Source: Rhodospirillaceae bacterium (GTDB lineage Bacteria > Pseudomonadota > Alphaproteobacteria > MPNO01 > UBA2964). From it: DNA of 64,000 bases. The notes beneath the pieces were generated by a model. It made no database searches. It saw only the letters and a list, made by a program, of their open reading frames with translations, and had not been told where the DNA came from. The stretch covers positions 153,989 to 217,988 of the forward strand of contig PAPV01000005.1 of the NCBI GenBank assembly GCA_002709075.1, written 5' to 3'. The position numbers and the translations under genes are program-made. Of the stretch, positions 1 through 64,000 are shown one piece after another (position 1 is the first letter of the stretch; the number at the start of each line of letters is the position of its first letter).

Positions 1-94
1 CCAATTTTTAATTCTTATAAGATAAACGGGTCGGTTCAATTATTACTTTTCCCAATTTCTAATTGGAAAAAGACTTTAAGGGAAATAACTTTAA

Positions 95-718
95 ATGATA
101 GATTTTTATACATACGGCTTTCCTAGCTGCTGGATGGTTTCCATCATGTTAGAGGAATGTTGTACAGATTATGTGTGCCACACCGTTGATGTAACCCAAT
201 TTGAACAAAATACACCAGAATTTGAACGAATTAGTCCGAACCATACGGTACCTGCAATTCTTGACCGAAATGGGCCAGGAGGAAAACCTATCCGAATTTT
301 TGAGTCAGCCGCTATCTTGCATTATCTAGCAAACAAAACAGGGAAACTAAAGGGAAATACTGAAATTGTTGAGGTCGAGGCTTATCAATGGATGATGGTC
401 GTGATAACTGGGGTAGCACCATTTTACAAATTAGGTATTGAAAAATCGACATTGAACGAAAGCGACAAGGTATTAAATATCAGAAAATCACAAATCGAAA
501 AAACTTTGAAACGTTATGTAAGTGTATTAGATTTTCGTCTCCGCGAGTACCAATATCTAGCTAAGGTTTACACGATGGCAGACGTAGCTGCTTACCCATG
601 GATTTGTAATCTTGAGCAAAACTTTGACATTTATCTTCATGATTTTGTCGGGGTAAACAATTGGTACTCCAGGCTGAAAAAACGTACTGCAATTCGCTCT
701 GGGATGTCAGTTCCTTGA
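95..718 (+). CDS. Glutathione S-transferase family protein (divergent paralogue)
   Basis: A 207-residue protein with GST architecture: an N-terminal thioredoxin-like domain (about residues 1-80, with the glutathione-binding 'FESAAILHYLA' stretch that matches the usual ESxAI motif) and an all-helical C-terminal domain ending in the 'MADVAAYPWI' N-capping motif. It resembles the YfcG/YghU (Nu) group, but the Thr-x-Asn segment that binds the glutathione thiol there is 'FPSCWMVS' here, so the catalytic Asn is missing and a Cys lies nearby. The gene at 1047 is a related, more canonical copy. The substrate is unknown; it could have lost transferase activity. The ATG start is the first in the frame, with AGGGA about 10 nt upstream. 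Confidence 0.85.
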   Translation: MIDFYTYGFPSCWMVSIMLEECCTDYVCHTVDVTQFEQNTPEFERISPNHTVPAILDRNGPGGKPIRIFESAAILHYLANKTGKLKGNTEIVEVEAYQWMMVVITGVAPFYKLGIEKSTLNESDKVLNIRKSQIEKTLKRYVSVLDFRLREYQYLAKVYTMADVAAYPWICNLEQNFDIYLHDFVGVNNWYSRLKKRTAIRSGMSVP

Positions 719-859
719 TTTTGGAAAACGGTAAATATCGCATGAGTCGAGTTCGAGAAAATTTTTAAATTATACTGATTTTTTTTTGTCAAATTGACAA
801 GATGATTTTTTAACATTTATCAAATCTTTAATGTTAGTTGGTTTAGAATGAGGCAACAA

Positions 860-887
860 TTGACATAGATTATCCCTATGCCATAAC
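860..887 (+). promoter_or_regulatory. Candidate sigma-70 promoter of tRNA-Ser
   Basis: A perfect -35 box TTGACA (860-865), a 16-nt spacer and CATAAC (882-887, four of six matches to TATAAT) lie about 40 nt upstream of the mature tRNA 5' end. The -10 box is weak, so this is a prediction from motif and position only. Confidence 0.45.
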
Positions 888-925
888 TAAGGTTGCATAC
901 AGCGTGTTATTATATCACTCATAGC

Positions 926-1015
<90 letters not shown>

Positions 1016-1046
1016 TTATATTATAATTATTTAATTAAGTAATTTC

Positions 1047-1682
1047 ATGATTACACTTTACAGTAAGGCAACGTCAAATGGCAGAAAAGCGTCCATAATG
1101 CTCGAGGAAGTCGGCCTCGAGTATGTTGTTAGAGCAATGGCGCTGGATAAAAAGGAGCAAAAAGAGAACTGGTATTTGCAGATAAATCCGAATGGACGGA
1201 TACCTTGCATAGTGGATGACCAAGGTCCCAATGGAGATCCTGTTACTATATTTGAATCTGGTGCAATACTAATTTATCTGGCAGAGAAAGCCGGTCAGTT
1301 ATTGCCACTGGATCCGGTCGCTCGGTTTGAAGTCCTAAATTGGCTTTTTTTTGCTTCTGGTCACGTAACTCACACTGGGTTAGCGGTAATGTGGCAGGTT
1401 AGAAGTCGAGAAAGAGGAGAGGAACACTCAAATTTGAAGTTATGGCAGGCCGAAAATGCACGTGTGTACAGTGTTTTAGAGCGTGGGCTAGAAGGTCGCA
1501 AATATTTTTCAGTGGATTATTCAATCGCGGATATTGCTGCTTGGCCATGGATATATAGACATCAACTTGCTGGCATTAGCCTCGACAAGTTTCCAAACTT
1601 AAAGAATTGGTTCGAACGCATTGCGGATAGACCTGCGGTGCAGCGTGGGCTCCAGGTCCCACCACGTAATGATGCATTTTAA
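1047..1682 (+). CDS. Glutathione S-transferase, YfcG/YghU-like
   Basis: A 211-residue GST. The N-terminal thioredoxin fold begins MITLYSKATSNGRKAS, with the T-S-N active-site segment of Nu-class/YfcG-type enzymes, then 'NPNGRIPCI' (cis-Pro) and 'FESGAILIYLAEK' (glutathione gamma-Glu binding). The helical C-terminal domain carries 'SIADIAAWPWI', the usual N-cap box. The family often shows disulfide reductase or peroxidase activity with glutathione; the physiological substrate here is unknown. It starts 31 nt after the tRNA-Ser. It is paralogous to the gene at 95-718 but keeps the catalytic Asn. No strong Shine-Dalgarno sequence is seen. Confidence 0.88.
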   Translation: MITLYSKATSNGRKASIMLEEVGLEYVVRAMALDKKEQKENWYLQINPNGRIPCIVDDQGPNGDPVTIFESGAILIYLAEKAGQLLPLDPVARFEVLNWLFFASGHVTHTGLAVMWQVRSRERGEEHSNLKLWQAENARVYSVLERGLEGRKYFSVDYSIADIAAWPWIYRHQLAGISLDKFPNLKNWFERIADRPAVQRGLQVPPRNDAF

Positions 1683-1925
1683 AATACTTGCTTCGAAATC
1701 ATCTTCGCGTTGTTCAATTAACACAAAGTAGGGGCTCTGATGCTCTGATCAAACCGAGAGATACTCAAACAAAATCTGGACCTAGAGTTCCACTTACATT
1801 TTTTTAATTATCCTGAATTTTGTGGATCAAACTTTTTTAACTCCAACTTAAAAATCAGAAACTCCATTATTATGGGAAATGCCGTATTTTGAGTGATATT
1901 GGTTACTTGTTAAGTTGTGGATTAA

Positions 1926-1940
1926 TGTTACTATATAACA
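1926..1940 (+). promoter_or_regulatory. Candidate Zur operator upstream of znuA
   Basis: TGTTACTATATAACA has perfect 5-bp inverted arms (TGTTA/TAACA). Its core GTTACTATATAAC matches 10 of 12 defined positions of the proteobacterial Zur-box core GTTATANTATAAC. It sits 40 nt before the start of a zinc-binding-protein gene, where a zinc-responsive repressor would act. The match is read by eye and no weight matrix was run. Confidence 0.55.
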
Positions 1941-1980
1941 GAATATTGCAAGTTTGTTTTTGGAGAGAAGGTAATTAAGA

Positions 1981-3039
1981 ATGATCAAAAATGCGTTATT
2001 ATTGTTTTTTGCAATTTTTTTATTCGCAGCCGATCCGTCTTTTTCGAAAGATAATAAGCTCACAGTAGCTGCTTCCATAAAGCCAATTCATTCAATCGTT
2101 GCTTACCTGATGAAAGGGGTTGGAACGCCCAAATTGATTGTGGACGGTAAAACCTCCGCGCACAATTTTCATCTGAAACCCTCGCAGGTGCGTGTGATAA
2201 GGGACTCATCTTTATTCGTCTGGGTCGCCCCTTCCTTGGAAACATTTTTAAAAAAGCCCCTTTCTCAAAAAAACAGTGAAGATATTATAGCGTTAGGAAA
2301 ACTCAACTCTTTGGTTCGTCATGAGTTTCGGTCAGAGCATCATGATGAGGTTTCTCATTCGAAAAATTTGTCCAAGGACGAGCACGGGCATAAGGACGAG
2401 CACGGGCATAAGGAAAAGCACGGGCATAAGGAGAAGCACGGGCATAAGGAAAAGCACGGGCATAAGGACGAGCACGGGCATAAGGAAAAGCACGGGCATA
2501 ATCATGGTGATCTTACGGAAGATCCTCATTATTGGCTTGATCCAAGAAATGCTATTGTTCTTGCAAAGGCCGTAACAAAAGAACTGACAAGGCGTGATGC
2601 GAAAAATAGTTCAATCTACAAAACAAATTTAACTAAATTTCTTCAAGAAACTGATGCGTTAGAAAAGCAGTTAGCTGATAGATTAAAAGGGTTCGCAAAT
2701 ACCGATTATGTTGTGTTTCACGACGCATACCAATACTTTGAAAAGCGTTTTGGTCTTAAACCCGGACGGGCCATTACTATCTCACCTGAGACGCCTCCAA
2801 GCGCTCGAAGGGTCTATAGTGTTGCCACTGCTATAAGAAAAGAAAATATTGGTTGTATTTTTTCTGAACCCCAATTTAATCCTAAGTTGGTGAGAGCAAT
2901 TGCTGCCAAAAGTGGTGTGCACAGGGGTGTGATCGATCCTCTGGGTGCCAACATTCCTAATGGACCGATGTTGTATAAGACTTTACTTACCGACATGGCT
3001 GACGCTCTAATTGGTTGCGTGAAAAAATTACAGAATTAG
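1981..3039 (+). CDS. znuA: ZnuA-like zinc ABC transporter substrate-binding protein
   Basis: A 352-residue periplasmic metal-binding protein of the cluster A-I (ZnuA/TroA) family. It has a signal peptide (residues 1-22, hydrophobic core LLLFFAIFLFAA), a metal-ligand region near His37 and 'SAHNFHLKPS' (His61/His64), a central His/Lys/Asp/Glu repeat (about residues 135-174), the second ligand motif 'DPHYWLDP', a third His in 'VVFHDAYQYF', and the C-terminal domain with 'IFSEPQFNP'. The central histidine-rich loop is typical of ZnuA and is thought to capture zinc, but here it is an unusually regular 6-residue repeat. The start ATG follows GAGAAGG. No znuB or znuC is nearby; a DUF1007 gene and a NicO permease follow. 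Confidence 0.92.
   Translation: MIKNALLLFFAIFLFAADPSFSKDNKLTVAASIKPIHSIVAYLMKGVGTPKLIVDGKTSAHNFHLKPSQVRVIRDSSLFVWVAPSLETFLKKPLSQKNSEDIIALGKLNSLVRHEFRSEHHDEVSHSKNLSKDEHGHKDEHGHKEKHGHKEKHGHKEKHGHKDEHGHKEKHGHNHGDLTEDPHYWLDPRNAIVLAKAVTKELTRRDAKNSSIYKTNLTKFLQETDALEKQLADRLKGFANTDYVVFHDAYQYFEKRFGLKPGRAITISPETPPSARRVYSVATAIRKENIGCIFSEPQFNPKLVRAIAAKSGVHRGVIDPLGANIPNGPMLYKTLLTDMADALIGCVKKLQN
2383..2502 (+). repeat. 18-bp in-frame tandem repeat encoding His-Gly-His-Lys units
   Basis: Six full copies of an 18-bp unit (CACGGGCATAAGGAMRAG) plus a partial seventh, starting at 2383, 2401, 2419, 2437, 2455, 2473 and 2491. Copies differ only at two or three positions, giving HGHKDE or HGHKEK. The near identity at DNA level, including synonymous sites, points to recent slippage or unequal recombination. 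The array lies inside the histidine loop of the ZnuA-like protein, and copy number may vary between strains. Confidence 0.95.
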
Positions 3040-3134
3040 TTCGCTTTTGATTAAGTTATCTGTTACTAAAAAATCTAGAGTTTTCGACGGTTACGATAAC
3101 TGATACATTTGACAACACTGTCTTGGTGCAAACC

Positions 3135-3821
3135 ATGGGTAAACGTGATATAATTTTTCATGTATCCCAGCAAAGAGTGTGTTTACTGTTTTGGCTGTTG
3201 GTTTTTTTTCACGGAGTACAGCCCGCTTTTTCACACCCGCATGCTTGGATTGATTTGAGGACAGAAATACGCTTCAATGAGAGTGGAAAAGCCACAGCAT
3301 TATCTCAAATTTGGCTGTTAGATCCAGCATACAGCAGTTTCGCGACGGTAGGATTGGATAAAGATCGCGATGGAAAGCCTGATTGGGCCGCTTTAGATGC
3401 ACTTCTGCAAGAAAATATGAGCAACCTAAAGAAATATGACTATTTCACCCAAATTTTTTATGGCTCGAAATTAGTCAAATTTGGAGAGATCGTCCAAATG
3501 TCCTCACGGATGCAAGGTGGTAGGTTGGAAATGCGTTTTGTAGTGCCATTTAAGGAACCAATAAAAGTCTCTGATAAAAGAAAGCTGAGTTATCTTATCT
3601 TTGACCCAACATACTATATTGAGATCGTGCATGAAAAAAAAAATAAATCTGTATCTTTGGTTCGAGCACCTGCGGGGTGCACTTCCGAAGTTAAGGAACC
3701 CAATCCAGATGCGGGTACAGTAATGCTTGCAGCATCACTTGATAAAACGCAAAGTGGAGGTTTGGGTCTAGGCAAATTTTTTGCGGAAACCGTTAATATC
3801 GAATGCCCAACACAAAGCTGA
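3135..3821 (+). CDS. DUF1007 family periplasmic protein
   Basis: About 228 residues. An N-terminal signal peptide ('VCLLFWLLVFFHGVQPAFS') is followed by 'HPHAWID', the hallmark N-terminus of mature DUF1007 proteins. The body has 'DKDRDGKPDW', an EF-hand-like acidic loop. Family members usually sit beside NicO-type or zinc transport genes and are thought to serve metal traffic, but no reaction is established. I chose ATG 3135; in-frame TTG 3123 and GTG 3126 would add four or three residues, and none has a clear ribosome-binding site. It overlaps the following permease gene by 19 nt, indicating coupled translation. Confidence 0.8.
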   Translation: MGKRDIIFHVSQQRVCLLFWLLVFFHGVQPAFSHPHAWIDLRTEIRFNESGKATALSQIWLLDPAYSSFATVGLDKDRDGKPDWAALDALLQENMSNLKKYDYFTQIFYGSKLVKFGEIVQMSSRMQGGRLEMRFVVPFKEPIKVSDKRKLSYLIFDPTYYIEIVHEKKNKSVSLVRAPAGCTSEVKEPNPDAGTVMLAASLDKTQSGGLGLGKFFAETVNIECPTQS

Positions 3822-4726
3822 TTATTCTGTTTCTAGTCGCTTTAATTTGGTTTTGTATGTCCAAAGCAATCGCAGCAGAACTAAGCTCAAATCCTTCTTT
3901 CTGGTCAAATGTTGTTTCATGGATTTTCGATCAACAGCGTGCATTTCACAAAGAATTGATTGTCTCTATACAGAACATAAAAAATAAAAGCAGCTATACT
4001 GCTAGCATATCATTAATTTCTCTAAGTTTTCTTTATGGTATATTTCATGCTGCCGGACCTGGGCATGGGAAGGCGGTGATAACCAGTTATTTAGCAACTC
4101 AACCAGAAAAGCGTGTGAGCGCCATTTTGCTAGCAACAGGTTCGTCTTTAATTCAAGGAATTACAGCACTTATAATTGTGTATGGTTTGATATTCGTAGC
4201 AGGATTCCTGCCGCGGGATGCTAGTGACGCAATAAGTTGGAGTGAGCGCGCAAGTTTTCTTTTGGTGATGATATTGGGAGTAATTTTAATAATTAAATCA
4301 CTACAGTCTTGGAAAAATGATTATCAAAATACGGGCAATGATATGTGTTCACATGTGCATGGTCCGACCAAAGTTCAGATCCGAGCTTCAAGGAATATTT
4401 TGACGACACTGAGTATCATTCTGTCCATTGGCCTACGCCCCTGCACTGGAGCAGTGGTCGTTCTTGTTTTTGCTCAGGCACTTGGACTGTACTTTGCAGG
4501 CATTATAGCAGTTTTAATGATGGCTTTGGGTACAGGTATAACCGTCAGTGGGCTGGCATTTTTTGTTGTTTCTGTTCGTTCCTGGATTAGTACGAGTTTT
4601 ACAAGAACTTACAAAATTTGGGATAAGACAGGAAATATAATTTCAATTACTGGGGGTGTTTTTTTGGTGGTTTTCGGGATTTCTTTATTGAGTGCCAGCT
4701 GGAAAACCGCACATCCAATGTTTTAG
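3803..4726 (+). CDS. NicO-family nickel/cobalt (metal) permease
   Basis: A 307-residue integral membrane protein. A cleavable-looking N-terminal hydrophobic segment is followed by about six transmembrane helices. Family motifs are visible: 'HAAGPGHGK' early in the first core helix pair and 'SIGLRPCTGAVVVLVFA' in the second half. NicO/RcnA-like proteins move Ni or Co; beside a ZnuA-like protein and DUF1007 the cargo could well be zinc instead. The gene starts inside the DUF1007 gene (19-nt overlap). It ends 134 nt from the convergent UbiD gene with no clear terminator hairpin between them. Confidence 0.85.
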   Translation: MPNTKLIILFLVALIWFCMSKAIAAELSSNPSFWSNVVSWIFDQQRAFHKELIVSIQNIKNKSSYTASISLISLSFLYGIFHAAGPGHGKAVITSYLATQPEKRVSAILLATGSSLIQGITALIIVYGLIFVAGFLPRDASDAISWSERASFLLVMILGVILIIKSLQSWKNDYQNTGNDMCSHVHGPTKVQIRASRNILTTLSIILSIGLRPCTGAVVVLVFAQALGLYFAGIIAVLMMALGTGITVSGLAFFVVSVRSWISTSFTRTYKIWDKTGNIISITGGVFLVVFGISLLSASWKTAHPMF

Positions 4727-4860
4727 TTCGGGTGATATTTTAAACCTTCTTAATCATACATATTTAATCTCAAGCTAAAACGCCATACCATTTTTATTTA
4801 TCCTTAGATTTAAAGCTTGCGATTAAATAAATTATACAGTTCAAAAAAGATCTTATCTAC

Positions 4861-6285
4861 TCATGGTAGATCTTTAAACCATTTTGAACGGATACGATCA
4901 TCCAATTCTTTTGATGACCTGGCTACAATTGGAAATGTCTCTTTTCGTCTAAACGGTCGGCACGCATCGATGACTGCGCGTGAATTGCGTCGATCAGTCT
5001 CATCATCATAACACATGGGATCAAGATGTGTACTCCAACATCCATTGATTATGTCTATGTCTTCCCGTAAATCTACACGTGTTGACATCGCCCATATCAC
5101 CTCATTGATATTTGAAGGGTCGATATCATCATCAACAACAATAGTCCACCGATTCGCATAAGCTCCGGCGTGACACTGTGAGGCAATGAGACCTGCTTGT
5201 TTTGCGTGCCCGCCGTACATTTGTTTTATAGAAACTGTAAGCCAAAAACGGCTGCCACCAGCTTCGTGCGCCCACACACCTTTTACTTCCGGAATCCCCG
5301 CTGCTTCCAACTGGCTCCATACTGCACCGCAGCGATAGATACCCAAATAAAAGGTATTATCGTTTGGGGGAACCGCCGGAATTGCTCCGACGAGTATAGG
5401 ATTGTCACGATGCATCAGGGTTTCAACTCTTATAGCTGGCTCAGGCCTACTCCCTCCAGCATAATACCCCGTCCATTCACCCAAGGGGCCTTCTTGAATT
5501 GTATCGTCTGGGTCTATAAAACCCTCAAAGGCTATTTCCGCATTAGCTGGCACCGGAAGGCTAGTCCTCGGCATGTTAAATATTTCAATTGGCTCTCCTA
5601 AAATTCCACCAGCTGCCTCATATTCACTTTTTCCGTAAGGAACCTCCAACCCGGCTAACATAAAAAGGGCTGGATGCATGCCTGCGACCACCGCAACAGG
5701 GCAGGATTCGCCTCTCTCGTGATACTTTTCCATCATCAGCCTACAGTGCTTTCCGGGCGACATCATTACACTTGCGGTTTTAGGGTTATGAGCTTGAACG
5801 CGGTACGCACCATAATTTATCCACCCTGTGTCAGGGTCTTTCATGACAACCATACAAGCTGTTCCAATGAATGCTCCTCCATCGTGTTCGTGCCAAACTG
5901 GAGTCGGGATTGAGGTTATGTCGACTTTTTCTCCCTCTGTAATATTCTCTAAAAGAGGTCCGCCATTTACAGCTTTTGGTGTTTCAATAGGGCCGTCTCG
6001 CATGTAGTCGCGCCACCAGCCAATTAATTCATTGATTGACGCCTCTGGTTTTAACCCCAATGCCACGTTTATACGTGGAATTGAAGTTAGGATATTTGCC
6101 AGAACGCGATGCCCTTCGGGAAATCCGGGGACTTGATCAAACATAACGGCCGCTGTTCCCATTGTGCGCATGTAAATGTCTACAATACCGCCTATTTCCT
6201 CTGTGGGTTCAGCACCTTTGATGGTTTTTAATTCGCCTATAGAGTCTATCGCCTCTATCCAATTGCGTAAATCTTTGTTGGCCAC
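4861..6285 (-). CDS. UbiD-family (prenyl-FMN dependent) decarboxylase, paralogue 1
   Basis: A 474-residue member of the UbiD family, which reversibly decarboxylates aromatic, heteroaromatic or alpha,beta-unsaturated acids using prenylated FMN made by UbiX. The catalytic set is present: Arg in 'NYGAYRVQ' (about residue 162) and the two glutamates of 'EGPLGEWTGYY' (about 265 and 270), matching the R-E-E triad of fungal Fdc1. I chose GTG 6285 because GAGAG lies 7 nt upstream and the family normally starts near 'KDLRNWI'; the open frame runs to 6345. It is transcribed divergently from molybdenum hydroxylase operon 1, suggesting a shared pathway on a (hetero)aromatic acid. Paralogues lie at 26602 and 32208. 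Confidence 0.9.
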   Translation of the reverse strand: MANKDLRNWIEAIDSIGELKTIKGAEPTEEIGGIVDIYMRTMGTAAVMFDQVPGFPEGHRVLANILTSIPRINVALGLKPEASINELIGWWRDYMRDGPIETPKAVNGGPLLENITEGEKVDITSIPTPVWHEHDGGAFIGTACMVVMKDPDTGWINYGAYRVQAHNPKTASVMMSPGKHCRLMMEKYHERGESCPVAVVAGMHPALFMLAGLEVPYGKSEYEAAGGILGEPIEIFNMPRTSLPVPANAEIAFEGFIDPDDTIQEGPLGEWTGYYAGGSRPEPAIRVETLMHRDNPILVGAIPAVPPNDNTFYLGIYRCGAVWSQLEAAGIPEVKGVWAHEAGGSRFWLTVSIKQMYGGHAKQAGLIASQCHAGAYANRWTIVVDDDIDPSNINEVIWAMSTRVDLREDIDIINGCWSTHLDPMCYDDETDRRNSRAVIDACRPFRRKETFPIVARSSKELDDRIRSKWFKDLP

Positions 6286-6350
6286 ACCTTTTCTCTCGCG
6301 TTTAAAAAACTTACATTCTAGGTCATTGCATTTTTCGACAAACACAAAGG

Positions 6351-6379
6351 TTGGTCAAGCTGAAAACTCAAGTTATTAT
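6351..6379 (+). promoter_or_regulatory. Candidate promoter of molybdenum hydroxylase operon 1
   Basis: TTGGTC (6351-6356), a 17-nt spacer and TATTAT (6374-6379) resemble a sigma-70 promoter in the divergent gap between the UbiD gene and the first hydroxylase gene, about 80 nt before the start at 6458. Motif-only evidence in AT-rich DNA. Confidence 0.3.
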
Positions 6380-6457
6380 ATCAGACAAGTTTTGGGGATA
6401 GAGCTGTGTGGGTGCTCGGTTTAACAAAAGTATTTTTTTTGGAGGCAAAGTTAAGCT

Positions 6458-7327
6458 TTGAAAGCAGCGAAATTTAAATATATACGCCCAAGTTCTTTAG
6501 ATGAGGCTATTAATTTGTTGTCAGATTTTGGCGAGGAAGCCCGTATTTTAGCTGGAGGTCAGAGCCTCTTGCCAACACTCAATATGCGTCTCTCTCAACC
6601 AAAAGTTTTGATTGATATAAATAGGTTGGATGAACTCCAAGGTATATCACATGAAGGCAAGCACATTCGTATTGGTGCATTGACAAGGCATGTGGATATT
6701 GCGGAGTCTGACCTGATTACAGAAAATATTCCACTCATATCAGAAGCCATAGAATATGTGGCGCATGTTGCTGTCCGAAATCGGGGCACTTTCGGAGGGT
6801 CTGTTGCCCTAGCTGACCCAGCAGCAGAAATGCCTGCATGCACCCTAGCTCTTCAAGGAACATTGGTTGTTGAAGGTCCAAATGGTCGAAGGCAGATTCG
6901 TGCTGACGATTTTTTTCACGATCTTTACGAGACTGCACGCGCTCCAGAGGAAATTCTTGTCGAAGTTCAACTACCGATAAGAAGATCTGGGGAGAGTTTT
7001 GCTTTTATGGAGTTATCTAGGCGCAAGGGCGATTATGCAATGGCAGGATTAGCTTGCAAAGCAACTTTTCAAGATAACAGATTCCTATCCGTACGTCTTG
7101 TTTATTTTGGCACTGAGCTAAAACCAACCCTTGGTGAAAATGTTATGTCACAGCTCGAAGGGAGAGAGTGGTCAGAGACTCTGGCAGAAAAGGTAATAGC
7201 TTCGCTAGAAGATGACCTTGATCCAGTTGATAACCTACAAGGAAGTGCGGCGATGAAATTGCACCTTCAAAAAGTGCTAACCAAGAGGACGTTGGCCGAA
7301 GTGGTGCAGAGATTAGGAAACGTTTAA
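6458..7327 (+). CDS. Molybdenum hydroxylase 1, FAD-binding medium subunit (CoxM/XdhB type)
   Basis: A 289-residue FAD subunit of the xanthine dehydrogenase/CO dehydrogenase family. It passes electrons from the iron-sulfur subunit to an acceptor. The FAD-binding motifs 'ILAGGQSLLPTLNMR' (about residues 30-45) and 'AVRNRGTFGGSVALADPAAEMP' (about 105-127) are clear, and the C-terminal CO_deh_flav_C domain follows. The length matches three-subunit enzymes; there is no 4Fe-4S insertion as in 4-hydroxybenzoyl-CoA reductase HcrB. It starts with TTG after GGAGG (6441-6445) with a rather long 12-nt spacing. It is first of three tightly packed genes; its stop overlaps the next start by 1 nt. Confidence 0.92.
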   Translation: MKAAKFKYIRPSSLDEAINLLSDFGEEARILAGGQSLLPTLNMRLSQPKVLIDINRLDELQGISHEGKHIRIGALTRHVDIAESDLITENIPLISEAIEYVAHVAVRNRGTFGGSVALADPAAEMPACTLALQGTLVVEGPNGRRQIRADDFFHDLYETARAPEEILVEVQLPIRRSGESFAFMELSRRKGDYAMAGLACKATFQDNRFLSVRLVYFGTELKPTLGENVMSQLEGREWSETLAEKVIASLEDDLDPVDNLQGSAAMKLHLQKVLTKRTLAEVVQRLGNV

Positions 7328-7818
7328 TGGCTTACGATTTCTTGGACATCAAGTTAATTGTTAATGGGGAACAGGTTTCAGCAAGGGTCCCGGCTCGCAT
7401 GCATCTTGTTGATTTTCTTCGAATGGAATTAGAACTGACAGGCTCACATCTTGGATGTGAGCATGGTATCTGTGGTGCTTGCTCAGTACGGGTTGACGGT
7501 GTTGTCGTACGTGGCTGTCTGGTGTTGGCTGCCCAATGTGATGGGTCAGATGTTTTGACAATAGAGGGGTTAAGCGAGAGCAAAGAAGTTGTTGACCTCC
7601 AAAATACATTTGTTGAACGGAACGCAATGCAGTGTGGTTTTTGCACACCAGGTATGCTTATGACAGCAGCCGAGTTGCTCGCTAAAAACGATAAGATGGC
7701 TAGAAATGAAATAAGGGAATTTATGTCTGGTAATTTTTGTCGATGCACTGGTTACCATGCAATAATTGATGCTATTGAAATAACTATGGAAGCCCGCAGA
7801 GAGGAAGAAAGGTCGTGA
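7327..7818 (+). CDS. Molybdenum hydroxylase 1, [2Fe-2S] small subunit (CoxS type)
   Basis: A 163-residue iron-sulfur subunit. The plant-ferredoxin-type cluster is held by Cys44, Cys49, Cys52 and Cys64 (motif CEHGICGAC...C), and the second cluster by Cys103/Cys106 (QCGFCTPG) and Cys138/Cys140 (FCRCTGYH). It relays electrons from the molybdenum site to FAD. It sits in TAATG overlap with the upstream FAD gene and in GTGA overlap with the downstream molybdenum subunit gene, so the three are one transcriptional and translational unit in the order M-S-L. Confidence 0.95.
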   Translation: MAYDFLDIKLIVNGEQVSARVPARMHLVDFLRMELELTGSHLGCEHGICGACSVRVDGVVVRGCLVLAAQCDGSDVLTIEGLSESKEVVDLQNTFVERNAMQCGFCTPGMLMTAAELLAKNDKMARNEIREFMSGNFCRCTGYHAIIDAIEITMEARREEERS

Positions 7819-10202
7819 AGAGTAAAGGCGCGATAACACCGTTGGATCGGCAACATTCTTATGTAGGGCGTAATTTATCTAGAGATAAAGCAAAGCGCGC
7901 GGTTAACGGACGCGGCCGTTACACGGATGATATAACATTGCCTCGAACTGTTCATGCAGCTTTCGTTCGTAGTCCATATGCACATGCAATGATTACTGAC
8001 ATAGATGTAGATATTGCTAAAGCTGAAGAGGGTGTTGTGTTAGTGATGACTGGCGCAGAATTAAAGGAATTGTGCACGGGGCCCTGGGTTGGGACATTGT
8101 CTGTGTTCCCCACAATGAAAACTGCACCGCAATACCCAATGGCTGTCGACCGGGCATGCTGGCAGGGTGAACCGGTGGTGATGGTGGTGGCAAATAGCCG
8201 AGCGGCTGCGGAGGATGCTGCGGAGTTGGTATCGATAACCTACAAAGAACTTCCGGTTGTTGCCCACAAGGAAACAGCGTTGGAAAAAAATTCGAATTTA
8301 GTGCATCCCGATCTTAAGGATAATTTGGCGTATGAGAAAGTTATTGATACTGGTGATGTTGGCGAAGCCTTTGCTGGGGCAGATCACGTAGTTGAAGCGA
8401 CTTTTGATTTTGGTCGCCACACGGCGGTTAGTCTTGAACCACGTGCAATTTTAGCATCCTTTGAAAAAGATACCGAAGAATTAACAATTTACACTAGCAG
8501 TCAAACACCACATATGTTTCAGGCTATTATTGCGCGCACTTTAGGTTTGCCGGAACACAAATGTAGAGTGGTAGCCCCTTTCGTAGGCGGTTCATTTGGA
8601 CTTAAAATTCATTCTTTTGGAGATGAATTTGCCGCCACAGCTGCATCACTAAAACTTGGTCGTCCCGTTAAATTCATTGCTGACCGGCTTGAATCTTTTT
8701 TAACCGACATTCATGCTAGAGAAAATACGGTAACAGGAAAAATGGCGGTATCCAGTCAGGGCAAGATAGAGGCTTTGGAAATAGATATTCTATCGGGAGT
8801 TGGAGCGTATTCGCAATACCCACGCACATCAGTGTTTGAAGCGAATCAGATTCTTAATATTACAGGTGGCCCTTACAAACATCAAAATTATAAAGCTCGA
8901 ATGCGGGTCGCTTACATGAATAAAGTTCCCACTAGTCAATACCGAGCAGTTGGTCATCCGATCGGAAATTCTGTTGGTGAAGCATTGGTTGATTTGGCTG
9001 CAGAGAAGATAGGTATGGACCCAGTAGAGATAAGACGACGGAATATCATGGAGGATAATTCATATCCCCGAACAACTGCATCGGGGATCGAAGTAGCAGA
9101 CATGTCTCATCAGAAATGCCTTGAAACATTAGTTGAGCGCATGAAATACGATGATCTAGTTCAAGAACGTAATTCTCTTCGAGCAGAGGGAATATTTCGC
9201 GGTATAGGTATTGCAGCTTTTATAAAAGGGACGGCTCCGGGACCAGCTGGATACTACGGTGCTGGAGGTGCGCCTATAGCTAGTCAAGATGCTGCAACCG
9301 TAAAGATAGAACCTTCAGGGAATATAATTTGTGCGGTGGGGGTTACAGATCAAGGGCAAGGCGTTGATACAGTTATGCAGCAAATTACCGCCGGAGCAGT
9401 TGGTGTGTTACCTGAGATGGTAAGGGTTATAGAGGGAGATACTGACGCAACCCCTTACGGGGGCGGCACCTATGCGTCACGTGCAACAGCAATTGGAGGT
9501 GAAGCCACCTACCAAGCGGCATTGGCGTTGCGGGCTGAGTTGCTTAGGCTTGCGGGAGCGCTTTTGCAGAGGGAACCCGAAACACTCGATATTATCGATG
9601 GCAATGTAGTGGACCTAGGAACAGAAAATATTCGTATGCCCCTTGCGGAAATTGGACGTATTGGTCATTTTCAGGTGGCCGAGCTACCAAACGATATTCA
9701 ACCACAACTATCACATACAAAAAGGTTCCGTCTAAATGATGCTCTATATATATTTACTAATGGCATACATGGTGCCTATGTTGAAGTCGATTGTGATACT
9801 GGATTTATAACACTTCTAAAACAATGGGTTGTGGAGGATTGTGGACGGGTAATAAACCCAATATTAGCCGATGAGCAAGTGCGAGGAGGAAGCGTTCAAG
9901 GGATAGGTGGTGCCCTATATGAACATTGTATTTATGACGACCAAGCTCAGTTACTTAATGGAAGCTTAATTGATTATTTGGTTCCAATGGCTTCGGAGAT
10001 GCCGGATATAGACGTAGCCCACGTTCAAACACATACTGGTGTTTCAGAATTAGGCTCAAAAGGGGTTGGAGAGTCAGGAACAGGCGCATCCCCCGCGGTT
10101 GTAATGAATGCGGTGAATGATGCGATAAGTCCATTTGAAGCAAAAGTTACGGTTCAGCCAATGACCCCAGATGTTCTTCTTAAAGCGCTAAATAGGATTT
10201 GA
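7815..10202 (+). CDS. Molybdenum hydroxylase 1, molybdopterin-binding large subunit
   Basis: A 795-residue catalytic subunit of the aldehyde oxidase/xanthine dehydrogenase large-subunit family. An N-terminal hammerhead domain ('VGRNLSRDKAKRAVNGRGRYTDD') is followed by cofactor-binding loops such as 'PFVGGSFGLK' and 'SQYRAVGHP', and the catalytic base Glu753 in 'KGVGESGTGA'. The CO-dehydrogenase loop AYRCSFR is absent, so this is a hydroxylase, not a CO dehydrogenase. It should oxidise a C-H next to a ring nitrogen or an aldehyde in the cytoplasm; the substrate cannot be read from sequence. It starts with GTG overlapping the small-subunit stop by 4 nt. Confidence 0.92.
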   Translation: MKSKGAITPLDRQHSYVGRNLSRDKAKRAVNGRGRYTDDITLPRTVHAAFVRSPYAHAMITDIDVDIAKAEEGVVLVMTGAELKELCTGPWVGTLSVFPTMKTAPQYPMAVDRACWQGEPVVMVVANSRAAAEDAAELVSITYKELPVVAHKETALEKNSNLVHPDLKDNLAYEKVIDTGDVGEAFAGADHVVEATFDFGRHTAVSLEPRAILASFEKDTEELTIYTSSQTPHMFQAIIARTLGLPEHKCRVVAPFVGGSFGLKIHSFGDEFAATAASLKLGRPVKFIADRLESFLTDIHARENTVTGKMAVSSQGKIEALEIDILSGVGAYSQYPRTSVFEANQILNITGGPYKHQNYKARMRVAYMNKVPTSQYRAVGHPIGNSVGEALVDLAAEKIGMDPVEIRRRNIMEDNSYPRTTASGIEVADMSHQKCLETLVERMKYDDLVQERNSLRAEGIFRGIGIAAFIKGTAPGPAGYYGAGGAPIASQDAATVKIEPSGNIICAVGVTDQGQGVDTVMQQITAGAVGVLPEMVRVIEGDTDATPYGGGTYASRATAIGGEATYQAALALRAELLRLAGALLQREPETLDIIDGNVVDLGTENIRMPLAEIGRIGHFQVAELPNDIQPQLSHTKRFRLNDALYIFTNGIHGAYVEVDCDTGFITLLKQWVVEDCGRVINPILADEQVRGGSVQGIGGALYEHCIYDDQAQLLNGSLIDYLVPMASEMPDIDVAHVQTHTGVSELGSKGVGESGTGASPAVVMNAVNDAISPFEAKVTVQPMTPDVLLKALNRI

Positions 10203-10310
10203 AACGCCTATTTTGCCATTATTTAAAATACGGAGATGGTATATTGGTGATACTTCCGGCGCTAAATTGCTTCGATTCGGTCACAATTTAAAGATATAGG
10301 TGATTTAAAA

Positions 10311-10802
10311 GTGGCAAGATTAATTGCATTTTCAAACTGTTATTTAAGTCTACCTGTAGTAACAATATTTATTTTTGTTGTATCCTCTTTTTCAACAAAT
10401 CTTGTTGCAAAATCCAATCCACTTCCAACTTTCCAGTGGAACAAGCGTATTCTTATCTTAGTAACTCCCAACACTGGTAACAAAAAATACGTTAAACAAA
10501 TCGAGATGATCAAAAATAAGCTCTTAGGCATAAAGGATCGTGACATTATTGTAATAAAAATTATAGATCAAAAATTATTAGGGGTGTCAAAAGAACAAAG
10601 TAGAGAAGGGGATGTGTTAGAAATTCTTAATTTATACAATCTGAACGGAAATAAATTTTCCATCTTACTGATTGGTAAGGATGGAGATGAAAAGGTTCGT
10701 TCTATCAATCCACTGAGTATGTGTATTTTCTTTGATCTTATAGACTCCATGCCAATGAGGAAGAATGAAATCTTGGAGCGAGGAAAGAATGTAAAATGCT
10801 AG
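10311..10802 (+). CDS. DUF4174 family exported protein
   Basis: A 163-residue protein with an N-terminal signal or anchor segment (residues about 10-33) and then a DUF4174 domain: 'FQWNKRILILVTP' at its start, 'SILLIGKDGDEKVRS' in the middle, and the characteristic 'DLIDSMPMRKNEI' at its end. The domain is thought to have a thioredoxin-like fold, but there is no CxxC and no function is known. It starts with GTG 10311 preceded by AGGTGA (10298-10303). It lies between the hydroxylase operon and the SDR gene on the same strand, but the gaps (108 and 25 nt) do not prove a shared role. Confidence 0.75.
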   Translation: MARLIAFSNCYLSLPVVTIFIFVVSSFSTNLVAKSNPLPTFQWNKRILILVTPNTGNKKYVKQIEMIKNKLLGIKDRDIIVIKIIDQKLLGVSKEQSREGDVLEILNLYNLNGNKFSILLIGKDGDEKVRSINPLSMCIFFDLIDSMPMRKNEILERGKNVKC

Positions 10803-10827
10803 TATTACCTATTTATTTGCGTAAATA

Positions 10828-11601
10828 ATGGATCTGGGACTAAAAGGAAAACGTGCACTTGTAATAGGCTCAACAAGTGGTTTAGGCGAAGGAATTTTAA
10901 GGCGCTTGGCGGCAGAAGGTGCTTTAGTCGCAGCTACTGGTCGGTCAACCAGAAAGGCTTTAAGAATTACGGCTGAACTTGCGGGGAGTAGGCCTTACAA
11001 GCTTGATTTACGCGATGAAAAATCTGTAGAAGATGCTATTGAAGCATTACAAAATGACTTTGGTGGTTTGGATATAATCGTTTGTAATAGTGGAGGACCT
11101 CCATCAGGGGCAATAATATCAATTGACCCAGAAGTATGGTATTCCCAATTCGAAATAATGTTCGTTAATCAACTGCGTATTGTAAATAACTTCCTGCCAA
11201 GTATGCGGAACCAAGGTTGGGGAAGAATTCTTATAGTAACTTCCTCAGGTGTTAAGCAACCAATTCCTAATTTGGGGATTTCCAATTCAATTCGTGGAGC
11301 TCAACTCGGTTGGGGAAAGACGCTAGCAAATGAAGTGGCGCAAGATGGGGTTACGGTAAATTTTTGCGCCCCAGGCCGAATTCAAACTGCAAGAGTCGAT
11401 GAACTGGATCTAGAGAATGCAAAAAAACAAAATAAGACTGTTGAAGAAATTCGTACGGCCAGTCGCGCTGGTATTCCAGTAGGTCGCTATGGAACAGTAA
11501 ACGAGTTCGCTGATGCGGCTGTTTTTCTTTTATCAAGTAACGCCAGTTATATAACCGGTTCTGTTATGCAGGTTGATGGTGGTTTAATAAGAGGTTTTTA
11601 A
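10828..11601 (+). CDS. Short-chain dehydrogenase/reductase
   Basis: A 257-residue classical SDR. The Rossmann nucleotide site is 'IGSTSGLGEGI' (TGxxxGxG variant), with 'CNSGGPPSG' replacing the usual NNAG. In place of the usual catalytic YxxxK, the expected site reads 'NSIRGAQLGWGKTLANEV': Ser is seen in 'TSSGVKQP', but the Tyr is not in its normal spot. This is the pattern of the divergent FabG-like group in which a GGP motif replaces NAG. The C-terminus has 'SYITGSVMQVDGGLIRGF', typical of SDRs. It probably reduces or oxidises a pathway intermediate; the missing canonical Tyr makes the reaction uncertain. Confidence 0.85.
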   Translation: MDLGLKGKRALVIGSTSGLGEGILRRLAAEGALVAATGRSTRKALRITAELAGSRPYKLDLRDEKSVEDAIEALQNDFGGLDIIVCNSGGPPSGAIISIDPEVWYSQFEIMFVNQLRIVNNFLPSMRNQGWGRILIVTSSGVKQPIPNLGISNSIRGAQLGWGKTLANEVAQDGVTVNFCAPGRIQTARVDELDLENAKKQNKTVEEIRTASRAGIPVGRYGTVNEFADAAVFLLSSNASYITGSVMQVDGGLIRGF

Positions 11602-11820
11602 TTTGTTTTCTTTATTTATTTCCCGTGTTTTTATCCAGGCTAAGGAGATAGATGTTAAGAATTATGTGTTCTCTGGTTGCTAATTTAATAATTTACATTT
11701 GGCGTGTTTGACTTCCAGTCTATTTACGCAGATTGTTGCTTAGGAAATTAATTAGGCTCACTTTAGTCTTATGTAAAAGTAAAACAAAGCTATCTGTCTC
11801 ACTATCTGAACGGAGTTTGC

Positions 11821-13017
11821 ATGAAAACTGCGGTTGTAAATATTGGGGATATTATTACCGGGGATTGGAAAAATCCTAGAGCAGTTGGTGACACCATTTT
11901 GATGGTGGATGGGAAGATTGTTTCCGTAGGTTCTGATCCTTTACAAGGAGTAACTGATTGTGATGTAGTGATTGATGCTGATGGGGCTACTGCGGTTCCA
12001 GGTTTTATTGACTCACAAATTCATAACACTTTCGGAGACTATACACCACGTCAGAAAACAGTAGGATTTTTGGAGTCATACGTTCACGGAGGCACCACAA
12101 CCGGGATAACTGCCTGCGAAGTACATGTCACCGGCCGACCTACGGACCCTGAGGGGGTAAAAGCGCTGGCAATTGCGGCAAACAAAAGTTTTAAGAGTTG
12201 GCGCCCTGGAGGTATGCGGTTTTGGGCTGGGTCTGTTATCCTCGAGCCAGGCCTTATCAAGGATGATTTTAAGGAATTATCTTCCAAAGGAGTTTGGCTT
12301 GCCAAAGCGGGTTTTGGTGGAGTGAACACACCATATGATTACGTACCGATGGTTAAGTGGGCACGGGAGCACGGGATGATAACAACAGTACATACTGGAG
12401 GTGGATCGATACCCGGTTCTTCTGGGATATGGGCGGATCATTTGTTGGCGATGCAACCGCATGTTTCATTCCATGTTAATGGAGGGCCTACAGCAATGCC
12501 GGATGAGGATTTTCCTCGGCTTGTTGAGGAAAGTGATATTGCTCTTCAGGTTTGCACTGCAGGAAACTTACGTACTCTTCTGATGACTGCAGAGTTGATA
12601 ATGAATGCCAATCAATTTGATCGTTTTCTAATTGCAACTGACACGCCCACTGGATCGGGCATCATGCCATTAGGAATGATGTATACGATAACTCATCTAG
12701 CAAGTCTTACTGATATACCAGTAGAATATGCTATTGCTGCAGCCACGGGAAATAACGCTCGGATTTACAATCTTAATTGCGGCTTTTTGCGTGTCGGTTG
12801 CGATGCAGATTTGCTTTTGCTTGATGCTTGTGTTGGTTCCTCAAAAGATAATGCCCTTGACGGGTTGCGCAATGGAGACATAGTTGCTGTTGCAGCCGTG
12901 GTTACAGACTCAGTTCCGAGATTTGTAGGGCAAAGCCGAAATACACCTGCCGCTAAGAAAAATATTCGGGTCGTTGAATGTCATCTGCCGATGGACTTCT
13001 CCGGCTCAGACTATTAG
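11821..13017 (+). CDS. Enamidase-like amidohydrolase
   Basis: A 398-residue amidohydrolase whose whole length resembles the enamidase of nicotinate-fermenting Eubacterium barkeri as I recall it; that enzyme hydrolyses 1,4,5,6-tetrahydro-6-oxonicotinate. Shared stretches include 'DYTPRQKTVGF', 'GRPTDPEGVKALAI', 'HTGGGSIPGSS' (His191), 'HVNGGPTA' (His218), 'ATDTPTGSGIMPLGM' (Asp274) and the C-terminal 'SRNTPAAKK'. Oddly, the HxH motif of the metal site reads 'DSQIH', with Gln66 replacing the first His and His68 kept; Lys162 lies where the bridging ligand is expected. It may therefore bind a single metal or act on a different cyclic amide. ATG start after CGGAG. It is followed 10 nt later by the broken gene. 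Confidence 0.8.
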   Translation: MKTAVVNIGDIITGDWKNPRAVGDTILMVDGKIVSVGSDPLQGVTDCDVVIDADGATAVPGFIDSQIHNTFGDYTPRQKTVGFLESYVHGGTTTGITACEVHVTGRPTDPEGVKALAIAANKSFKSWRPGGMRFWAGSVILEPGLIKDDFKELSSKGVWLAKAGFGGVNTPYDYVPMVKWAREHGMITTVHTGGGSIPGSSGIWADHLLAMQPHVSFHVNGGPTAMPDEDFPRLVEESDIALQVCTAGNLRTLLMTAELIMNANQFDRFLIATDTPTGSGIMPLGMMYTITHLASLTDIPVEYAIAAATGNNARIYNLNCGFLRVGCDADLLLLDACVGSSKDNALDGLRNGDIVAVAAVVTDSVPRFVGQSRNTPAAKKNIRVVECHLPMDFSGSDY

Positions 13018-13027
13018 GGAGATCGAA

Positions 13028-13954
13028 ATGCGTATTGCGTCTGTAGATCTTATAAGCAACACCTGTTTTCCGGCGTTGACAGCGGATGCCTTGGGATTTT
13101 TTGAGCAAGAAGGGGTGGAAGTCGAAATTTCATTAGTTGCGGCTTTGGGTGCCACTAAGGCTTTAAAAAATAATTCTGTAGATGCAATGATAGCAGGTTC
13201 TGTTCACGATGTGCTCACCGAATTTGATCATTGGTAGGGAGCTAGTATTTGCGTTGCACTTAGCCAGGGAACACCGTGGCTTTTGACCATGCGCAAAGAA
13301 TTTGAGGCCGAGCGCGGTGACTTTCTATCTCTCAAAGATTGTACCCTTACGGCGGCAGAGGGACCAGATTTAGCATTTAAACAAGTTTTGCAGACTGGTG
13401 GTATTGATCCCAACCAAGACGTTAAAATTATTGAGTTGCCGGGAGCTAAATCAGAAAATGTCTCCTTTGGTGTATTTGCAGCTGAAAAATTAGCGAGTGG
13501 GTGTGTCGATGGTTTTTGGGCCAATGCAATCGGAGCAGAAAAGGCGATTGCATCAGGTTTAGGCAAGCTATATTTGGATGTGCGTAGAGGCGACGATCCT
13601 GGTTTTACTAGGTATTTTAGCTTTGCTGGACTTGTTGTACGAGATGATTTTATAGAAAGAGAGGGTAACCAAGTTGACGCTGCGGTTCGTGCCATTATTC
13701 GGGCGCAGTCGGCATTGAGAAGGGACCCCATGCTGGCCACAAGAATAGGGGAAAAAAAGTTTCCAAAAGATACGGCAAAGCTGATCAGCAACGTTATTTC
13801 GCGTGATGTCGAATTTTATGATCCATTTATCTCAAAGGAGTGTGTCAGACACCTAAACAATTTTGCCCGATCAATTGGACATATTAGATATGACGTTACG
13901 TATGATGAGGTTGTTTCGTTGAAACATAAACCTCTTTGGATTAAGGATTTGTGA
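13028..13954 (+). pseudogene. NMT1/THI5-like (ABC substrate-binding fold) gene interrupted by an in-frame TAG
   Basis: Reading from ATG 13028 (AGGGAGA just upstream), 69 codons are followed by TAG at 13235-13237, after which the same frame stays open for 238 more codons to the stop at 13952. The two parts make one periplasmic-binding-protein-like fold: N-terminal 'FPALTADALGFFEQEGVEVEI' typical of NMT1/THI5 proteins, then 'ALSQGTPWLLTMRKEF' and the rest. There is no frameshift and no other damage, so the break is a single nonsense codon: recent, a sequencing error, or read through. No signal peptide is visible, so it may be cytoplasmic rather than a true uptake protein. It directly follows the enamidase-like gene. 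Confidence 0.8.
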
Positions 13955-14017
13955 TTTTTTTAAATATACAAAAAAAACACAATCAAAGCCCGTTTCCCGT
14001 AATCTTTTTATAGTTAG

Positions 14018-14707
14018 TTAATACTGCTGTATTTCTTTTAAATATTTTAATACGTCTTTGAGTTTCATTACATCGGCGTATTTATGGTGCATGTCAAATA
14101 GATTTACCTTATGATTTATCGGAGTTCTATCATAACAGCATTCCTCTACCAAAGTTATATGAAATCCATTTGCCTTGGCATCCTGCACCCCAGCGCGAAG
14201 ACAGCCCGACGTAGTCCCCCCCCCAATAATGAGGCTCTGAACTCCGAGAGTGATAAGATGAGACATCAACGGAGTGCCGTAAAAACAACTTGCACGCTGT
14301 TTGTATATAATTAGGTCGTCGGCTTGAGGTGCCAGCTCCGGCAGGATTTCATATGCATTATCTGATTGGGTCATATTAACTCTGTTTGTAGGTCTTCCTC
14401 GTTCTGCTCTACTTCTCGCATCTCCTGTAGAATAAATTATTGGTAGACCGGCTGCGCGGGCCGCTCTAAGTAATTGTTTTCCAGGTTCAACCATAGCCCA
14501 TGCCCGTTCACCGCAGGAACTAGGATGATCTTTAATAACGTCTAATACAGGTTGTTGACCTCCATCGTAGCTAGCCTGGTAAACATCAATCATTAAAATT
14601 GCTGGTTTGGGTCCAATCTTTAGTGGGCGCTGATAAGCGCCGTAAATTTTTAGGGTTTCCTCATCAATAATGTCTTTCCAGCAGTAGTCTTCAAATGTTT
14701 CTGTCAT
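14018..14707 (-). CDS. Isochorismatase-family cysteine hydrolase (amidase)
   Basis: A 229-residue cysteine hydrolase with the catalytic triad Asp41 ('LMIDVYQ'), Lys136 ('IIYKQRASCF') and Cys169 ('GGGTTSGCLRAG'), the last preceded by the usual cis-peptide region. Relatives include N-carbamoylsarcosine amidase, nicotinamidase and maleamate amidohydrolase (NicF), which release ammonia from amides. Beside an enamidase-like gene and molybdenum hydroxylases, an open-chain amide such as a maleamate-type intermediate is a plausible substrate, but this is inference. ATG start with AAAGGA 8 nt upstream. It is transcribed toward the broken gene and divergently from the MFS gene. Confidence 0.85.
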   Translation of the reverse strand: MTETFEDYCWKDIIDEETLKIYGAYQRPLKIGPKPAILMIDVYQASYDGGQQPVLDVIKDHPSSCGERAWAMVEPGKQLLRAARAAGLPIIYSTGDARSRAERGRPTNRVNMTQSDNAYEILPELAPQADDLIIYKQRASCFYGTPLMSHLITLGVQSLIIGGGTTSGCLRAGVQDAKANGFHITLVEECCYDRTPINHKVNLFDMHHKYADVMKLKDVLKYLKEIQQY

Positions 14708-15019
14708 TTTTGAATTCCTTTAAGCTGCTACATTTTCTACTTACGAAACGAATTATTAATGCCCAGATGAATTTTGTTGAAATAAATATATTAATTCTTG
14801 AGGCCCTTACACCAAGTGTTTGGGACACCTAACGGTTTAAGAGATCTATACCAATTAAATATTTCTGTAACAACTGGGTTGTTGTTTGACATATATGAAA
14901 AAATTTAGTTTTGTGATAGCTTGTTATTTTGAGGATAATTTGCTCAGTCTTCAACTGTTGACTGTCCGAATGAACAGACCAGAACAATTCCGTTCCATCA
15001 TTTAGCTTGACAGTTTTTC
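14708..15019 (+). other. Divergent intergenic region (isochorismatase / MFS)
   Basis: 312 nt between two divergent starts, presumably holding both promoters. A TTGACA occurs at 14886-14891 without a convincing -10 box at the right distance. Short inverted repeats (for example CCAA/TTGG near 14812-14824) are no better than chance. No ORF or RNA gene is seen. Confidence 0.4.
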
Positions 15020-16288
15020 ATGCTTCGAAAGAAAAATGTTGATCCAGCAACAATTTTAATTGGTTCTATCACCATGTTGTTTATAACTGCTGCTGCTTCG
15101 CACTTGGTGGCAATCTCTTTGAAAGATATGACTGTAGATTTTGGTGGAGGGCGTACCATTCCTTCTTCTGCATTTGCTCTAACCTATGCAGGATCTGGCA
15201 TTGGCGGGATATTGATGGGCTGGGTGGTGGATCGTTACGGGTTTGCAATACCGGCATTTGTTGGTGCCATAATGGTAAGTCTTGGGGCATTTTTAACGTC
15301 TATCGTTGAGCATTCGTGGCAGCTTCTTACAATTTACGCAATAATGTTTGGACTGTCCGGGCAGGGTGCACTCGCGGGTCCGGCTATGGCTAATATTTCT
15401 CGTTGGTATGACAAGGGTCGCGCCAGAGCTGTTGGAATGGTTTCAAGCGGTCAAGCACTCGCTGGGATAGTGTGGTTACCAATTTTTGGCTGGGCAATAG
15501 ATATTGTTGGTTGGCGAGATCTTTACTATCTCTTTGGTGCCGTTTCCTTAATGATTTTAATGCCTATTGCTTGGATGATCCGGCACCGGCCGCCAAAACA
15601 ATTACCAGTGAGAAGGAATATTCCAAAGCAAAAACGATCGGAGCTCATGAATAATGGGTTTGATACTTCGCAAAAACCACCAAAACTCTCCGATACTTCC
15701 ATTCAGATCTTACTAACAATATCGATTTTAGGCTGTTGTCTGGCTATGGCCATGCCCTTAGCACATTTGGTCGCCTTGGTAACGGATGTGGGTTACTCAA
15801 GAATTGAAGGGGCAACAGTTTTGTCAACAGTCTTATTTGCGGCATTTTTAAGCAGAGCAATTCTGCTTGGGTTAATAGCGGGAAGGATAGGTGGTTTGTG
15901 GTCATTATTAATATTCTCGAGTGTACAAGGGCTCATGCTTGGACTTTTCACTATAGCAGAGCACTTATGGGTTCTTTACGCGTGCGCCATATTATTTGGT
16001 TTAGGATATGGCGGAATTTTCCCGATTTATGCTGTTGTAGTTCGTGAGCATTTACCAAGTACACAAACTGGCTGGCGCACCGGGGTAGTTTTCGGAGCGG
16101 GCGCGATAGCGATGGGTGCAGGTGGGTGGTTAGGGGGGGTCTTGTTCGACTCTACCGGATCTTACGAGATGCCATTTTTAGTTGGTGTTACCACAAATGC
16201 CTTCAATGTCCTTTTAATTGGATCGCTTATTGCGATTGTGAAACCGCTTACTCTGGGGCTTGACTCTTTAAATTCAAATTCCAATTAA
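15020..16288 (+). CDS. Major facilitator superfamily transporter
   Basis: A 422-residue membrane protein with about 12 hydrophobic helices split by a cytoplasmic loop around residues 190-225. Between helices 2 and 3 is 'GWVVDRYG', the MFS motif A region, with its repeat 'GLIAGRIGG' in the second half. Its overall look is that of the monocarboxylate/oxalate-formate-antiporter-like group common next to alphaproteobacterial catabolic genes. It probably imports the acid substrate of the neighbouring pathway, but direction and substrate are unknown. The ATG has no visible ribosome-binding site. Confidence 0.88.
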   Translation: MLRKKNVDPATILIGSITMLFITAAASHLVAISLKDMTVDFGGGRTIPSSAFALTYAGSGIGGILMGWVVDRYGFAIPAFVGAIMVSLGAFLTSIVEHSWQLLTIYAIMFGLSGQGALAGPAMANISRWYDKGRARAVGMVSSGQALAGIVWLPIFGWAIDIVGWRDLYYLFGAVSLMILMPIAWMIRHRPPKQLPVRRNIPKQKRSELMNNGFDTSQKPPKLSDTSIQILLTISILGCCLAMAMPLAHLVALVTDVGYSRIEGATVLSTVLFAAFLSRAILLGLIAGRIGGLWSLLIFSSVQGLMLGLFTIAEHLWVLYACAILFGLGYGGIFPIYAVVVREHLPSTQTGWRTGVVFGAGAIAMGAGGWLGGVLFDSTGSYEMPFLVGVTTNAFNVLLIGSLIAIVKPLTLGLDSLNSNSN

Positions 16289-16592
16289 CTTATTACATTT
16301 AAACCGGCAATATCGTCATTTGTTTCGTAAGAAAATGGTAAATATATTTAGCGTGTGTAAAAATGTATCTATTCGTTTCTGTTTGTTTTAATATAAAAGA
16401 AGATAGTAGGTGGTTAAAATAAGGAATAACTGTTAATTAGATTGAAATTCTATTTGTTTAAAACTCCTTAAAAAAATATCCAGTCAAACATACAATATGT
16501 TGATGTTTTTTTTTGGACATTACAACTGATTATTGGCGCGCGACATTCCGCCACCCTTTACGATTTGATATCTTTCATGCAAGGATATAGGT
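16289..16592 (+). other. Intergenic region upstream of molybdenum hydroxylase operon 2
   Basis: 304 nt of AT-rich DNA between the MFS gene and operon 2. It should carry the operon promoter, but I cannot single out a good -35/-10 pair. AAGGA (16581-16585) is the likely ribosome-binding site for the gene at 16593. No ORF, RNA gene or strong hairpin is seen. Confidence 0.4.
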
Positions 16593-17450
16593 ATGAAACC
16601 TGCTAGTTTTAATTATCATTCCCCCTCCACTCTAGAAGAGGCAATCACACTACTCGCTCGTTTCGCGGAAGACGATGGTAGAATACTTGCAGGTGGTCAG
16701 AGCCTCACACCGACTATGGCTTTTCGTCTCGCTCGACCCGGTCATTTAATAGATATAAATAACATTGAGGATATTAAAGCTGTTTTAGTCAAAAAGGATA
16801 AACTTGTAATTGGAGCAGGCGTTCGTCATGCGAAATTCCATGAGCCAGTTTGTGATGGTCCCCTAGGTCTTCTCCTCTCACGGGTGGTAGAAAATATTGC
16901 ACACTTGCCTATTCGCTTACGAGGAACATTCTGCGGTTCTCTTGCTCATGCAGATCCTGCGTCTGAATGGTGTGCTGTAGCCGCAACACTGGATGCTAAA
17001 CTTATAGCAAAAAGTACATCTGGTGAAAGGGAAATAGAGGCTCAGGATTTTTTTGAGACCGTAATGACTACCGCATTAAAAGAGAACGAAATGTTGGTAG
17101 AAGTCCATCTTCCTCTGTTGCCGACAAATACAAAATTCGGATTCGAAGAATTCAGCCGTAGGGCTGGTGATTTTGCCTTGACTATGGCGTTGGTTGTTTG
17201 GGAGGAAAATGGAGGAAAAATAAAAAATGCTAGAATTGGCCTTGGTGGGGTAGAAGATCGTCCGCGCCGAATTCTAGCGGCTGAGGAAATCTTAAACAAT
17301 GCCGTGCCGTCTGATGAAGTGTTTCGAAAAGCTGCTGAAATTGCGGCCGATAATGTTGATCCAATAGAAGACCATGCCACTCCAGCCAATTACCGACGCG
17401 ATTTAGTTAAGGCTCTGACTCGGCGAGCTTGTGAACAAGCGAGTATGTGA
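16593..17450 (+). CDS. Molybdenum hydroxylase 2, FAD-binding medium subunit
   Basis: A 285-residue FAD subunit of the CoxM/XdhB family. FAD motifs are 'ILAGGQSLTPTMAFR' and 'PIRLRGTFCGSLAHADPASEW'. It shares the domain plan of the gene at 6458 but is clearly not a recent copy. It begins with ATG after AAGGA. Its TGA stop overlaps the start of the iron-sulfur gene, so operon 2 has the same M-S-L order as operon 1. Confidence 0.92.
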   Translation: MKPASFNYHSPSTLEEAITLLARFAEDDGRILAGGQSLTPTMAFRLARPGHLIDINNIEDIKAVLVKKDKLVIGAGVRHAKFHEPVCDGPLGLLLSRVVENIAHLPIRLRGTFCGSLAHADPASEWCAVAATLDAKLIAKSTSGEREIEAQDFFETVMTTALKENEMLVEVHLPLLPTNTKFGFEEFSRRAGDFALTMALVVWEENGGKIKNARIGLGGVEDRPRRILAAEEILNNAVPSDEVFRKAAEIAADNVDPIEDHATPANYRRDLVKALTRRACEQASM

Positions 17451-17926
17451 TGGAAAAACATGATATTAAACTTACTATTAATGGAAAGGTTTACGACGTA
17501 TCTGTCGAGCCGAGGCGCACCTTAGTCGATGTAATACGAGATCAATGCGGTCAAACCGGTACACACAGTGGTTGTGAACATGGTGTTTGTGGTGCCTGCA
17601 CTGTTTTGCTAGACGGGGATCCAGTTAGATCCTGCCTGATGTTTGGTGTGCAAGCTAACGGGAAAGAAATTCGAACGGTTGAAGGACTGGCTGAAGGAAA
17701 AAATTTGCATCCATTGCAGCAGGCATTTACAGATAACCATGCATTACAATGTGGTTATTGTACACCGGGATTTTTAATGTTGGCAGCAGGCGTGCTCGAG
17801 AAAAACCCAGATATTAGTGACGAGGAATTGGTTGACGCACTTTCTTCGAATTTATGCCGCTGCACCGGCTATGCCAATATTATTACGGCAGTAAAAGCTG
17901 CGGCGGAACAAATGCGAGCTGGCTGA
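17447..17926 (+). CDS. Molybdenum hydroxylase 2, [2Fe-2S] small subunit
   Basis: A 159-residue iron-sulfur subunit with cluster ligands Cys43, Cys48, Cys51 and Cys63 (CEHGVCGAC...C) and the second set in 'QCGYCTPG' and 'LCRCTGYA'. It starts at GTG 17447 or the adjoining ATG 17450; both overlap the stop of the FAD gene. It overlaps the large-subunit start by 1 nt. Its role is electron transfer from molybdopterin to FAD. Confidence 0.95.
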   Translation: MMEKHDIKLTINGKVYDVSVEPRRTLVDVIRDQCGQTGTHSGCEHGVCGACTVLLDGDPVRSCLMFGVQANGKEIRTVEGLAEGKNLHPLQQAFTDNHALQCGYCTPGFLMLAAGVLEKNPDISDEELVDALSSNLCRCTGYANIITAVKAAAEQMRAG

Positions 17927-20250
17927 TGGCCACCGCGAAGAAGCGGATTCTCGGGCGGCGGCTCAGACGCTTGGAGGACCCGCCTCTTATAAATGGTAAA
18001 GGTCGATTTGCGGATGATATTAATTTTCCGCACCAACTGCATATGCGCATCCTTCGAAGCCCATATGCACATGCAGAACTTATATCTGTCGACAAGACAG
18101 AAGCATTAAAGGTCCCTGGTGTAGTTGATGTATGGGAGTACAAAGACATCGCAGATCTCGGCCCTATCGACTTTCGTGCAGATAAATCCGCGGAGGAATT
18201 GAAGGCATTTCGCCAATATTGCTTAGCAAAAGACAGAGTCCGCTATGTTGGTGACCCTATCGCTGCTGTATTTGCCGAGGATCCTTACATTGCAGAGGAC
18301 GCAGTTGAATTCATAACAATCAATGCGGATCCGCTTCCGGTCATCTCAAGTGCTGATCAAGAACCGGGAGAGTTTAAGCCAGGTTTGAGTTCAGAAGCTG
18401 GACTTTTGACACACTCTTTTGGTGAAACTGAACGTCCTTTTGAAGATGCCTATTTAGTTGTTGAAGTTGATCTGCGTACTGGCAGGCATTCCGGAGTTCC
18501 AATGGAAACTCGTGGTGCAATAGGAGTTCACAATAAAGCTTCAGACGTCTTAGAATTGTATGGAGCTGCAAAAATTCCGCACCGTAATCGTGATACTTTG
18601 GTAAGAATGCTAAACCGAGCCCCTGCGAAAATACATCTTCATGAGGGACATACGGGTGGGGGATTTGGTATTAGAGGTGAACTTTACCCTGAGGATGTTC
18701 TTGTTCTTTTGGCTGCTGAACGTCTAGGACGCCCTGTAAAATGGATAGAAGACAGACAGGAGCATATGATGGCAGCAAATCAGGGTCGAAACCAACATCA
18801 TATGGCTCAAATGGCATTTGATAAGGATGGCAAAATTCTTGGTATGAAAGACGAGTTCTGGCATGACCAGGGCGCTTATGTTCGTACTCATGGAGCCAAC
18901 GTTCCAAATCGAACGATGTGTATGCTGACAGGGGCGTATAGAGTTCCTTCCTTTAGAGCTAAATGTCATTTTCGTTTGACTAACAAGACTCCTGCGGCCA
19001 CCTATCGCGCCCCAGGAAGGTTTGAGTCGACTTTTGTACGTGAGCGCATGATGGACATCGCCGCAGATAGATTTGGAATTGATCGAATTGAAATCCGGCG
19101 ACGAAACCTTATCGGTGCAGATGAGATGCCCTTTAAAATTAGTTTTGACGAACCAGGTTTAGAGGCGCTCATTTTTGACTCAGGCGACTATTTGACGCTT
19201 TTGGACAAGGCATTAGACCACTTTCAATGGGAAGCTCTTGAAACGAGTTTGGCTAAACGCCGTCTAAATGGTGAACTTGTAGGTTGTGGATTGGGGATTT
19301 TTGTTGAAGAAAGCGGAAAAGGACCAGTCGACGGGGCTCGAATATCTGTTGACAACAATGGTGATATTGAAGTCCTGACTGGTGGCGCATCTGTTGGACA
19401 AGGATTCGAGACTACTATGGGTCAAATAACAGCTGAAGCGCTTGGTGCCGATTACAATAAAATAACGGTTATACACGGTCAGACCGACAGAATTCCATAC
19501 GGTATAGGAGCCCATGCGGCGCGGGCGACTGTGATGACTGGAAGTGCCGTGAATATTACGGCGCAGAAAGTTAAAGAAAAAGCGTTGGATGTTGCATCCG
19601 AGATGCTTCAAATGCCAGCTGACACCCTCGAAATCGAAAATAGTGTTGTCTTTGTAGCCGAAAATCCTTCTGGGCCTACTGTTTCCTTGGCTGAGATAGC
19701 TAAACGGTTGGCTCCTGGGTCTAGAGACCTTGGTGGAAGAGAGCCAAATCTTTCCGCGGAAGGTTTTCATAACACTTCTGAAAGTGCATTTCCATATGGA
19801 GTCCATTTTGCAGTTGTAAAAATTGATCCTGATACCGGTCACGTAAAGGTTGAAAGGTTTATGGTAGGTTATGATGTCGGTTGTGTTGTTAACCAGATGT
19901 TGCTTGAAGGTCAGTTAGTTGGCGGTTGTGTCCAAGGGATAGGAGGCGCTCTTTTCGAAGAGTTCTCTTATTCTGAGGAAGGAGAGCCACTGGCTGTTAC
20001 GCTTGCTGACTATCTTTTGCCAACTATGGATTGTGCGCCGAAGGTGGAATGCATGGTCACTGAGGATGCACCAAGCCCTACGAATTTGCTTGGGTTAAAA
20101 GGTGGTGGAGAAGGTGGCATTAACGGAGTAGCTGCGGCAATTGCCGGAGCAATAGATAATGCAATAGGAAAAGTGGGCGCGGTGACCCAATTGCCTGTTA
20201 CACCACAGCGCATGAAACAAATACTTTATGAAATTGGGTTAGGAGAGTGA
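17926..20250 (+). CDS. Molybdenum hydroxylase 2, molybdopterin-binding large subunit
   Basis: A 774-residue catalytic subunit. The N-terminal hammerhead domain begins near 'ILGRRLRRLEDPPLINGKGRFADD'; cofactor loops include 'GHTGGGFGIRGEL' and 'ATYRAPGRFE', and the catalytic Glu729 is in 'GGGEGGING'. The CO-dehydrogenase Cys loop is absent. The frame is open upstream to 17854, but ATG 17926, overlapping the small-subunit stop, is the natural start. The 'RAPGR' loop and 'GEGG' differ from 'RAVGH' and 'GESG' in hydroxylase 1, so the two enzymes probably take different substrates or successive intermediates. The next gene begins 1 nt after its stop. Confidence 0.92.
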   Translation: MATAKKRILGRRLRRLEDPPLINGKGRFADDINFPHQLHMRILRSPYAHAELISVDKTEALKVPGVVDVWEYKDIADLGPIDFRADKSAEELKAFRQYCLAKDRVRYVGDPIAAVFAEDPYIAEDAVEFITINADPLPVISSADQEPGEFKPGLSSEAGLLTHSFGETERPFEDAYLVVEVDLRTGRHSGVPMETRGAIGVHNKASDVLELYGAAKIPHRNRDTLVRMLNRAPAKIHLHEGHTGGGFGIRGELYPEDVLVLLAAERLGRPVKWIEDRQEHMMAANQGRNQHHMAQMAFDKDGKILGMKDEFWHDQGAYVRTHGANVPNRTMCMLTGAYRVPSFRAKCHFRLTNKTPAATYRAPGRFESTFVRERMMDIAADRFGIDRIEIRRRNLIGADEMPFKISFDEPGLEALIFDSGDYLTLLDKALDHFQWEALETSLAKRRLNGELVGCGLGIFVEESGKGPVDGARISVDNNGDIEVLTGGASVGQGFETTMGQITAEALGADYNKITVIHGQTDRIPYGIGAHAARATVMTGSAVNITAQKVKEKALDVASEMLQMPADTLEIENSVVFVAENPSGPTVSLAEIAKRLAPGSRDLGGREPNLSAEGFHNTSESAFPYGVHFAVVKIDPDTGHVKVERFMVGYDVGCVVNQMLLEGQLVGGCVQGIGGALFEEFSYSEEGEPLAVTLADYLLPTMDCAPKVECMVTEDAPSPTNLLGLKGGGEGGINGVAAAIAGAIDNAIGKVGAVTQLPVTPQRMKQILYEIGLGE

Positions 20251-20251
20251 T

Positions 20252-21238
20252 ATGGCAAAATTGAAACTGACTCTCGCTGTTGGAGATTATGAGATTGTTC
20301 GTGCACTTAAAGAGGGAACGATAGAAGCAGACGGTATTGAACTTAATGTGATGACTAATATGGACTCTACGACGCGACACTGGCGTTTTTTACGAAACGG
20401 GGATTTTGATGTTGCAGAGTGTTCTTGTTCCTCATATTTAGTTGCGCGCGATCAGGGTATGCCCTTTGACGGCATTCCTATTTTTTTACATAGAAGGTTT
20501 CGACACGGTTTTATATTTATAAACACTCATAAGGGAATAAAAAAACCCGAAGATTTAAAAGGCCGCAAAGTTGGGGTTAAGCAATATCAATCTAGCGCTC
20601 AACTGTGGATGCGTGGATTATTGGAGCATCAATACCGTGTGCCTCATCGGTCAATTGAATGGTTTTCGGAACTAGATGAGAGTATTGAGTTTGAAAAGCC
20701 GGATGATCTTCATTTGGAACGCTTACCTAATAATAAAAGTGTTGAAAAAATGTTGGTTAGTGGTGAATTGGATGCAGTTATGCATCCTGACCTTATTCAA
20801 CCGCTGATTGATGGAGATAAACGAGTTGGAAGACTTTTTTCTAACTTTAAAGAGGAAGAAAAAGCTTTTTTCAGACGGACTGGAATATTCCCAATAATGC
20901 ATGTTTTAGGCATTAAGCGCGAAATAGTAAAGAATAACCCTTGGGTACCGATTAATCTTTATCATGCCTTTAATGAAGCAAAAGCATTAGCGATGAAACG
21001 CATGGTGAACCCTCGCATTATCCCTCTAGCTTGGTATAGAGAGGCCTGGGAAGAACAGGAAAATATTCTGGGGCTGGATCCTTGGGAATATGGTATGACG
21101 AAAAACAATGAAAAGCAGCTAAAGTTACTTGTAGATTTCTCTCGTGAACAGGGAATGATTAAACGCGATATTTCATTAGATGAATTGTTTCTGAGTGTTA
21201 ATCAAGGGCGAAAAAGAGGTGATGTTTTTCGTGTGTAG
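20252..21238 (+). CDS. 4,5-dihydroxyphthalate decarboxylase-like / periplasmic-binding-fold protein
   Basis: A 328-residue protein resembling the 4,5-dihydroxyphthalate decarboxylase (Pht5) group: 'LTLAVGDYEIVRALKEG' at the start, 'GDFDVAECSCSSYLVA', 'RRFRHGFIFIN' and 'DLKGRKVGVKQYQSSAQLW'. The group shares the type 2 periplasmic-binding fold, but there is no signal peptide here, so it should act in the cytoplasm and may be an enzyme rather than an uptake protein. It starts 1 nt after the molybdenum hydroxylase 2 large subunit and is surely co-translated with it, so it belongs to the same pathway. Whether it decarboxylates anything is not shown. Confidence 0.78.
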   Translation: MAKLKLTLAVGDYEIVRALKEGTIEADGIELNVMTNMDSTTRHWRFLRNGDFDVAECSCSSYLVARDQGMPFDGIPIFLHRRFRHGFIFINTHKGIKKPEDLKGRKVGVKQYQSSAQLWMRGLLEHQYRVPHRSIEWFSELDESIEFEKPDDLHLERLPNNKSVEKMLVSGELDAVMHPDLIQPLIDGDKRVGRLFSNFKEEEKAFFRRTGIFPIMHVLGIKREIVKNNPWVPINLYHAFNEAKALAMKRMVNPRIIPLAWYREAWEEQENILGLDPWEYGMTKNNEKQLKLLVDFSREQGMIKRDISLDELFLSVNQGRKRGDVFRV

Positions 21239-21311
21239 ATTGAGTCATCTATAGAACATGTCCGTGTGGTATTAAGAACAAAATATTTTCCGTAAAATAA
21301 GGTATTAGCTT

Positions 21312-21986
21312 ATGTCTTACAGAACAAAAATTACCGCAGAAGATGGACATGAATTCAATGTTACTCGTTCTGATGCTAATAATTTTATCGGAAGTATTGT
21401 TATTTTGCATGCTGTTTACGGTGTAACACGCCATATAGAAAATTTGTGTGATCAATTTGCGGGCCAAGGAATCTCTGCTTTAGCACCCTGGATATTTGAC
21501 CGAGGTCATCCCGAAGTTGTTTATCCGTATGGGCAACAAGGGACTGATTCCGGTCAAAAGATGTATTCAAAAATTCCCGAGAAAAATATTCTTTTAGATA
21601 TCGAAGCTTGTTTGATCGATCAGAAAAAGGCTGGTCCGGTAGCATTATGTGGATTTTGTACGGGGGGTACTTGGGCATGGGTTGGAGCAAACACACTCAA
21701 TTTTGATGCTGCAATTTGTTATTATGGTTCGCAGATATATGATCATATTGACCGGAAACCTGTGTGTCCCACAGAAATACATTACGGAGATTCTGACTTT
21801 GTTGTTCCGATGCCGGTGATTCGAAGAATTATGAAAAGGCATCCGGAGGTGCGCACACATATATATTCTGATCAGAATCATGCGTTTTTTAACCCAGAAC
21901 AGAAATTTTACGATGCTGAAGCAGCCGACTTGCTTTGGGAAAGGTCGCTAACTTTTTTACGAAAAATTTTCATATTAAAGAAATAA
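21312..21986 (+). CDS. Dienelactone hydrolase family protein
   Basis: A 224-residue alpha/beta hydrolase with the dienelactone hydrolase layout: nucleophile Cys116 in 'GFCTGGTWAW' (Cys is characteristic of this family), an acid at Asp160 or Asp162 in 'YGDSDFVVP', and His190 in 'DQNHAFFNP'. Dienelactone hydrolases open enol-lactones late in aromatic ring breakdown. It lies 73 nt after the Pht5-like gene on the same strand and is the likely last gene of operon 2. The exact lactone or ester is unknown. Confidence 0.88.
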   Translation: MSYRTKITAEDGHEFNVTRSDANNFIGSIVILHAVYGVTRHIENLCDQFAGQGISALAPWIFDRGHPEVVYPYGQQGTDSGQKMYSKIPEKNILLDIEACLIDQKKAGPVALCGFCTGGTWAWVGANTLNFDAAICYYGSQIYDHIDRKPVCPTEIHYGDSDFVVPMPVIRRIMKRHPEVRTHIYSDQNHAFFNPEQKFYDAEAADLLWERSLTFLRKIFILKK

Positions 21987-22263
21987 TACGCTTCTGATAT
22001 CAAAAATTTAATGATATGAGTCCCAACAGCGCATCGTTTTTGGGAATTAAAATAAATTTGTCTGTATTGATTATGTATAAACAGAATTAATTTTTCTTTA
22101 TTAATAATTTTTGACAAAGTAATTTTGCTATTAAAAGCATCAATTCAATTGATAAGGGTACGCATGCTTATCAACAAGCTATTAAAAAAATGTATGCTTA
22201 GGCCTTGGACAATTATACTTGGTCGTCATAGCCTATTTCTTGAAGCTGAGGTGATTAGGGAAT

Positions 22264-22494
22264 ATGCTCATGAATCTAAGTGAAATAGGTAGAATACAGT
22301 CTTATTTAAGGAAAGTTTTTTCAAATAATTTAATCCAAATAGTTCCGCCAACTAGGCCAACAGCACCGGTAGAAGTCCAGATTGGAAATGAGTTCGTTGG
22401 AGTTTTACATCGGGATGAAGATGAAGGAGAAGTTTCATACTCCCTTATGATTTCAATCTTGGAGGAAGATCTTCCGTTTACGGAGAGTGCTTGA
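22264..22494 (+). CDS. DUF3126 family protein
   Basis: A 76-residue protein with the alphaproteobacterial DUF3126 signature 'RIQSYLRKVF', 'APVEVQIGNEFVGVLHRDEDEGE', 'LEEDLP'. No function is known. Its stop overlaps the start of the cyclophilin gene (TTGA), so the two are probably co-translated. ATG 22270 is an alternative start two codons downstream. Confidence 0.85.
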   Translation: MLMNLSEIGRIQSYLRKVFSNNLIQIVPPTRPTAPVEVQIGNEFVGVLHRDEDEGEVSYSLMISILEEDLPFTESA

Positions 22495-23150
22495 ATACTA
22501 TGCATAAGAAAAAATTCTTTATTACAGTTCTGGTAACTGGTATGGGTTTGTTAGTGGCTCTTACACTTAATGTGGCACCACTATTTTCGCAAGGACAAGG
22601 GGTGGCGTTTGCTGGGCCTAGTATCAAACAAAAAACATTAGTTATAAGGAAGACATTAATGAGAATGTACACAACTGAGGGTGAGATTGTTTTTGAATTA
22701 TTTGATGCAGAGGCTCCAGATACAGTAGCTAATTTCAAGAAGTATGTCTCAGATGGTCATTATAATGGTACAATTTTTCACAGAGTAATTAAGGGGTTTA
22801 TGATCCAAGGGGGTGGTTTTGACACAGAAATGATACAAAAACCAACTCGTGATGGGATACAAAATGAAGCTGATAATGGTATTAAAAATGAAGTCGGCAC
22901 TATAGCTATGGCACGAACTAGCGATCCGCATTCTGCTACTGCTCAGTTTTTTATAAATGTGTCTGATAATGAATTTTTGAATCACAAGTCAAAGGATGAG
23001 CGCGGCTGGGGATATACCGTCTTTGGCAAGGTGGTCGAAGGAATGGATGTAGTAAGAAAAATCGAAAAGGTCACTACAAGCCAGCGTGGTCCACATGGCG
23101 ATGTTCCAAGTAGCAATATATTAATTGAGAAGATTGAAGAAACAAAGTAA
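22491..23150 (+). CDS. Peptidyl-prolyl cis-trans isomerase, cyclophilin type, exported
   Basis: About 219 residues. A hydrophobic N-terminus (roughly residues 8-25) looks like a signal peptide or anchor, so the enzyme probably works in the periplasm. The cyclophilin domain follows, with 'FHRVIKGFMIQGG' (catalytic Arg), 'GTIAMARTSDPHSATAQFFIN' and 'YTVFGKVVEGMDVV'. It isomerises prolyl bonds during protein folding. The start is TTG 22491 (GGAG 5 nt upstream, overlapping the DUF3126 stop) or ATG 22500. Confidence 0.92.
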   Translation: MNTMHKKKFFITVLVTGMGLLVALTLNVAPLFSQGQGVAFAGPSIKQKTLVIRKTLMRMYTTEGEIVFELFDAEAPDTVANFKKYVSDGHYNGTIFHRVIKGFMIQGGGFDTEMIQKPTRDGIQNEADNGIKNEVGTIAMARTSDPHSATAQFFINVSDNEFLNHKSKDERGWGYTVFGKVVEGMDVVRKIEKVTTSQRGPHGDVPSSNILIEKIEETK

Positions 23151-23162
23151 TGCATTTAAGGG

Positions 23163-24173
23163 TTACTTAAGTATTGGATGGAATTTTATCCTCTCAGGAG
23201 TTTTATGTGTTTCTTTAGATCCAATAACGCGATGGTAAATTTCTATTGCAATTGACAAGTCTGATAAACCCATACCTGTCGCTTTGAAAAGAGTAAGGTC
23301 GCTGTCCTCCGATCTGATGGTGCCTTCAGCAATGATTTGCCCAATTGTTTTTACATCACTCCAACTATTGTTTTCTTTTCCGTAATAATTGCTAAATTCA
23401 CTTGATAGATTTTTTACGTTTTGAATGTTGTCGACTGCTACGATCGTGCAACGGGGAAATATGTCGGTTGTGAACTCAACGCGGACTGGAACAATTGCTC
23501 CCATAGCGTTTATATGAGCACTAGCAATTATCATTTTACTTGTGAGAAAAGGTTCTGTGGAATTGGTTATCAACGTTATTATCCCAACTCCCTCTATGGC
23601 TTCCTCAAGAGATGCAGAGTTGATAACGTCAAAATCGAATTGATCCTGAATACAATTTTGTAATTTTGCACGATTTTTCGGGTTACGACTGAATATTCTT
23701 AATCTTTTTAGTGGGCGCGCAATATGGCATGCGGCAATTTGGGGTAAGGCTTGTTTTCCGGTGCCAATAACAACCATATCATCGGCAGATCTATGGGCCA
23801 AATATTTAGTGCCAACTCCTGTCATTGCGGCGGTTCGAAGCTGTCCTAACGCTGTTGCTTCAATTATTGCTTTTAATGAACCATCTCTTGTTGAGAATAA
23901 TGAAACAATTGTTTCGGATTTGCCCCTAACATTTATCCAAGTTTTAAATCCGCATAAACCTGAATCGGAAACAGAGGCACCTAATGCATGCATTGCATCA
24001 TTTTTAGCAATCATCAAATGTGTTTTGGAAAGGTTTTTAGCTTTACCCTGTGCTTCCGATAGGAGGGTTCTCTCAAGAGTATCCATCGCCTGTGATAAGT
24101 TTAATTGAGAAACAACCTGCTGTTCAGTAATCCAGATTGGATTAGCGCCTATCTCATCTGATTTCTTAACCAA
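23163..24173 (-). CDS. Ornithine cyclodeaminase / mu-crystallin family protein
   Basis: A 336-residue protein of the ornithine cyclodeaminase-alanine dehydrogenase-mu-crystallin family. The N-terminal region has 'FKTWINV' and 'TALGQLRTAAMTGVGTKYLA', and the NAD-binding Rossmann motif is 'MVVIGTGKQALPQI'. Family members make proline from ornithine, reduce ketimines or act as alanine dehydrogenase, so the substrate is open. I chose TTG 24173 because GGAG lies 8 nt upstream; the frame also has a TTG at 24191 without a ribosome-binding site. It is convergent with the cyclophilin gene (12-nt gap). Confidence 0.83.
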   Translation of the reverse strand: MVKKSDEIGANPIWITEQQVVSQLNLSQAMDTLERTLLSEAQGKAKNLSKTHLMIAKNDAMHALGASVSDSGLCGFKTWINVRGKSETIVSLFSTRDGSLKAIIEATALGQLRTAAMTGVGTKYLAHRSADDMVVIGTGKQALPQIAACHIARPLKRLRIFSRNPKNRAKLQNCIQDQFDFDVINSASLEEAIEGVGIITLITNSTEPFLTSKMIIASAHINAMGAIVPVRVEFTTDIFPRCTIVAVDNIQNVKNLSSEFSNYYGKENNSWSDVKTIGQIIAEGTIRSEDSDLTLFKATGMGLSDLSIAIEIYHRVIGSKETHKTPERIKFHPILK

Positions 24174-24344
24174 TAATTCTACTCCGTTCAAAAATTTTGG
24201 CCTATGCGTGCCAAAAGTCTAATTATCTCAAGGCAAGCCCTTAAATGATGATTCGGAGCATATAAGTTTATTGTTAAATAGCAAAAACATGTTATTTATT
24301 GTTTTTAGAGTATTTCAACTTACAGAAAGGCTACAAATTAACTT

Positions 24345-26036
24345 TCACTTGTTTATTTTTGTCCATGAATCGCGTAAGGCGATTGTCCGATTTAGTATTG
24401 GGAGATCCGCAGTGCTATCTTTGTCAATACAAAAGTATCCAAGACGCTCTAGTTGAATTGCTGGATCATTATGAGAACTGTCAAACACGGCTTTTTCTAT
24501 TTTACACAATTTTAAGGTCTTGCATGAATTTGGGTTTAACTCCTCTAAAAAGTCTTCCCCCATTTTAGGTTTATCAGTTTTAAATAGAGGTTCATACAGC
24601 CGAACCTCAGTATCCACTGAATTATTGGATGATACCCAGTGTAATGTACCCCGCACCTTTCGGCCATCTGGGGCGTTACCGCCCCGAGAGTCCGGATCAT
24701 AAGAACATCGGAGTTCGACTATCTGTCCATCCGAAGTCTTTTTAATTTCTTTGCATGTTATCAAATAGGCTCCTCTTAGTCGGACTTCTCGCCCTAAACC
24801 TAGACGAAAAAATTTTCTCGGGGGATCTTCTAAAAAATCATCTTGTTCGATCCAAATCTCTCTGCCAAAACTTACCATCCGGCTTCCAATTTCAGGGTTA
24901 GCTGGATGGTTTGATACCTCTACTTTCTCGATTTTATCTTGTGGGTAGTTTTCAATAATAACTTTTAGTGGTCTCAATACTCCCATACGCCGAAGTGCAT
25001 GCTTATTAAGATTTTCACGGATTGCGTGGTCGAGCATTGCGTGTTCAACCATGCCTTCAGTTTTTGAGATGGAAAGGTTGTTGATAAAATTACGTATTGC
25101 CTCGGGTGGTACGCCGCGCCGACGCAATCCAGCAATTGTTGGCATCCGGGGATCATCCCAGCCGGAAACATGCTTTCCTTTCACAAGGCTTGTCAATCGC
25201 CGTTTTGATAATACAGTATGTGAGATATTCAGGCGAGAAAACTCATATTGTTTTGGCTGTGAAGGCAAAGGTAACTTATGAACTAGCCATTCATATAATG
25301 GTCTATGGTCACTGAATTCCAGTGTGCAAAGCGAATGTGTTATTCCTTCAACAGCGTCAATTTGTCCATGAGCAAAATCATAGGTCGGATAAATGCACCA
25401 TTTATCAATTGTACGCGGATGACTTGTATGCATTATTCGATATAAAACCGGATCTCGTAGATTTATGTTTCCTGATGTCATATCAATTTTTGCACGCAGC
25501 ACTCTCGTACCATCTTTAAATTCGCCTGCACGCATGCGTTTGAATAAGTCTAGGTTTTCTTCAACTGTACGGTCTCGATAAGGACTCTGCTTTCCGGGCT
25601 CAGTAAGCGTTCCACGGGAGTTACGAATTTCGTCAGCTGAGGAATCATCTACAAATGCATTATTACTAGTAATCAAATGACAAGCCAATTCAAATAAGTA
25701 TTCAAAATGGTCGGAAGTATATTTGACTTCTCCATTCCATAAAAATCCAAGCCATTCTACATCTCTTTTTATAGCCTCAATAAATTGTTTTTCCTCTTTA
25801 GAAGGGTTAGTATCATCAAATCGCAAATTGCATTTGCCTCGATATTCCTGGGCTATTCCAAAATTAATTTGAATCGACTTCGCATGCCCAATGTGAAGAA
25901 AACCATTGGGTTCTGGCGGAAATCGTGTAACTACAGTTTCAATAGCACCTGAAGAAAGATCGCAGTCAATTTGTTCGCGTAAAAAATCACGGTGTACTTT
26001 ACTGGGGTTGTCGTTATCCGAATTTTTTTCAATCAT
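24345..26036 (-). CDS. glnS: Glutaminyl-tRNA synthetase
   Basis: A 563-residue class I aminoacyl-tRNA synthetase, close to the length of the E. coli enzyme. The HIGH motif is in 'PPEPNGFLHIGHAKS', the KMSKS-like loop is 'VLSKRRL', and GlnRS-type motifs such as 'CIYPTYDFAHGQIDAVEGITHSLCTLEF' (here quoted only in part as CIYPTYDFAHG) identify it over GluRS. C-terminal anticodon-binding barrels follow. It charges tRNA-Gln directly. The frame is open 48 codons further upstream, but ATG 26036 fits the family start ('EKNSDNDNPSK'). It is divergent from the 4HBT gene. Confidence 0.95.
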   Translation of the reverse strand: MIEKNSDNDNPSKVHRDFLREQIDCDLSSGAIETVVTRFPPEPNGFLHIGHAKSIQINFGIAQEYRGKCNLRFDDTNPSKEEKQFIEAIKRDVEWLGFLWNGEVKYTSDHFEYLFELACHLITSNNAFVDDSSADEIRNSRGTLTEPGKQSPYRDRTVEENLDLFKRMRAGEFKDGTRVLRAKIDMTSGNINLRDPVLYRIMHTSHPRTIDKWCIYPTYDFAHGQIDAVEGITHSLCTLEFSDHRPLYEWLVHKLPLPSQPKQYEFSRLNISHTVLSKRRLTSLVKGKHVSGWDDPRMPTIAGLRRRGVPPEAIRNFINNLSISKTEGMVEHAMLDHAIRENLNKHALRRMGVLRPLKVIIENYPQDKIEKVEVSNHPANPEIGSRMVSFGREIWIEQDDFLEDPPRKFFRLGLGREVRLRGAYLITCKEIKKTSDGQIVELRCSYDPDSRGGNAPDGRKVRGTLHWVSSNNSVDTEVRLYEPLFKTDKPKMGEDFLEELNPNSCKTLKLCKIEKAVFDSSHNDPAIQLERLGYFCIDKDSTADLPILNRTIALRDSWTKINK

Positions 26037-26138
26037 ATCAATCAAGCTAAGTAGTTTATTCAATACTTGTTTGCCAGAAAATAGACGAGTGGCCAAGAGT
26101 TTGGTGCATATAATGATTATAACAAAAGGAGAAAAAAG

Positions 26139-26591
26139 ATGACTGATCCGCTTGCAAACGTCGGATTCACTAACGAACACAAGCTCAGAGTTCTTTGGAC
26201 GGACTCCGATCCTGCTGGTATTAATTTCTATGGAAATTATTTTAAATGGATGGACGAGGCTTCATATTATCTTTTCAAAGCTGGAGGTATACTATGGGAG
26301 GAGTGGAAATCTCGTTTTAACGCATTAGGAATTCCTTTGATTTCTGCACATGCAGATTTCATGTCGCCGAGTGCATTTGGAGATGAACTGACGGTAAAAA
26401 GTGGGATAACTGACTGGGGTCGCAGCTCATTCACTGTTACCCATGTTTTTAGAAACTCCGGGCACACTGCAGCTGTTGGTTATGAAAAACGTGTTTATTG
26501 CCTTGGTGACCCATCAGACCCAAGGACTTTTAAGTCTGCTCCTATTCCAGATGACATGCGTATCGGGTTGGGAGGAAAAACGCGTGGGTGA
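26139..26591 (+). CDS. 4HBT-fold acyl-CoA thioesterase
   Basis: A 150-residue hotdog-fold protein. The segment 'VLWTDSDPAGINFYGNYFKWMDEA' is the 4-hydroxybenzoyl-CoA thioesterase signature, with the catalytic Asp before 'PAGI'. It would hydrolyse an aromatic or short acyl-CoA in the cytoplasm. AAGGAG lies 7 nt before the ATG. It is convergent with the UbiD paralogue 2 gene (10-nt gap) and near other catabolic genes, which fits release of an aromatic acid from its CoA thioester, but that is inference. Confidence 0.88.
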   Translation: MTDPLANVGFTNEHKLRVLWTDSDPAGINFYGNYFKWMDEASYYLFKAGGILWEEWKSRFNALGIPLISAHADFMSPSAFGDELTVKSGITDWGRSSFTVTHVFRNSGHTAAVGYEKRVYCLGDPSDPRTFKSAPIPDDMRIGLGGKTRG

Positions 26592-26601
26592 AAATAATTT
26601 C

Positions 26602-28113
26602 TTATTGATTCGACAATTTATCTACGGATAAATGTTGGGGTGGTTTGCCAGGTAAGTTCAACTCTTTCCAACGGGAAACAACACGCTCATATATAGTATC
26701 TCTAATCTTTGTACGCACAGGGAAATCTTCATAGTATTGGTGTGGGATACAAGCATCTATTAAAGCTTTTGATCCATAAGGTCTATCTTTTGAAATTACC
26801 CGACTTGGGTCTAGTCCGGTTGACCAAGTTTTTCTCTGGATATCAATATCGTCGATTGGGTTGCAGCGGGTACTCATAGCCCACAAGACTTGGTTCATGT
26901 CTGTTGGGTTAACGTCATGGTCTACGGCCACAATCCATTTTGTATAGTAGGCGGCAGCAGGACACTGCGCTGTTGCAGCCAAAACTTGTGCGGTGTGTCC
27001 CGCATATTGTTGACGAGTTGCAACAACAACGTGCCCCCACCCGGACGCAGCAGCCGGATGGGAGTATACTCCTTCAATACCTGGTATACCCAATCGTTCC
27101 AGATCATCCCAAATTGCTGCTGAACGCATAATAGAATAATACGATCCAATTTCGCATGCGGGATAATCTGCCATTAAGGCTGCTGTATGAATTGGCTTAT
27201 GTCGCATGTGTAAGGCTTTTACCTCTATAACAGGTTGTAAAGATTTTTCACGTCCATAGTATCCGGTAAATTCACCCAGAGGTCCCTCAGGGAGCAGATG
27301 TTTCTTAGATACTATTCCCTCAATTACAATTTCCGCGCGAGCTGGTATAGGGAGATTGGTAACACATCCCTTGGTAAGTTCCATGGCTTGTCCCGTTAGA
27401 CCACCTATAATCTCGAGTTCGGATATATTGTTTGGATAAGATTGGGCAGCGACCATAAAAGATGCTGGGTCTATGCCGTAAGCAGCAACTACCTCGCAAT
27501 CTTTGCCTTTGTTCCACCAAGCTTCTCGGTCAAGCAAGCCATGTTTTCCGGGAGAACAATACATGCCAATATGACGCTTGTCGTGAACCATTTGACGATA
27601 ACATCCAACATTTATTCGGCCGGATTCAGGATCTTGGGTAAAAGTTATATCTCCAGTTCCGATATAATCGCCACCATCTCTCGGCCAGAATCGCGGTGCA
27701 GGTAGCTTTGTTATATCAATGTCATCACCTAACAAAACGATTTCATTAACTGGCGCTGTTGTCTCATCTATAAACTTTGGTGGAATACGTAGTTTGGAAC
27801 GACTGCGTGTGGCCTTTATAAGGTCGGTAATTGACAAATCCGGGTCAAGGCCAACTGCAAGAGCATACCGCCGAGTACTTGATCCTAGCATATTAGAGAG
27901 GATTGATGTATTGCCATCTGTACCATTGATGTTATCAAACAAAAGGGCAGGTGCCCCCTCGGATTGTGCCGCCATATAGGTCGCGGCGGCGAGCTCTTCA
28001 TGCGCTGAAACAGGCGCAGTAACCCGATGGAGTTGCCCATCTTGATCAATTAAAGAGATCCATTCCCTTAAATCAGCTGGCCCACGCTGGTTGTCTTTTT
28101 GTAGATTTTGCAT
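26602..28113 (-). CDS. UbiD-family decarboxylase, paralogue 2
   Basis: A 503-residue UbiD-type enzyme. The catalytic residues expected for prenyl-FMN decarboxylases are present: Arg in 'NVGCYRQM' and the two Glu of 'EGPLGEFTGYY'. It also has 'RFWPRDGGDYIGTGD' near the metal/prFMN site. It is closer in motif to paralogue 1 than to paralogue 3. Its substrate is unknown. It has no tight operon partner; a 710-nt gap separates it from the divergent FAD monooxygenase gene. Confidence 0.9.
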   Translation of the reverse strand: MQNLQKDNQRGPADLREWISLIDQDGQLHRVTAPVSAHEELAAATYMAAQSEGAPALLFDNINGTDGNTSILSNMLGSSTRRYALAVGLDPDLSITDLIKATRSRSKLRIPPKFIDETTAPVNEIVLLGDDIDITKLPAPRFWPRDGGDYIGTGDITFTQDPESGRINVGCYRQMVHDKRHIGMYCSPGKHGLLDREAWWNKGKDCEVVAAYGIDPASFMVAAQSYPNNISELEIIGGLTGQAMELTKGCVTNLPIPARAEIVIEGIVSKKHLLPEGPLGEFTGYYGREKSLQPVIEVKALHMRHKPIHTAALMADYPACEIGSYYSIMRSAAIWDDLERLGIPGIEGVYSHPAAASGWGHVVVATRQQYAGHTAQVLAATAQCPAAAYYTKWIVAVDHDVNPTDMNQVLWAMSTRCNPIDDIDIQRKTWSTGLDPSRVISKDRPYGSKALIDACIPHQYYEDFPVRTKIRDTIYERVVSRWKELNLPGKPPQHLSVDKLSNQ

Positions 28114-28823
28114 GTAGATTTCAAGTTTTGTAATTTTTCATTCATTATTAACTCAAGTAGACTGCCATGAACCCTTTTAATAGGCAAAGGAAATGCTAAA
28201 CTGGATCAAGCAACTAACACATTTTGAAAAGAAGGTCTGCTGAATGCCATGATTTTTGAGTTCTGTTGGGGTGCACTCAGGTGACATTATAAAAAGGTAA
28301 AAGATTGACGACTTGTTTGGATTTTATCTTTCTCAATGCCGAACTAAATTAAACAGTTATGGTATCTATGCAAAATTTTTTGATAAATTGAAGCCCTGAG
28401 TATCAATTACAGGTTGGAGGTTCAGGTATAAGCATCCTTTATTATTGTGATATTAATTCGCCTTTAATTAATAAATGTTTTAGGTTAGGAAATTAGCAGA
28501 ATTGCAAATCAAATTGGAAAGTGAGAACATACATTTACCAAAGTATAGCTGGCATACTGCCAAAATCTTAAAATTTGTAAAAAACAATTTTTTAGTAGGA
28601 TTGGCAAAAAATGAACTGAATTCCTTATTTAAAAGACACTTTAAAAGGAATTTTCTGTGTAAAAATCGACATCTTAAGCTTCAATTAGTTGGTTTTCAGA
28701 ATCACAATAAAAAAAATATACTATCGGTATATTTAAAATCCAGAAATTGCTAATGGGTGACTATAGAGTTGGTTTGTAAAAATTCATTGTGACTTGTAAT
28801 TTTTGTTCGAGGAGATTTTAATT
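28114..28823 (+). other. 710-nt gap without a convincing gene
   Basis: AT-rich DNA between divergent UbiD paralogue 2 and the FAD monooxygenase. An 83-codon TTG-initiated frame (28502-28753) is present but is Lys/Asn/Leu-rich with no recognisable domain or good ribosome-binding site. Promoters for both flanking genes must lie here. No RNA gene or strong hairpin was found. It could be the remains of a lost gene. Confidence 0.4.
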
Positions 28824-30437
28824 TTGAAAACTAGGGTTCTTATAGTTGGTGCAGGGCCGGTCGGACTAACCCTTGCGATTGACCTAGGGCAGCGAGGTGT
28901 TGATTGTGTTCTGATTGAACAAAAAAAAGAACCCGAGCTGCAACCTAAGATGGAACGCTGTAATGCTCGTACAATGGAAATATATCGACGGATGGGGTTG
29001 GAGAAAAAGATTAGAGCCGCCGGACTTCCTTCAAATATACCTATGGATGTTTTTATAATTACAACACTTGATAAGCCGCCAATATTAACGCTGCCCTATC
29101 CTTCGGTTGATGAGGCAAGATCAAAAGACTCTGAAAAAAATGATGGATCCACACCATTAGAACCATACCAGCTAATTTCTCAATATACACTTGAACCTCT
29201 GTTAAAAAATGAGGCAGAAAAACTTGCTTCCGTACGTGTTTGTTATGGACATAAATTTCTTTCATTCGAACAAAACGAAGATAATGTAACCGCAGAAATA
29301 GTTAATTCCGCTGGGAAGACTACACATGTAACTTCGGATTTTTTAGTGGGATGTGATGGAGGAAGTAGTAATGTAAGAAAACAAACGGGAATTTCTCTTC
29401 GTGGTGAAGGAAATATTTCAGAGCTCGGACAAGGACTATTTTACTGTGAAGACTTATTTGGGAAGCTTCCACTTGGGAATGGGCCTGGCCAAGGAAGGCA
29501 CTACCATGTTGCGGATGACAAAGCTACTTTTTTAATCATGCAAGATAGCACCAAGCATTTTACATTACACTCTAAAGTCAAAGATGAAGACGGTATAAAA
29601 GAAATGTTTGAAAAAACAGTATCTGTGCCGATTAATTACGAGTTGTTGAGTTTTAATATGTGGCGTCAGAACTTATTGCTCGCTGACAGTTATCGCAAAA
29701 AAAGGGTATTTCTAGCTGGTGATGCTGTACATTTGGTTATCCCAACTGGTGGACTAGGAATGAATACTGGGATTGGTGATGCAATAAATCTCGGCTGGAA
29801 ACTTGCGGCAGTAATTCAAGGTTGGGGTGGAGATAATTTGTTAAATTCATACGATGTTGAACGTCATCAGGTTGGAGACCGAAATGTTGGTGCATCTCGA
29901 TACGCATCACTGGGCAGAAGAAGCTGGCGTGCATTAGGAGGAGATTGTTTATTTAGAGAGGGACACGCTGCAGACGCAGCCAGAGACAGATTGAAGTCTC
30001 GTGCAGATGTTGAACAGCGAAAAACAAATGAAATGCTCGGCGCAGAATTGGGTTATAGATATGTTAGGTCACCAATAATTGCAGAAAAGCCCGGGGGACC
30101 TGAGCATTTGTTTAGACAGTATATTCCCACTGCCTGGCCTGGGGCCAGGTTGCCTCACATTACTCTTGAAAATGGTAAAGCTTTGCAGGATTGTCTGCCA
30201 GATGGATACACTATGTTGTGTTTGTCTAATAAAACTTGGGATAATCGGGATCTAGTAAGAGCATTTGAAGCTTTAAGTGCACCTTTTTCTTGTGTAAGAC
30301 TTTCCTCGAATATTGCAAGAGAGGTTTACAATGCTGATTTTCTTTTGATTCGGCCAGATTTGCATGTGGTTTGGCGTGGTCATGAGCCTCATTCCTCCCC
30401 GACAGTTTTAGCGATGTTGGCGACGGGTCATTGTTAA
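28824..30437 (+). CDS. FAD-dependent aromatic-ring monooxygenase
   Basis: A 537-residue flavoprotein hydroxylase of the PHBH/phenol hydroxylase (FAD_binding_3) type. It has the dinucleotide motif 'VLIVGAGPVGLTLAIDLG' at the N-terminus, the 'VGCDGGSSNVRK' DG motif in the middle and the GD motif 'VFLAGDAVHLVIPTGGLGMNTG'. A C-terminal thioredoxin-like extension (from about residue 440) is seen in the longer members such as MhpA. It inserts one oxygen atom into an aromatic ring with NAD(P)H. I chose TTG 28824, which has GAGGAG 9 nt upstream; the frame is open to 28803. It is convergent with the GMC gene. Confidence 0.9.
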   Translation: MKTRVLIVGAGPVGLTLAIDLGQRGVDCVLIEQKKEPELQPKMERCNARTMEIYRRMGLEKKIRAAGLPSNIPMDVFIITTLDKPPILTLPYPSVDEARSKDSEKNDGSTPLEPYQLISQYTLEPLLKNEAEKLASVRVCYGHKFLSFEQNEDNVTAEIVNSAGKTTHVTSDFLVGCDGGSSNVRKQTGISLRGEGNISELGQGLFYCEDLFGKLPLGNGPGQGRHYHVADDKATFLIMQDSTKHFTLHSKVKDEDGIKEMFEKTVSVPINYELLSFNMWRQNLLLADSYRKKRVFLAGDAVHLVIPTGGLGMNTGIGDAINLGWKLAAVIQGWGGDNLLNSYDVERHQVGDRNVGASRYASLGRRSWRALGGDCLFREGHAADAARDRLKSRADVEQRKTNEMLGAELGYRYVRSPIIAEKPGGPEHLFRQYIPTAWPGARLPHITLENGKALQDCLPDGYTMLCLSNKTWDNRDLVRAFEALSAPFSCVRLSSNIAREVYNADFLLIRPDLHVVWRGHEPHSSPTVLAMLATGHC

Positions 30438-30483
30438 ATAGAAAGGGTTGCCAAAAATATAAAATATATAGTTGTATCAATAA

Positions 30484-32205
30484 TTATGGTGCGCTCTCTT
30501 CTAGAATTAAAGATGAGACCCTCTCCGCTACCATGATTGTTGGAAAATTTGTATTTGCGCACGGGACAGAAGGCATTATAGATGCGTCAGCAATTCTTAG
30601 GCCTTCTACTCCATATACTCGTGCGCAATGGTCAGTAACAGCCATTTTATCATTTGGCCTTCCCATGTGACACGAACAAGAAGCATGATAATGGCCGAGA
30701 ACAGTTTTTTTAATCCATGCTTCCATAATATTTTCATCTTCTTCGATATCATTTATGCTCAGATTATCGGCGATTAATTTGTTAATAAGGAGTCGTCTTA
30801 TTGAAGATGAGAAATCCATTACTTGCCCACCAACCCATGTTTGTAATTGGTTGATACGATTATAAACTGCATAGCGTCTTGCCCGGTCGCTATAGCTTAT
30901 TGGAAAAATTTCACTAGCTGAAGCTTGAACTTCAGGTTGTTTGCTAAATTTAATCATCATACGCGTTCCAAGCTTTAGACGTTCCATATCGCGTTCGTCT
31001 GAAACCAAATTAAAATCGACGATTGGTGTGGCCATATGGTCAAATGGGTTTAGTTTTACTTGACCAGTAGAATAGCTCTTATTCACCCACAGCATTATCA
31101 ACCCAATACGTTCACCAATGGCATGCCAGAAGCTTTTATTCATAGGAATGAGATACATGTCACCAGGTGGGCAACCCTCAATATGGGATGACCAGCGCAG
31201 GCCAGCATACATAGGGAGGCGCAAATGATCCGGAAGTCTAAAATCAGGTCGCATGTAACATCCGAAATTAACGCCTGGATGCTCCATTAAATGTTTTCCG
31301 ACACCTGAACGATCAGCAATGACGTCAATCCCATACTGATACAGCTCTTCAGCTGGGCCAATTCCGGAACGAAGCAGGAGTGCTGGGGTATGCAGAGCAC
31401 CTGAAGAAATGATAATTTCTTTCGCCTTAATATCCATTTCATTTCCGTTTTGAATAACACAAACCCCAGAAACTTTAGTGCCAGTAAAAATCACTTTTTT
31501 TACATGTGTTTCAGCAATAATAGACAAGTTTTTACGTTTTCTTACTTCCTTTGTCAGATACGCAGTGGCAGTTGACGTCCGCATACCATTATTATGAGCT
31601 ACTGCAACTGGAAAAAATCCATCGCCAAAATTTGCATTTTTATCCTGTAAGTCGGTCCAGCCTTGGGCACGGGCTCCATCAATGAACGCTCTTGTAAAAC
31701 CCGGCCAATCATTCTCAAAAATACGTTGTAATGCCATTGGACCATCCTGACCATGCAACGGTCCATCAAAATCTCTATCTGTTTCTTGTTTTTTGAAAAA
31801 CGGCAGTACATCATTCCAACCCCATCCAATTGCACCGGCTTCTCTCCATCCATCATAATCACTTGGAAGACCGCGGATAGAGATCATGCCATTTACAGAG
31901 GAACCGCCACCGATCACTCGGCCCTGAGCATAGCGGACTGATTTCCTATCGTCTGGGGAATTGCTGGGCCGCGGCGGCCAGAATACTTTTTGTTCTCTCC
32001 AAGTAAAACGCGGGCTGGAATGAGCTGACCCGGCAAAGGTATCTCGAATCTCAAACGGTTCTGTACCAGGTTCAAAATCCTCACCCGCCTCTACTAAAAG
32101 GACTGTGTTACGCGGGTTTTGGGAGAGTCGAGCCGCTACTACGCAACCTGCAGAGCCACCGCCAACTATAACAAAATCAAAAATTTTTGTATCTGAGATT
32201 TCCAT
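30484..32205 (-). CDS. GMC-family oxidoreductase (choline dehydrogenase-like)
   Basis: A 573-residue FAD enzyme of the glucose-methanol-choline family. It has the ADP-binding motif 'FVIVGGGSAGCVVAARLS' at the N-terminus, the GMC signature 'GRVIGGGSSVNGMISIRG', a second signature around 'SSGALHTPALLLRSGIGP', and the C-terminal active-site His in 'HYHASCSCHMG', where the usual basic residue before MG is His. It oxidises an alcohol to an aldehyde or ketone. It follows UbiD paralogue 3 with a 2-nt gap and so belongs to that operon. Confidence 0.9.
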   Translation of the reverse strand: MEISDTKIFDFVIVGGGSAGCVVAARLSQNPRNTVLLVEAGEDFEPGTEPFEIRDTFAGSAHSSPRFTWREQKVFWPPRPSNSPDDRKSVRYAQGRVIGGGSSVNGMISIRGLPSDYDGWREAGAIGWGWNDVLPFFKKQETDRDFDGPLHGQDGPMALQRIFENDWPGFTRAFIDGARAQGWTDLQDKNANFGDGFFPVAVAHNNGMRTSTATAYLTKEVRKRKNLSIIAETHVKKVIFTGTKVSGVCVIQNGNEMDIKAKEIIISSGALHTPALLLRSGIGPAEELYQYGIDVIADRSGVGKHLMEHPGVNFGCYMRPDFRLPDHLRLPMYAGLRWSSHIEGCPPGDMYLIPMNKSFWHAIGERIGLIMLWVNKSYSTGQVKLNPFDHMATPIVDFNLVSDERDMERLKLGTRMMIKFSKQPEVQASASEIFPISYSDRARRYAVYNRINQLQTWVGGQVMDFSSSIRRLLINKLIADNLSINDIEEDENIMEAWIKKTVLGHYHASCSCHMGRPNDKMAVTDHCARVYGVEGLRIADASIMPSVPCANTNFPTIMVAERVSSLILEESAP

Positions 32206-32207
32206 TT

Positions 32208-33746
32208 TTATTTAAAACAATCGATTGGTAAGAAATCATAAATATCTACCGACTCAAAATTCTTTGGAAGAGCACGGGTAAAATCAGCACGAGATTTAGG
32301 TTGTGATGTTGCAGGTTTAGTTGCATCTATCATCCATTTAGTTCCAAGCCGTTCAAACTGTCCGCCTTCTGCTGTTGTTGGAGATATTTTATCAAGTGCA
32401 AACGTTCGGGTATTATTGATTGTTACAATATCTCTCTCTGCGTGTACTCGGGTAGTTATCGACCACATAACTTGCCGTAAATCGTTAGCGTCAATATCGT
32501 CGTCTACTGCAATTGCAAGCTTAGGGTGTAGGTATGGTCCTGATAAGGAAGCCAATAACGCGGTTTTGGCCTGCCCTTCAAATTTTGGTGTTATTTTAAG
32601 TACAAGAAGCATTAATCCTCCTGCTGGAACAACTCTAACATCATGTATGTTCATTCCACCTTCGACTTTGGCTAGATGTTCCATTGTAGCAATTTCAATC
32701 CCTAAACCTGTTGTAGCTTGTGCGCAGGTCGAGGGCATTCCACTATGTAAAGAATAGTAAATGGGCTCTTTGCGATGGGTAATTGCGGTAATGCGGAAAA
32801 CTTCTGCGGACTCTGCCTCTGCATAGGTGCCGGGTACTTCACCATAGGGTCCTTCAAAGCGTTGCTCTCCAAGTAATAATTCACCCTCTAAAATAATCTC
32901 CGCTTCCGCTGGAACCTCAATATCTACAGTTTCCGCTTTGGTGAGGAGAACAGGCTCGCCAAGCAATCCGCCTGCTAATGAAAGTTCATCCACACCAAAT
33001 CTAGTGGTGTAAGCTGCACTGAAAAATATCGCTGGGTGAACACCAATAACTACTACAACCGGGGTGTTTTTTCCTCGTTCTTTGTATTTTTCATGGATAA
33101 TTCGAGCTTGGCGTGGTAGTAAAATAAATCCAGAGTGATTTGCATCGTATACCTGCATACGATGTATTGACATATTACGAATACCGGTGTCGGGGTCTTT
33201 AAGTATTGCCATGCCTGATGCTATAAATGGCCCCCCATCTTTTTCCGATTGAGTTACAATGGGAAGATCCAGTAATGAAGCATCTTTATCTTTTTTAATG
33301 ACCTCTTTGCAAGGACAAGGAAAATTGGATGAAATTAATGGCGAAATTGGTGACTTGAGTTTTTTGCTCATTGCCGTAAGTAGTTCATCCTCGGTTAGAT
33401 TTAGTCCCAATGACCATTTTTTTCGATCAGTTAAAATTTGGCTGCAAGCTGTCCATTCAGAACACCCGATTATATTGTTGAAATATGTTGCTTTGCCCAA
33501 TTCATTGTATGCTTTCCATTGTATTGCCCCCATGTTTTCAGCTGGGTTAACTTCTTTTGTTATCCGCAGTAGTTCTCCAGATTTATCCAACTTTTCCAGA
33601 TATCCTCGTAGGGATTGATCTCGTATATTTCGTACCTTACCGATGAGTTCATGCTTTTTGGTTTTTGATAAGTTTCGTTTTTGAACGTCACTAGTATTTC
33701 TAACGTCACTAATAAATCCTCGAATTCCGTCACTTTCTTTCATCAT
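32208..33746 (-). CDS. UbiD-family decarboxylase, paralogue 3
   Basis: A 512-residue UbiD-type enzyme and the most divergent of the three here. Arg is in 'NMSIHRMQVYD' and the Glu pair in 'EGPYGEVPGTY' (paralogues 1 and 2 have GEWTGYY and GEFTGYY). About 45 extra basic residues precede the normal domain start ('LRGYLEKLDKSGELL'). The ATG overlaps the stop of the upstream enoyl-CoA hydratase gene by 1 nt (TAATG), and the GMC gene follows 2 nt after, so these three form one operon. The substrate is probably an acid made or handled by the hydratase-like step. Confidence 0.9.
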   Translation of the reverse strand: MMKESDGIRGFISDVRNTSDVQKRNLSKTKKHELIGKVRNIRDQSLRGYLEKLDKSGELLRITKEVNPAENMGAIQWKAYNELGKATYFNNIIGCSEWTACSQILTDRKKWSLGLNLTEDELLTAMSKKLKSPISPLISSNFPCPCKEVIKKDKDASLLDLPIVTQSEKDGGPFIASGMAILKDPDTGIRNMSIHRMQVYDANHSGFILLPRQARIIHEKYKERGKNTPVVVVIGVHPAIFFSAAYTTRFGVDELSLAGGLLGEPVLLTKAETVDIEVPAEAEIILEGELLLGEQRFEGPYGEVPGTYAEAESAEVFRITAITHRKEPIYYSLHSGMPSTCAQATTGLGIEIATMEHLAKVEGGMNIHDVRVVPAGGLMLLVLKITPKFEGQAKTALLASLSGPYLHPKLAIAVDDDIDANDLRQVMWSITTRVHAERDIVTINNTRTFALDKISPTTAEGGQFERLGTKWMIDATKPATSQPKSRADFTRALPKNFESVDIYDFLPIDCFK

Positions 33747-34597
33747 TACTGCCCTTTATAGTTAGGCTTACGTTTTTCAGAAAATGCTTGCAAACCCTCA
33801 GGCCGATCTTCAGAAAAATTAAGCATGTGAGCAAGGTCTCCTTCACCCAGAAAACCGTTGAACCGGCTTTGATCCAGACCGCGGTTAATCGCTTGCTTGC
33901 TCATCATTATACTTAAAGGACCATTATGTGCCATTTGATTAATTATTTCTTTGGCTTTTTTAATAGTATTACCCACTGGCACTACATGATTTACTATTCT
34001 GTATTCCTTTGCTTCATCAGCTTTAATAAGGCGTCCTGTCCAAATTAACTCTTTTGCTAGTTGAGGCCCAATCAGTCTTGGAAGATTTTGTGTTCCTCCC
34101 CCTCCAGGAATAAGACTATGTCGAACCTCAGGGAGTCCAAATTGGGCATTTTCTCCTGCAATAATTATATCCCCCCACATTGCAATCTCAAATCCTCCAC
34201 CAAGACAATATCCCTCGACAGCTGAAATAACCGGCTTAGTGTAGAAACATAATATTCGGTATAGCGATCTGTGAGGCATATGATTAAACCGAGCCCGATA
34301 GGAGTCAAACAACTCGTGATCAGAAATGGTCATATCTGATAAGTCCGCTCCTGCGCAGAATGCTTTTTCATTTCCACATAGAACGATAGCAACGATTTGG
34401 CGGTCTAATTCTACATCGACTAATGTATCTGCAATTTCTTGTGCCATTTCCGCATTCATAGAATTAAGTGTTTTCGGTCGATCGAACTGGATTTGGCAGA
34501 CCCCTCCACGTTTGATCACTTTGATAGACTTCTGCTTACGTTTTTGGTTTTTTAGATTTTTTGTACCCATATCTTGTTTTTCCGTTTTTAGCATCAT
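33746..34597 (-). CDS. Enoyl-CoA hydratase/isomerase family protein
   Basis: A 283-residue crotonase-fold protein. The oxyanion-hole segments are 'CGNEKAFCAGADLSDM' and 'EGYCLGGGFEIAMWGD', and the region 'FGLPEVRHSLIPGGGGTQNLPRLIG' (quoted in part: FGLPEVRHSLIPGG) follows. The fold catalyses hydration, isomerisation, ring opening or hydrolysis of acyl-CoAs. It heads an operon with UbiD paralogue 3 and the GMC gene, an unusual pairing because UbiD acts on free acids. A basic 30-residue N-terminal stretch precedes the domain; ATG 34570 is a possible shorter start. Confidence 0.9.
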   Translation of the reverse strand: MMLKTEKQDMGTKNLKNQKRKQKSIKVIKRGGVCQIQFDRPKTLNSMNAEMAQEIADTLVDVELDRQIVAIVLCGNEKAFCAGADLSDMTISDHELFDSYRARFNHMPHRSLYRILCFYTKPVISAVEGYCLGGGFEIAMWGDIIIAGENAQFGLPEVRHSLIPGGGGTQNLPRLIGPQLAKELIWTGRLIKADEAKEYRIVNHVVPVGNTIKKAKEIINQMAHNGPLSIMMSKQAINRGLDQSRFNGFLGEGDLAHMLNFSEDRPEGLQAFSEKRKPNYKGQ

Positions 34598-34717
34598 GAA
34601 GGATGCTCTTATGATTTAATATTATACTCTGATCATGTTGGGATCAAAGGCAAGCGTCAAGCAGTAGCTCAGCTCTTATCACTAGGTTATATTTTTTAAA
34701 GTCGCATTAACCCAGAA

Positions 34718-36229
34718 ATGGAAAGTTTTATGGAAAACTATAAAATGTATATCGGTGGGGATTTCGTCGATGCTGATAGTAATGAACGTTATGAAGTAAT
34801 AAATCCTTATAATGGAGAGGCCATAGCGTCTGTTCCTCGAGGAGGAGTCCGTGATGTTGATAAGGCGGTGGTTGCAGCTCGTAAGGCTTTTAATGAGGGT
34901 GCCTGGTCACAAATGTCGGGCGAAGAGAGGTCAGAACTGCTTTTGAAAGCAGCGTCAATTCTTAAACAAAGAATGAAGGAGTATGCCCGGCTTGAGTCTT
35001 TAGATTCAGGGGGGACTATCAATAAAACGCGCGCTGATGCTTTCTTGGCTGCAAGACAGTTGGCCTATTTTGGTGAACAAGCTGCTAATTACAATAATGA
35101 ACCGCAAGAAATCCAAGGATTAATGCGTGCAGGACGGCATTTTCATTATTTGATTCGAGAACCAATTGGAGTTTGTTCGCAAATTATACCATGGAATTTC
35201 CCGTATTTAATGGCTATCTGGAAACTTGGTCCTGCGCTAGCGACAGGCAATACCGTTGTATTGAAACCAGCCTCTTTAACACCAATTATGGCCATGGAGC
35301 TCGCAAAAATTTTTGATGAAATTGGTTTCCCAAAAGGAGTAGTGAATATAATTACCGGACCAGGTGATTCAATGGGGGAGGCTATGACGACGCACCCATT
35401 CGTTGATAAGGTGGCTTTTACTGGTTCAACCTCTGTTGGACGAAAAATTATGGCAAAAGCATCCGAAACAATGAAAAAGGTCACATTAGAGTGTGGAGGG
35501 AAGGCTGCAAACATTATTATGGACGATGCAGATTTGGATATAGCTATCGATGGTTCCATCTGGGCTAGTTTTTATCATCAAGGCCAAGTATGCGAAGCTG
35601 GAACTCGTCTAATGTTACCTGCTGAGGGGCATGATAGCTTTGTAGAGAAGATTGTTGAAAAACTGAATTCTGCTAAATTAGGAAACCCCTTGGATCCAGA
35701 AGTGCAGTTTGGGCCTTTAATATCTGCACCCCAGATGAATTCTGTTTTGGACTACATTAAGATTGGCAAACAGGAAGGTGCATTGCTCAAATGTGGAGGC
35801 AACCGCGCGTTAGGAAAAGAATTAGAGAAGGGTAATTTTGTTGAGCCAACAATATTTGTAAATGTTTCTAACGATATGAGGATTGCTCAGGAAGAAATTT
35901 TTGGTCCAGTCTTGAGTGTTATCAACTATAAAAATGTCGACCAAGCGATTTCAATGGCTAATGACTCAATTTATGGTCTATCAGCGGGTGTGTGGAGTGC
36001 AAATACGAATAGGGCAAAAAACGTTGCATCGAGATTACGAGCTGGAATGGTCTGGATCAACGAATGGCATATTTTGTCTGAACTTGCCCCCTTCGGCGGG
36101 TACAAACAAAGTGGTAACGGAAGAGAGTTTGGTGATGTAGGACTTAATGAATACACCGAACTAAAAACTTTATATGTTGATGATGCAAAAACTCGGAAAA
36201 ACAAACCATGGTACGACATGGTGGTTTGA
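34718..36229 (+). CDS. NAD(P)-dependent aldehyde dehydrogenase
   Basis: A 503-residue aldehyde dehydrogenase with the catalytic set Asn160 ('IIPWNFPYLM'), Glu258 ('VTLECGGKAAN') and Cys292 ('GQVCEAGTRL'). It oxidises aldehydes to acids in the cytoplasm. It is divergent from the hydratase-UbiD-GMC operon and may take the aldehyde made by the GMC oxidoreductase. The second ATG (34730) is an alternative start; neither has a strong ribosome-binding site. Confidence 0.92.
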   Translation: MESFMENYKMYIGGDFVDADSNERYEVINPYNGEAIASVPRGGVRDVDKAVVAARKAFNEGAWSQMSGEERSELLLKAASILKQRMKEYARLESLDSGGTINKTRADAFLAARQLAYFGEQAANYNNEPQEIQGLMRAGRHFHYLIREPIGVCSQIIPWNFPYLMAIWKLGPALATGNTVVLKPASLTPIMAMELAKIFDEIGFPKGVVNIITGPGDSMGEAMTTHPFVDKVAFTGSTSVGRKIMAKASETMKKVTLECGGKAANIIMDDADLDIAIDGSIWASFYHQGQVCEAGTRLMLPAEGHDSFVEKIVEKLNSAKLGNPLDPEVQFGPLISAPQMNSVLDYIKIGKQEGALLKCGGNRALGKELEKGNFVEPTIFVNVSNDMRIAQEEIFGPVLSVINYKNVDQAISMANDSIYGLSAGVWSANTNRAKNVASRLRAGMVWINEWHILSELAPFGGYKQSGNGREFGDVGLNEYTELKTLYVDDAKTRKNKPWYDMVV

Positions 36230-36302
36230 ATATTAGAAAATATTAATTAAGATACGTTTGAGCTCAATTCTTCTGCTTTTCATTAATAATTTGGAGATAT
36301 AA

Positions 36303-37286
36303 ATGTTAAATGCTGCAATTATTGGGCTCGGTCGTTGGGGACGCTATCTCGTAGACTCGGTGCAGGGAAAAAGTAAAAAAATTCGTTTCGTCGCAGGGTA
36401 TACCAAGACAAAGTCTAATGCTCAAGAATATTGTGATGATGCAAGCATAGATTTGCGAGATGACTACTTCGAGATAACAAATGATCCAGATGTAGACGCA
36501 GTGGTGCTTGCAACACCTCACACACAACACGCAAAACAGATTATTGCTGCGGCGGAAGCTGGAAAACATGTTTTTACTGAAAAACCGTTCGCATTAAATT
36601 CTGCTTCAGCGAAATCCGCTGTGCAAGCTTGTAAAAAATCAGGAGTTACTATTGCGCTCGGACACAATCGGCGGTTCATGGAAAATATAATGGCAATGAA
36701 GGCTATGGTCGATAATGGAGAATTAGGAACATTGCTCCATATTGATGGCAATCAATCTGCTGATTTAGGTGCTGCTGTAACCACTTGGCGAAATTCCCGA
36801 GATGAGAGCCCCGCGGGCGGCATGACATCGTTGGGAATTCATGCCTTAGATTGTATGATTCACCTTGGTGGACGAGTTGCTGAAATCGATTGCTACAGCA
36901 CACGTCGGTCCACAAAATTAAATATTGATGACGCTACAGCATCTTTGGTTCGTTTTGAAAACGGAATGACTGGCACACTAGTGTCGTTGGCAGCTACACC
37001 ACGTATTTGGCACATAAGAATTTTTGGTTCTGAGGCGTGGGTTGAAGCAAATAATCATCGCACATTATCAATTTGTAGAGGTGGTAGTATAGAAGTAAAA
37101 AATTTTGTGGACAGTCCATACCCACATTTATCATCATTAAGTTACGAGTTGGAAGCTTTTGCTGAGGAGGCATTAGGGGGGCTGCCATACATTATTCCAC
37201 CGGACCAGATGGTTCATGGAGTGGCAGTTTTGGAAGCAATTATTAAGAGTGCGGAAAGTGGAAAAAGAGTAAAACCGATTTTTTAA
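36303..37286 (+). CDS. Gfo/Idh/MocA-family oxidoreductase
   Basis: A 327-residue NAD(P)-dependent dehydrogenase. It has the Rossmann motif 'AIIGLGRWGRYL' at the N-terminus, 'TEKPFALN' (the EKP motif of the family) and a C-terminal substrate domain with 'GGMTSLGIHALDCMIHLGG', whose His/Asp residues form the usual catalytic region. Members oxidise sugars, inositols or reduce biliverdin-like compounds. GGAG 9 nt upstream supports the ATG. It lies 73 nt after the aldehyde dehydrogenase gene and may be co-transcribed. Confidence 0.88.
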   Translation: MLNAAIIGLGRWGRYLVDSVQGKSKKIRFVAGYTKTKSNAQEYCDDASIDLRDDYFEITNDPDVDAVVLATPHTQHAKQIIAAAEAGKHVFTEKPFALNSASAKSAVQACKKSGVTIALGHNRRFMENIMAMKAMVDNGELGTLLHIDGNQSADLGAAVTTWRNSRDESPAGGMTSLGIHALDCMIHLGGRVAEIDCYSTRRSTKLNIDDATASLVRFENGMTGTLVSLAATPRIWHIRIFGSEAWVEANNHRTLSICRGGSIEVKNFVDSPYPHLSSLSYELEAFAEEALGGLPYIIPPDQMVHGVAVLEAIIKSAESGKRVKPIF

Positions 37287-37580
37287 AAGTAACAACCTTG
37301 TTTTTTTTAAAAAAAAAATTAAGTGTTCGATGGTATGTGCTTTAACATCGATATAACTTACTAGTTCTGGAGTTTGCATATAAATATAATTTGACAGTCT
37401 ACATACATGGGTTTTTTTAACTGTGTACGGTAAACATTGTAGCACGATTGGCTTAACGGAGCTTTGTTATTGTGGAATAGTTTCAAGAAATCTGTTCCCT
37501 TTCTTAACATCCAAAATCATTTCGGTTAAAATAATAGGCATGTGAATTCATGGTTTTAATTGCTATTACAGTTAATAAGG

Positions 37581-38288
37581 ATGGCTGAAAATAAAAATTC
37601 TTTGCCCCAGTCGGCGCGTAATAAGGATGTTCAATCTTTTTTGGATGAACTGGCATCCATGCAGATTGTAAAATCTGGATGTACTCGTGGGAGGCTTATT
37701 TTTGCTCTAGACGCAACCGCAAGCCGAGAACCCACTTGGGACAACGCATGTCAAACGCAAGGTGAAATGTTTTATGCGACTCAAGAATTGGGCGGGTTGG
37801 ATGTCCAGCTAGTATTTTATCGTGGATTTGGGGAGTGCAAAACTAGCCCTTGGGTAAGTTCTTCTGTGGACCTTGTGAACCGTATGACAAAGGTTTTTTG
37901 TCTTGGTGGCCGCACCCAAATTGGTAAAATTTTTAAACACACATTGAGACAAACAGAAAAAGAACAGGTTAATGCTCTAGTTTTTGTTGGTGATTGTATA
38001 GAGGAAGATATTGATAAACTATGCGATTTGGCAGGTAAATTGGGTGTAATGGGAGTACCTATTTTTGTTTTCCAGGAAGGAATAGATCCCGCAGCGACCC
38101 GTGGTTTTCAACAATTTGCTCGGCTCACAGGCGGAGCGCACTGTCAATTTGACCCCGGATCCGCTGAAGAATTGAAAATATTATTGGCGGCGGTTGCGGT
38201 ATTTGCAAGTGGTGGGCGGAAAGCTCTGAAGGACTTTGAAAACCGTAGGGGGGAATCGGTTGCAAGAATTACATCTCAGGTAAGATAA
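37581..38288 (+). CDS. VWA-domain protein
   Basis: About 235 residues with a von Willebrand factor A-like fold: 'RLIFALDATASREPTWD' carries a DxTxS version of the metal-ion-dependent adhesion motif, and 'ALVFVGDCIEED' supplies a later acidic residue. It is cytoplasmic by sequence. It is followed 1 nt later by a membrane-anchored J-domain gene; this pair recurs in alphaproteobacteria as I recall, but its job is not established. The start is uncertain: ATG 37581 has AAGG directly next to it, and TTG 37560 is in frame upstream. Confidence 0.8.
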   Translation: MAENKNSLPQSARNKDVQSFLDELASMQIVKSGCTRGRLIFALDATASREPTWDNACQTQGEMFYATQELGGLDVQLVFYRGFGECKTSPWVSSSVDLVNRMTKVFCLGGRTQIGKIFKHTLRQTEKEQVNALVFVGDCIEEDIDKLCDLAGKLGVMGVPIFVFQEGIDPAATRGFQQFARLTGGAHCQFDPGSAEELKILLAAVAVFASGGRKALKDFENRRGESVARITSQVR

Positions 38289-38289
38289 A

Positions 38290-38997
38290 ATGGCTTGGTT
38301 GGTTTTCGGAATCACTGGTGTTGTCGGATTAATACTTATTATTCGTGGCTTACGAAGTATTAATTCACGAATGGCGTTTAAATTTATCCTGTGGATTTTT
38401 GGAGGGATCACGGCAGGAATTCTAACATTAATTGCTATACGTGGTGGCATTGGATATGCGATTGCAGCAGGGTCATTCATTTTGCCACTTTTTTTACGGT
38501 GGCGACAGGTTAGGCAGTATTTTAAAAATATGAAAGGCCCATCCTCTGGAACAAACAGTGGTGTGGAAACTCGTTATTTTAGAATGACTTTGGATCACGA
38601 TACAGGTGAACTCGATGGACTGATTTTGTTTGGAAAATATAAGGGGCGTAAGCTTAGCCAATTGCCATTGGAACTAATTTTGGAGTTGTTAGCTGAGTGT
38701 CGTGTCAACGACCCTAATTCAACAACGGTTCTTGAAGCATACCTCGATCGCGTTCACGGAACAAGCTGGCGTTCAGCTGAGGCAGGTAATGATACTTCTG
38801 CTTCATCCTCAAGGAATGGTTCTATGACACATCAAGAGGCCTTAGAAATATTAGGGCTCTCCGAGGGTGCCTCATTGACAGATATCAAACGTGCACATCG
38901 CGAAATGATGAAAAAGCATCACCCTGATCAAGGAGGCTCTAATTACATGGCCTCCAAACTAAATCAAGCAAAATCAAGGCTTCTAAAAAATCGCTAA
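38290..38997 (+). CDS. Membrane-anchored DnaJ-domain protein
   Basis: A 235-residue protein with two or three hydrophobic helices in the first 75 residues, a central linker with 'LDGLILFGKYKGRKLSQL', and a C-terminal J domain (about 175-235) with the HPD tripeptide in 'KKHHPDQGGS'. The layout, membrane N-terminus and C-terminal J domain, recalls the mitochondrial import factor Pam18/Tim14. It should stimulate a DnaK-type ATPase at the inner membrane. It is coupled to the VWA gene. Confidence 0.87.
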   Translation: MAWLVFGITGVVGLILIIRGLRSINSRMAFKFILWIFGGITAGILTLIAIRGGIGYAIAAGSFILPLFLRWRQVRQYFKNMKGPSSGTNSGVETRYFRMTLDHDTGELDGLILFGKYKGRKLSQLPLELILELLAECRVNDPNSTTVLEAYLDRVHGTSWRSAEAGNDTSASSSRNGSMTHQEALEILGLSEGASLTDIKRAHREMMKKHHPDQGGSNYMASKLNQAKSRLLKNR

Positions 38998-39106
38998 TTA
39001 TTTGGCGTTCTTGCGTTTTTAACTAGATTTATGGCACATAGAGCACGCCCGTTCACAAATTTGGCGGGTAAAATAGCGTTTATGTTTATGATAAAAGGTA
39101 ATAATA

Positions 39107-39976
39107 ATGATAAAAAGCGTGCGAAAAGCGGTATTTCCAGTTGGCGGTATGGGAACCCGTTTCTTGCCAGTCACCAAGGCTATGCCTAAGGAAATGTTAC
39201 CTGTGGTTGATAAGCCGCTTATTCAATACGCGGTTGAGGAAGCACAGTTAGCTGGTATTGAGGAGTTCATATTTGTGACAGGCAGAGGTAAAACAGCTAT
39301 TGAAGATCATTTTGATCATTCCATAGAACTTGAGTTGGCGATGACCGCACGTGGAAAAGAGAATGAAGCATCAATTGGTCGTCCGATGTTTTGCCCCGGG
39401 AAGGTGGCTTACACTCGTCAGCAAGAACCACTTGGTTTAGGTCATGCCGTATGGTGTGCCAGAGAATTGGTAGGGGATGAACCATTTGCAATCTTGCTGG
39501 CAGACGACTTATTAATGGCAGATATTCCTTGTTTGAAACAAATGATTTCGAGTTATGAGGAAACAGGTGGAAATGTGGTAGCCGTTATGGATATTCCACC
39601 TAATCACACAGATCGCTACGGAATAATTAATCCAGGTTGCGAGAAAAATAGGTTGGTTGAAGTTAGGGGCCTTGTGGAAAAGCCTAGTCCTGAAGATGCA
39701 CCTTCGACTCTATCTGTGGTAGGCCGGTACATTTTGTTACCGGATATATTCAAGCATCTGGATCGGCAGAACGTTGGTGCTGGTGGTGAAGTGCAGTTAA
39801 CAGACTCCATGGAAAAAATGATAGGTAAGGATCCGTTTCATGGATTGCGTTTCATAGGGAAACGATTTGATTGCGGAGATAAGATAGGATTCCAAGAAGC
39901 AAACATTGCCTTTGCAATGGAACGCGAAGACCTGAGAGATCCGCTATTGAAAATTTTAGCGCGATACTCCGAGTAG
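39107..39976 (+). CDS. galU: UTP-glucose-1-phosphate uridylyltransferase
   Basis: A 289-residue nucleotidyltransferase. The N-terminal sugar-nucleotide binding signature is 'FPVGGMGTRFLPVTKAMPKEM', followed by 'PLIQYAVEEA', 'EPLGLGHAVWCA' and 'LLADDLLM', with the metal-binding Asp. It makes UDP-glucose from UTP and glucose-1-phosphate for lipopolysaccharide or exopolysaccharide. The next gene uses its product, and the following phosphohexomutase can supply its substrate, so the three form a functional set. Confidence 0.95.
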   Translation: MIKSVRKAVFPVGGMGTRFLPVTKAMPKEMLPVVDKPLIQYAVEEAQLAGIEEFIFVTGRGKTAIEDHFDHSIELELAMTARGKENEASIGRPMFCPGKVAYTRQQEPLGLGHAVWCARELVGDEPFAILLADDLLMADIPCLKQMISSYEETGGNVVAVMDIPPNHTDRYGIINPGCEKNRLVEVRGLVEKPSPEDAPSTLSVVGRYILLPDIFKHLDRQNVGAGGEVQLTDSMEKMIGKDPFHGLRFIGKRFDCGDKIGFQEANIAFAMEREDLRDPLLKILARYSE

Positions 39977-40006
39977 CGGAAGATTTAAAAAATCAAAGGT
40001 GCGTAT

Positions 40007-41329
40007 ATGAAAATCGCAATGATTGGAACTGGATATGTAGGTTTAGTATCCGGCACATGTTTTTCAGAGTTTGGTGTTAATGTTACTTGTGTTGATAAAG
40101 ATAAAGCTACGATAAAGAAGCTCTTGGGCGGCGAGTGCCCGATATTTGAACCTGGCCTTGCACCCTTGGTTTCTTCGAATGTTTCTTCTGGGAGACTAGC
40201 CTTCACCACAGATTTAAAAAAAGCAGTTTCCCAGGCTGATGCAGTGTTTATTGCAGTTGGAACTCCTAGCAGACGCGGGGATGGACATGCAGATCTTACT
40301 TATGTTTATGAGGCTGCGGCTGAGATTGCCGAAGCTATTGAGGGTTATACAGTGGTGGTTACCAAATCTACGGTGCCGGTGGGAACTGGTCGCAAGGTCA
40401 AGCAAGTTATAATCAATACGAATCATGATGCGGATTTTGATGTTGCATCTAATCCTGAATTTTTGCGGGAAGGGTCAGCAATCAATGATTTCATGCGGCC
40501 TGATCGAGTAGTAATCGGAACTGACTGCCCACGATCAGAAAATATTCTACGTGAACTTTATCGGCCACTTTACCTCAGGGAAACACCTATTGTTGCAACG
40601 GAATTAGAAACCGCAGAATTAATAAAGTATGCCGCTAATAGTTTTCTAGCAACTAAGATTACATTTATTAATGAATTTGCAGACCTTTGTGAAAAAATTG
40701 GAGCTAATATTCACGATGTGGCAAGAGGTATTGGTCTCGATGGAAGAATTGGAAATAAATTTTTGCATGCTGGCCCAGGATATGGCGGATCTTGTTTTCC
40801 TAAAGATACTCTGGCGTTGGTGAAAACTGCGCAGGACTTTTCTTCCCCAGTAAGAATTGTAGAAACGGTTATCGAAATAAATACCAAACGTAAGATAGCT
40901 ATGGCAGAGAAAATAATAGGGGCATGCAATGGGTCTGTTGAGGGTAAAACACTAGCTATTCTTGGGCTAACATTTAAACCAAATACTGATGACCTGCGAG
41001 ATAGTCCCAGTTTAACAATTATACCAATATTGCAGGCAAAAGGAGCTGAAATTCGTGCGTATGACCCTGAGGGAATGGAGGAAGCAGCAGCCAGTTTTGA
41101 TGGCGTAACTTTCTGCGCGGGTCCTTATGAAACTATAGAAAATTCAGACGCCCTGGTAATTTTAACTGAGTGGAATTCTTTTCGTGCTCTCGATATGAAG
41201 CGAATTAAGAAATTGTTAAAAAATCCAACAATAGTCGATTTAAGAAATATTTACGTTCCTCAAGATATGGAAAACGCAGGCTTTGTTTATCATAGTATCG
41301 GAAGGTCATCAGCGAGAAAGGAAAGATAA
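40007..41329 (+). CDS. ugd: UDP-glucose 6-dehydrogenase
   Basis: A 440-residue NAD-dependent enzyme oxidising UDP-glucose to UDP-glucuronate. It has the N-terminal Rossmann motif 'MIGTGYVGLVSGTCFSEFG', 'STVPVGTGRKV', 'SNPEFLREGSA', and the catalytic Cys in 'GPGYGGSCFPKDTLAL'. The C-terminal UDP-binding domain has 'LGLTFKPNTDDLRDSPS'. It starts 30 nt after galU and ends directly against the phosphohexomutase gene. Confidence 0.95.
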   Translation: MKIAMIGTGYVGLVSGTCFSEFGVNVTCVDKDKATIKKLLGGECPIFEPGLAPLVSSNVSSGRLAFTTDLKKAVSQADAVFIAVGTPSRRGDGHADLTYVYEAAAEIAEAIEGYTVVVTKSTVPVGTGRKVKQVIINTNHDADFDVASNPEFLREGSAINDFMRPDRVVIGTDCPRSENILRELYRPLYLRETPIVATELETAELIKYAANSFLATKITFINEFADLCEKIGANIHDVARGIGLDGRIGNKFLHAGPGYGGSCFPKDTLALVKTAQDFSSPVRIVETVIEINTKRKIAMAEKIIGACNGSVEGKTLAILGLTFKPNTDDLRDSPSLTIIPILQAKGAEIRAYDPEGMEEAAASFDGVTFCAGPYETIENSDALVILTEWNSFRALDMKRIKKLLKNPTIVDLRNIYVPQDMENAGFVYHSIGRSSARKER

Positions 41330-42709
41330 TTGATTAGACATTCTTTTGATCCAACTATCTTACGAGAATATGATATTCGCGGTGTGTTCAATAAAAATTT
41401 ATCCAAAGCCGACGCTAAAGCTGTTGGGTTGTCCTTTGGTACAGTGGTAAAGGAAAGCGGTGGCATAACCATATGTGTAGGATATGATGGACGGTTCAGC
41501 TCTTTAGAGTTGGAGAATAATGCCGTCGAGGGGCTTTTGAGCTGTGGGTTAAAAATCAGCCGTATAGGTCTTTGTAGCACACCGATGCTCTACTATGCTG
41601 TGCACAAATTGCAAGCAGACGCTGGATTGATGGTTTCAGGATCGCATAATCCGCCTGAACATAATGGTTTTAAGATGGTCTTGGACCGGAGGCCATTTTT
41701 TGGTGGTGAAATTAAAAAACTCGGTAAAATTTCTTCCTCAGGAAACTGGAGCACAGGAAAAGGCGTGGCTGAAGATGTTAACATATTCGATGAATACGTC
41801 CAGCGTTTAAGATCTGACTTTAGAGGTGAGCACAGTTTCAAGGTTGCGTGGGATGCAGGAAATGGATCAGCTGGTCCTGCAATGTCAGCTATTTGTTCAA
41901 AACTTCCCGGTGAGCACATACTAATGAATGCTGAAGTAGACGGAAGTTTTCCTAATCATCACCCCGATCCAACCGTACCAGAATATCTTAGGCAATTGCA
42001 GATGGAGGTTTGTCAATCTGAATGTGATTTAGGTTTCGCGTTCGATGGTGATGGTGATCGATTAGGTGTGGTGGATGGTAAAGGCCGCATCATATGGGGT
42101 GATCAATTAATGGTTTTTTTTGCGGCAGATGTTCTTAAAGAAAATCCGGGAGCGAAGATTATAGCTGATGTTAAAGCAAGCCAGATTTTGTTTGATGAAA
42201 TTGCTCGAATGGGCGGTAAACCAGTGATGTGGCGCACAGGTCATTCTGTTATAAAATCACATATGGCAGAGATTGGTGCACCCCTCGCGGGAGAGATGAG
42301 TGGGCATATTTTTTTTGCGGATAAATGGTTTGGGTTTGACGATGGTTTATATGCTGCTGTTAGATTATTGAATTTTCTAGATGGCAAAGAACATTCACTT
42401 GCAGAAATTTTTGATAATCTTCCGAAGGCGGTTAACACTCCGGAGTTGAGATTTCAATGCAACGATACCAGAAAATTTGATGTTATCAAAGAGGTATATC
42501 AAAGGGTAAGAAGTCTTGATGTGAAAATTAACATTGTGGATGGTTTACGAGTACAAAATGCAGATGGTTGGTGGTTACTTCGTGCGTCCAATACTCAGGA
42601 TGCATTGGTTGCAAGATGTGAGGCGGAGGATTTGATTGGGTTGCAGAGGCTACGTGACACTCTAGTTTCGCAACTTTGCAAGAGTGGAGTAGAACCACCT
42701 AGTTTTTGA
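41330..42709 (+). CDS. Phosphomannomutase/phosphoglucomutase
   Basis: A 459-residue alpha-D-phosphohexomutase, the length of AlgC-type bifunctional enzymes. The phosphoserine loop is 'VSGSHNPPEHNGFK', the magnesium loop 'FAFDGDGDRLGVVD', the sugar-binding loop 'GEMSGHIFF', and the C-terminal phosphate-binding region 'RVQNADGWWLLRASNTQ'. It interconverts hexose 1- and 6-phosphates. It starts with TTG at the very next base after the ugd stop. It is convergent with the DD-carboxypeptidase gene (10-nt gap). Confidence 0.93.
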   Translation: MIRHSFDPTILREYDIRGVFNKNLSKADAKAVGLSFGTVVKESGGITICVGYDGRFSSLELENNAVEGLLSCGLKISRIGLCSTPMLYYAVHKLQADAGLMVSGSHNPPEHNGFKMVLDRRPFFGGEIKKLGKISSSGNWSTGKGVAEDVNIFDEYVQRLRSDFRGEHSFKVAWDAGNGSAGPAMSAICSKLPGEHILMNAEVDGSFPNHHPDPTVPEYLRQLQMEVCQSECDLGFAFDGDGDRLGVVDGKGRIIWGDQLMVFFAADVLKENPGAKIIADVKASQILFDEIARMGGKPVMWRTGHSVIKSHMAEIGAPLAGEMSGHIFFADKWFGFDDGLYAAVRLLNFLDGKEHSLAEIFDNLPKAVNTPELRFQCNDTRKFDVIKEVYQRVRSLDVKINIVDGLRVQNADGWWLLRASNTQDALVARCEAEDLIGLQRLRDTLVSQLCKSGVEPPSF

Positions 42710-42719
42710 CTTTATTCTC

Positions 42720-43883
42720 TTAACGGTCGCCAACTGCTGTCGGTCCAACCTGAACAACCTGACATGGCACTTGTTTGGCTTGAAGTTCTCTGCAAGCTTG
42801 AATTGCTCGATTCTGCGATATATCTACAAGGCGGGCACGATACAAACTTTTGTTCCTGATAGAACTTTTTTCTACGGAAATTCGGGCCCATCGCAAGCCT
42901 TCAGACGCTTCGACTGCCCGGTTAGCAGCAAGAAATGCTTGGGCAAATCGACTAAAAGCACCAATCTGTATTCCCCAGCCCTCTGCTCTGTAGTTAGGCA
43001 AAGAGGATCCCATTCGACCAGCCTGCATCATATCTCGAGACTTACTCTGTGTGTGTTTTTGCACAATTCTTTCGTGACTAGAAATCATATTTAGTGTTCG
43101 ATGTAATAAAGTAATCATACGATTATCACGGCTTGATGGGGTTTTTCCACCGAAGATTATTCCAACAAGCCTCTTTCCATTACGTTCAATTGAAACTGCG
43201 AGATTAAATCCTGATGCATTTATATATCCAGTTTTTATGCCAGTAGTACCCGGAAAACGAACAAGCAAGTTATTATGATTTCTGTAATTACGGCGACCAA
43301 ATCGGAACCGTTTTAGTGCAAAAACATAATAATATTTTGGAAAGTCCCGCCGGATAGCTATCGACAGCCTTGCCATATCACGCGCTGTTGTTACTTGCCT
43401 TCGGTCTGGTAGTCCAGATGCATTTCGAAAGTTTGTTGCTTTCATACCTAATTGTCGCGCTCTTTTCGTCATTAAAATAGCGAATCGTGGTTCAGTTCCG
43501 CTTATGGCTTCTGCAACTGCGGTAGCAACATCGTTTGCTGATTTTGTAATCAAAGCTCTTATCGCGTTTCTTACAGTGATGGATCTATTAACTTTCAAAC
43601 CGAGTTTCGAGGGAGGACTAGATGCGGCCTGAGCTGAGACTCTTAGTTTTGTTAACATTGTAAATTTTCCAGCTCGCAATTGTTCAAAAACGAGATAAAG
43701 CGTCATAATTTTTGTGAGGGAAGCCGGGTAAGTTTTTACATCTGGATATTCTGCATGTAAAACACGTCCTGTAAATTCGTCAACAATAATTGCAGCATAT
43801 TGGCGCGCTGATGACGACGTTGCGCTTAAAAAAAAACCAATAAAAACAATGATTAAAGAAAAAATGTGAACTGACTTTTGCAA
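42720..43883 (-). CDS. D-alanyl-D-alanine carboxypeptidase (DacA/DacF type) with SPOR domain
   Basis: A 387-residue periplasmic penicillin-binding protein. It has a signal peptide (residues 1-26), then the peptidase S11 domain with SxxK (Ser55-Lys58 in 'PASLTKIM'), SxN (115-117 'SAN') and KTG ('GIKTGYINASG'). A C-terminal SPOR domain (about residues 308-383, 'EGWGIQIGAFSRFAQAF' onward) should bind denuded septal peptidoglycan. It trims the terminal D-Ala from cell-wall stem peptides, probably at the division site. TTG start with GAGGT 10 nt upstream. Confidence 0.93.
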   Translation of the reverse strand: MQKSVHIFSLIIVFIGFFLSATSSSARQYAAIIVDEFTGRVLHAEYPDVKTYPASLTKIMTLYLVFEQLRAGKFTMLTKLRVSAQAASSPPSKLGLKVNRSITVRNAIRALITKSANDVATAVAEAISGTEPRFAILMTKRARQLGMKATNFRNASGLPDRRQVTTARDMARLSIAIRRDFPKYYYVFALKRFRFGRRNYRNHNNLLVRFPGTTGIKTGYINASGFNLAVSIERNGKRLVGIIFGGKTPSSRDNRMITLLHRTLNMISSHERIVQKHTQSKSRDMMQAGRMGSSLPNYRAEGWGIQIGAFSRFAQAFLAANRAVEASEGLRWARISVEKSSIRNKSLYRARLVDISQNRAIQACRELQAKQVPCQVVQVGPTAVGDR

Positions 43884-44106
43884 AGATTTGTTTACCTCTT
43901 TTTGAATTTTTAATTTCTAATTCAGGAGAGAAGTTATGTAAGTAAGCCAGAATCTACAACAAGATATAGATTTTACGATAAATACCCCTATTTTATTGTT
44001 GATAGTTTTATAAAAACAAGTTTACGGTAACCAATTGAGAACACTTTGTTTAAATACTGGTAACAAACATCGCTTGAAAAGGAATGGAGAGCATTCTGGT
44101 AGAAAA

Positions 44107-44466
44107 ATGAATAATTGTTTCTCCCGCGCAGATATGAATGGTAGCAGCAATCAAAGGCCTCCAGCGATTGGGCCCAACATTGGCGTGGTGCTTGAGGAAA
44201 AACCTAAAACACGAAAACCATCGATGTACCGCGTTCTAATGCTTAATGATGACTACACACCGATGGAATTTGTAGTATTGGTGTTACAGTCTATTTTTGG
44301 AAAATCTAATGATGAAGCAATGAATATTATGCTACATGTTCATCAAAAAGGTGTAGGAGTTTGCGGAATTTACACGTTTGAATTAGCAGAGACTAAAGTT
44401 ACTCAGGTAATGGATTTAGCTCAAGAAAATCAGCACCCTTTGCAGTGCACGCTTGAAAAGGAATAA
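44107..44466 (+). CDS. clpS: ATP-dependent Clp protease adaptor ClpS
   Basis: About 119 residues. The folded ClpS domain covers '[20 protein letters not shown]' (the [10 protein letters not shown] signature with the N-degron-binding Asp) through '[22 protein letters not shown]'. It hands N-end-rule substrates to ClpA. The start is uncertain: the frame is open to TTG 44035, and ATG 44107 (119 aa) or ATG 44134 (110 aa) fits family length. clpA begins 3 nt after the stop. The aat gene at 50894 makes N-end-rule substrates, so the pathway parts lie within 7 kb. Confidence 0.93.
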
Positions 44467-44469
44467 TCA

Positions 44470-46797
44470 ATGCTATCGCGAAATTTGGAACGTAGTCTTC
44501 ATCAAGCACTCTCGTTGGCAAGAGAACGCAAGCATGAATTTGCTACACTTGAGCATTTATTGTTATCGTTGACTGAAGATACCGATGCAGTTTCCGTGTT
44601 GAAAGCCTGTGGTCTTGAAATCGGTAAACTTCAAAAGCAGCTTGGCGAATATTTAGATAATGAATTAAGCAATCTTGTTGTAAACCGCGATGATGACCCA
44701 AAGCCAACCTCAAGTTTTCAAAGAGTGGTTCAAAGAGCAGCAATACATGTCCAGACCTCAGGTAGACAAGAAGTTACCGGAGCGAACGTGCTTGTTGCGA
44801 TGTTTTCCGAACGTGAATCACACGCTGTTTTCTTCTTGCAAGAGCAAGAAATGTCTCGATTCGATGCCGTAAATTATATTTCGCATGGAATAGCAAAGGT
44901 GGAAGGTAAATCCGAGAGGCGCCCTATTGAAGGAGTCGACGAGCCAAAAAATAGTGAAAGTAAGGCAGGTAAAAAAAGCCTTGAAGCTCTTGACTCTTTT
45001 TGCATTGATTTAAACCAGAAAGCGCGTGAGGGAAAAATCGACCCTTTGATCGGAAGAGCGGATGAGATTGAGCGGACTATTCAAGTTTTGTGCCGACGTA
45101 GAAAAAACAATCCGTTGTTTGTTGGTGACGCTGGTGTAGGAAAAACAGCCCTGGCGGAGGGTTTAGCACTGCGCATCGAGGGCAAGGACATTCCGGATGT
45201 GCTTGAGGCAGCAACTATTTTTTCGTTGGATATGGGAGCGCTGCTGGCAGGAACTCGCTACAGAGGTGATTTTGAAGAAAGATTGAAAGCTGTAGTTTCG
45301 GACTTGGAGGCATGTGATAACGCAATTTTGTTTATAGATGAGATCCATACTGTTATAGGTGCAGGAGCGACTAGTGGTGGATCGATGGATGCATCAAACT
45401 TGTTAAAACCAGCTCTTCAAAATGGCTCACTGCGGTGCATGGGTTCAACTACCTACAAGGAATACCGAACATACTTTGAGAAAGACAGGGCTTTAGTGCG
45501 TAGATTCCAAAAAATTGAGGTTGATGAGCCCTCAATTGAAGATACTGTAAAAATTTTACGCGGTTTAAAAACATACTATGAGAAACATCACCGGGTTCGC
45601 TACACTCTAGAGGCTTTGCGAACGGCAGTAGTATTGGCCCACCGTTACATCACGGACCGTAAGTTACCTGATAAAGCGATTGATGTCATTGACGAGGTTG
45701 GGGCATTTCAAAAGCTCATACCGATGGGTCGGCGCCGTAAAATGATTGGAGTTAAAGATGTGGAGAATGTAGTAGCAAAGATTGCCCGAATACCACCAAA
45801 GAGTGTGTCACAAAATGATCAAAAAGCCCTCCAAAACCTCGAGAGAGACCTCAAGACAGTAGTGTTTGGACAAAATAAAGCTATAAATGCGCTATCATCG
45901 GCAATTAAGATGTCAAGGGCTGGACTTCGTGAACCAGAAAAGCCTATCGGTTGCTATCTATTTTCTGGACCGACTGGTGTAGGTAAGACAGAAGTCGCAA
46001 AACAATTAGCACTTACAATGGGCATAAAATTTGTCAGATTCGATATGTCCGAATACATGGAGCGGCACACGGTGTCTCGCCTAATCGGAGCGCCACCGGG
46101 TTACGTTGGTTTTGACCAAGGTGGATTATTAACAGACTCAATAGACCAGCATCCTCACGCAGTTTTACTGCTTGATGAAATAGAGAAGGCTCATCCAGAT
46201 CTTTTCAATATATTATTACAGGTTATGGATCACGGTAAGCTTACTGACCATAACGGAAAACATGTCGATTTCCGTAATGTTGTACTTATTATGACTACTA
46301 ATGCCGGAGCCGCCGATTTAGCCAAGGAGGCTATCGGAATAGGACGAGAAAAGCGTATTGGGGATGACGAAGAAGCTATTAAAACACTGTTTACGCCCGA
46401 ATTTCGGAATCGCCTTGATTCTACTATAACGTTTGAAACGCTGCCCGCTGATGTTATAGAATTAGTTGTTGAGAAGTTTGTTATACAGTTGGAAGCGCAA
46501 TTAGAGGATCGAGGTGTCACATTTGAGTTAAACAAGGAAGCAAGAAAATGGTTGGTTGCAAAAGGTTATGATCCTCAATTTGGTGCTCGGCCTATGGCAC
46601 GTGTCATTCAGGAGAACATAAAAAAACCTTTAGCTGATGAATTGCTTTTTGGAAAATTAGAAATGGGAGGGGTTGTTAAAGTTAGGGTTAAAAAGAATGT
46701 TTTGAATTTGGATATAATACCTTCAACAGCAAAGAGAAAATCGAAAGATAAGACCAAGAATAAAAAACCAAACGTTAAGTCAGCGTTAGTTGAATAA
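44470..46797 (+). CDS. clpA: ATP-dependent Clp protease ATP-binding subunit ClpA
   Basis: A 775-residue double AAA+ unfoldase. An N-terminal Clp_N domain (about 1-145) is followed by D1 with Walker A 'GDAGVGKTALAEG' and Walker B 'ILFIDEIHTVIGAG', and D2 with 'GPTGVGKTEVAKQ', 'LLLDEIEKAHPD' and the C-terminal D2-small domain. The absence of a long coiled-coil middle domain marks ClpA rather than ClpB. It unfolds substrates for ClpP and works with ClpS encoded just upstream. AAGGA lies 7 nt before the ATG. The C-terminal tail is Lys-rich. Confidence 0.96.
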   Translation: MLSRNLERSLHQALSLARERKHEFATLEHLLLSLTEDTDAVSVLKACGLEIGKLQKQLGEYLDNELSNLVVNRDDDPKPTSSFQRVVQRAAIHVQTSGRQEVTGANVLVAMFSERESHAVFFLQEQEMSRFDAVNYISHGIAKVEGKSERRPIEGVDEPKNSESKAGKKSLEALDSFCIDLNQKAREGKIDPLIGRADEIERTIQVLCRRRKNNPLFVGDAGVGKTALAEGLALRIEGKDIPDVLEAATIFSLDMGALLAGTRYRGDFEERLKAVVSDLEACDNAILFIDEIHTVIGAGATSGGSMDASNLLKPALQNGSLRCMGSTTYKEYRTYFEKDRALVRRFQKIEVDEPSIEDTVKILRGLKTYYEKHHRVRYTLEALRTAVVLAHRYITDRKLPDKAIDVIDEVGAFQKLIPMGRRRKMIGVKDVENVVAKIARIPPKSVSQNDQKALQNLERDLKTVVFGQNKAINALSSAIKMSRAGLREPEKPIGCYLFSGPTGVGKTEVAKQLALTMGIKFVRFDMSEYMERHTVSRLIGAPPGYVGFDQGGLLTDSIDQHPHAVLLLDEIEKAHPDLFNILLQVMDHGKLTDHNGKHVDFRNVVLIMTTNAGAADLAKEAIGIGREKRIGDDEEAIKTLFTPEFRNRLDSTITFETLPADVIELVVEKFVIQLEAQLEDRGVTFELNKEARKWLVAKGYDPQFGARPMARVIQENIKKPLADELLFGKLEMGGVVKVRVKKNVLNLDIIPSTAKRKSKDKTKNKKPNVKSALVE

Positions 46798-46810
46798 TAC
46801 TAGATAGACG

Positions 46811-47977
46811 TTATTTTTCCTCATTTTTACGGTAAGGCGACATCTTGTTCTTAAGATATTCGATATCAAATTTATTCTGTCTTCTTTCTTTCGTCAAAAA
46901 ACTAGCCACTGCATCCCGTAAATTTGGATTTTCTATCCAGTGTGCACTGTAAGTTTCAGTAGGCAAATATCCGCGGCTTATTTTATGTGGACCTTGAGCT
47001 CCAGCTTCAACCTTTTTCAACTTGTTTTCTATGGCAAATTCGATAGCACGGTAAAAACAAGCTTCAAAATACAACATTTTATACCGTTCGGTGCATCCCC
47101 AGTTGCGACCATAAAGTGTATCTGTTCCGAGAATATTTAAGGCGGCTCCTACGGCCTCACCATCATGTTTCGCAAAAATTAACACTATTTTTTCAGACAT
47201 TCGATCACGAAGCATCGAGAAAAATTGTGGTTTAAGATATGCATGTGCCCATTTGCGATCTACAGTATTTAGATAAAAACCATAAAATGAGTCCATATGT
47301 TCTTTCTTCAATTCAACTCCGGAAAGCACTTGAAAACTGACTTCAGAATTTGCTAGGAGTCTTTCTTTGCGAATTGTTTTTCTTTTGCGAGAATTTAAAA
47401 CCGCTAAAAAGTCATCAAAATTAGTATATCCTTGGTTATGCCAATGAAATTGTGCTCCAGTTCTTTTTAGAAACCCCTTTAAATCAAGGACCTGACTTTC
47501 CCCGGAGGTGCAAAAGGTTATGTGTATAGAGGATGCCCCTCTGGAATGTGCTAAACCCTTAAGGGCTTTTGTACAAACGGTAAAAAGTTCATCGGCATTT
47601 CCACCTGGCCGAATCAGTAATCTTGGTCCTGTAACAGGACTAAACGGCACAGCCACCTGCAATTTTGGATAATACTTCCCTCCGGCTCGTTCAAAAGCGT
47701 CAGCCCAACCCCAGTCGAAAACATACTCACCATATGAGTGACTTTTAATATATGCCGGAGCAGCTGCAACCACCAAACCTTTATTATCCTTTATCAAAAT
47801 ATGTTGTGGAAGCCATCCTGTTTCGGCGGAAACTGAGCCGCTATCTTCCAAGGCTGAGAGAAACTCAAATGATACGAACGGATTTTCTTTTCCTGCACAC
47901 GAATTCCATTGGCTGGCTGAGACGTTTGATATCCCTCCAATGATTTCAATGGTATATTCATTTTTATTTTTACACAT
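46811..47977 (-). CDS. FemAB-like GNAT protein (DUF482 family)
   Basis: A 388-residue protein of the DUF482 group ('peptidogalycan biosynthesis' FemAB/GNAT-fold proteins). Characteristic parts are 'NPFVSFEFLSALEDSGS', 'YVFDWGWADAFERAGGKYYPKL', 'FSPVTGPRLLIRPG' and a C-terminal 'GAQGPHKISRGYLPTETYSAHWI'. The family is widespread in proteobacteria and its acceptor is not known, so an acyl- or aminoacyl-transferase role is inferred from the fold. It lies 2 nt downstream of the RidA gene on the minus strand. Confidence 0.83.
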   Translation of the reverse strand: MCKNKNEYTIEIIGGISNVSASQWNSCAGKENPFVSFEFLSALEDSGSVSAETGWLPQHILIKDNKGLVVAAAPAYIKSHSYGEYVFDWGWADAFERAGGKYYPKLQVAVPFSPVTGPRLLIRPGGNADELFTVCTKALKGLAHSRGASSIHITFCTSGESQVLDLKGFLKRTGAQFHWHNQGYTNFDDFLAVLNSRKRKTIRKERLLANSEVSFQVLSGVELKKEHMDSFYGFYLNTVDRKWAHAYLKPQFFSMLRDRMSEKIVLIFAKHDGEAVGAALNILGTDTLYGRNWGCTERYKMLYFEACFYRAIEFAIENKLKKVEAGAQGPHKISRGYLPTETYSAHWIENPNLRDAVASFLTKERRQNKFDIEYLKNKMSPYRKNEEK

Positions 47978-47979
47978 AC

Positions 47980-48444
47980 TCAGGCAATTTCGAATATGCC
48001 ATCGATTTCAACTGCAGCTCCGCTAGGAAGAGAGGCAACTGACACTGCGAACCGAGCATGTCGACCAGTTTCGCCGAATATTTCTACAAACACGTCTGAG
48101 GCACCGTTGATAACTTGCGGTGCGGCTGTAAAATCTGACGTTGCGTTCACAAAACCACCTAATTTTACCACGCGGATCACACGATTAAGATCTCCAGCAC
48201 AAGCATTTTTCAAGTGGGAGATAAGGTTTAACGCACAGGCTTTGGCGGCGCGCTTACCGGTATCAACATTCAGTTCCTTGCCTATCTTTCCTTCGATTAA
48301 TAGTCCTTTTTCTATCGAAATCTGACCAGAGATAAAGACCAAAGATCCTGTAATAACAAATGGTATATAATTAGCAGAAGGGGCTGGGCTGTTGGGTAAT
48401 GATATTCCCAGGTCTTCTAATTTTTGTTCGATTGTTCCAGGCAT
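47980..48444 (-). CDS. RidA/YjgF family protein
   Basis: A 154-residue RidA-superfamily protein of the longer subgroup ('LGISLPNSPAPSANYIPFV' at the start, 'LVFISGQI', 'NLISHLKNACAG', and a C-terminal 'RFAVSVASLPSGAAVEIDGIFEIA'). RidA proteins hydrolyse reactive enamine/imine intermediates made by PLP enzymes. The usual Arg is present in 'ARFAVSVASLP'. I chose ATG 48444 because GGAG lies about 7 nt upstream; the open frame runs to 48510. It is co-directional with the FemAB-like gene. Confidence 0.88.
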   Translation of the reverse strand: MPGTIEQKLEDLGISLPNSPAPSANYIPFVITGSLVFISGQISIEKGLLIEGKIGKELNVDTGKRAAKACALNLISHLKNACAGDLNRVIRVVKLGGFVNATSDFTAAPQVINGASDVFVEIFGETGRHARFAVSVASLPSGAAVEIDGIFEIA

Positions 48445-48842
48445 TTTAATCTCCATGTAATTGTAAGGTTCGAGCACAATAAAATCCCTAATAAAAAACG
48501 TTTCTATCAAAAATTTTAAAATTTATTTTGCAAAATTCATAATCGGTTTTTTGCACCAAAATCCAAAGCAATATCGAGCGGCTTAACCATAAATCGTACA
48601 TTGGTTCACAAATCTCACAATTTCTGATTTATATTTTGCTGCACGTAATATATTTTTCTTTTGAGTTTTTTTCTAGGATTTTTTATTTTTTGAATATAGC
48701 GAATAAAGAGTTTTTTAATTCTCTGTCAAGATAAAGAATTTAGTGTTAATGTATTAAAATGTTATGACGCTGTTTTTGTGCTCTGCATGTAAAACGATAG
48801 CATCGTATGTAGTGTTTATAAGAAGATATCTGGAGTGATAAG
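48445..48842 (+). other. 398-nt divergent intergenic region (RidA / NDUFA12)
   Basis: Very AT-rich DNA between the divergent RidA and NDUFA12 starts, expected to hold both promoters. The only visible secondary structure is the small ACGAT-AGC-ATCGT hairpin (48794-48806), shortly before the NDUFA12 ribosome-binding site GGAG. No ORF or RNA gene was recognised. Confidence 0.4.
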
Positions 48843-49202
48843 ATGTCAATTGGAACACTTTTGCTCACTCTTTTTACCGGCACTTTTGTTGGAGAGGATG
48901 AACAAGGTAACAAATATTATAGGGATAAGCGTCGGTTCCGTCATGGTAAGGAAAAAAGATGGGTGGTCTACGGAGGAGATGTTGAAGCTTCTTCTGTTCC
49001 AGCAGAATGGCACGGCTGGTTGCATCATAGAACTGAAGCATTACCAGGCAATGAGGCTCGACAAAATAAAGATTGGCAAAAGCCTCATGAGGCAAATCTT
49101 ACTGGAACACCGAAAGCCTATCGTCCACCAGGTCATATGCTAAAAGAGGGTAGGCGCGATCGCGCCACAGGGGATTATGAGTCGTGGCAGCCAGACCAGT
49201 GA
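48843..49202 (+). CDS. NDUFA12 family NADH:ubiquinone oxidoreductase accessory subunit
   Basis: A 119-residue homologue of the mitochondrial complex I subunit NDUFA12 (B17.2). Signature stretches are 'GTFVGEDEQGNKYYRD', 'RWVVYGGDVEASSVPAEWHGWLHH' (quoted in part: RWVVYGGDVEASSVP) and 'YRPPGHMLKEG'. In bacteria this subunit is essentially restricted to Alphaproteobacteria, so it supports the assignment. It sits on the peripheral arm of complex I at the inner membrane. TGGAGTGATAAG precedes the ATG. It heads a run with mlaD, a methyltransferase and DUF2155. Confidence 0.94.
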   Translation: MSIGTLLLTLFTGTFVGEDEQGNKYYRDKRRFRHGKEKRWVVYGGDVEASSVPAEWHGWLHHRTEALPGNEARQNKDWQKPHEANLTGTPKAYRPPGHMLKEGRRDRATGDYESWQPDQ

Positions 49203-49235
49203 ATAAGTTTTACTATTTTTTTCCTGAAGGAACTC

Positions 49236-49718
49236 ATGATGCAGAATAATTTTGTTGAAACAATTATTGGCGCAGTTGTCCTGATTGTAGCCGCTGTTTT
49301 CTTAATTTATGCTTATGCCGCTGGTGGAAAATCGAGTGTCGCAGGCTATGAAATAATTGCCAAATTTAATCGGGTGGATGGGTTGAAAAAGGGCAGTGAT
49401 GTCAGAATGAGTGGCATAAAAATTGGTTCAGTTATTAGGCAGAAGCTTGATCCCAGAAGCTATTTGGCCGTTGTAACCTTCAGTGTGAGTAATGATATTA
49501 AACTACCATTGGATAGTTCGGCACAAATTTCGTCAGATGGTTTATTGGGTGATAAATATTTAAGTTTACAGCCCGGTGCTGACGAACAAATGTTGGGTGA
49601 CGGGGGAGAAATCACCCATACACAGGGTTCTGTAGATATTGTCTCTCTTGTTGGAAGAATGATTTTTTCGCAAACCAGTCAGGGTAAAAAGAATAGTAAA
49701 TCCAATAATGTCAGGTAA
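49236..49718 (+). CDS. mlaD: MlaD-like MCE-domain protein
   Basis: A 160-residue protein with one N-terminal membrane helix (about 7-27) and a single MCE domain ('YEIIAKFNRVDGLKKGSDVRMSGIKIG', quoted in part here as VDGLKKGSDVRMSG) that faces the periplasm. MlaD forms the lipid-binding ring of the Mla system, which moves phospholipids between membranes. The permease and ATPase genes are not adjacent, which is usual for the alphaproteobacterial arrangement next to NDUFA12. Its 3' end overlaps the methyltransferase gene by 11 nt. Confidence 0.9.
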   Translation: MMQNNFVETIIGAVVLIVAAVFLIYAYAAGGKSSVAGYEIIAKFNRVDGLKKGSDVRMSGIKIGSVIRQKLDPRSYLAVVTFSVSNDIKLPLDSSAQISSDGLLGDKYLSLQPGADEQMLGDGGEITHTQGSVDIVSLVGRMIFSQTSQGKKNSKSNNVR

Positions 49719-50478
49719 AAAGTATTTTCATCATCAAAATTGGATTGCTGAGCGTTATTCTTTAAATGCAGGATTTGTTCCTGAACTGGGACAACCAGTG
49801 GTGGATTTGCTAAAACCACAAACCGGAGAGTTAATTTTGGATCTTGGTTGTGGTGAGGGCACCCTAACTGAAAAATTGTTGGAGTTTGCAACATCCGTTA
49901 TCGGAGTTGACAACTCATTAAATCAGATTGAAGCAGCTAAAAAAAAAGGACTTCTTGTATGTATGGCAGATGGGCATTCTTTGCCATTTCAAGAGAATTT
50001 TGATGGAATTTTTAGTAATGCTGCTTTGCATTGGATGTCCAGTGATCCAAATGCTGTTCTCTTAGAGGTTTGGAGGGCACTAAAGAAAGGGGGACGATTT
50101 GCTGCAGAAATGGGAGGACAAGGTAATGTTGCGAGTATCACAAATGCGCTATCAAATGCATTAAAGCGCCGTAATATTGATCCGGATTCTGTCTTTCCAT
50201 GGTATTTCCCATCATCTCAAACTTATTCGGCACAACTAAAAAAAGCCGGATTTTTGATTTCTTATATAGAACTTTTTAACCGACCTACTGAGCTTCCAGG
50301 TGACATATCCGGTTGGTTGGAGACCTTCGGTGAGTCATTTCTTTTTACGGTTCCATCAGAAGAAAGAGCATATATTGTAACGGAGGTTGCCGAGGAATTG
50401 CGTCCCCATTTATTTAAAAAAGGAAAGTGGATTGTAGATTATGTCCGGCTGCGTTTTTTAGCTGAGAAACCGGCATGA
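49708..50478 (+). CDS. SAM-dependent methyltransferase (class I)
   Basis: A 256-residue Rossmann methyltransferase. Motif I is 'ILDLGCGEGTLTEKLL', the acidic residue after the second strand is in 'VIGVDNS', and 'FSNAALHWM' is motif IV, as in trans-aconitate methyltransferase and BioC-like enzymes. The substrate is unknown. It overlaps mlaD by 11 nt and DUF2155 by 4 nt, so it is translationally coupled on both sides and could be linked to envelope or lipid metabolism; that is only context. Confidence 0.87.
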   Translation: MSGKKYFHHQNWIAERYSLNAGFVPELGQPVVDLLKPQTGELILDLGCGEGTLTEKLLEFATSVIGVDNSLNQIEAAKKKGLLVCMADGHSLPFQENFDGIFSNAALHWMSSDPNAVLLEVWRALKKGGRFAAEMGGQGNVASITNALSNALKRRNIDPDSVFPWYFPSSQTYSAQLKKAGFLISYIELFNRPTELPGDISGWLETFGESFLFTVPSEERAYIVTEVAEELRPHLFKKGKWIVDYVRLRFLAEKPA

Positions 50479-50996
50479 AGTTGCTTCCAGCTTTTCTTGC
50501 GTTTTCATTTCTACTGATTTTTTCGTGTTCTGTATTTAGTAAATATTTTTATAGCACTTTAAGTGACTGGACACATATCACAGGGAAAGGAGTTAGTTCT
50601 CAAATTAAACGCTTTGCGGACCTGGATCGTATTCCTGTGGGAGCAGTGTTGCAGGGGCTGGATAAGGTGACAGCGCGTATATCAGAGTTTACTGTGCCAG
50701 CAGGACAGTCTGTGCATTTTGGGTCATTACACATAACTGTTCGAGATTGTTTTAAACGTCCCCCTGAGGAAACCCCAGAGAGTGCCGCTTTTTTAGAAAT
50801 AAGTGATAGAGGAATACCAGAGAAACCAGTGAGGTTTTTTTCTGGTTGGATGTTTGCCTCCAGTCCAGCACTGTCTGCCTTAGAACATCCCGTTTATGAT
50901 GTTTGGGTGGTTGATTGTATGAACATCTCGAGCATATCATTTGACAAATCAGGCAAAAAATCTGCTGTAATTTCTAAAGCAGATGTGAGTAATTGA
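50475..50996 (+). CDS. DUF2155 family exported protein
   Basis: A 173-residue protein with an N-terminal signal peptide (about residues 1-22) and then a DUF2155 domain: 'AVLQGLDKVTARISEFTVPAG', 'LHITVRDCFKRPPEETPES', 'FSGWMFASSPALSALEHPVYDVWVVDC' (quoted in part). Two Cys residues ('VRDC', 'VVDC') may form a disulfide. Function unknown, alphaproteobacterial family. It starts in ATGA overlap with the methyltransferase gene, and its last 103 nt overlap the end of the convergent aat gene. Confidence 0.88.
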   Translation: MKLLPAFLAFSFLLIFSCSVFSKYFYSTLSDWTHITGKGVSSQIKRFADLDRIPVGAVLQGLDKVTARISEFTVPAGQSVHFGSLHITVRDCFKRPPEETPESAAFLEISDRGIPEKPVRFFSGWMFASSPALSALEHPVYDVWVVDCMNISSISFDKSGKKSAVISKADVSN

Positions 50997-51544
50997 CGGT
51001 AGCCACTTCTATGAATTTCAACAACTCCGAATTGGGAAAGATGTTTGGTTACAAATTGTGTATCTAAAAGTTTAAATCCCCCTGCATTGAGTCTAGCTAC
51101 TAAGTGCACCAAAGAAATCTTACTGGCATCACGAGCATCGCTAAACATACTTTCTCCGAAAAATGCTCCCCCCATTGTAACCCCGTAGAGACCGCCCACC
51201 AGTTTATTGTCAAGCCAAGCCTCGACGCTGTGGGCCTGTCCAATGGTATAGAGTTCGGTGTAAAGATTTATTATTTCTTTGTTAATCCAAGTTTCCTTTC
51301 TTCCGGGTGCAGGCGTTGCACACCTCCGGATTACTTCTTCAAAGGCAGAGTCACAGCGAATATCGTATTTAGCACGCCGAACACTCTTTCTAAGTCTTCG
51401 CGGTATATGAAATTTATTTAATGGAATAACACCCCTTTTTTCAGGGTCTATCCAATACAGTGTTGGATCATGAAAACTTTCAGCCATTGGGAACAAACCC
51501 ACTGAATATGCTCGTAATAAAATTTTCGGATCAAGACCGACCAT
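50894..51544 (-). CDS. aat: Leucyl/phenylalanyl-tRNA-protein transferase
   Basis: A 216-residue Aat enzyme that adds Leu or Phe from aminoacyl-tRNA to the N-terminus of proteins starting with Lys or Arg, making ClpS/ClpA substrates. Signatures: 'LLRAYSVGLFPMAES', 'YWIDPEKRGVIPL', 'GLYGVTMGGAFFGESMFS' and 'DTQFVTKHLSQFG'. It is slightly shorter than E. coli Aat at the N-terminus. It ends inside the DUF2155 gene on the other strand (103-nt convergent overlap) and is preceded by accC with a 3-nt gap. Confidence 0.94.
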   Translation of the reverse strand: MVGLDPKILLRAYSVGLFPMAESFHDPTLYWIDPEKRGVIPLNKFHIPRRLRKSVRRAKYDIRCDSAFEEVIRRCATPAPGRKETWINKEIINLYTELYTIGQAHSVEAWLDNKLVGGLYGVTMGGAFFGESMFSDARDASKISLVHLVARLNAGGFKLLDTQFVTKHLSQFGVVEIHRSGYRQLLTSALEITADFLPDLSNDMLEMFIQSTTQTS

Positions 51545-51547
51545 AAG

Positions 51548-52897
51548 TCAGCTGGTAGATCGTCGTTCTACCATTTTTTCTAACCAGTGAATGTCATATT
51601 CACCGTTAATAAAGTCTGGCTGAGTGATTATTTCTTGGTGTAGTGGAATTGTGCTGTCTATTCCTCCAATAACATATTCGTCAAGTGTACGACGTAAACG
51701 CATCAAGCATTCATTTCGATTGCTGCCGTAAACAATCAGCTTGGAAACAAGACTGTCGTAGTAAGGCTGCACGCGATAACCGGAATACAGTCCTGAGTCC
51801 ACACGAACACCCAAGCCTCCTGGTGGATGGTAATCGGTTACCTGACCGGGCGATGGTATAAAATTGATTGGATTCTCGGCATTTATACGGCATTCAATGG
51901 CATGCCCAGAAAAATTTATATCTTTTTGGCTCATACCCAATGGTGCGCCTGCAGCAACACGAAGTTGCTCGCGAACAATATCTAAGCCAGTTACCATTTC
52001 AGTTACGGGATGTTCAACCTGCAATCGAGTATTCATTTCTATAAAATAAAAACAACCATCTTGGTAAAGGAACTCGACTGTTCCGGCATTCTGATAACCT
52101 AGTTCTGCTAAAGCATCACATACTGTTTTTCCTATAGTGTCACGTTCATCAGCGTTTAATGCTGGAGAACCGGCTTCCTCAAGAACCTTTTGGTGTCGAC
52201 GCTGAAGGGAACAATCGCGTTCTCCAAAATGTAATACGGTTTTTTTGTTATCGCCCATAACTTGGATTTCGATGTGACGAGGTCTTTCCAAAAATTTTTC
52301 TATGTATACAGCGTCATTTCCAAAAGCAGCGCCTGCCTCTGAGCGTGCACGTGACAAGGCTGATTCTAACTCTGCTTGTTCCCGAACAATTTGCATTCCG
52401 CGTCCGCCACCGCCGGCAGAAGCTTTTACTAATATAGGGTATCCTATACTTTTTGCTACGCTTATAGCGGTTTCAATGTCATTAATTGCTTCTTCTGATC
52501 CAGGAACAACAGGAATGCCCAGCTCTTTGACCTTCGCTTTAGAAGCAATTTTATCTCCCATTAGTGCTATGTGTTCAGAAGTTGGTCCGATAAAGCCTAT
52601 TCCGTGTTCTTCAACAATAGATGCAAATTTGGCGCTCTCAGATAAAAATCCGTAACCAGGATGTATGGCATCTGAATTGGTAACTACAGCGGCTGTTATT
52701 ATAGCAGGAATATTTAAATAGGACTCTGTAGCACTCGCTCCTCCAATACAAACACTTTCGTCAGCAAGCCGGACGTGCATGGCGTCTGCATCAACAGTTG
52801 AATGAACGGCAACAGTGTTTACTCCCATTTCGTGGCAGGCACGGTTAATGCGCAGTGCTATTTCCCCCCGATTTGCTATGAGCACCTTATCAAACAT
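51548..52897 (-). CDS. accC: Acetyl-CoA carboxylase, biotin carboxylase subunit
   Basis: A 449-residue ATP-grasp enzyme, full length. N-terminal 'VLIANRGEIALRI', ATP-binding 'KASAGGGGRGMQIV', catalytic 'ERDCSLQRRHQKVLEE' and 'FIEMNTRLQVEHPVTE' are all present. It carboxylates biotin on AccB in the first step of fatty-acid synthesis. It lies in the minus-strand operon aroQ-accB-accC-aat, 9 nt after accB. Confidence 0.96.
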   Translation of the reverse strand: MFDKVLIANRGEIALRINRACHEMGVNTVAVHSTVDADAMHVRLADESVCIGGASATESYLNIPAIITAAVVTNSDAIHPGYGFLSESAKFASIVEEHGIGFIGPTSEHIALMGDKIASKAKVKELGIPVVPGSEEAINDIETAISVAKSIGYPILVKASAGGGGRGMQIVREQAELESALSRARSEAGAAFGNDAVYIEKFLERPRHIEIQVMGDNKKTVLHFGERDCSLQRRHQKVLEEAGSPALNADERDTIGKTVCDALAELGYQNAGTVEFLYQDGCFYFIEMNTRLQVEHPVTEMVTGLDIVREQLRVAAGAPLGMSQKDINFSGHAIECRINAENPINFIPSPGQVTDYHPPGGLGVRVDSGLYSGYRVQPYYDSLVSKLIVYGSNRNECLMRLRRTLDEYVIGGIDSTIPLHQEIITQPDFINGEYDIHWLEKMVERRSTS

Positions 52898-52906
52898 TTG
52901 CCGTCT

Positions 52907-53362
52907 TTATTTTATAATCATGAGTTCTTCGCCGAATTCAACTGGCAGTTTGTCTGAAATAAGAATCTCTGTGACCTTACCATTTTTGGATGCTCTAACT
53001 GGATTAAAAGTTTTCATAGCCTCTATTAGAAGTAAGGTGTCACCTTTCTTTACGGTATCACCCAATTTAACAAAATTTTCTGCCCCAGGTTCTGGAGATA
53101 AATAAACAACACCAACCATGGGTGCTGTTATAGCATCATTCGAGCTCAATTTATTTTTTTCTTCTGGGGAATTATAATTGTTAGAAGGTAGTTCTGAAAG
53201 TGAAGCCTCTGTTGTATTTGTTATCAAGGCATTTCCGTGTATCGAACGAGCAATACGAATGCTCTTGTTGCCGTCTCTGACTTCAATTTCAGAGAGACCA
53301 GTTTCATTTAATAATTCAGCTAATTTTTTTACCGCGGATTCTTCTATATCGAATTTTGCCAT
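52907..53362 (-). CDS. accB: Acetyl-CoA carboxylase, biotin carboxyl carrier protein
   Basis: A 151-residue BCCP. An N-terminal helix region ('IEESAVKKLAELLNETGLSEIEV', quoted in part: KKLAELLNETGLSEIEV) and a Ser/Asn-rich linker precede the C-terminal biotinyl domain with biotin-accepting Lys117 in 'IEAMKTFNPV'. The 'PAPGA..F'-type thumb is seen as 'SPEPGAENFVKLGD'. I chose ATG 53362 ('MAKFDIEE'); the frame is open to 53440 but that would overlap aroQ. Its partner accC follows. Confidence 0.95.
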   Translation of the reverse strand: MAKFDIEESAVKKLAELLNETGLSEIEVRDGNKSIRIARSIHGNALITNTTEASLSELPSNNYNSPEEKNKLSSNDAITAPMVGVVYLSPEPGAENFVKLGDTVKKGDTLLLIEAMKTFNPVRASKNGKVTEILISDKLPVEFGEELMIIK

Positions 53363-53370
53363 CTTTTTGA

Positions 53371-53814
53371 TCACCCATTTTCCAGCAAAGCTTGCACCGC
53401 AATTATAGCTAACATATAACCGTTTGCCCCGAATCCACACACCACTCCAGTGCTAATACCGGAAATGACTGATTCATTTCTAAAACTCTCTCTCGTAAAA
53501 ATATTAGATATGTGCACTTCAACTATTGGACAGGAATGTTGCACTAAAGAGTCTCTTATTGCAATTGATGAGTGAGTGTAGGCTGCGGGATTTATGATTA
53601 TGGCAGCATGCTTGGATTGTTGTATCCAATCAATCAATTCGCTTTCAGAGTTGGTTTGCCTAAAGTCTACAGTCAAGCCGCAGGGCTTTGCCGTTTTTTT
53701 ACATAAGCCCTCAATATCTGATAAAGTTTGAGTGCCATATATTTGTGGTTCTCTTTTTCCGAGTAAATTAAGGTTAGGCCCATTTAATACTAAAATTGTT
53801 TTCGAGTCTGACAC
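53371..53814 (-). CDS. aroQ: Type II 3-dehydroquinate dehydratase
   Basis: A 147-residue dodecameric-type dehydroquinase that makes 3-dehydroshikimate in the shikimate pathway. 'VLNGPNLNLLGKREPQIYG' holds the catalytic Tyr and Arg, 'FRQTNSESELIDWIQ' follows, and 'INPAAYTHSSIAIRDSL' and 'VEVHISNIFTRESFR' hold the His and the substrate-binding residues. GTG start with GAGAG upstream. First gene of the aroQ-accB-accC-aat unit. Confidence 0.95.
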   Translation of the reverse strand: MSDSKTILVLNGPNLNLLGKREPQIYGTQTLSDIEGLCKKTAKPCGLTVDFRQTNSESELIDWIQQSKHAAIIINPAAYTHSSIAIRDSLVQHSCPIVEVHISNIFTRESFRNESVISGISTGVVCGFGANGYMLAIIAVQALLENG

Positions 53815-54138
53815 TGACGATACTCTCTATAGGTTTTATTTCTAAACCCTTACCCTACTGCTCTCATGTGTGCAATATATCAAAAATTGCATTAAGTGGA
53901 TAAATAAATGGGAGTAGTCAAAATCTTTTAATTTGGCCTTGCATATTAATGCATTACTTGAAAAACCCGTTCGTGTTTTTATATCGCTCATAAAGTCAAA
54001 TTCTTACTTTCGCTTTGTTCTTTTTGTGTCGGGTCCCAAATTATCAAATTTTGATTAAAAATGACTAAGGCAATAATATTTCTAGTGTGTAATTTGACCA
54101 AGAAATATTATTAATCTTCATTGCCGGAGTAGCTTACA
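53815..54138 (+). other. Divergent intergenic region / leader before the ornithine decarboxylase-like gene
   Basis: 324 nt between aroQ (minus) and the decarboxylase gene (plus). It contains a small odd palindrome ATCAAATTTTGAT (54043-54055) and the 12-bp perfect hairpin listed separately. Alphaproteobacterial ornithine decarboxylase genes can carry a structured leader (the speF motif), but I cannot confirm a match by eye. No ORF is seen. Confidence 0.4.
54072..54112 (+). promoter_or_regulatory. 12-bp perfect hairpin in the leader of the ornithine decarboxylase-like gene
   Basis: AATAATATTTCT (54072-54083) and AGAAATATTATT (54101-54112) are exact reverse complements around a 17-nt loop, 27 nt before the GTG start. 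There is no T-tract after it, so it is not a classical terminator. It may be a regulatory RNA hairpin or an operator. The AT-rich arms make a chance origin possible. Confidence 0.4.
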
Positions 54139-55266
54139 GTGATAAAAAAAATTGATAAATTTTTAAAAAAAGACACTGTTCCTAGTCCATGCCTTGTAGT
54201 TGACCTAGAGATAGTCGTTGAAAACTTTCAAATATTATCATCTCTTCTTCCCGAAACACAAATATACTATGCAATTAAAGCGAATCCAGCGCGAGCGATC
54301 CTACAAAAACTCTGGCCACTAAAATCACGGTTTGACGCCGCTAGCATTTATGAAATCAGAGAGTGCCTCTCTGTCGGCGTAGACCCTATGAGTATTGCTT
54401 TCGGGAATACTATTAAGAAACGGCAGGCGATTAGAGAGGCTTATCTATCCGGAGTAAGACTCTTTGCTATAGATTCTAGTAATGAGGTAGAAAAAATATC
54501 TAAAGCTGCGCCAGGGTCATCCATTTACTGCCGCTTTCAAACAAATTGTTTTGGAGCAGACTGGCCGCTATCTAACAAGTTTGGCGTTCAACCCTCAGAA
54601 GTATTAGAAATTTTGCGATATGCAAAAAGTTTAGGTCTGGCTCCGGTCGGACTCTCCTTCCATGTCGGGTCACAACAACGAAATAATATTCGATGGGATG
54701 AAGCAATAGCGCAAGCAGCAAGGCTGTTTAAGTTAGCGCAAACAAATGGGATTAATCTTGAAATCTTAAATATCGGAGGCGGTTTCACATCAAACTATCG
54801 GGGGCGAATACCCTCTATTCAAGATACCTGCGAAGGCATAAATAAATCTGTTCGCCGTCACTTTGGGCATTCGTCGCCCCAACTGATAGCAGAACCAGGT
54901 CGATATATTGTTGGCGATGCGGGTATTATCGAAACAGAAGTAATTTCGGTCTCCACTAAAGCCAATGATTTAAGACGTTGGATTTATATCGATATAGGTA
55001 AGTTTGGAGGTTTGATCGAAACCTTAGGGGAAGCAATCCGTTATAGAATCGACGCACCATACAATGATGGGCCTAGTGGCCCTGTAATACTTGCGGGGCC
55101 AACCTGTGATGATATGGATGTGCTTTATCAGTCTGCAATCTATGAATTGCCATTAAGTATAGTTGAAGGTGATCGACTTCGCATCTACAGCGCTGGTGCG
55201 TACACTGCGAGTTACTCCGCAGTTAATTTTAATGGGTTTCCTCCTTTAAGCGAATACTATATTTAA
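54139..55266 (+). CDS. Type III PLP-dependent ornithine/lysine decarboxylase
   Basis: A 375-residue fold-type III PLP decarboxylase (eukaryotic-type ODC family). The PLP lysine is Lys47 in 'YYAIKANP'; 'SFHVGSQ' and 'LNIGGGFTS' bind the cofactor phosphate, 'EPGRYIVGDAG' follows, and Cys323-Asp324 in 'AGPTCDDMDVL' is the catalytic pair supplied across the dimer. It makes putrescine (or cadaverine) for polyamine synthesis. GTG start with CGGAG upstream. The leader carries a strong hairpin. Confidence 0.92.
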   Translation: MIKKIDKFLKKDTVPSPCLVVDLEIVVENFQILSSLLPETQIYYAIKANPARAILQKLWPLKSRFDAASIYEIRECLSVGVDPMSIAFGNTIKKRQAIREAYLSGVRLFAIDSSNEVEKISKAAPGSSIYCRFQTNCFGADWPLSNKFGVQPSEVLEILRYAKSLGLAPVGLSFHVGSQQRNNIRWDEAIAQAARLFKLAQTNGINLEILNIGGGFTSNYRGRIPSIQDTCEGINKSVRRHFGHSSPQLIAEPGRYIVGDAGIIETEVISVSTKANDLRRWIYIDIGKFGGLIETLGEAIRYRIDAPYNDGPSGPVILAGPTCDDMDVLYQSAIYELPLSIVEGDRLRIYSAGAYTASYSAVNFNGFPPLSEYYI

Positions 55267-55304
55267 ACATACTGTATATTGATTAAAACGGTGTGTAATT
55301 GAAA

Positions 55305-55952
55305 ATGAAAATTTATGGTTATTTTAGATCGTCAGCTGCATTTAGGCTTCGGATTGCGTTGAACCTAAAAAACCTGGATCACGAAACTGAATTAATTAAT
55401 TTGCAGGCAGGTGATCAATTCTCAACTTCTTTTAAAATAATAAACCCTCAGGGGCGAGTCCCAGTTTTAGATACAGGTCTCGATGTTTTGATCCAATCGA
55501 TGGCAATAATTGAATATTTGGATGAAAGTTACAACGATCCACCACTTTTTCCGCAAAGTTCTGCTGGTAGGGCAAGGGTAAAAGGAATTGCGCAGGTTAT
55601 CTCTTGCGATATTCATCCTCTGAATAATTTAGCGGTGCTCAATTATTTGCGGGAAAATTTGAATGCTAATGATGTTGCTGTGGAGAAGTGGTATCAGCAT
55701 TGGGTAAAACAGGGATTTGATGGAGTAGAAAAGCTTCTTGCACTTAGCAAGGATACGGGAATGTATTGCCACGGTGATGAGCCTGGTTTTGCTGACATTT
55801 GCCTTATTCCACAAGTTTTTAATGCTCTTCGATTTAAAATTTCTGTAAAGGAGTATCCAACAATAGAAAGAATTTATAATACTTGTATGGAACACCGAGA
55901 TTTTTACAGAGCACACCCCATGGAACAGCCTGAAGCAAAAAATCTGGCGTAA
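55305..55952 (+). CDS. maiA: Maleylacetoacetate isomerase (zeta-class GST)
   Basis: About 215 residues. The zeta-class active-site region is 'GYFRSSAAFRLRIALN' (matching SSCSxRVRIAL with Ala for Cys), with 'NPQGRVPVLD' and 'QSMAIIEYLDE' for glutathione binding and 'CDIHPLNNLAVLNYL', which is diagnostic of maleylacetoacetate isomerase. It isomerises maleylacetoacetate in tyrosine or homogentisate breakdown; maleylpyruvate is an alternative substrate. The usual partners fahA and hmgA are not adjacent. Start ATG 55305, or TTG 55299 two codons earlier. Confidence 0.87.
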   Translation: MKIYGYFRSSAAFRLRIALNLKNLDHETELINLQAGDQFSTSFKIINPQGRVPVLDTGLDVLIQSMAIIEYLDESYNDPPLFPQSSAGRARVKGIAQVISCDIHPLNNLAVLNYLRENLNANDVAVEKWYQHWVKQGFDGVEKLLALSKDTGMYCHGDEPGFADICLIPQVFNALRFKISVKEYPTIERIYNTCMEHRDFYRAHPMEQPEAKNLA

Positions 55953-55962
55953 ATGCTAAGTT

Positions 55963-57303
55963 TTATTCTGGACTAATTTTTGCAATTATATCATGCGATC
56001 TTAACCATGCAGGTTCTCCCGCTTGTAATATTTTAATCGCGCGCTTAGCCTGCTTAATTGCATCTCTTTTGCGGTTGATGAGAAGATTATATTCAGCTGA
56101 CGCTAATGCAGATAAACCGAGATGACCCAGCCTACCATTCGCTGTCGCTAATAGTCTCCACGCCAGCGGGATCCGTCGGTCTTTTAGAATAGCGTACCGC
56201 AAATGAATTCGGGCTTTAGTCACAACATTATTTTCGTTGGACTCAAGCATCGCGTGTGCAAGACTTACGCGTAATAGCGGAGCACTAGGAAGCATAGCTA
56301 CAGCTTTTTGATATGCTAATAAAGCTTGATTAATTTTGCTGTTTTCAAAAAGAATTTGACCTTTTAGTTCTCTATAAAATGGATCTTTTGGAAAATCTGA
56401 AATCAATGTATTAATCTCAGCAATAGCCTTTTTTAGATTTGCATCGCGATAATGTGCGATTGCTAATGAATAACGCTTTATAGGGCTGTTAGGCTTGGCA
56501 GAATATTTTTTTAAGACCTTATGTGGTGCGTCCAGAAACGCATCTAATTTTGCAATCATACGCGCATGCTGTGCCTTAATCTTATCTGGCAAACGTAAAT
56601 CTGTGTATTTTGAGTTTTTTACATGTTCTTTAACAAAGGATATTCGGTCGCTTGTCAAAGGATGTGTTTGGATATACGGGTCTTGAGTGCTCTCAGACAA
56701 TAGATCTTGTCCTTCAAGAATTTGTAAAAACTCGAGCATTCCCTTGCTCGAAAAACCCGCCTTTTCCATATATCTAAGCGCAGCTTGATCTGCGGACTGC
56801 TCCTGCGTTCGACTAAATTTGAGAAGTGAACGTTGTGCAATATGTGCTCCGCCGCTTCCAGCCGCCGCCATAAATCCCGGGTTGCCGCTCAGTAAACTCA
56901 ATGCGAGTCCAAACATTTGAGATGCCATTGCGGTGTTATTGCTTTTTGCTAATTCTCTACGGAGCCGTATGAGGTGGCCAGCAGAAATATGCCCAATCTC
57001 ATGGGCAATCACACCCAAAAGCTGATTGGGGTTTTGGGTTGAGCGTATTAATCCAGTTGTGAGAAAAATTTTTTGCCCCCCAGCCACGAAGGCATTAATC
57101 TCATCTTTGTTAATTAAATAAAGCCGGACAGAGTCTGGAAACATACCGGCAGCATCTATGATAGGGGCAGAAATTCTCTTTATTATACCCTCAATTTCTG
57201 TATCTCGAATGACAGAGTTTCCGATGGATACAAGTACGAAATTTTGAACCGTTACCAAAAGGAAAAAACTTATTAGCCACAAAAGGTTACTACATCCTTT
57301 CAT
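55963..57303 (-). CDS. M48-family metalloprotease with TPR repeats (BepA-like)
   Basis: A 446-residue exported protease. A signal peptide (about 1-25) precedes the M48 domain with the zinc motif HEIGH (residues 101-105, 'VIAHEIGHISAGH') and the third ligand Glu in 'EQSADQAALRYM'. The C-terminal half is helical with TPR-like repeats ('SLAIAHYRDANLKKAIAEIN', 'QALLAYQKAVAMLPSAP'). BepA-type proteins help or degrade outer-membrane LPS-transport and barrel proteins in the periplasm. Convergent with maiA (10-nt gap). Confidence 0.9.
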   Translation of the reverse strand: MKGCSNLLWLISFFLLVTVQNFVLVSIGNSVIRDTEIEGIIKRISAPIIDAAGMFPDSVRLYLINKDEINAFVAGGQKIFLTTGLIRSTQNPNQLLGVIAHEIGHISAGHLIRLRRELAKSNNTAMASQMFGLALSLLSGNPGFMAAAGSGGAHIAQRSLLKFSRTQEQSADQAALRYMEKAGFSSKGMLEFLQILEGQDLLSESTQDPYIQTHPLTSDRISFVKEHVKNSKYTDLRLPDKIKAQHARMIAKLDAFLDAPHKVLKKYSAKPNSPIKRYSLAIAHYRDANLKKAIAEINTLISDFPKDPFYRELKGQILFENSKINQALLAYQKAVAMLPSAPLLRVSLAHAMLESNENNVVTKARIHLRYAILKDRRIPLAWRLLATANGRLGHLGLSALASAEYNLLINRKRDAIKQAKRAIKILQAGEPAWLRSHDIIAKISPE

Positions 57304-57548
57304 GAAAGAGCTCCAGCAATGGATTTGATGATTAAAATTAGCATGAAGATGAATTTATACCACGATTTATAAATCTATAAATTAAAAATCGAAAAATAAA
57401 GGGCATTTAGATGAGCTGAAAAGTTTTTCAATTAGTATTCGTTGCAGAGGTAAATTTGAGCAGATAAAATTTATAGAGACGTTAAAGCAGGATATTATAG
57501 AAATTAAACTTATATATTGAATTTAGGTTTTTTTAGTGGGGTATTTCA

Positions 57549-58706
57549 ATGGTATTAAAGGTTGCAAAAAGAGGGATGATTCCTTCGTTTGTTGTAATGG
57601 ATGTTTTACAGGCAGCAAATAAGCGACAGTCTGATTGTGGTGATGTTCTGCATCTGGAATTAGGGCAACCTGCTAGCCCAGCTCCTCAAAATGTTATTGA
57701 GGCAGCAAGAAGCAAACTCTTAACCAACCCAATAGCCTATACTGAGGCATTCGGGTTACCCACACTTCGGGAAGAAATTTCTAAATGGTATAAATTGAGG
57801 TACAATGTTGATGTTTCCAAAAATAGGATTGTTGTTACTACTGGCTCGTCAGCTGGATTTCTTTTAGCCTTTCTCTCATCATTTGATATTCATGATAGGG
57901 TTGCTATGGCAGAACCCGGCTATCCGGGTTATAGAAATATTCTATTATCTTTAGGGATTGTGCCAGTAGGCTTGCCTGTTTCTTCAAAAACACGGCACCA
58001 GCTGACCTCAAAAATGCTTAACAATTTGACCAAGCCCCTGGCTGGTTTAATCGTAGCAAGCCCCTCTAATCCAACGGGGAGCATGATATCTGACCTAGTG
58101 TTTAGTGATATAGCAAATACGTGTAGAACAAAAGGTGTCCGCTTAATATCTGATGAGATTTATCACGGCATTACTTATGGGAACTCTGCTCAAACTGCTT
58201 TAAAATTTGACGATCAGGCAATTGTAATCAGCAGTTTTTCAAAATACTTCTCAATGACAGGCTGGCGCATCGGTTGGATGGTTGTGCCTGATGAATTAAT
58301 AAGATCTGTTGAGTGTTTGGCACAAAATATTTACATCTCAGCGCCAACTTTATCTCAATGGGGAGCAATTATGGCATTTAATAGTTGCGAAGAATTGGAC
58401 CTTAATGTCAAAAGATACTCTGAGAACCGGTCTTTGTTGTTGGAGGGGTTATCACATATTGGATTTGATCAAATAGCTACTGTGGATGGAGCTTTTTATT
58501 TGTATGTAGACGTGAGTAAGTATACCGATGATAGTTTCAAGTTTTGTAAAACTTTACTCAATGAAACTGGCGTTGCAATTACTCCCGGTATTGATTTTGA
58601 TACCAGAAGAGGTGAACAAACAGTCAGATTGTCTTTTTCTGGAGCGACAAGTGATATTGAGGATGCTATTTCTAGAATGGCAAATTGGATGTCAAGATAT
58701 CATTGA
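57549..58706 (+). CDS. PLP-dependent class I/II aminotransferase
   Basis: A 385-residue fold-type I aminotransferase. 'LELGQPASPAP' and 'TEAFGLPTLREEIS' mark the N-terminal region, 'SPSNPTGS' the Asn binding PLP, 'ISDEIYHGITYG' the Asp and Tyr, and the Schiff-base Lys is in 'SSFSKYFSMTGWRIGW'; the carboxylate-binding Arg is in 'TVRLSFSG'. The amino donor cannot be predicted. It is convergent with rne (3-nt gap). Confidence 0.9.
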   Translation: MVLKVAKRGMIPSFVVMDVLQAANKRQSDCGDVLHLELGQPASPAPQNVIEAARSKLLTNPIAYTEAFGLPTLREEISKWYKLRYNVDVSKNRIVVTTGSSAGFLLAFLSSFDIHDRVAMAEPGYPGYRNILLSLGIVPVGLPVSSKTRHQLTSKMLNNLTKPLAGLIVASPSNPTGSMISDLVFSDIANTCRTKGVRLISDEIYHGITYGNSAQTALKFDDQAIVISSFSKYFSMTGWRIGWMVVPDELIRSVECLAQNIYISAPTLSQWGAIMAFNSCEELDLNVKRYSENRSLLLEGLSHIGFDQIATVDGAFYLYVDVSKYTDDSFKFCKTLLNETGVAITPGIDFDTRRGEQTVRLSFSGATSDIEDAISRMANWMSRYH

Positions 58707-58709
58707 TAT

Positions 58710-61217
58710 TTAATCGAGAATTTTTTGCCACCACCCACGTTTTGGTTTTTCATCGGAAACTTTTGAAGACTTTTCTTTAATCTGGTCGCTATTTTTGTTT
58801 TCTACTGATTTACTGGTGGAATTTATTTTTTCCGCAGAAAAATCATTTTCTTTAGGATCACTTTTATTGTTATTCCTGAGGCTACTGTGAGTATTTTTTT
58901 TCTGAGAGGAACCAGAGAGATGTTCGTTCTTATCAGTGTTTTCTGTTTTTTCCACATCATCCACGGGGTTTGAGTAATGGGGTTTTCCACGATTATTTCT
59001 ACGTCTACCACCCCTTCTCCCACGTCGTCGGCGAGATAATTTTTTTTCATTACTGTCCTGGGTCTTTGTTTCAGGAATGTTTGCCGCTTCACTAGAGACG
59101 CTTGTTTCGTTAGATGCATTTGTTTCGTCTGTATCTGATTGTTGATCTGAATTCTTTTTTCGGCGTCTTCTCGATCTTTTCTTTCGTGCAACATTTGTTG
59201 ATCCCGCGCCATTTTCGTCTGCTGACGCCACCTGTGAACTCAAGTCTGGGTCACTCTTATCGCTTTTTGATTTTACTCTTTCGAGTTCGATATCTGCTGG
59301 TCCAATAGTGTCGTCCCCAAATACTCTAATTCGAAATCCGTACTTAGCTTCCATAGAGTCTAACGCATTTCGTTTTTCATTTAGAAGATAAAGTGCAACG
59401 CGCGTGGATAACGTAATTGATACCTCTTCACTTCGCATTCTTGTGCCTTCTTCTTCTATGAGACGAAGGGCATGTAGTGACATCGACTCTGTTGATCGCA
59501 GATTGCCGCTCCCTTCACAATGTGGGCAAGGCTGGGTGCTATTTTCAACAAGGCTGGGGCGCATTCGTTGTCTGGAGAGTTCTAACAAACCAAAAATACT
59601 TATTCTTCCGACTTGTATACGAGCTCGATCTGCTTTTACCGCCTCCCTGAAACGTCTTTCAACAGTTCTTTGGTTGTTTCTATCTTCCATGTCAATAAAA
59701 TCAATAACAATCAGGCCAGCAAGATCACGCAACTTAAGTTGATAGGCAATTTCGGTTGCAGCTTCCAAATTTGTTGCGGTAGCGGTTTCTTCAATATTTC
59801 TTTCGCGAGTAGCGCGACCTGAATTTACGTCAATTGCTACAAGTGCCTCTGTAGGATTGATAACAAGGTAACCACCAGACTTTAATTGAACCGTTGGATT
59901 GTGCATTGCTTCAATTTGATTTTCCACCTGATATCGATGGAACATGGGCATCGAAGTATCTTTGTAAGGTTGCACTCGTTTCGCATGACTAGGCATCATC
60001 ATTCGCATTAATTTTTTTGCTGATTGATACTTGCCGGTACCCTCTACCCATATCTCCTCAACTTCCCGAGTGTACAGGTCTCTTATTGCTCTCTTTACAA
60101 GATCTCCTTCTTCGTATACGAGACTAGGAGCAGAAGATTCGAGTGTAATGCTGCGAACATCCTCCCATAAACGCATTAGATAATCAAAATCGCGTTTTAT
60201 TTCCGATTTGTTGCGCTGCATGCCAGCGGTTCGCATAATAACTCCCATTCCATCTGGAACTTTAAGTGATTTGAGAAGGTCGCGTAGACGTCTCCTGTCA
60301 ATTGTGTTCGTTATCTTTCTTGAAACGCCTCCGTTTCCACGGGTTACATTAGGCATCAAAACACAGTATCTTCCTGCAAGAGATATGTATGTTGTGAGTG
60401 CGGCGCCTTTATTACCACGCTCTTCTTTTACAACCTGCACTAAGATTACCTGATTTCGTTTAATGACCTCTTGAATTTTATAACGTTTAAATTGCCCAGA
60501 GGCGTTTGTTTGACGGCGATGTGTATTTTTCTCGGGAAGTTCTTTTAAAGTATCTGTTTCAACTTCGCTGTCAGCTGGGTCTGGGCCCTTGTCAGTATTT
60601 TCTACTAATTCCTCTGACCTTAGTGTTTCAATTGACTTTTTTTCAGGTATTGAGAGATTCCTCCCATTACCTTCTGTAAATTCTTTTTGAGTTTCACTTT
60701 CCTCGCTAGTAGAATTATTTTTTATTTTATCTATAGGCAAAAAAACAATATCTTCACCGCGTCCAGTATTTTCGTTTAAAATAGGAGTTGCAGAGGTAGC
60801 TGTGGTTTCTGGAGTCTCTCCATCATCATCAGGGTTGCCGCTAATTTCATCGTATTCTTCGTCCAAATCTATTTCGTCAGACCCATCAATCGCTGCAAGG
60901 TGTTCTTTGGCAGCAGTTGCTGCTTGCTCAAATTCTGCTACATGCTTTTTGAGTGCTTCTCGATCTTCAATTGGGATTTGATAATAGTCTGGATGAATTT
61001 CACTAAATGCAAGGAAACCGTGTCTATCTCCCCCATAATCGACAAACGCGGCTTGCAACGAGGGTTCTACTCGTACAACCTTTGCAAGATAGATATTACC
61101 TTTATTCTGGGTTTTGGTTGATGATTCGACATCGTAATCCAATATTTTATTTGCTTCTGTTATAACGACTCGCACCTCCTCTGGGTGAGCTCCGTCAATT
61201 AGCATTCTTCGTGTCAT
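58710..61217 (-). CDS. rne: Ribonuclease E/G
   Basis: An 835-residue endoribonuclease, core of RNA decay and rRNA processing. The S1 domain starts near residue 30 but is interrupted by a long acidic insertion (about residues 105-250), a feature of alphaproteobacterial RNase E. The catalytic Asp residues are in 'ALVAIDVNSGR' and 'IVIDFIDME', and the zinc-link is 'PCPHCEGSG'. The C-terminal tail is disordered with Arg-rich blocks ('RRRRKK', 'RRRRGRRGGRRR') for RNA binding. I chose ATG 61217 (GGAGAG 8 nt upstream); the frame is open to 61241. Confidence 0.95.
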   Translation of the reverse strand: MTRRMLIDGAHPEEVRVVITEANKILDYDVESSTKTQNKGNIYLAKVVRVEPSLQAAFVDYGGDRHGFLAFSEIHPDYYQIPIEDREALKKHVAEFEQAATAAKEHLAAIDGSDEIDLDEEYDEISGNPDDDGETPETTATSATPILNENTGRGEDIVFLPIDKIKNNSTSEESETQKEFTEGNGRNLSIPEKKSIETLRSEELVENTDKGPDPADSEVETDTLKELPEKNTHRRQTNASGQFKRYKIQEVIKRNQVILVQVVKEERGNKGAALTTYISLAGRYCVLMPNVTRGNGGVSRKITNTIDRRRLRDLLKSLKVPDGMGVIMRTAGMQRNKSEIKRDFDYLMRLWEDVRSITLESSAPSLVYEEGDLVKRAIRDLYTREVEEIWVEGTGKYQSAKKLMRMMMPSHAKRVQPYKDTSMPMFHRYQVENQIEAMHNPTVQLKSGGYLVINPTEALVAIDVNSGRATRERNIEETATATNLEAATEIAYQLKLRDLAGLIVIDFIDMEDRNNQRTVERRFREAVKADRARIQVGRISIFGLLELSRQRMRPSLVENSTQPCPHCEGSGNLRSTESMSLHALRLIEEEGTRMRSEEVSITLSTRVALYLLNEKRNALDSMEAKYGFRIRVFGDDTIGPADIELERVKSKSDKSDPDLSSQVASADENGAGSTNVARKKRSRRRRKKNSDQQSDTDETNASNETSVSSEAANIPETKTQDSNEKKLSRRRRGRRGGRRRNNRGKPHYSNPVDDVEKTENTDKNEHLSGSSQKKNTHSSLRNNNKSDPKENDFSAEKINSTSKSVENKNSDQIKEKSSKVSDEKPKRGWWQKILD

Positions 61218-61671
61218 GTAAACTCTCTCCGTAGCAACCAAGTTAAATGTATGGTCGGCTTACGCTACGGGTTGAGACCAGGAAAGGATCTACCCGCCGC
61301 GCACTCCAATTAGAGGTTCGCAGACTGGGGACCCAAAGGAATAACTGATTTCAACCCTAGGGTTTCTAACTATTGTCGTATTTCCTAAGTGCGACTTACC
61401 GGGATCTGATTTGATAAAACTATCAGCCCGTTTGCCTCACCCTCCTTCATCTATCTCTGATAACCAGAACGGTAACGACATCTAAAACTCAGATAGAATA
61501 GTCTATAACCTATCTATTTAACAATGAGATAATCATATAATTAACAGTATTATAGAAATACTAATTCCTGAGAGTAAGAACACAAATTTTAAGTATTTTT
61601 TCTTTAAAACTGATCATTGAGTCGGTTCAGATTGGCAGCTATATATCAATAATATAAAAATTGGCGGCTAA
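61218..61671 (+). other. Divergent region rne / amiC with a structured candidate rne leader
   Basis: 454 nt. About 61255-61480 is visibly richer in G+C than its surroundings and contains several possible hairpins: AACCCTAGGGTT (61353-61364), a 7-bp stem at GTCGTAT/GTGCGAC (61375-61395), TGATA/TATCA (near 61412-61425) and GGGT/ACCC pairs around 61269-61295. On the minus strand this is the 5' leader of rne; in other bacteria RNase E controls its own mRNA through such a leader. The amiC-proximal part is AT-rich and should hold the amiC promoter. Confidence 0.5.
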
Positions 61672-62895
61672 ATGTATGTATATTTATTTTTTTCTCGCAC
61701 TTTAGCTCTATGCTTACTATGTTTTTTTATGCCAACCTGCCAAGCTTTGGCTTTGCCGCAGATAGCCGGTTTACGTATTGGTGATTACTCAACATATACA
61801 CGATTTGTGCTTGATGTAACCGAAAACATTGATTTTAATGTTTTTACTCTCCCAAATCCTCACAGAGTTGTTATTGATTTGCCGGAAGTTTCTTGGCACT
61901 CATCTGCTCAAATTGTTTCACGTGGGAGACGCATATCGGGTTACAGATTTGGTCTATTTGATGCCGGTAGATCCCGAGTTGTGATAGACTTGAAATCACC
62001 GATCATAATTAAAAAATCATTTATTATCCCAAGAAATAAAAAAAACCTGACCAGAATTGTGGTTGATATCAAGCCAGTACCATATCGGGCCATGTTAATG
62101 GAGATTGAGAAAACTCGTAAAAAACATACCGCTAAGACTGCTAAAACAGCTCCTCCAAAGCTGTCATTCAAGCAGAATGAAAAGTATCCTACTGTGCCCG
62201 TTAAACCATTGGTTGTGATCGACCCTGGTCATGGGGGGGTCGACCCTGGCGCTTTAGCAATATCGGGGACGTTAGAAAAACATATTGTGCTTAAGCAAGC
62301 ACAGGTGCTTAGGCAACTCCTGGTTAGTTCTGGCCGATACCGTGTTCATCTCACGCGGGACCGAGATATTTTTCTCCGGTTGCGCCAACGGGTTGCCATT
62401 GCTCAAGAAATGAAAGCAGATCTATTCCTTTCTTTGCATGCAGACTCGATTAAAAATCGCCGAATTCGTGGTGCATCAATCTATACCCTTTCCGAAAATG
62501 CTTCTGATAAAGAAGCGCGGTTACTAGCGGAAAAAGAAAATAAGTCTGATGTTATTGCGGGTATAGATTTGAATGATAAAAGTGAGACTGTTGCCAGAAT
62601 TTTGATTGATTTGAGACAACGGCTCACTAAAAACAACTCAGTAAGGTTTGCTGAGAGGTTGGTTAATGAATTTAAGGGAAAAATACCAATGTTACGAAAA
62701 AACAGAAGATATGCGGGGTTTGTTGTTTTAAAGGCTCCTGATGTACCTTCCGTACTTGTTGAAATGGGTTATTTATCTAATCGTCAAGATGAAAGGATGT
62801 TGAAAAACAAAAAACATCGTGAAGTTTTTGCCAAATCGGTTGTCAAAGCAGTAGATGCATATTTTACGCGGATGCGAAGACTTCACTCCCCTTGA
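61672..62895 (+). CDS. amiC: N-acetylmuramoyl-L-alanine amidase (AmiC type)
   Basis: A 407-residue periplasmic amidase that cuts septal peptidoglycan. It has a signal peptide (about 1-25), an N-terminal AMIN domain (about 30-135, 'YTRFVLDVTENIDFNVF') that targets the septum, and a C-terminal Amidase_3 domain with zinc ligands in 'VVIDPGHGGVDPGA', 'TLEKHIV' and 'LSLHADS', and the catalytic Glu in 'VLVEMGYLSN'. It lies divergently from rne and 65 nt before the PBP1A gene, the usual alphaproteobacterial order. Confidence 0.94.
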   Translation: MYVYLFFSRTLALCLLCFFMPTCQALALPQIAGLRIGDYSTYTRFVLDVTENIDFNVFTLPNPHRVVIDLPEVSWHSSAQIVSRGRRISGYRFGLFDAGRSRVVIDLKSPIIIKKSFIIPRNKKNLTRIVVDIKPVPYRAMLMEIEKTRKKHTAKTAKTAPPKLSFKQNEKYPTVPVKPLVVIDPGHGGVDPGALAISGTLEKHIVLKQAQVLRQLLVSSGRYRVHLTRDRDIFLRLRQRVAIAQEMKADLFLSLHADSIKNRRIRGASIYTLSENASDKEARLLAEKENKSDVIAGIDLNDKSETVARILIDLRQRLTKNNSVRFAERLVNEFKGKIPMLRKNRRYAGFVVLKAPDVPSVLVEMGYLSNRQDERMLKNKKHREVFAKSVVKAVDAYFTRMRRLHSP

Positions 62896-62960
62896 ATTAA
62901 ACTTTATTATATCAATGAGAATACCAAAACTACTTTGCAATACTTTCAACGAGAATATTT

Positions 62961-64000
62961 ATGAATATTGTCAGTAAAGCATTATTAATTTTACTAGGCG
63001 TTTCTTTTTTAGGGGTTTTTGCGGCGGCAATTATAATCATCACTGCATTCTGGCATTTTGGAAGGGGGCTTCCAGATTATCAGCAGTTAGACGGTTATGA
63101 ACCTCCAACAGTAACTCGGGTACATGCGGGAGATGGTCAGCTTTTAACAGAGTTTGCACGTGAAAAGCGAATTTTTGTCCCTTATCGATCTATACCAAAA
63201 ATTGTAGTAAAAGCTTTTGTATCCGCCGAAGATAAAAATTTCTATTCTCACCCTGGCATTGATTTGGCTGGCGTAATACGTGCGATTATTACGAACATTC
63301 GATACATTGGAAGCAACCGCCGTCCAGTTGGGGCATCGACAATTACTCAGCAAGTTGCGAAGAATTTTTTATTAACTAATGAAGTCTCAATGGATCGTAA
63401 AATAAAGGAGGCAATTCTTGCTTTTCGGATAGAGCACGTTTTATCTAAGGAAAGAATTTTAGAACTTTATTTAAACGAAATTTACCTCGGTCAGGGCTCA
63501 TACGGCGTTGCTGCGGCTGCGCTAAATTACTTTGACAAGGCACTAAATGAATTGACTTTAGATGAGGCTGCTTTTATCGCAGGGTTGCCAAAAGCGCCAA
63601 ATAATTATCATCCGACGCGTCAGCCCCAAGCTGCTATTGCGAGGCGCAGTTACGTTATCGGCAGAATGTTAGAGGACGGGTACATAACCAAAGCACAGGC
63701 TCTGCAGGCATTGAGACAATCACTTGTGGTTCGTTCTCGATCGGAAACACGAGTAGCCGAGGCAGATTTTTTTGTAGAAGAAGTCAGGCGTGAATTGTAC
63801 GAAACATTTGGAGAGAGTAAACTTTATGGTGGTGGTCTATCTGTGAGAACAACACTTATTCCTCGTCTGCAAAAAATCTCAGATCGTGTTCTAAGAGACG
63901 GTTTAATTGCTTACGATCGACGTCACGGGTGGAGAGGACCAATAGCAAAATTGAAAACAGCTTCAGGTTGGGCTAATCAGCTTTCTAAGTTATCTAAACC
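62961..64000 (+). CDS. mrcA: Penicillin-binding protein 1A, N-terminal part (cut by window end)
   Basis: The first 346 codons of a class A PBP; the frame is open to the last base. One N-terminal membrane helix (about 6-30) precedes the glycosyltransferase (GT51) domain: 'SAEDKNFYSHPGIDLAG' with the catalytic Glu, 'GASTITQQVAKNF', 'RKIKEAILAFRIE' and 'ILELYLNEIYLGQGSYGV'. The start of the linker/OB region follows. The transpeptidase domain lies beyond the window. It polymerises and cross-links peptidoglycan. The ATG follows GAGAA. Confidence 0.94.
   Translation, partial: MNIVSKALLILLGVSFLGVFAAAIIIITAFWHFGRGLPDYQQLDGYEPPTVTRVHAGDGQLLTEFAREKRIFVPYRSIPKIVVKAFVSAEDKNFYSHPGIDLAGVIRAIITNIRYIGSNRRPVGASTITQQVAKNFLLTNEVSMDRKIKEAILAFRIEHVLSKERILELYLNEIYLGQGSYGVAAAALNYFDKALNELTLDEAAFIAGLPKAPNNYHPTRQPQAAIARRSYVIGRMLEDGYITKAQALQALRQSLVVRSRSETRVAEADFFVEEVRRELYETFGESKLYGGGLSVRTTLIPRLQKISDRVLRDGLIAYDRRHGWRGPIAKLKTASGWANQLSKLSK

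Follow-up and report, generated by a model that had tools for sequence, protein, structure and literature searches.

A 17-kb run of catabolic genes at positions 4861-21986 of the 64,000-nucleotide Rhodospirillaceae stretch analysed here (the window) raises the question of whether decarboxylase, Mo hydroxylase and amidase genes that lie so close together encode a single pathway for the breakdown of a ring acid. The initial annotation had read them in this way, as a mixed pathway for nicotinate, picolinate or a related compound. Comparison with Pfam, NCBIfam and the PDB places every gene family that it named at the position given, and the catabolic genes run past 21986 to about 37 kb, adding two further UbiD genes, a flavin monooxygenase, a GMC oxidoreductase and others, among them an enoyl-CoA hydratase-like protein named by sequence alone. 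The reading favoured here, to which we give about an even chance, is that of a mosaic region for the catabolism of aromatic carboxylic acids, probably N-heteroaromatic ones, composed of two separately conserved alphaproteobacterial modules and a set of exchangeable extras.

The first of these, module A, consists of a gene for a prenyl-FMN-dependent decarboxylase, UbiD1 (4861..6345, reverse strand; PF01977, E 1.5e-60; PDB 7pda, E 5.5e-110), that is divergent from the genes of the three-subunit Mo hydroxylase 1 (6458..10202, forward strand, identified with Pfam), which encode the FAD (6458-7327), 2Fe-2S (7327-7818) and Mo (MoL1, 7815-10202) subunits. Five relatives of the family (G001, G002, G004, G005 and G006) retain the divergent arrangement, and members of the UbiD1 clade share 59-89% identity, the next UbiD reaching at most 44%. 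Assignment to the UbiD family follows from three UbiD domains and from the intact UbiD1 motifs NYGAYR and EGPLGE, which correspond to NxxxxR and EGPxGE, presumably the Glu-Arg-Glu network of these enzymes; the genome also has a single UbiX gene. Mo hydroxylase 1 and its counterpart in module B both have the FAD/2Fe-2S/Mo three-subunit architecture and the catalytic Glu of the XDH family, the latter in the motifs GVGESG (MoL1) and GGGEGG (residue 750) of the Mo subunits. Neither is a plausible CO dehydrogenase, as AYxCSFR, which we take to be the active-site motif of Form I CO dehydrogenase (CoxL), is missing from both Mo subunits. Xanthine oxidation was likewise rejected, for MoL1 on scores far under the NCBIfam cut-offs and weak PDB scores, and for MoL2 on the absence of xanthine dehydrogenase from its PDB matches at E <=1e-60.

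In module B, Mo hydroxylase 2 (16593..20250, forward strand, Pfam; FAD 16593-17450, 2Fe-2S 17447-17926, Mo subunit MoL2 17854-20250) is followed, 1 bp after the Mo subunit gene, by a gene for a Pht5-like protein (20252..21238, forward strand). The latter belongs to the 4,5-dihydroxyphthalate decarboxylase family by homology to a solved member (PDB 9jp7, E 6.6e-56), with a predicted role as a decarboxylase, and is placed by Pfam near NMT1-type binding proteins. Eight relatives retain the order of the module, with Pht5 following the Mo hydroxylase. The nearest PDB relative of MoL1 is quinoline 2-oxidoreductase (1t3q, E 1.5e-132), and that of MoL2 is 6-hydroxypseudooxynicotine dehydrogenase (7dqx), at 591 bits against 398 for the next match. 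Because these nearest solved enzymes act on quinoline and pyridine rings, an N-heteroaromatic substrate is favoured, although the nearest PDB relatives do not fix the substrate.

Pht5 orthologues, at 53-81% identity, adjoin Mo hydroxylases and UbiD1-clade genes in other genomes as well. Among 67 further loci, from Rhizobiales and others, at which a Pht5 orthologue lies, 27 possess a Mo hydroxylase no more than about 10 kb away and 15 a UbiD1-clade gene, in all 15 cases together with a Mo hydroxylase. The pairing of Mo hydroxylases with UbiD or Pht5-like genes extends to the cultured genera Rhodovulum and Propylenella, in keeping with the expectation of the initial annotation that genes of this region would co-occur in other Alphaproteobacteria. 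Hydrolases of C-N bonds recur in some Pht5 clusters, although most of the 67 loci have none: an isochorismatase is found at three loci (L068, L071 and L087), an amidase at 8/67, a polysaccharide-deacetylase family protein at L112 and a hydantoinase-like protein at L060. In the breakdown of nicotinate by fungi, a protein of the deacetylase fold is already known to act as a cyclic imide hydrolase (PMC9304392).

Other Pht5 loci point in a different direction. Ensifer and Phyllobacterium possess Pht5 without a Mo hydroxylase, and the orthologues of Rhizobiaceae lie among genes for a flavin monooxygenase, a class II aldolase, an amidohydrolase_2 protein and a Rieske oxygenase with a LigXa C-terminal domain. 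These Rhizobiaceae clusters, which have no Mo hydroxylase, fit a carbocyclic acid equally well. The substrates would then be phthalate-like or lignin-derived acids or benzene polycarboxylates, with UbiD and Pht5 stripping carboxylates from hydroxylated benzenoids and the Mo hydroxylases oxidising aldehydes or CoA-bound aromatics. Consistent with this alternative, the closest solved relative of the Pht5-like protein is 4,5-dihydroxyphthalate decarboxylase; the window has its own flavin aromatic-ring monooxygenase (28803..30437, forward strand; PF01494, E 6.9e-76), about 60% identical to the Rhizobiaceae gene divergently adjacent to Pht5 (59-61% at L105, L109, L111, L114, L117, L124, L125, L130, L131, L135, L138, L144 and L152); and ring-hydroxylating dioxygenase-like genes lie near the second UbiD paralogue, UbiD2 (26602..28113, reverse strand; PF01977, E 3e-60), in the same-genus sister genome. 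However, MoL2 scores 591 bits against the pyridine-ring hydroxylase and 227 against 4-hydroxybenzoyl-CoA reductase, and the amidase genes would be left without an obvious role, such that a carbocyclic pathway appears unlikely.

Between the modules lie the genes on which a nicotinate-like reading depends most heavily, namely an enamidase-like amidohydrolase (11821..13017, forward strand) and a predicted isochorismatase-fold amidase (14018..14707, reverse strand; PF00857, E 8.7e-26). They are accompanied by an SDR oxidoreductase (10828..11601, forward strand; PF13561, E 3.5e-43) and an MFS transporter of monocarboxylate/oxalate type (15020..16288, forward strand; PF07690, E 2.5e-31), whose best NCBIfam match, an L-lactate MFS, is under the cut-off; a dienelactone hydrolase family protein (21312..21986, forward strand; PF01738, E 5.7e-32) follows module B. 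Two genes absent from the initial list are also present, one for a DUF4174 protein (10311..10802, forward strand; PF13778, E 1.9e-28) and one for an NMT1-type solute-binding protein (13028..13954, forward strand). Translation of the latter gives a full-length frame with one in-frame TAG, at 13235, and its reading as a 5'-truncated fragment starting at the TTG at 13283 was rejected; an intact orthologue of 316 aa, 69% identical, is found at L060.

If all of these genes served one pathway of the nicotinate or picolinate type, the Mo hydroxylases, the enamidase and a maleamate-type amidase would act in series, in a hybrid of the Eubacterium barkeri and aerobic routes. In favour of such a scheme, the genes all fall inside 17 kb, the only strong PDB match of the enamidase-like protein is 2VUN (phmmer E 6.6e-97, residues 2-384), the amidase is closest to 3ot4/3uao (E 5.4e-26; 3uao being, we assume, NicF), and maleate isomerase-family (Amdase) genes occur elsewhere in the genome. 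The amidase match does not discriminate, because N-carbamoylsarcosine amidohydrolase follows at E 3e-24 and the conserved Lys (YKQRASCFYGT) and TTSGC of the alignment, whose stretch leaves the catalytic Asp outside, are compatible with maleamate and N-carbamoylsarcosine alike; the TTSGC Cys nucleophile and the Lys are presumably catalytic residues of both kinds of isochorismatase-fold enzyme. The enamidase-like protein has an altered metal site. At the positions that we take to be the metal site of 2VUN (H67, H69, E164, H193, H220 and D276) it possesses Q, H, K, H, H and D, and Q for the first His and Lys for the bridging Glu are found in 23/23 members of its orthogroup, whereas H67 is retained by 18/18 paralogues and E164 by 14/18. 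With two of six positions changed, the gene fails as a true enamidase, and the Q-x-H/Lys subgroup is a caution against naming such genes enamidases.

The genomic surroundings of the enamidase-like gene tell against the serial scheme as well. The gene is found at 0/67 of the other Pht5 loci, and the sister genome (G001) yields no match to it; hydantoinase-like and DHDPS-like genes occupy its position there. Comparison of neighbourhoods across Alphaproteobacteria, the check proposed for the earlier reading, showed that its orthologues in relatives commonly adjoin an AA_synth-type gene and not modules A or B, and the idea of an enamidase-centred island was dropped for this reason. The copy in the window is without this usual neighbour; the two AA_synth genes of G000 are only 42-45% identical to the partner of the enamidase-like genes and are probably other paralogues. 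In the complete chromosome of relative G005, module A, module B and the enamidase-like orthologue lie at three unlinked loci about 0.3-2.2 Mb apart, and thus a single pathway is not conserved. What stands of the initial proposal is a ring-acid catabolic region with Mo hydroxylases related to N-heteroaromatic enzymes, an amidase and conserved co-occurrence; its union of all the genes in one mixed pathway does not, and we regard it as quite improbable.

The same comparisons raise the opposite possibility, that the genes share no pathway and that a plastic region has gathered unrelated catabolic cassettes in a lineage rich in them. The sister genome keeps the frame of the region with cassettes swapped, which also suits the mosaic reading, differing in several of them and retaining orthologues of the SDR (59%), the dienelactone hydrolase (57%) and UbiD2 (77%), and in the window the NMT1-type gene is broken by a stop. 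The genome, of 2.5 Mb, has 28 UbiD genes and 22 Mo-hydroxylase genes, so that neighbours arise in part by chance: for six of the UbiD genes a Mo hydroxylase is no more than 5 kb away, where random placement would give 2.3 (P about 0.02). The third UbiD paralogue of the window, UbiD3, lies at 32208..33746 (reverse strand; PF01977, E 4.7e-64). In G005 about 1.9 Mb separates module A from module B, and so their union in the window may be chance; both sister contigs end at the point where the adjacency of the modules would show. Nevertheless, the pairs within each module keep order and orientation across genera, and a wholly unrelated assortment is distinctly unlikely. Among 188 Alphaproteobacteria sampled from outside the family, the count of UbiD genes per genome is 0-11, and the expansion to 28 suggests a lineage specialised in aromatic acid decarboxylation, with the acids possibly derived from refractory dissolved organic matter.

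For the mosaic region we infer, as follows, what kind of substrate is used, in which order the steps run and that both modules act on one compound. The acid would be taken up by the carboxylate-type transporter, and the Mo hydroxylases would place water-derived oxygen on an electron-poor ring carbon next to nitrogen. The resulting oxo or hydroxy ring acid could be decarboxylated through UbiD with prenyl-FMN, the Pht5-like enzyme or both, after which a replaceable hydrolase of cyclic amides, of the enamidase-like kind here and the hydantoinase-like kind in the sister, would open a lactam- or imide-like product, and nitrogen might be released through the isochorismatase-fold amidase. More tentatively, and with less than even confidence, these genes may mark an undescribed and widespread alphaproteobacterial route for N-heteroaromatic carboxylates such as pyridine mono- or dicarboxylates, in which Mo hydroxylases would work together with two decarboxylases, a prenyl-FMN enzyme of the UbiD1 clade and a Pht5-like one, and interchangeable cyclic-amide hydrolases would come last; in this lineage the route would be part of the large UbiD expansion. 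The recurring pairing of Mo hydroxylase with UbiD or Pht5-like genes provides a testable gene set for such a ring-acid pathway.

No published pathway for the gene combination of the window, nor a description of both kinds of decarboxylase in one Mo-hydroxylase cluster, was found in the literature searched. The Pfam-annotated genes of 4861-21986 include no 6-hydroxynicotinate reductase, as an E. barkeri-type pathway would have, and neither of the enzymes expected beside maleamate amidase in the aerobic nic/pic pathway, 2,5-dihydroxypyridine dioxygenase and N-formylmaleamate deformylase (NicX and NicD), absences that the initial annotation had already remarked on. The nicotinate route of Eubacterium barkeri similarly combines a Mo hydroxylase with an enamidase-family protein, but relative to that enamidase the protein here has Q for His67 and K for Glu164, and the Mo subunit of nicotinate dehydrogenase is two chains (3hrd_A and 3hrd_B) where here it is one. 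The aerobic nicotinate pathway, with its nic genes and maleamate amidase NicF, likewise includes an isochorismatase-fold amidase, the best PDB match here being 3ot4/3uao; the likeness covers about 160 residues at a moderate score, with N-carbamoylsarcosine amidohydrolase equally near. Closer parallels exist for single enzymes: UbiD1 shares near full-length homology and catalytic motifs with the UbiD family (7pda, PA0254), and the Pht5-like protein is homologous over nearly its full length to 4,5-dihydroxyphthalate decarboxylase (9jp7). Over almost their full length, MoL1 and MoL2 resemble 1t3q and 7dqx, respectively, and the segment YRAPGR(Y/F)ESTF is common to MoL2 and 7dqx; in contrast to both of these systems, the Mo hydroxylase genes of the window are paired with decarboxylase genes.

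The main interest of this region lies in a conserved combination of Mo hydroxylase, UbiD and Pht5 genes (Pht5 denoting the 4,5-dihydroxyphthalate decarboxylase family), and in an expansion of UbiD genes in the genome. Searches of Pfam, NCBIfam and the PDB with the open reading frames called in the interval 4861-21986 recovered all gene families named in the initial annotation. Two genes had been overlooked, namely one encoding a DUF4174 protein (10311-10802) and one encoding an NMT1-type binding protein (13028-13954). A single in-frame TAG at 13235 interrupts the latter gene, whose orthologue in a same-genus sister genome (L060:3815-4765) is intact. The catabolic region extends past 21986: the next 12 kb include UbiD2 and UbiD3 as well as genes for a flavin ring monooxygenase and a GMC oxidoreductase. 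Flanking the region at 1981-4726 are genes whose sequences alone suggest a zinc ABC-type binding protein rich in His-Gly-His repeats, together with a transporter of the nickel/cobalt type; a tRNA-Ser gene (926-1015) lies nearby.

The enamidase-like protein, the Pht5-like protein and UbiD1 served as queries against close relatives, and neighbourhoods of the matches were retrieved. Module A, in which UbiD1 (4861-6345, minus strand) faces the MoFAD1, FeS1 and MoL1 genes of Mo hydroxylase 1 (6458-10202), is kept in the sister (G001) and in relatives G002, G004, G005 and G006. Module B, in which the Mo subunit MoL2 of Mo hydroxylase 2 (16593-20250) is followed by the Pht5-like gene (20252-21238), is kept in G001-G007 and G012, and several of these carry beside it a UbiD1-clade gene (~70%) and further Mo hydroxylases. 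A profile search of genome contigs with a Pht5 alignment extended the comparison to 80 loci, mainly from Hyphomicrobiales/Rhizobiales MAGs and isolates. Neighbourhood counts rest on the 67 loci spanning 9 kb or more, which are non-independent in that the window's own lineage contributes some of them and several are near-duplicates within genera. Of the 67, 27 contain a Mo hydroxylase, and the 15 with a UbiD1-clade gene all contain a Mo hydroxylase as well. TctC-type binding proteins (33/67), XRE-type regulators (15/67) and the flavin monooxygenase (14/67) also occur, and the enamidase-like gene is found in none of the 67. Modules A and B are each conserved, but the proposal that 4861-21986 is a single island encoding one mixed pathway is not supported: the enamidase-like gene is missing from the Pht5 loci, and in G005 (one contig, 4.15 Mb) the enamidase orthologue, module A and module B are unlinked, lying at 1.04, 1.37 and 3.26 Mb, respectively.

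The sister genome (loci L059 and L060) keeps the frame of the region while its cassettes differ. Hydantoinase-like and DHDPS-like genes occupy the position of the enamidase-like gene, which has no match anywhere in this assembly, although the assembly is only 86% complete. Pht5 is separated from dienelactone hydrolase by a CoA ligase and a TauD-family gene, and the position of the flavin monooxygenase is taken by one gene resembling a VOC protein and another resembling a ring-hydroxylating dioxygenase.

The identification of an enamidase failed at the metal site. The window protein was aligned with the Eubacterium barkeri enamidase structure (2VUN), 22 orthologues and 18 paralogues. It shares with every one of the orthologues Gln at the position of 2VUN His67 and Lys at that of Glu164; the paralogues retain His67 in 18/18 and Glu164 in 14/18 cases. 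On these residues, the name enamidase should not be used for the window protein. In the amidohydrolase superfamily, a carbamylated Lys can bridge metals, and one-metal sites without the H-x-H pair are known, so the window protein may well be an active hydrolase. An AA_synth-type gene adjoins the orthologues (L013-L034) in 19 of 20 loci but is absent beside the window copy; the label was read from sequence, and matches to the Pfam AA_synth model in the window's genome resemble this neighbour at 42-45%. Two AA_synth genes stand in tandem beside a Mo-hydroxylase Mo subunit elsewhere in the genome (G000:C14:47645-48753). In the f2 and f3 families, the orthologues of the enamidase-like gene are accompanied, besides the AA_synth-type gene, by genes that from sequence alone resemble LLM-type flavin monooxygenase, Rieske oxygenase and maleate isomerase. 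In G002, G004, G005, G006 and G007, enamidase-family paralogues (L044-L048; ~38-40% identity, intact H-x-H) directly adjoin Mo subunits, and would fit an enamidase-type pathway better than the window's own gene.

The 2.5-Mb genome encodes 28 UbiD genes, 22 Mo-hydroxylase Mo subunits and a single UbiX. Of the 188 Alphaproteobacteria from outside the family that were sampled, 104 have no UbiD match, most others have 1-3 and the maximum is 11, while members of the order mostly have 25-45 UbiD candidates and 6-18 Pht5-like matches. No earlier description of this expansion was found in the literature searched. The Mo-hydroxylase count is high, though not unique, and UbiD genes with a Mo hydroxylase no more than 5 kb away show a weak excess (6 observed versus 2.3 expected at random, P ~0.02). 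Relatives bearing names are uncultured Alphaproteobacteria/Rhodospirillaceae MAGs; we infer a marine origin.

Related arrangements exist in cultured bacteria. In Rhizobiaceae, a flavin monooxygenase 59-61% identical to that of the window (28803-30437) is divergent from Pht5. In a Rhizobiales cluster (L105, L109, L111, L114, L117, L125, L130, L138, L144), present in cultured Ensifer and Sinorhizobium, this pair is followed by a class II aldolase and an amidohydrolase_2, and a Rieske oxygenase of the LigXa type lies close by; the cluster apparently encodes a ring-acid pathway. The isolate Rhodovulum sp. 12E13 (L112) carries a Mo hydroxylase/Pht5/UbiD cluster, for which it is a convenient test organism, together with an amidase and a polysaccharide-deacetylase-family gene that could possibly encode a cyclic imidase.

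UbiD1, UbiD2 and UbiD3 possess the NxxxxR and EGPxGE motifs; 7pda is the PDB entry nearest to UbiD1, whose clade is 59-89% identical to it, with the next UbiD at ≤44%. The Pht5-like protein shows homology to 4,5-dihydroxyphthalate decarboxylase (9jp7), and the isochorismatase-fold protein, closest to 3ot4/3uao and N-carbamoylsarcosine amidohydrolase, has the expected Lys and Cys. Motif checks of MoL1 and MoL2 found the catalytic-Glu motif in both and the CoxL motif in neither. The best PDB match of MoL1 is quinoline 2-oxidoreductase (447 bits), with CoxL a close second (412 bits), and that of MoL2 is 6-hydroxypseudooxynicotine dehydrogenase (591 bits; next 398). N-heterocycle degradation often involves Mo hydroxylases (PMC4548258), and an N-heteroaromatic substrate would be a reasonable guess for those of the window.

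Follow-up and report, generated by a model that had tools for sequence, protein, structure and literature searches.

The gene described here lies within a window of 64,000 nucleotides (the whole stretch of DNA that was analysed) and encodes an amidohydrolase of the enamidase family, which we call Q-type and lysine-type after its residues Gln66 and Lys162. The gene and the main features of its surroundings are:

6458..10202, + strand: molybdenum hydroxylase operon A (FAD, 2Fe-2S and Mo subunits; Mo subunit nearest in the PDB to quinoline 2-oxidoreductase)
10828..11601, + strand: short-chain dehydrogenase
11821..13017, + strand: Q-type, lysine-type enamidase-family amidohydrolase (ATG start, 398 aa, intact frame)
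13028..13954, + strand: interrupted NMT1-like substrate-binding-protein gene, directly downstream of the amidohydrolase gene
14018..14707, - strand: isochorismatase-fold hydrolase (best PDB match 3ot4/3uao, a putative isochorismatase, then N-carbamoylsarcosine amidohydrolase)
16593..20250, + strand: molybdenum hydroxylase operon B (FAD, 2Fe-2S and Mo subunits; Mo subunit assigned by family match, the two small ones from ORF translations)
28803..30437, + strand: FAD_binding_3 (PF01494) monooxygenase, 16 kb off (34% identical over 99% to a neighbour of the Q-type gene in locus L009)
34718-36229: aldehyde dehydrogenase, 22 kb off

The first frame of the NMT1-like gene stops after 69 codons, and the Pfam match is found in a second ORF (13283-13954), in another frame; the two pieces would represent one former gene. 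The window also contains three genes of UbiD-family decarboxylases (4861-6345, 26602-28113 and 32208-33746), all within 30 kb. Together with the two molybdenum hydroxylase operons and the FAD monooxygenase, they probably constitute a region for the catabolism of aromatic compounds or N-heterocycles. No match to PF06684, HpaB, DUF4286 or 6-hydroxynicotinate reductase (hnr) was detected within the window at E 1e-5. The monooxygenase that usually neighbours genes of this type is absent beside the window copy, the nearest flavin monooxygenase being the one found 16 kb away. The idea that the window neighbours represent a pathway common to the family was rejected: with 22 other window genes, up to position 28.1 kb of the window, as queries (E 1e-20, 60% coverage), matches turned up in just two of the 48 Q loci and four of the seven H loci, all of them below 50% identity, and many of the tested loci are short.

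The first-pass annotation had described the product as an enamidase-like protein, and this assignment is borne out by sequence and predicted structure alike. Its nearest solved relative is the enamidase of E. barkeri (PDB 2VUN; phmmer, E 6.6e-97), with which it aligns over nearly its full length (residues 2-384 on residues 3-385 of 2VUN), and it matches the PF01979 profile with 48.5 bits (curated cut-off 25). An AF2 model built from a 34-row alignment (pLDDT 83.4, pTM 0.88) had 2VUN as its top Foldseek match (E 1.1e-40; 41% identity over 388 columns), and VIA-align superposed the two with a Z score of 48.1 (rmsd 2.3, 376 residues aligned). The next family in that comparison was isoaspartyl dipeptidase (Z 29.9), and NagA (2p50) scored 27.2. 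The model has the TIM-barrel fold of the superfamily, all 50 entries listed by VIA-align having a Z score of at least 25.8. The pLDDT falls below 50 at residues 72-88, 102-105 and 276-281, which form loops beside the predicted site. Most likely, the product is a functional amidohydrolase with a TIM barrel, a member of the enamidase family and, on sequence grounds, of a lysine-type subfamily within it.

Six codons of the gene correspond to the metal-ligand columns of the family:

12016..12018, + strand: Gln66 (CAA), replacing the first His of the HxH motif; aligned to H67 of 2VUN
12022..12024, + strand: His68 (CAT), second His of HxH; aligned to H69
12304..12306, + strand: Lys162 (AAA), at the position of the bridging ligand; aligned to E164
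12391..12393, + strand: His191; aligned to H193
12472..12474, + strand: His218; aligned to H220
12640..12642, + strand: Asp274; aligned to D276

In the alignment, Q66, H68, K162, H191, H218 and D274 thus face H67, H69, E164, H193, H220 and D276 of 2VUN, which we take to be its metal ligands. The window protein retains the equivalents of H69, H193, H220 and D276, with Gln in place of H67 and Lys in place of E164, and it reads Q-H-K-H-H-D instead of the H-H-E-H-H-D of enamidase. The stretch from Q66 to H68 is aligned without gaps, and one single-residue gap stands directly ahead of K162. The equivalence of Lys and Glu at this position holds because the lysine-type and the HHE proteins show matching local motifs: KAGFG or KFGFG in lysine-type relatives (KFIFF in the distant homologue L095), and EVGLG, EIGLG or EIGIS in HHE proteins. 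The later ligands His191, His218 and Asp274 are kept, in agreement with the annotation.

As regards the features of the superfamily, the HxH motif of strand 1 is replaced by QxH in the window protein and in all 69 rows with Gln66 and Lys162 examined below. The Lys or Glu, two His and Asp of the later positions are represented by K162, H191, H218 and D274, presumably in strand 4, strands 5 and 6, and strand 8, respectively. In the AF2 model the ligand-column residues are placed on or just behind barrel strands 62-71, 160-163, 187-191, 215-218 and 269-272. With the exception of Gln66, each of the six columns is occupied by a residue that serves as a ligand in this superfamily, and the set HHKHHD is that of ordinary lysine-bridged amidohydrolases.

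The annotation had suggested that the conservation of Gln66 and Lys162 be checked in homologues, and had named two outcomes that would speak against it: a His supplied by a shifted motif, or Gln66 as a singleton sequencing error. Neither occurred. A shifted HxH motif is ruled out, there being no displaced His in residues 60-76 of the window protein (PGFIDSQIHNTFGDYTP). In the genome_contigs set, Q was present at column 66 in 48 of 55 loci and H in the remaining 7, K was present at column 162 in all 55, and the second His of the motif (His68) was kept in the window protein and in 55/55. All 22 loci of related genomes (L057-L078; 56-75% identity, with L057 and L058 repeating L006 and L008) read QHKHHD. 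The 84-row set used for the tree comprised 69 distinct QHKHHD proteins (window protein included), eight HHKHHD proteins (including L095) and seven HHEHHD proteins. This fixation across dozens of loci also rules out sequencing error as the source of Gln66 and Lys162. Because they are fixed in dozens of related bacteria, both ligand swaps are real at the level of sequence.

The two changes are separable. HHKHHD was found in 15 relatives that are 47-69% identical to the window protein, among them four plasmid relatives (64-66% identity) and two relatives from Rhodococcus and Thermomicrobium (47-49%), and those homologues of approx. 40% identity that were read, 2VUN among them, are HHEHHD. From these alignments, the replacement of Glu by Lys defines the subfamily and that of His by Gln is an additional step within this subfamily; since the lysine is common to the H-type relatives, only Gln66 is odd among the ligands. 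Gln is encoded by CAA or CAG and His by CAC or CAT, so that the codons of the two types are one base apart. Column 66 alone separates Q (68/68) from H (15/15) proteins fully and the next-best column does so only partially, in a comparison limited to columns at which both Q blocks of the tree (see below) agree and differ from the H rows. Genes of either type appear to be rare, because strict DNA patterns, which miss variants, matched few of the 398 genomes of the phylum: one for the Q motif (the window's own genome) and two for the H version (both HHKHHD). Culturable carriers of the lysine-type gene include Pigmentiphaga kullae K24 (L030) and Altererythrobacter segetis YJ20 (L014).

In the tree, the Q rows form two blocks, of 49 (including the window protein) and 20. 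Three loci in which the tblastn stretch crossed a stop (L080, L090 and L094) and repeat proteins were kept out of the tree, and L095, with 35% identity and a very long branch, was dropped from later trees and counts. The resulting 83-row tree, calculated with column 66 masked, still needed two changes of the Q label. With 48 rows and the same column masked, a single Q clade was rejected by the AU test (p 0.017; lnL 36.7 lower), and the well-supported branches of the 48-row tree, taken alone, force only one change of the label. The AU test and the 84- and 83-row trees point to two or more replacements of His by Gln, or to a single one combined with a reversal; support for this is moderate, and the trees contain long branches.

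Ten pairs of Q-type genes gave omega values of 0.006-0.074 (two pairs with dS > 1), and the comparison of the window protein with that of L001 (78% identity) gave a pN of 0.142 vs a pS of 0.815, with saturated synonymous sites. The low omega values of the ten pairs make a degenerate enzyme unlikely; they argue for strong purifying selection on the Q-type genes, not for decay.

We also compared the gene neighbourhoods of the three ligand types, using loci flanked by 4 kb or more on each side and a reach of 8 kb (37 loci with Gln66 and Lys162, QK; 11 with His and Lys, HK; and 10 with His and Glu, HE). L092, which repeats L006, was excluded along with L095, and near-copies were retained if they had flanks of the required length. 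Neighbour counts were taken from tblastn, clusterings of neighbours having been set aside because some antisense frames had been taken as genes. PF06684 was found in 36/37 QK, 10/11 HK and 7/10 HE loci (46 of the 48 lysine-type loci), and it lies within 300 bases of the amidohydrolase gene in 31/37 QK and 9/11 HK loci. It is thus a near-constant neighbour of the amidohydrolases, whichever of the three ligand sets they have (53 of the 58 counted loci). A role of PF06684 in amino-acid metabolism has been proposed from its fold and gene neighbours (PMC2954203). The family name, which refers to amino acid synthesis, probably misleads.

An oxygenase (PF01494-type flavin monooxygenase, HpaB, or Rieske protein at 30% identity or more) occurs within 8 kb in 27/37 QK, 8/11 HK and 0/10 HE loci. 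This amounts to 35 of 48 lysine-type loci, with none in the other 13 (Fisher p 2.2e-5 vs HE, which overstates independence, the loci being related). The PF01494 monooxygenase is placed within 300 bases in 16/37 QK and 3/11 HK loci. In contrast, hnr is present in none of the 48 lysine-type loci and in five of the 10 HHE loci (p 5.5e-5, only a guide for related loci), and no hnr cluster surrounds the window gene. An aldehyde dehydrogenase resembling succinate-semialdehyde dehydrogenase, in some loci only 28-38% identical, was found in 9/37 QK, 5/11 HK and 0/10 HE loci.

Two annotated plasmids illustrate these contexts. That of Mariluticola (L102) encodes DUF4286, PF06684, an H-type amidohydrolase, a FAD-dependent monooxygenase and a succinate-semialdehyde dehydrogenase. 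The PDB proteins nearest to its monooxygenase are PnpA and HspB (6-hydroxy-3-succinoylpyridine monooxygenase), and no ring-cleaving dioxygenase is named in the annotated stretch. The Comamonadaceae plasmid carries two PF06684 genes, UPF0280, 6-hydroxynicotinate reductase and an HHE amidohydrolase; HHE genes lie in hnr-type clusters in L090, L096, L099 and L101.

The earlier interpretation stands in part: the site is altered and the gene context differs, and the mononuclear or carbamylated-lysine site suggested by the annotation would be a hypothetical form of it. A different reaction or substrate is favoured indirectly, because the lysine-type genes adjoin oxygenases and not 6-hydroxynicotinate reductase. 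That the H-type and Q-type genes have much the same neighbours argues against Gln66 alone defining a new reaction. The ligand swaps probably mark a different step in the breakdown of nitrogen-containing ring compounds.

In its own genome, the Q-type window gene is the sole enamidase homologue, and no HHE enamidase was found there. Another contig of this genome, C14 (45145-55561, corresponding to L088:7146-17562), contains two PF06684 genes together with hnr-like, UPF0280, molybdenum hydroxylase and HyuA/HyuB-like genes, these neighbours being named by eye from sequence; the hnr and UPF0280 assignments are borne out by the annotated Comamonadaceae plasmid. No HHE enamidase was found in this cluster, unlike those of L096, L099 and L101. 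In its own genome the window enzyme may stand in for enamidase; its pathway may be that of C14, or another one in which it works with the surrounding molybdenum hydroxylases. The gene hnr is present in the genomes of 24 of 30 relatives. Eight other genomes of the window's family (G003-G010) carry the Q-type gene plus one or more homologues at 35-40% identity, and in G004-G009 a homologue at 37-40% identity lies 5-18 kb from hnr on a common contig, with the Q-type gene elsewhere, an arrangement that disfavours a simple replacement of enamidase. The two second genes that were read, both of G005, are HHEHHD (L094) and HHKHHD (L095).

We consider it about an even chance that the enzyme is a hydrolase of an enamide intermediate in the aerobic breakdown of N-heterocycles, with a weakened alpha-metal site. 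It would cleave the C-N bond of an enamide, with either a lactam-type ring or an acyl-aminomethylene acid as the substrate, after attack on an N-heteroaromatic acid by an oxygenase or a molybdenum hydroxylase. PF06684, the usual partner, would probably act in the next step, and succinate semialdehyde would be a likely end product in some clusters. In the active site, Lys162 may be carboxylated and bridge two metals when both are bound, and Gln66 would weaken or empty the alpha site. With this site empty, a single metal on His191, His218 and Lys162 might carry out catalysis, or Lys162 might have some other role under one metal. Weighing against this reading are the missing PF06684 and monooxygenase neighbours of the window copy and the 13 lysine-type loci in which no oxygenase lies within 8 kb. 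The chemistry of vitamin B6 breakdown and a report on TgnF are compatible with an enamide hydrolase that acts ahead of a semialdehyde dehydrogenase. In vitamin B6 breakdown, (E)-2-(acetamidomethylene)succinate is converted to succinic semialdehyde, ammonia, acetate and CO2 by a serine hydrolase, an enzyme of another fold than the amidohydrolases (PMC3538738). TgnF of Acinetobacter baylyi, a homologue of the PF06684 protein HcdD, stimulates succinate-semialdehyde oxidation, as told in PMC7913881, whose authors report no such stimulation for HcdD.

It is unlikely that the protein is an ordinary enamidase, acting on 6-oxo-1,4,5,6-tetrahydronicotinate for the C14 hnr cluster and tolerating Gln66 and Lys162. 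The 41% identity that Foldseek gave for it and 2VUN, its status as sole homologue in a genome with an hnr cluster, and the presence of HHE genes in that kind of cluster in other genomes would all be consistent with this role. The genomes G003-G010, however, have a 35-40% homologue besides the Q-type gene, in G004-G009 it is that homologue and not the Q-type gene which lies near hnr, and hnr is missing from all 48 lysine-type loci. Loss of catalysis, with the protein kept as a relic or scaffold, is very improbable: the interrupted gene downstream and the separation of the window copy from its usual PF06684 partner point in this direction, but the 398-aa frame is intact, five ligand columns are retained, and the pN and pS values against L001 speak of constraint.

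KpiC of Arthrobacter IN13, which opens 3,4-dihydroxypyridine with a gain of 32 Da, is an amidohydrolase-family protein, clustered with a PF01494 monooxygenase and by its paper only 28% identical to E. barkeri enamidase (PMC7356986). It shares the Amidohydrolase-1 family, a relationship to enamidase and the monooxygenase in its cluster with the window protein's family. The window protein could likewise be a single-metal, O2-dependent ring-cleaving dioxygenase on an amidohydrolase barrel, acting after a flavin monooxygenase. The close PF01494 monooxygenase in 16/37 QK and 3/11 HK loci, and the ring-opening step of L102, which has no obvious owner, agree with such a role. Against it, H-type relatives with the full set of six ligands have the same neighbours, a separate cupin-like protein is encoded in several Q loci, and the flavin enzyme could open the ring by itself; we regard this activity as highly doubtful. 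A broader proposal, which is speculative and decidedly unlikely, makes the lysine-type subfamily, above all its QxH members, one-metal (iron or zinc) ring-opening enzymes of aerobic N-heterocycle catabolism. Gln66 would empty the alpha site, a metal on His191, His218 and Lys162 would bind the hydroxylated ring, the opening would be oxidative, as in KpiC, or hydrolytic, and PF06684 would handle the unstable product. If true, this would add to the cases in which a hydrolase fold has given up a metal site for ring opening, with His changed to Gln twice. NicX is a hydrolase fold with one metal site lost and with ring-opening chemistry (PMC7356986).

A search of titles and abstract openings, with most subscription journals outside its scope, listed nothing on enamidases of the QxH or the lysine type. 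E. coli-type NagA offers an inexact parallel to an enamide hydrolase with a weakened alpha site: the first His of HxH is Gln in both proteins and they have a common superfamily fold, but NagA is a separate family by sequence and has Asn as the second residue (QxN) where the window protein keeps His (QxH). The bridging residue of NagA is Glu, compared with Lys162. E. coli NagA, with QxN instead of HxH, is described as binding one metal, at the beta site (PMC3880350). A QxN mutant of the binuclear mycobacterial NagA was folded and less stable and had lost most of its efficiency, with some activity left (Km up 7-fold; kcat/Km 0.3 vs 12.3) (PMC6016474). The lysine-bridged binuclear amidohydrolases, e.g. 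isoaspartyl dipeptidase (the next-best fold after 2VUN) and dihydroorotase, share with the window protein a Lys at the bridging position. They keep HxH, unlike the window protein. For the dihydroorotases, an intact HxH is recorded in PMC3880350.

The homologues described here form a natural series, from HHE (enamidase) through HHK to QHK, whose members differ at one or two metal ligands. As the change from His to Gln occurs in an otherwise similar background, the role of the alpha metal in this superfamily can be tested by a one-residue swap. The gene contexts connect the poorly understood PF06684 not with the synthesis of amino acids but with hydrolases of the enamidase type that take part in N-heterocycle breakdown, and the lysine-type amidohydrolase genes mark a set of uncharacterised aerobic catabolic clusters.

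Several smaller observations were made. HyuA- and HyuB-like genes and the Q-type amidohydrolase gene lie in close succession in L010 (4082-9774) and L045 (4082-9068). The order in L010 is HyuA, HyuB, Q-type amidohydrolase, PF06684, and the arrangement in these loci suggests that HyuAB acts in a common pathway with the amidohydrolase. A conserved protein of approx. 190 aa is encoded near the Q-type gene in L001 (7400-7972), L003, L009, L014 and L020; it shows only weak similarity to cupins (best E 4e-4), and neither of the two members compared with Pfam gave a match. The distant homologue in L095 (9841-10962; 35% identity, HHKHHD, very long branch) lies between two molybdenum hydroxylase genes. 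Finally, the titles of the L009, L016 and L048 contigs, which present them as MAGs of Klebsiella pneumoniae or Bordetella parapertussis, are probably wrong, the Q-type genes on these contigs grouping with environmental proteobacteria.
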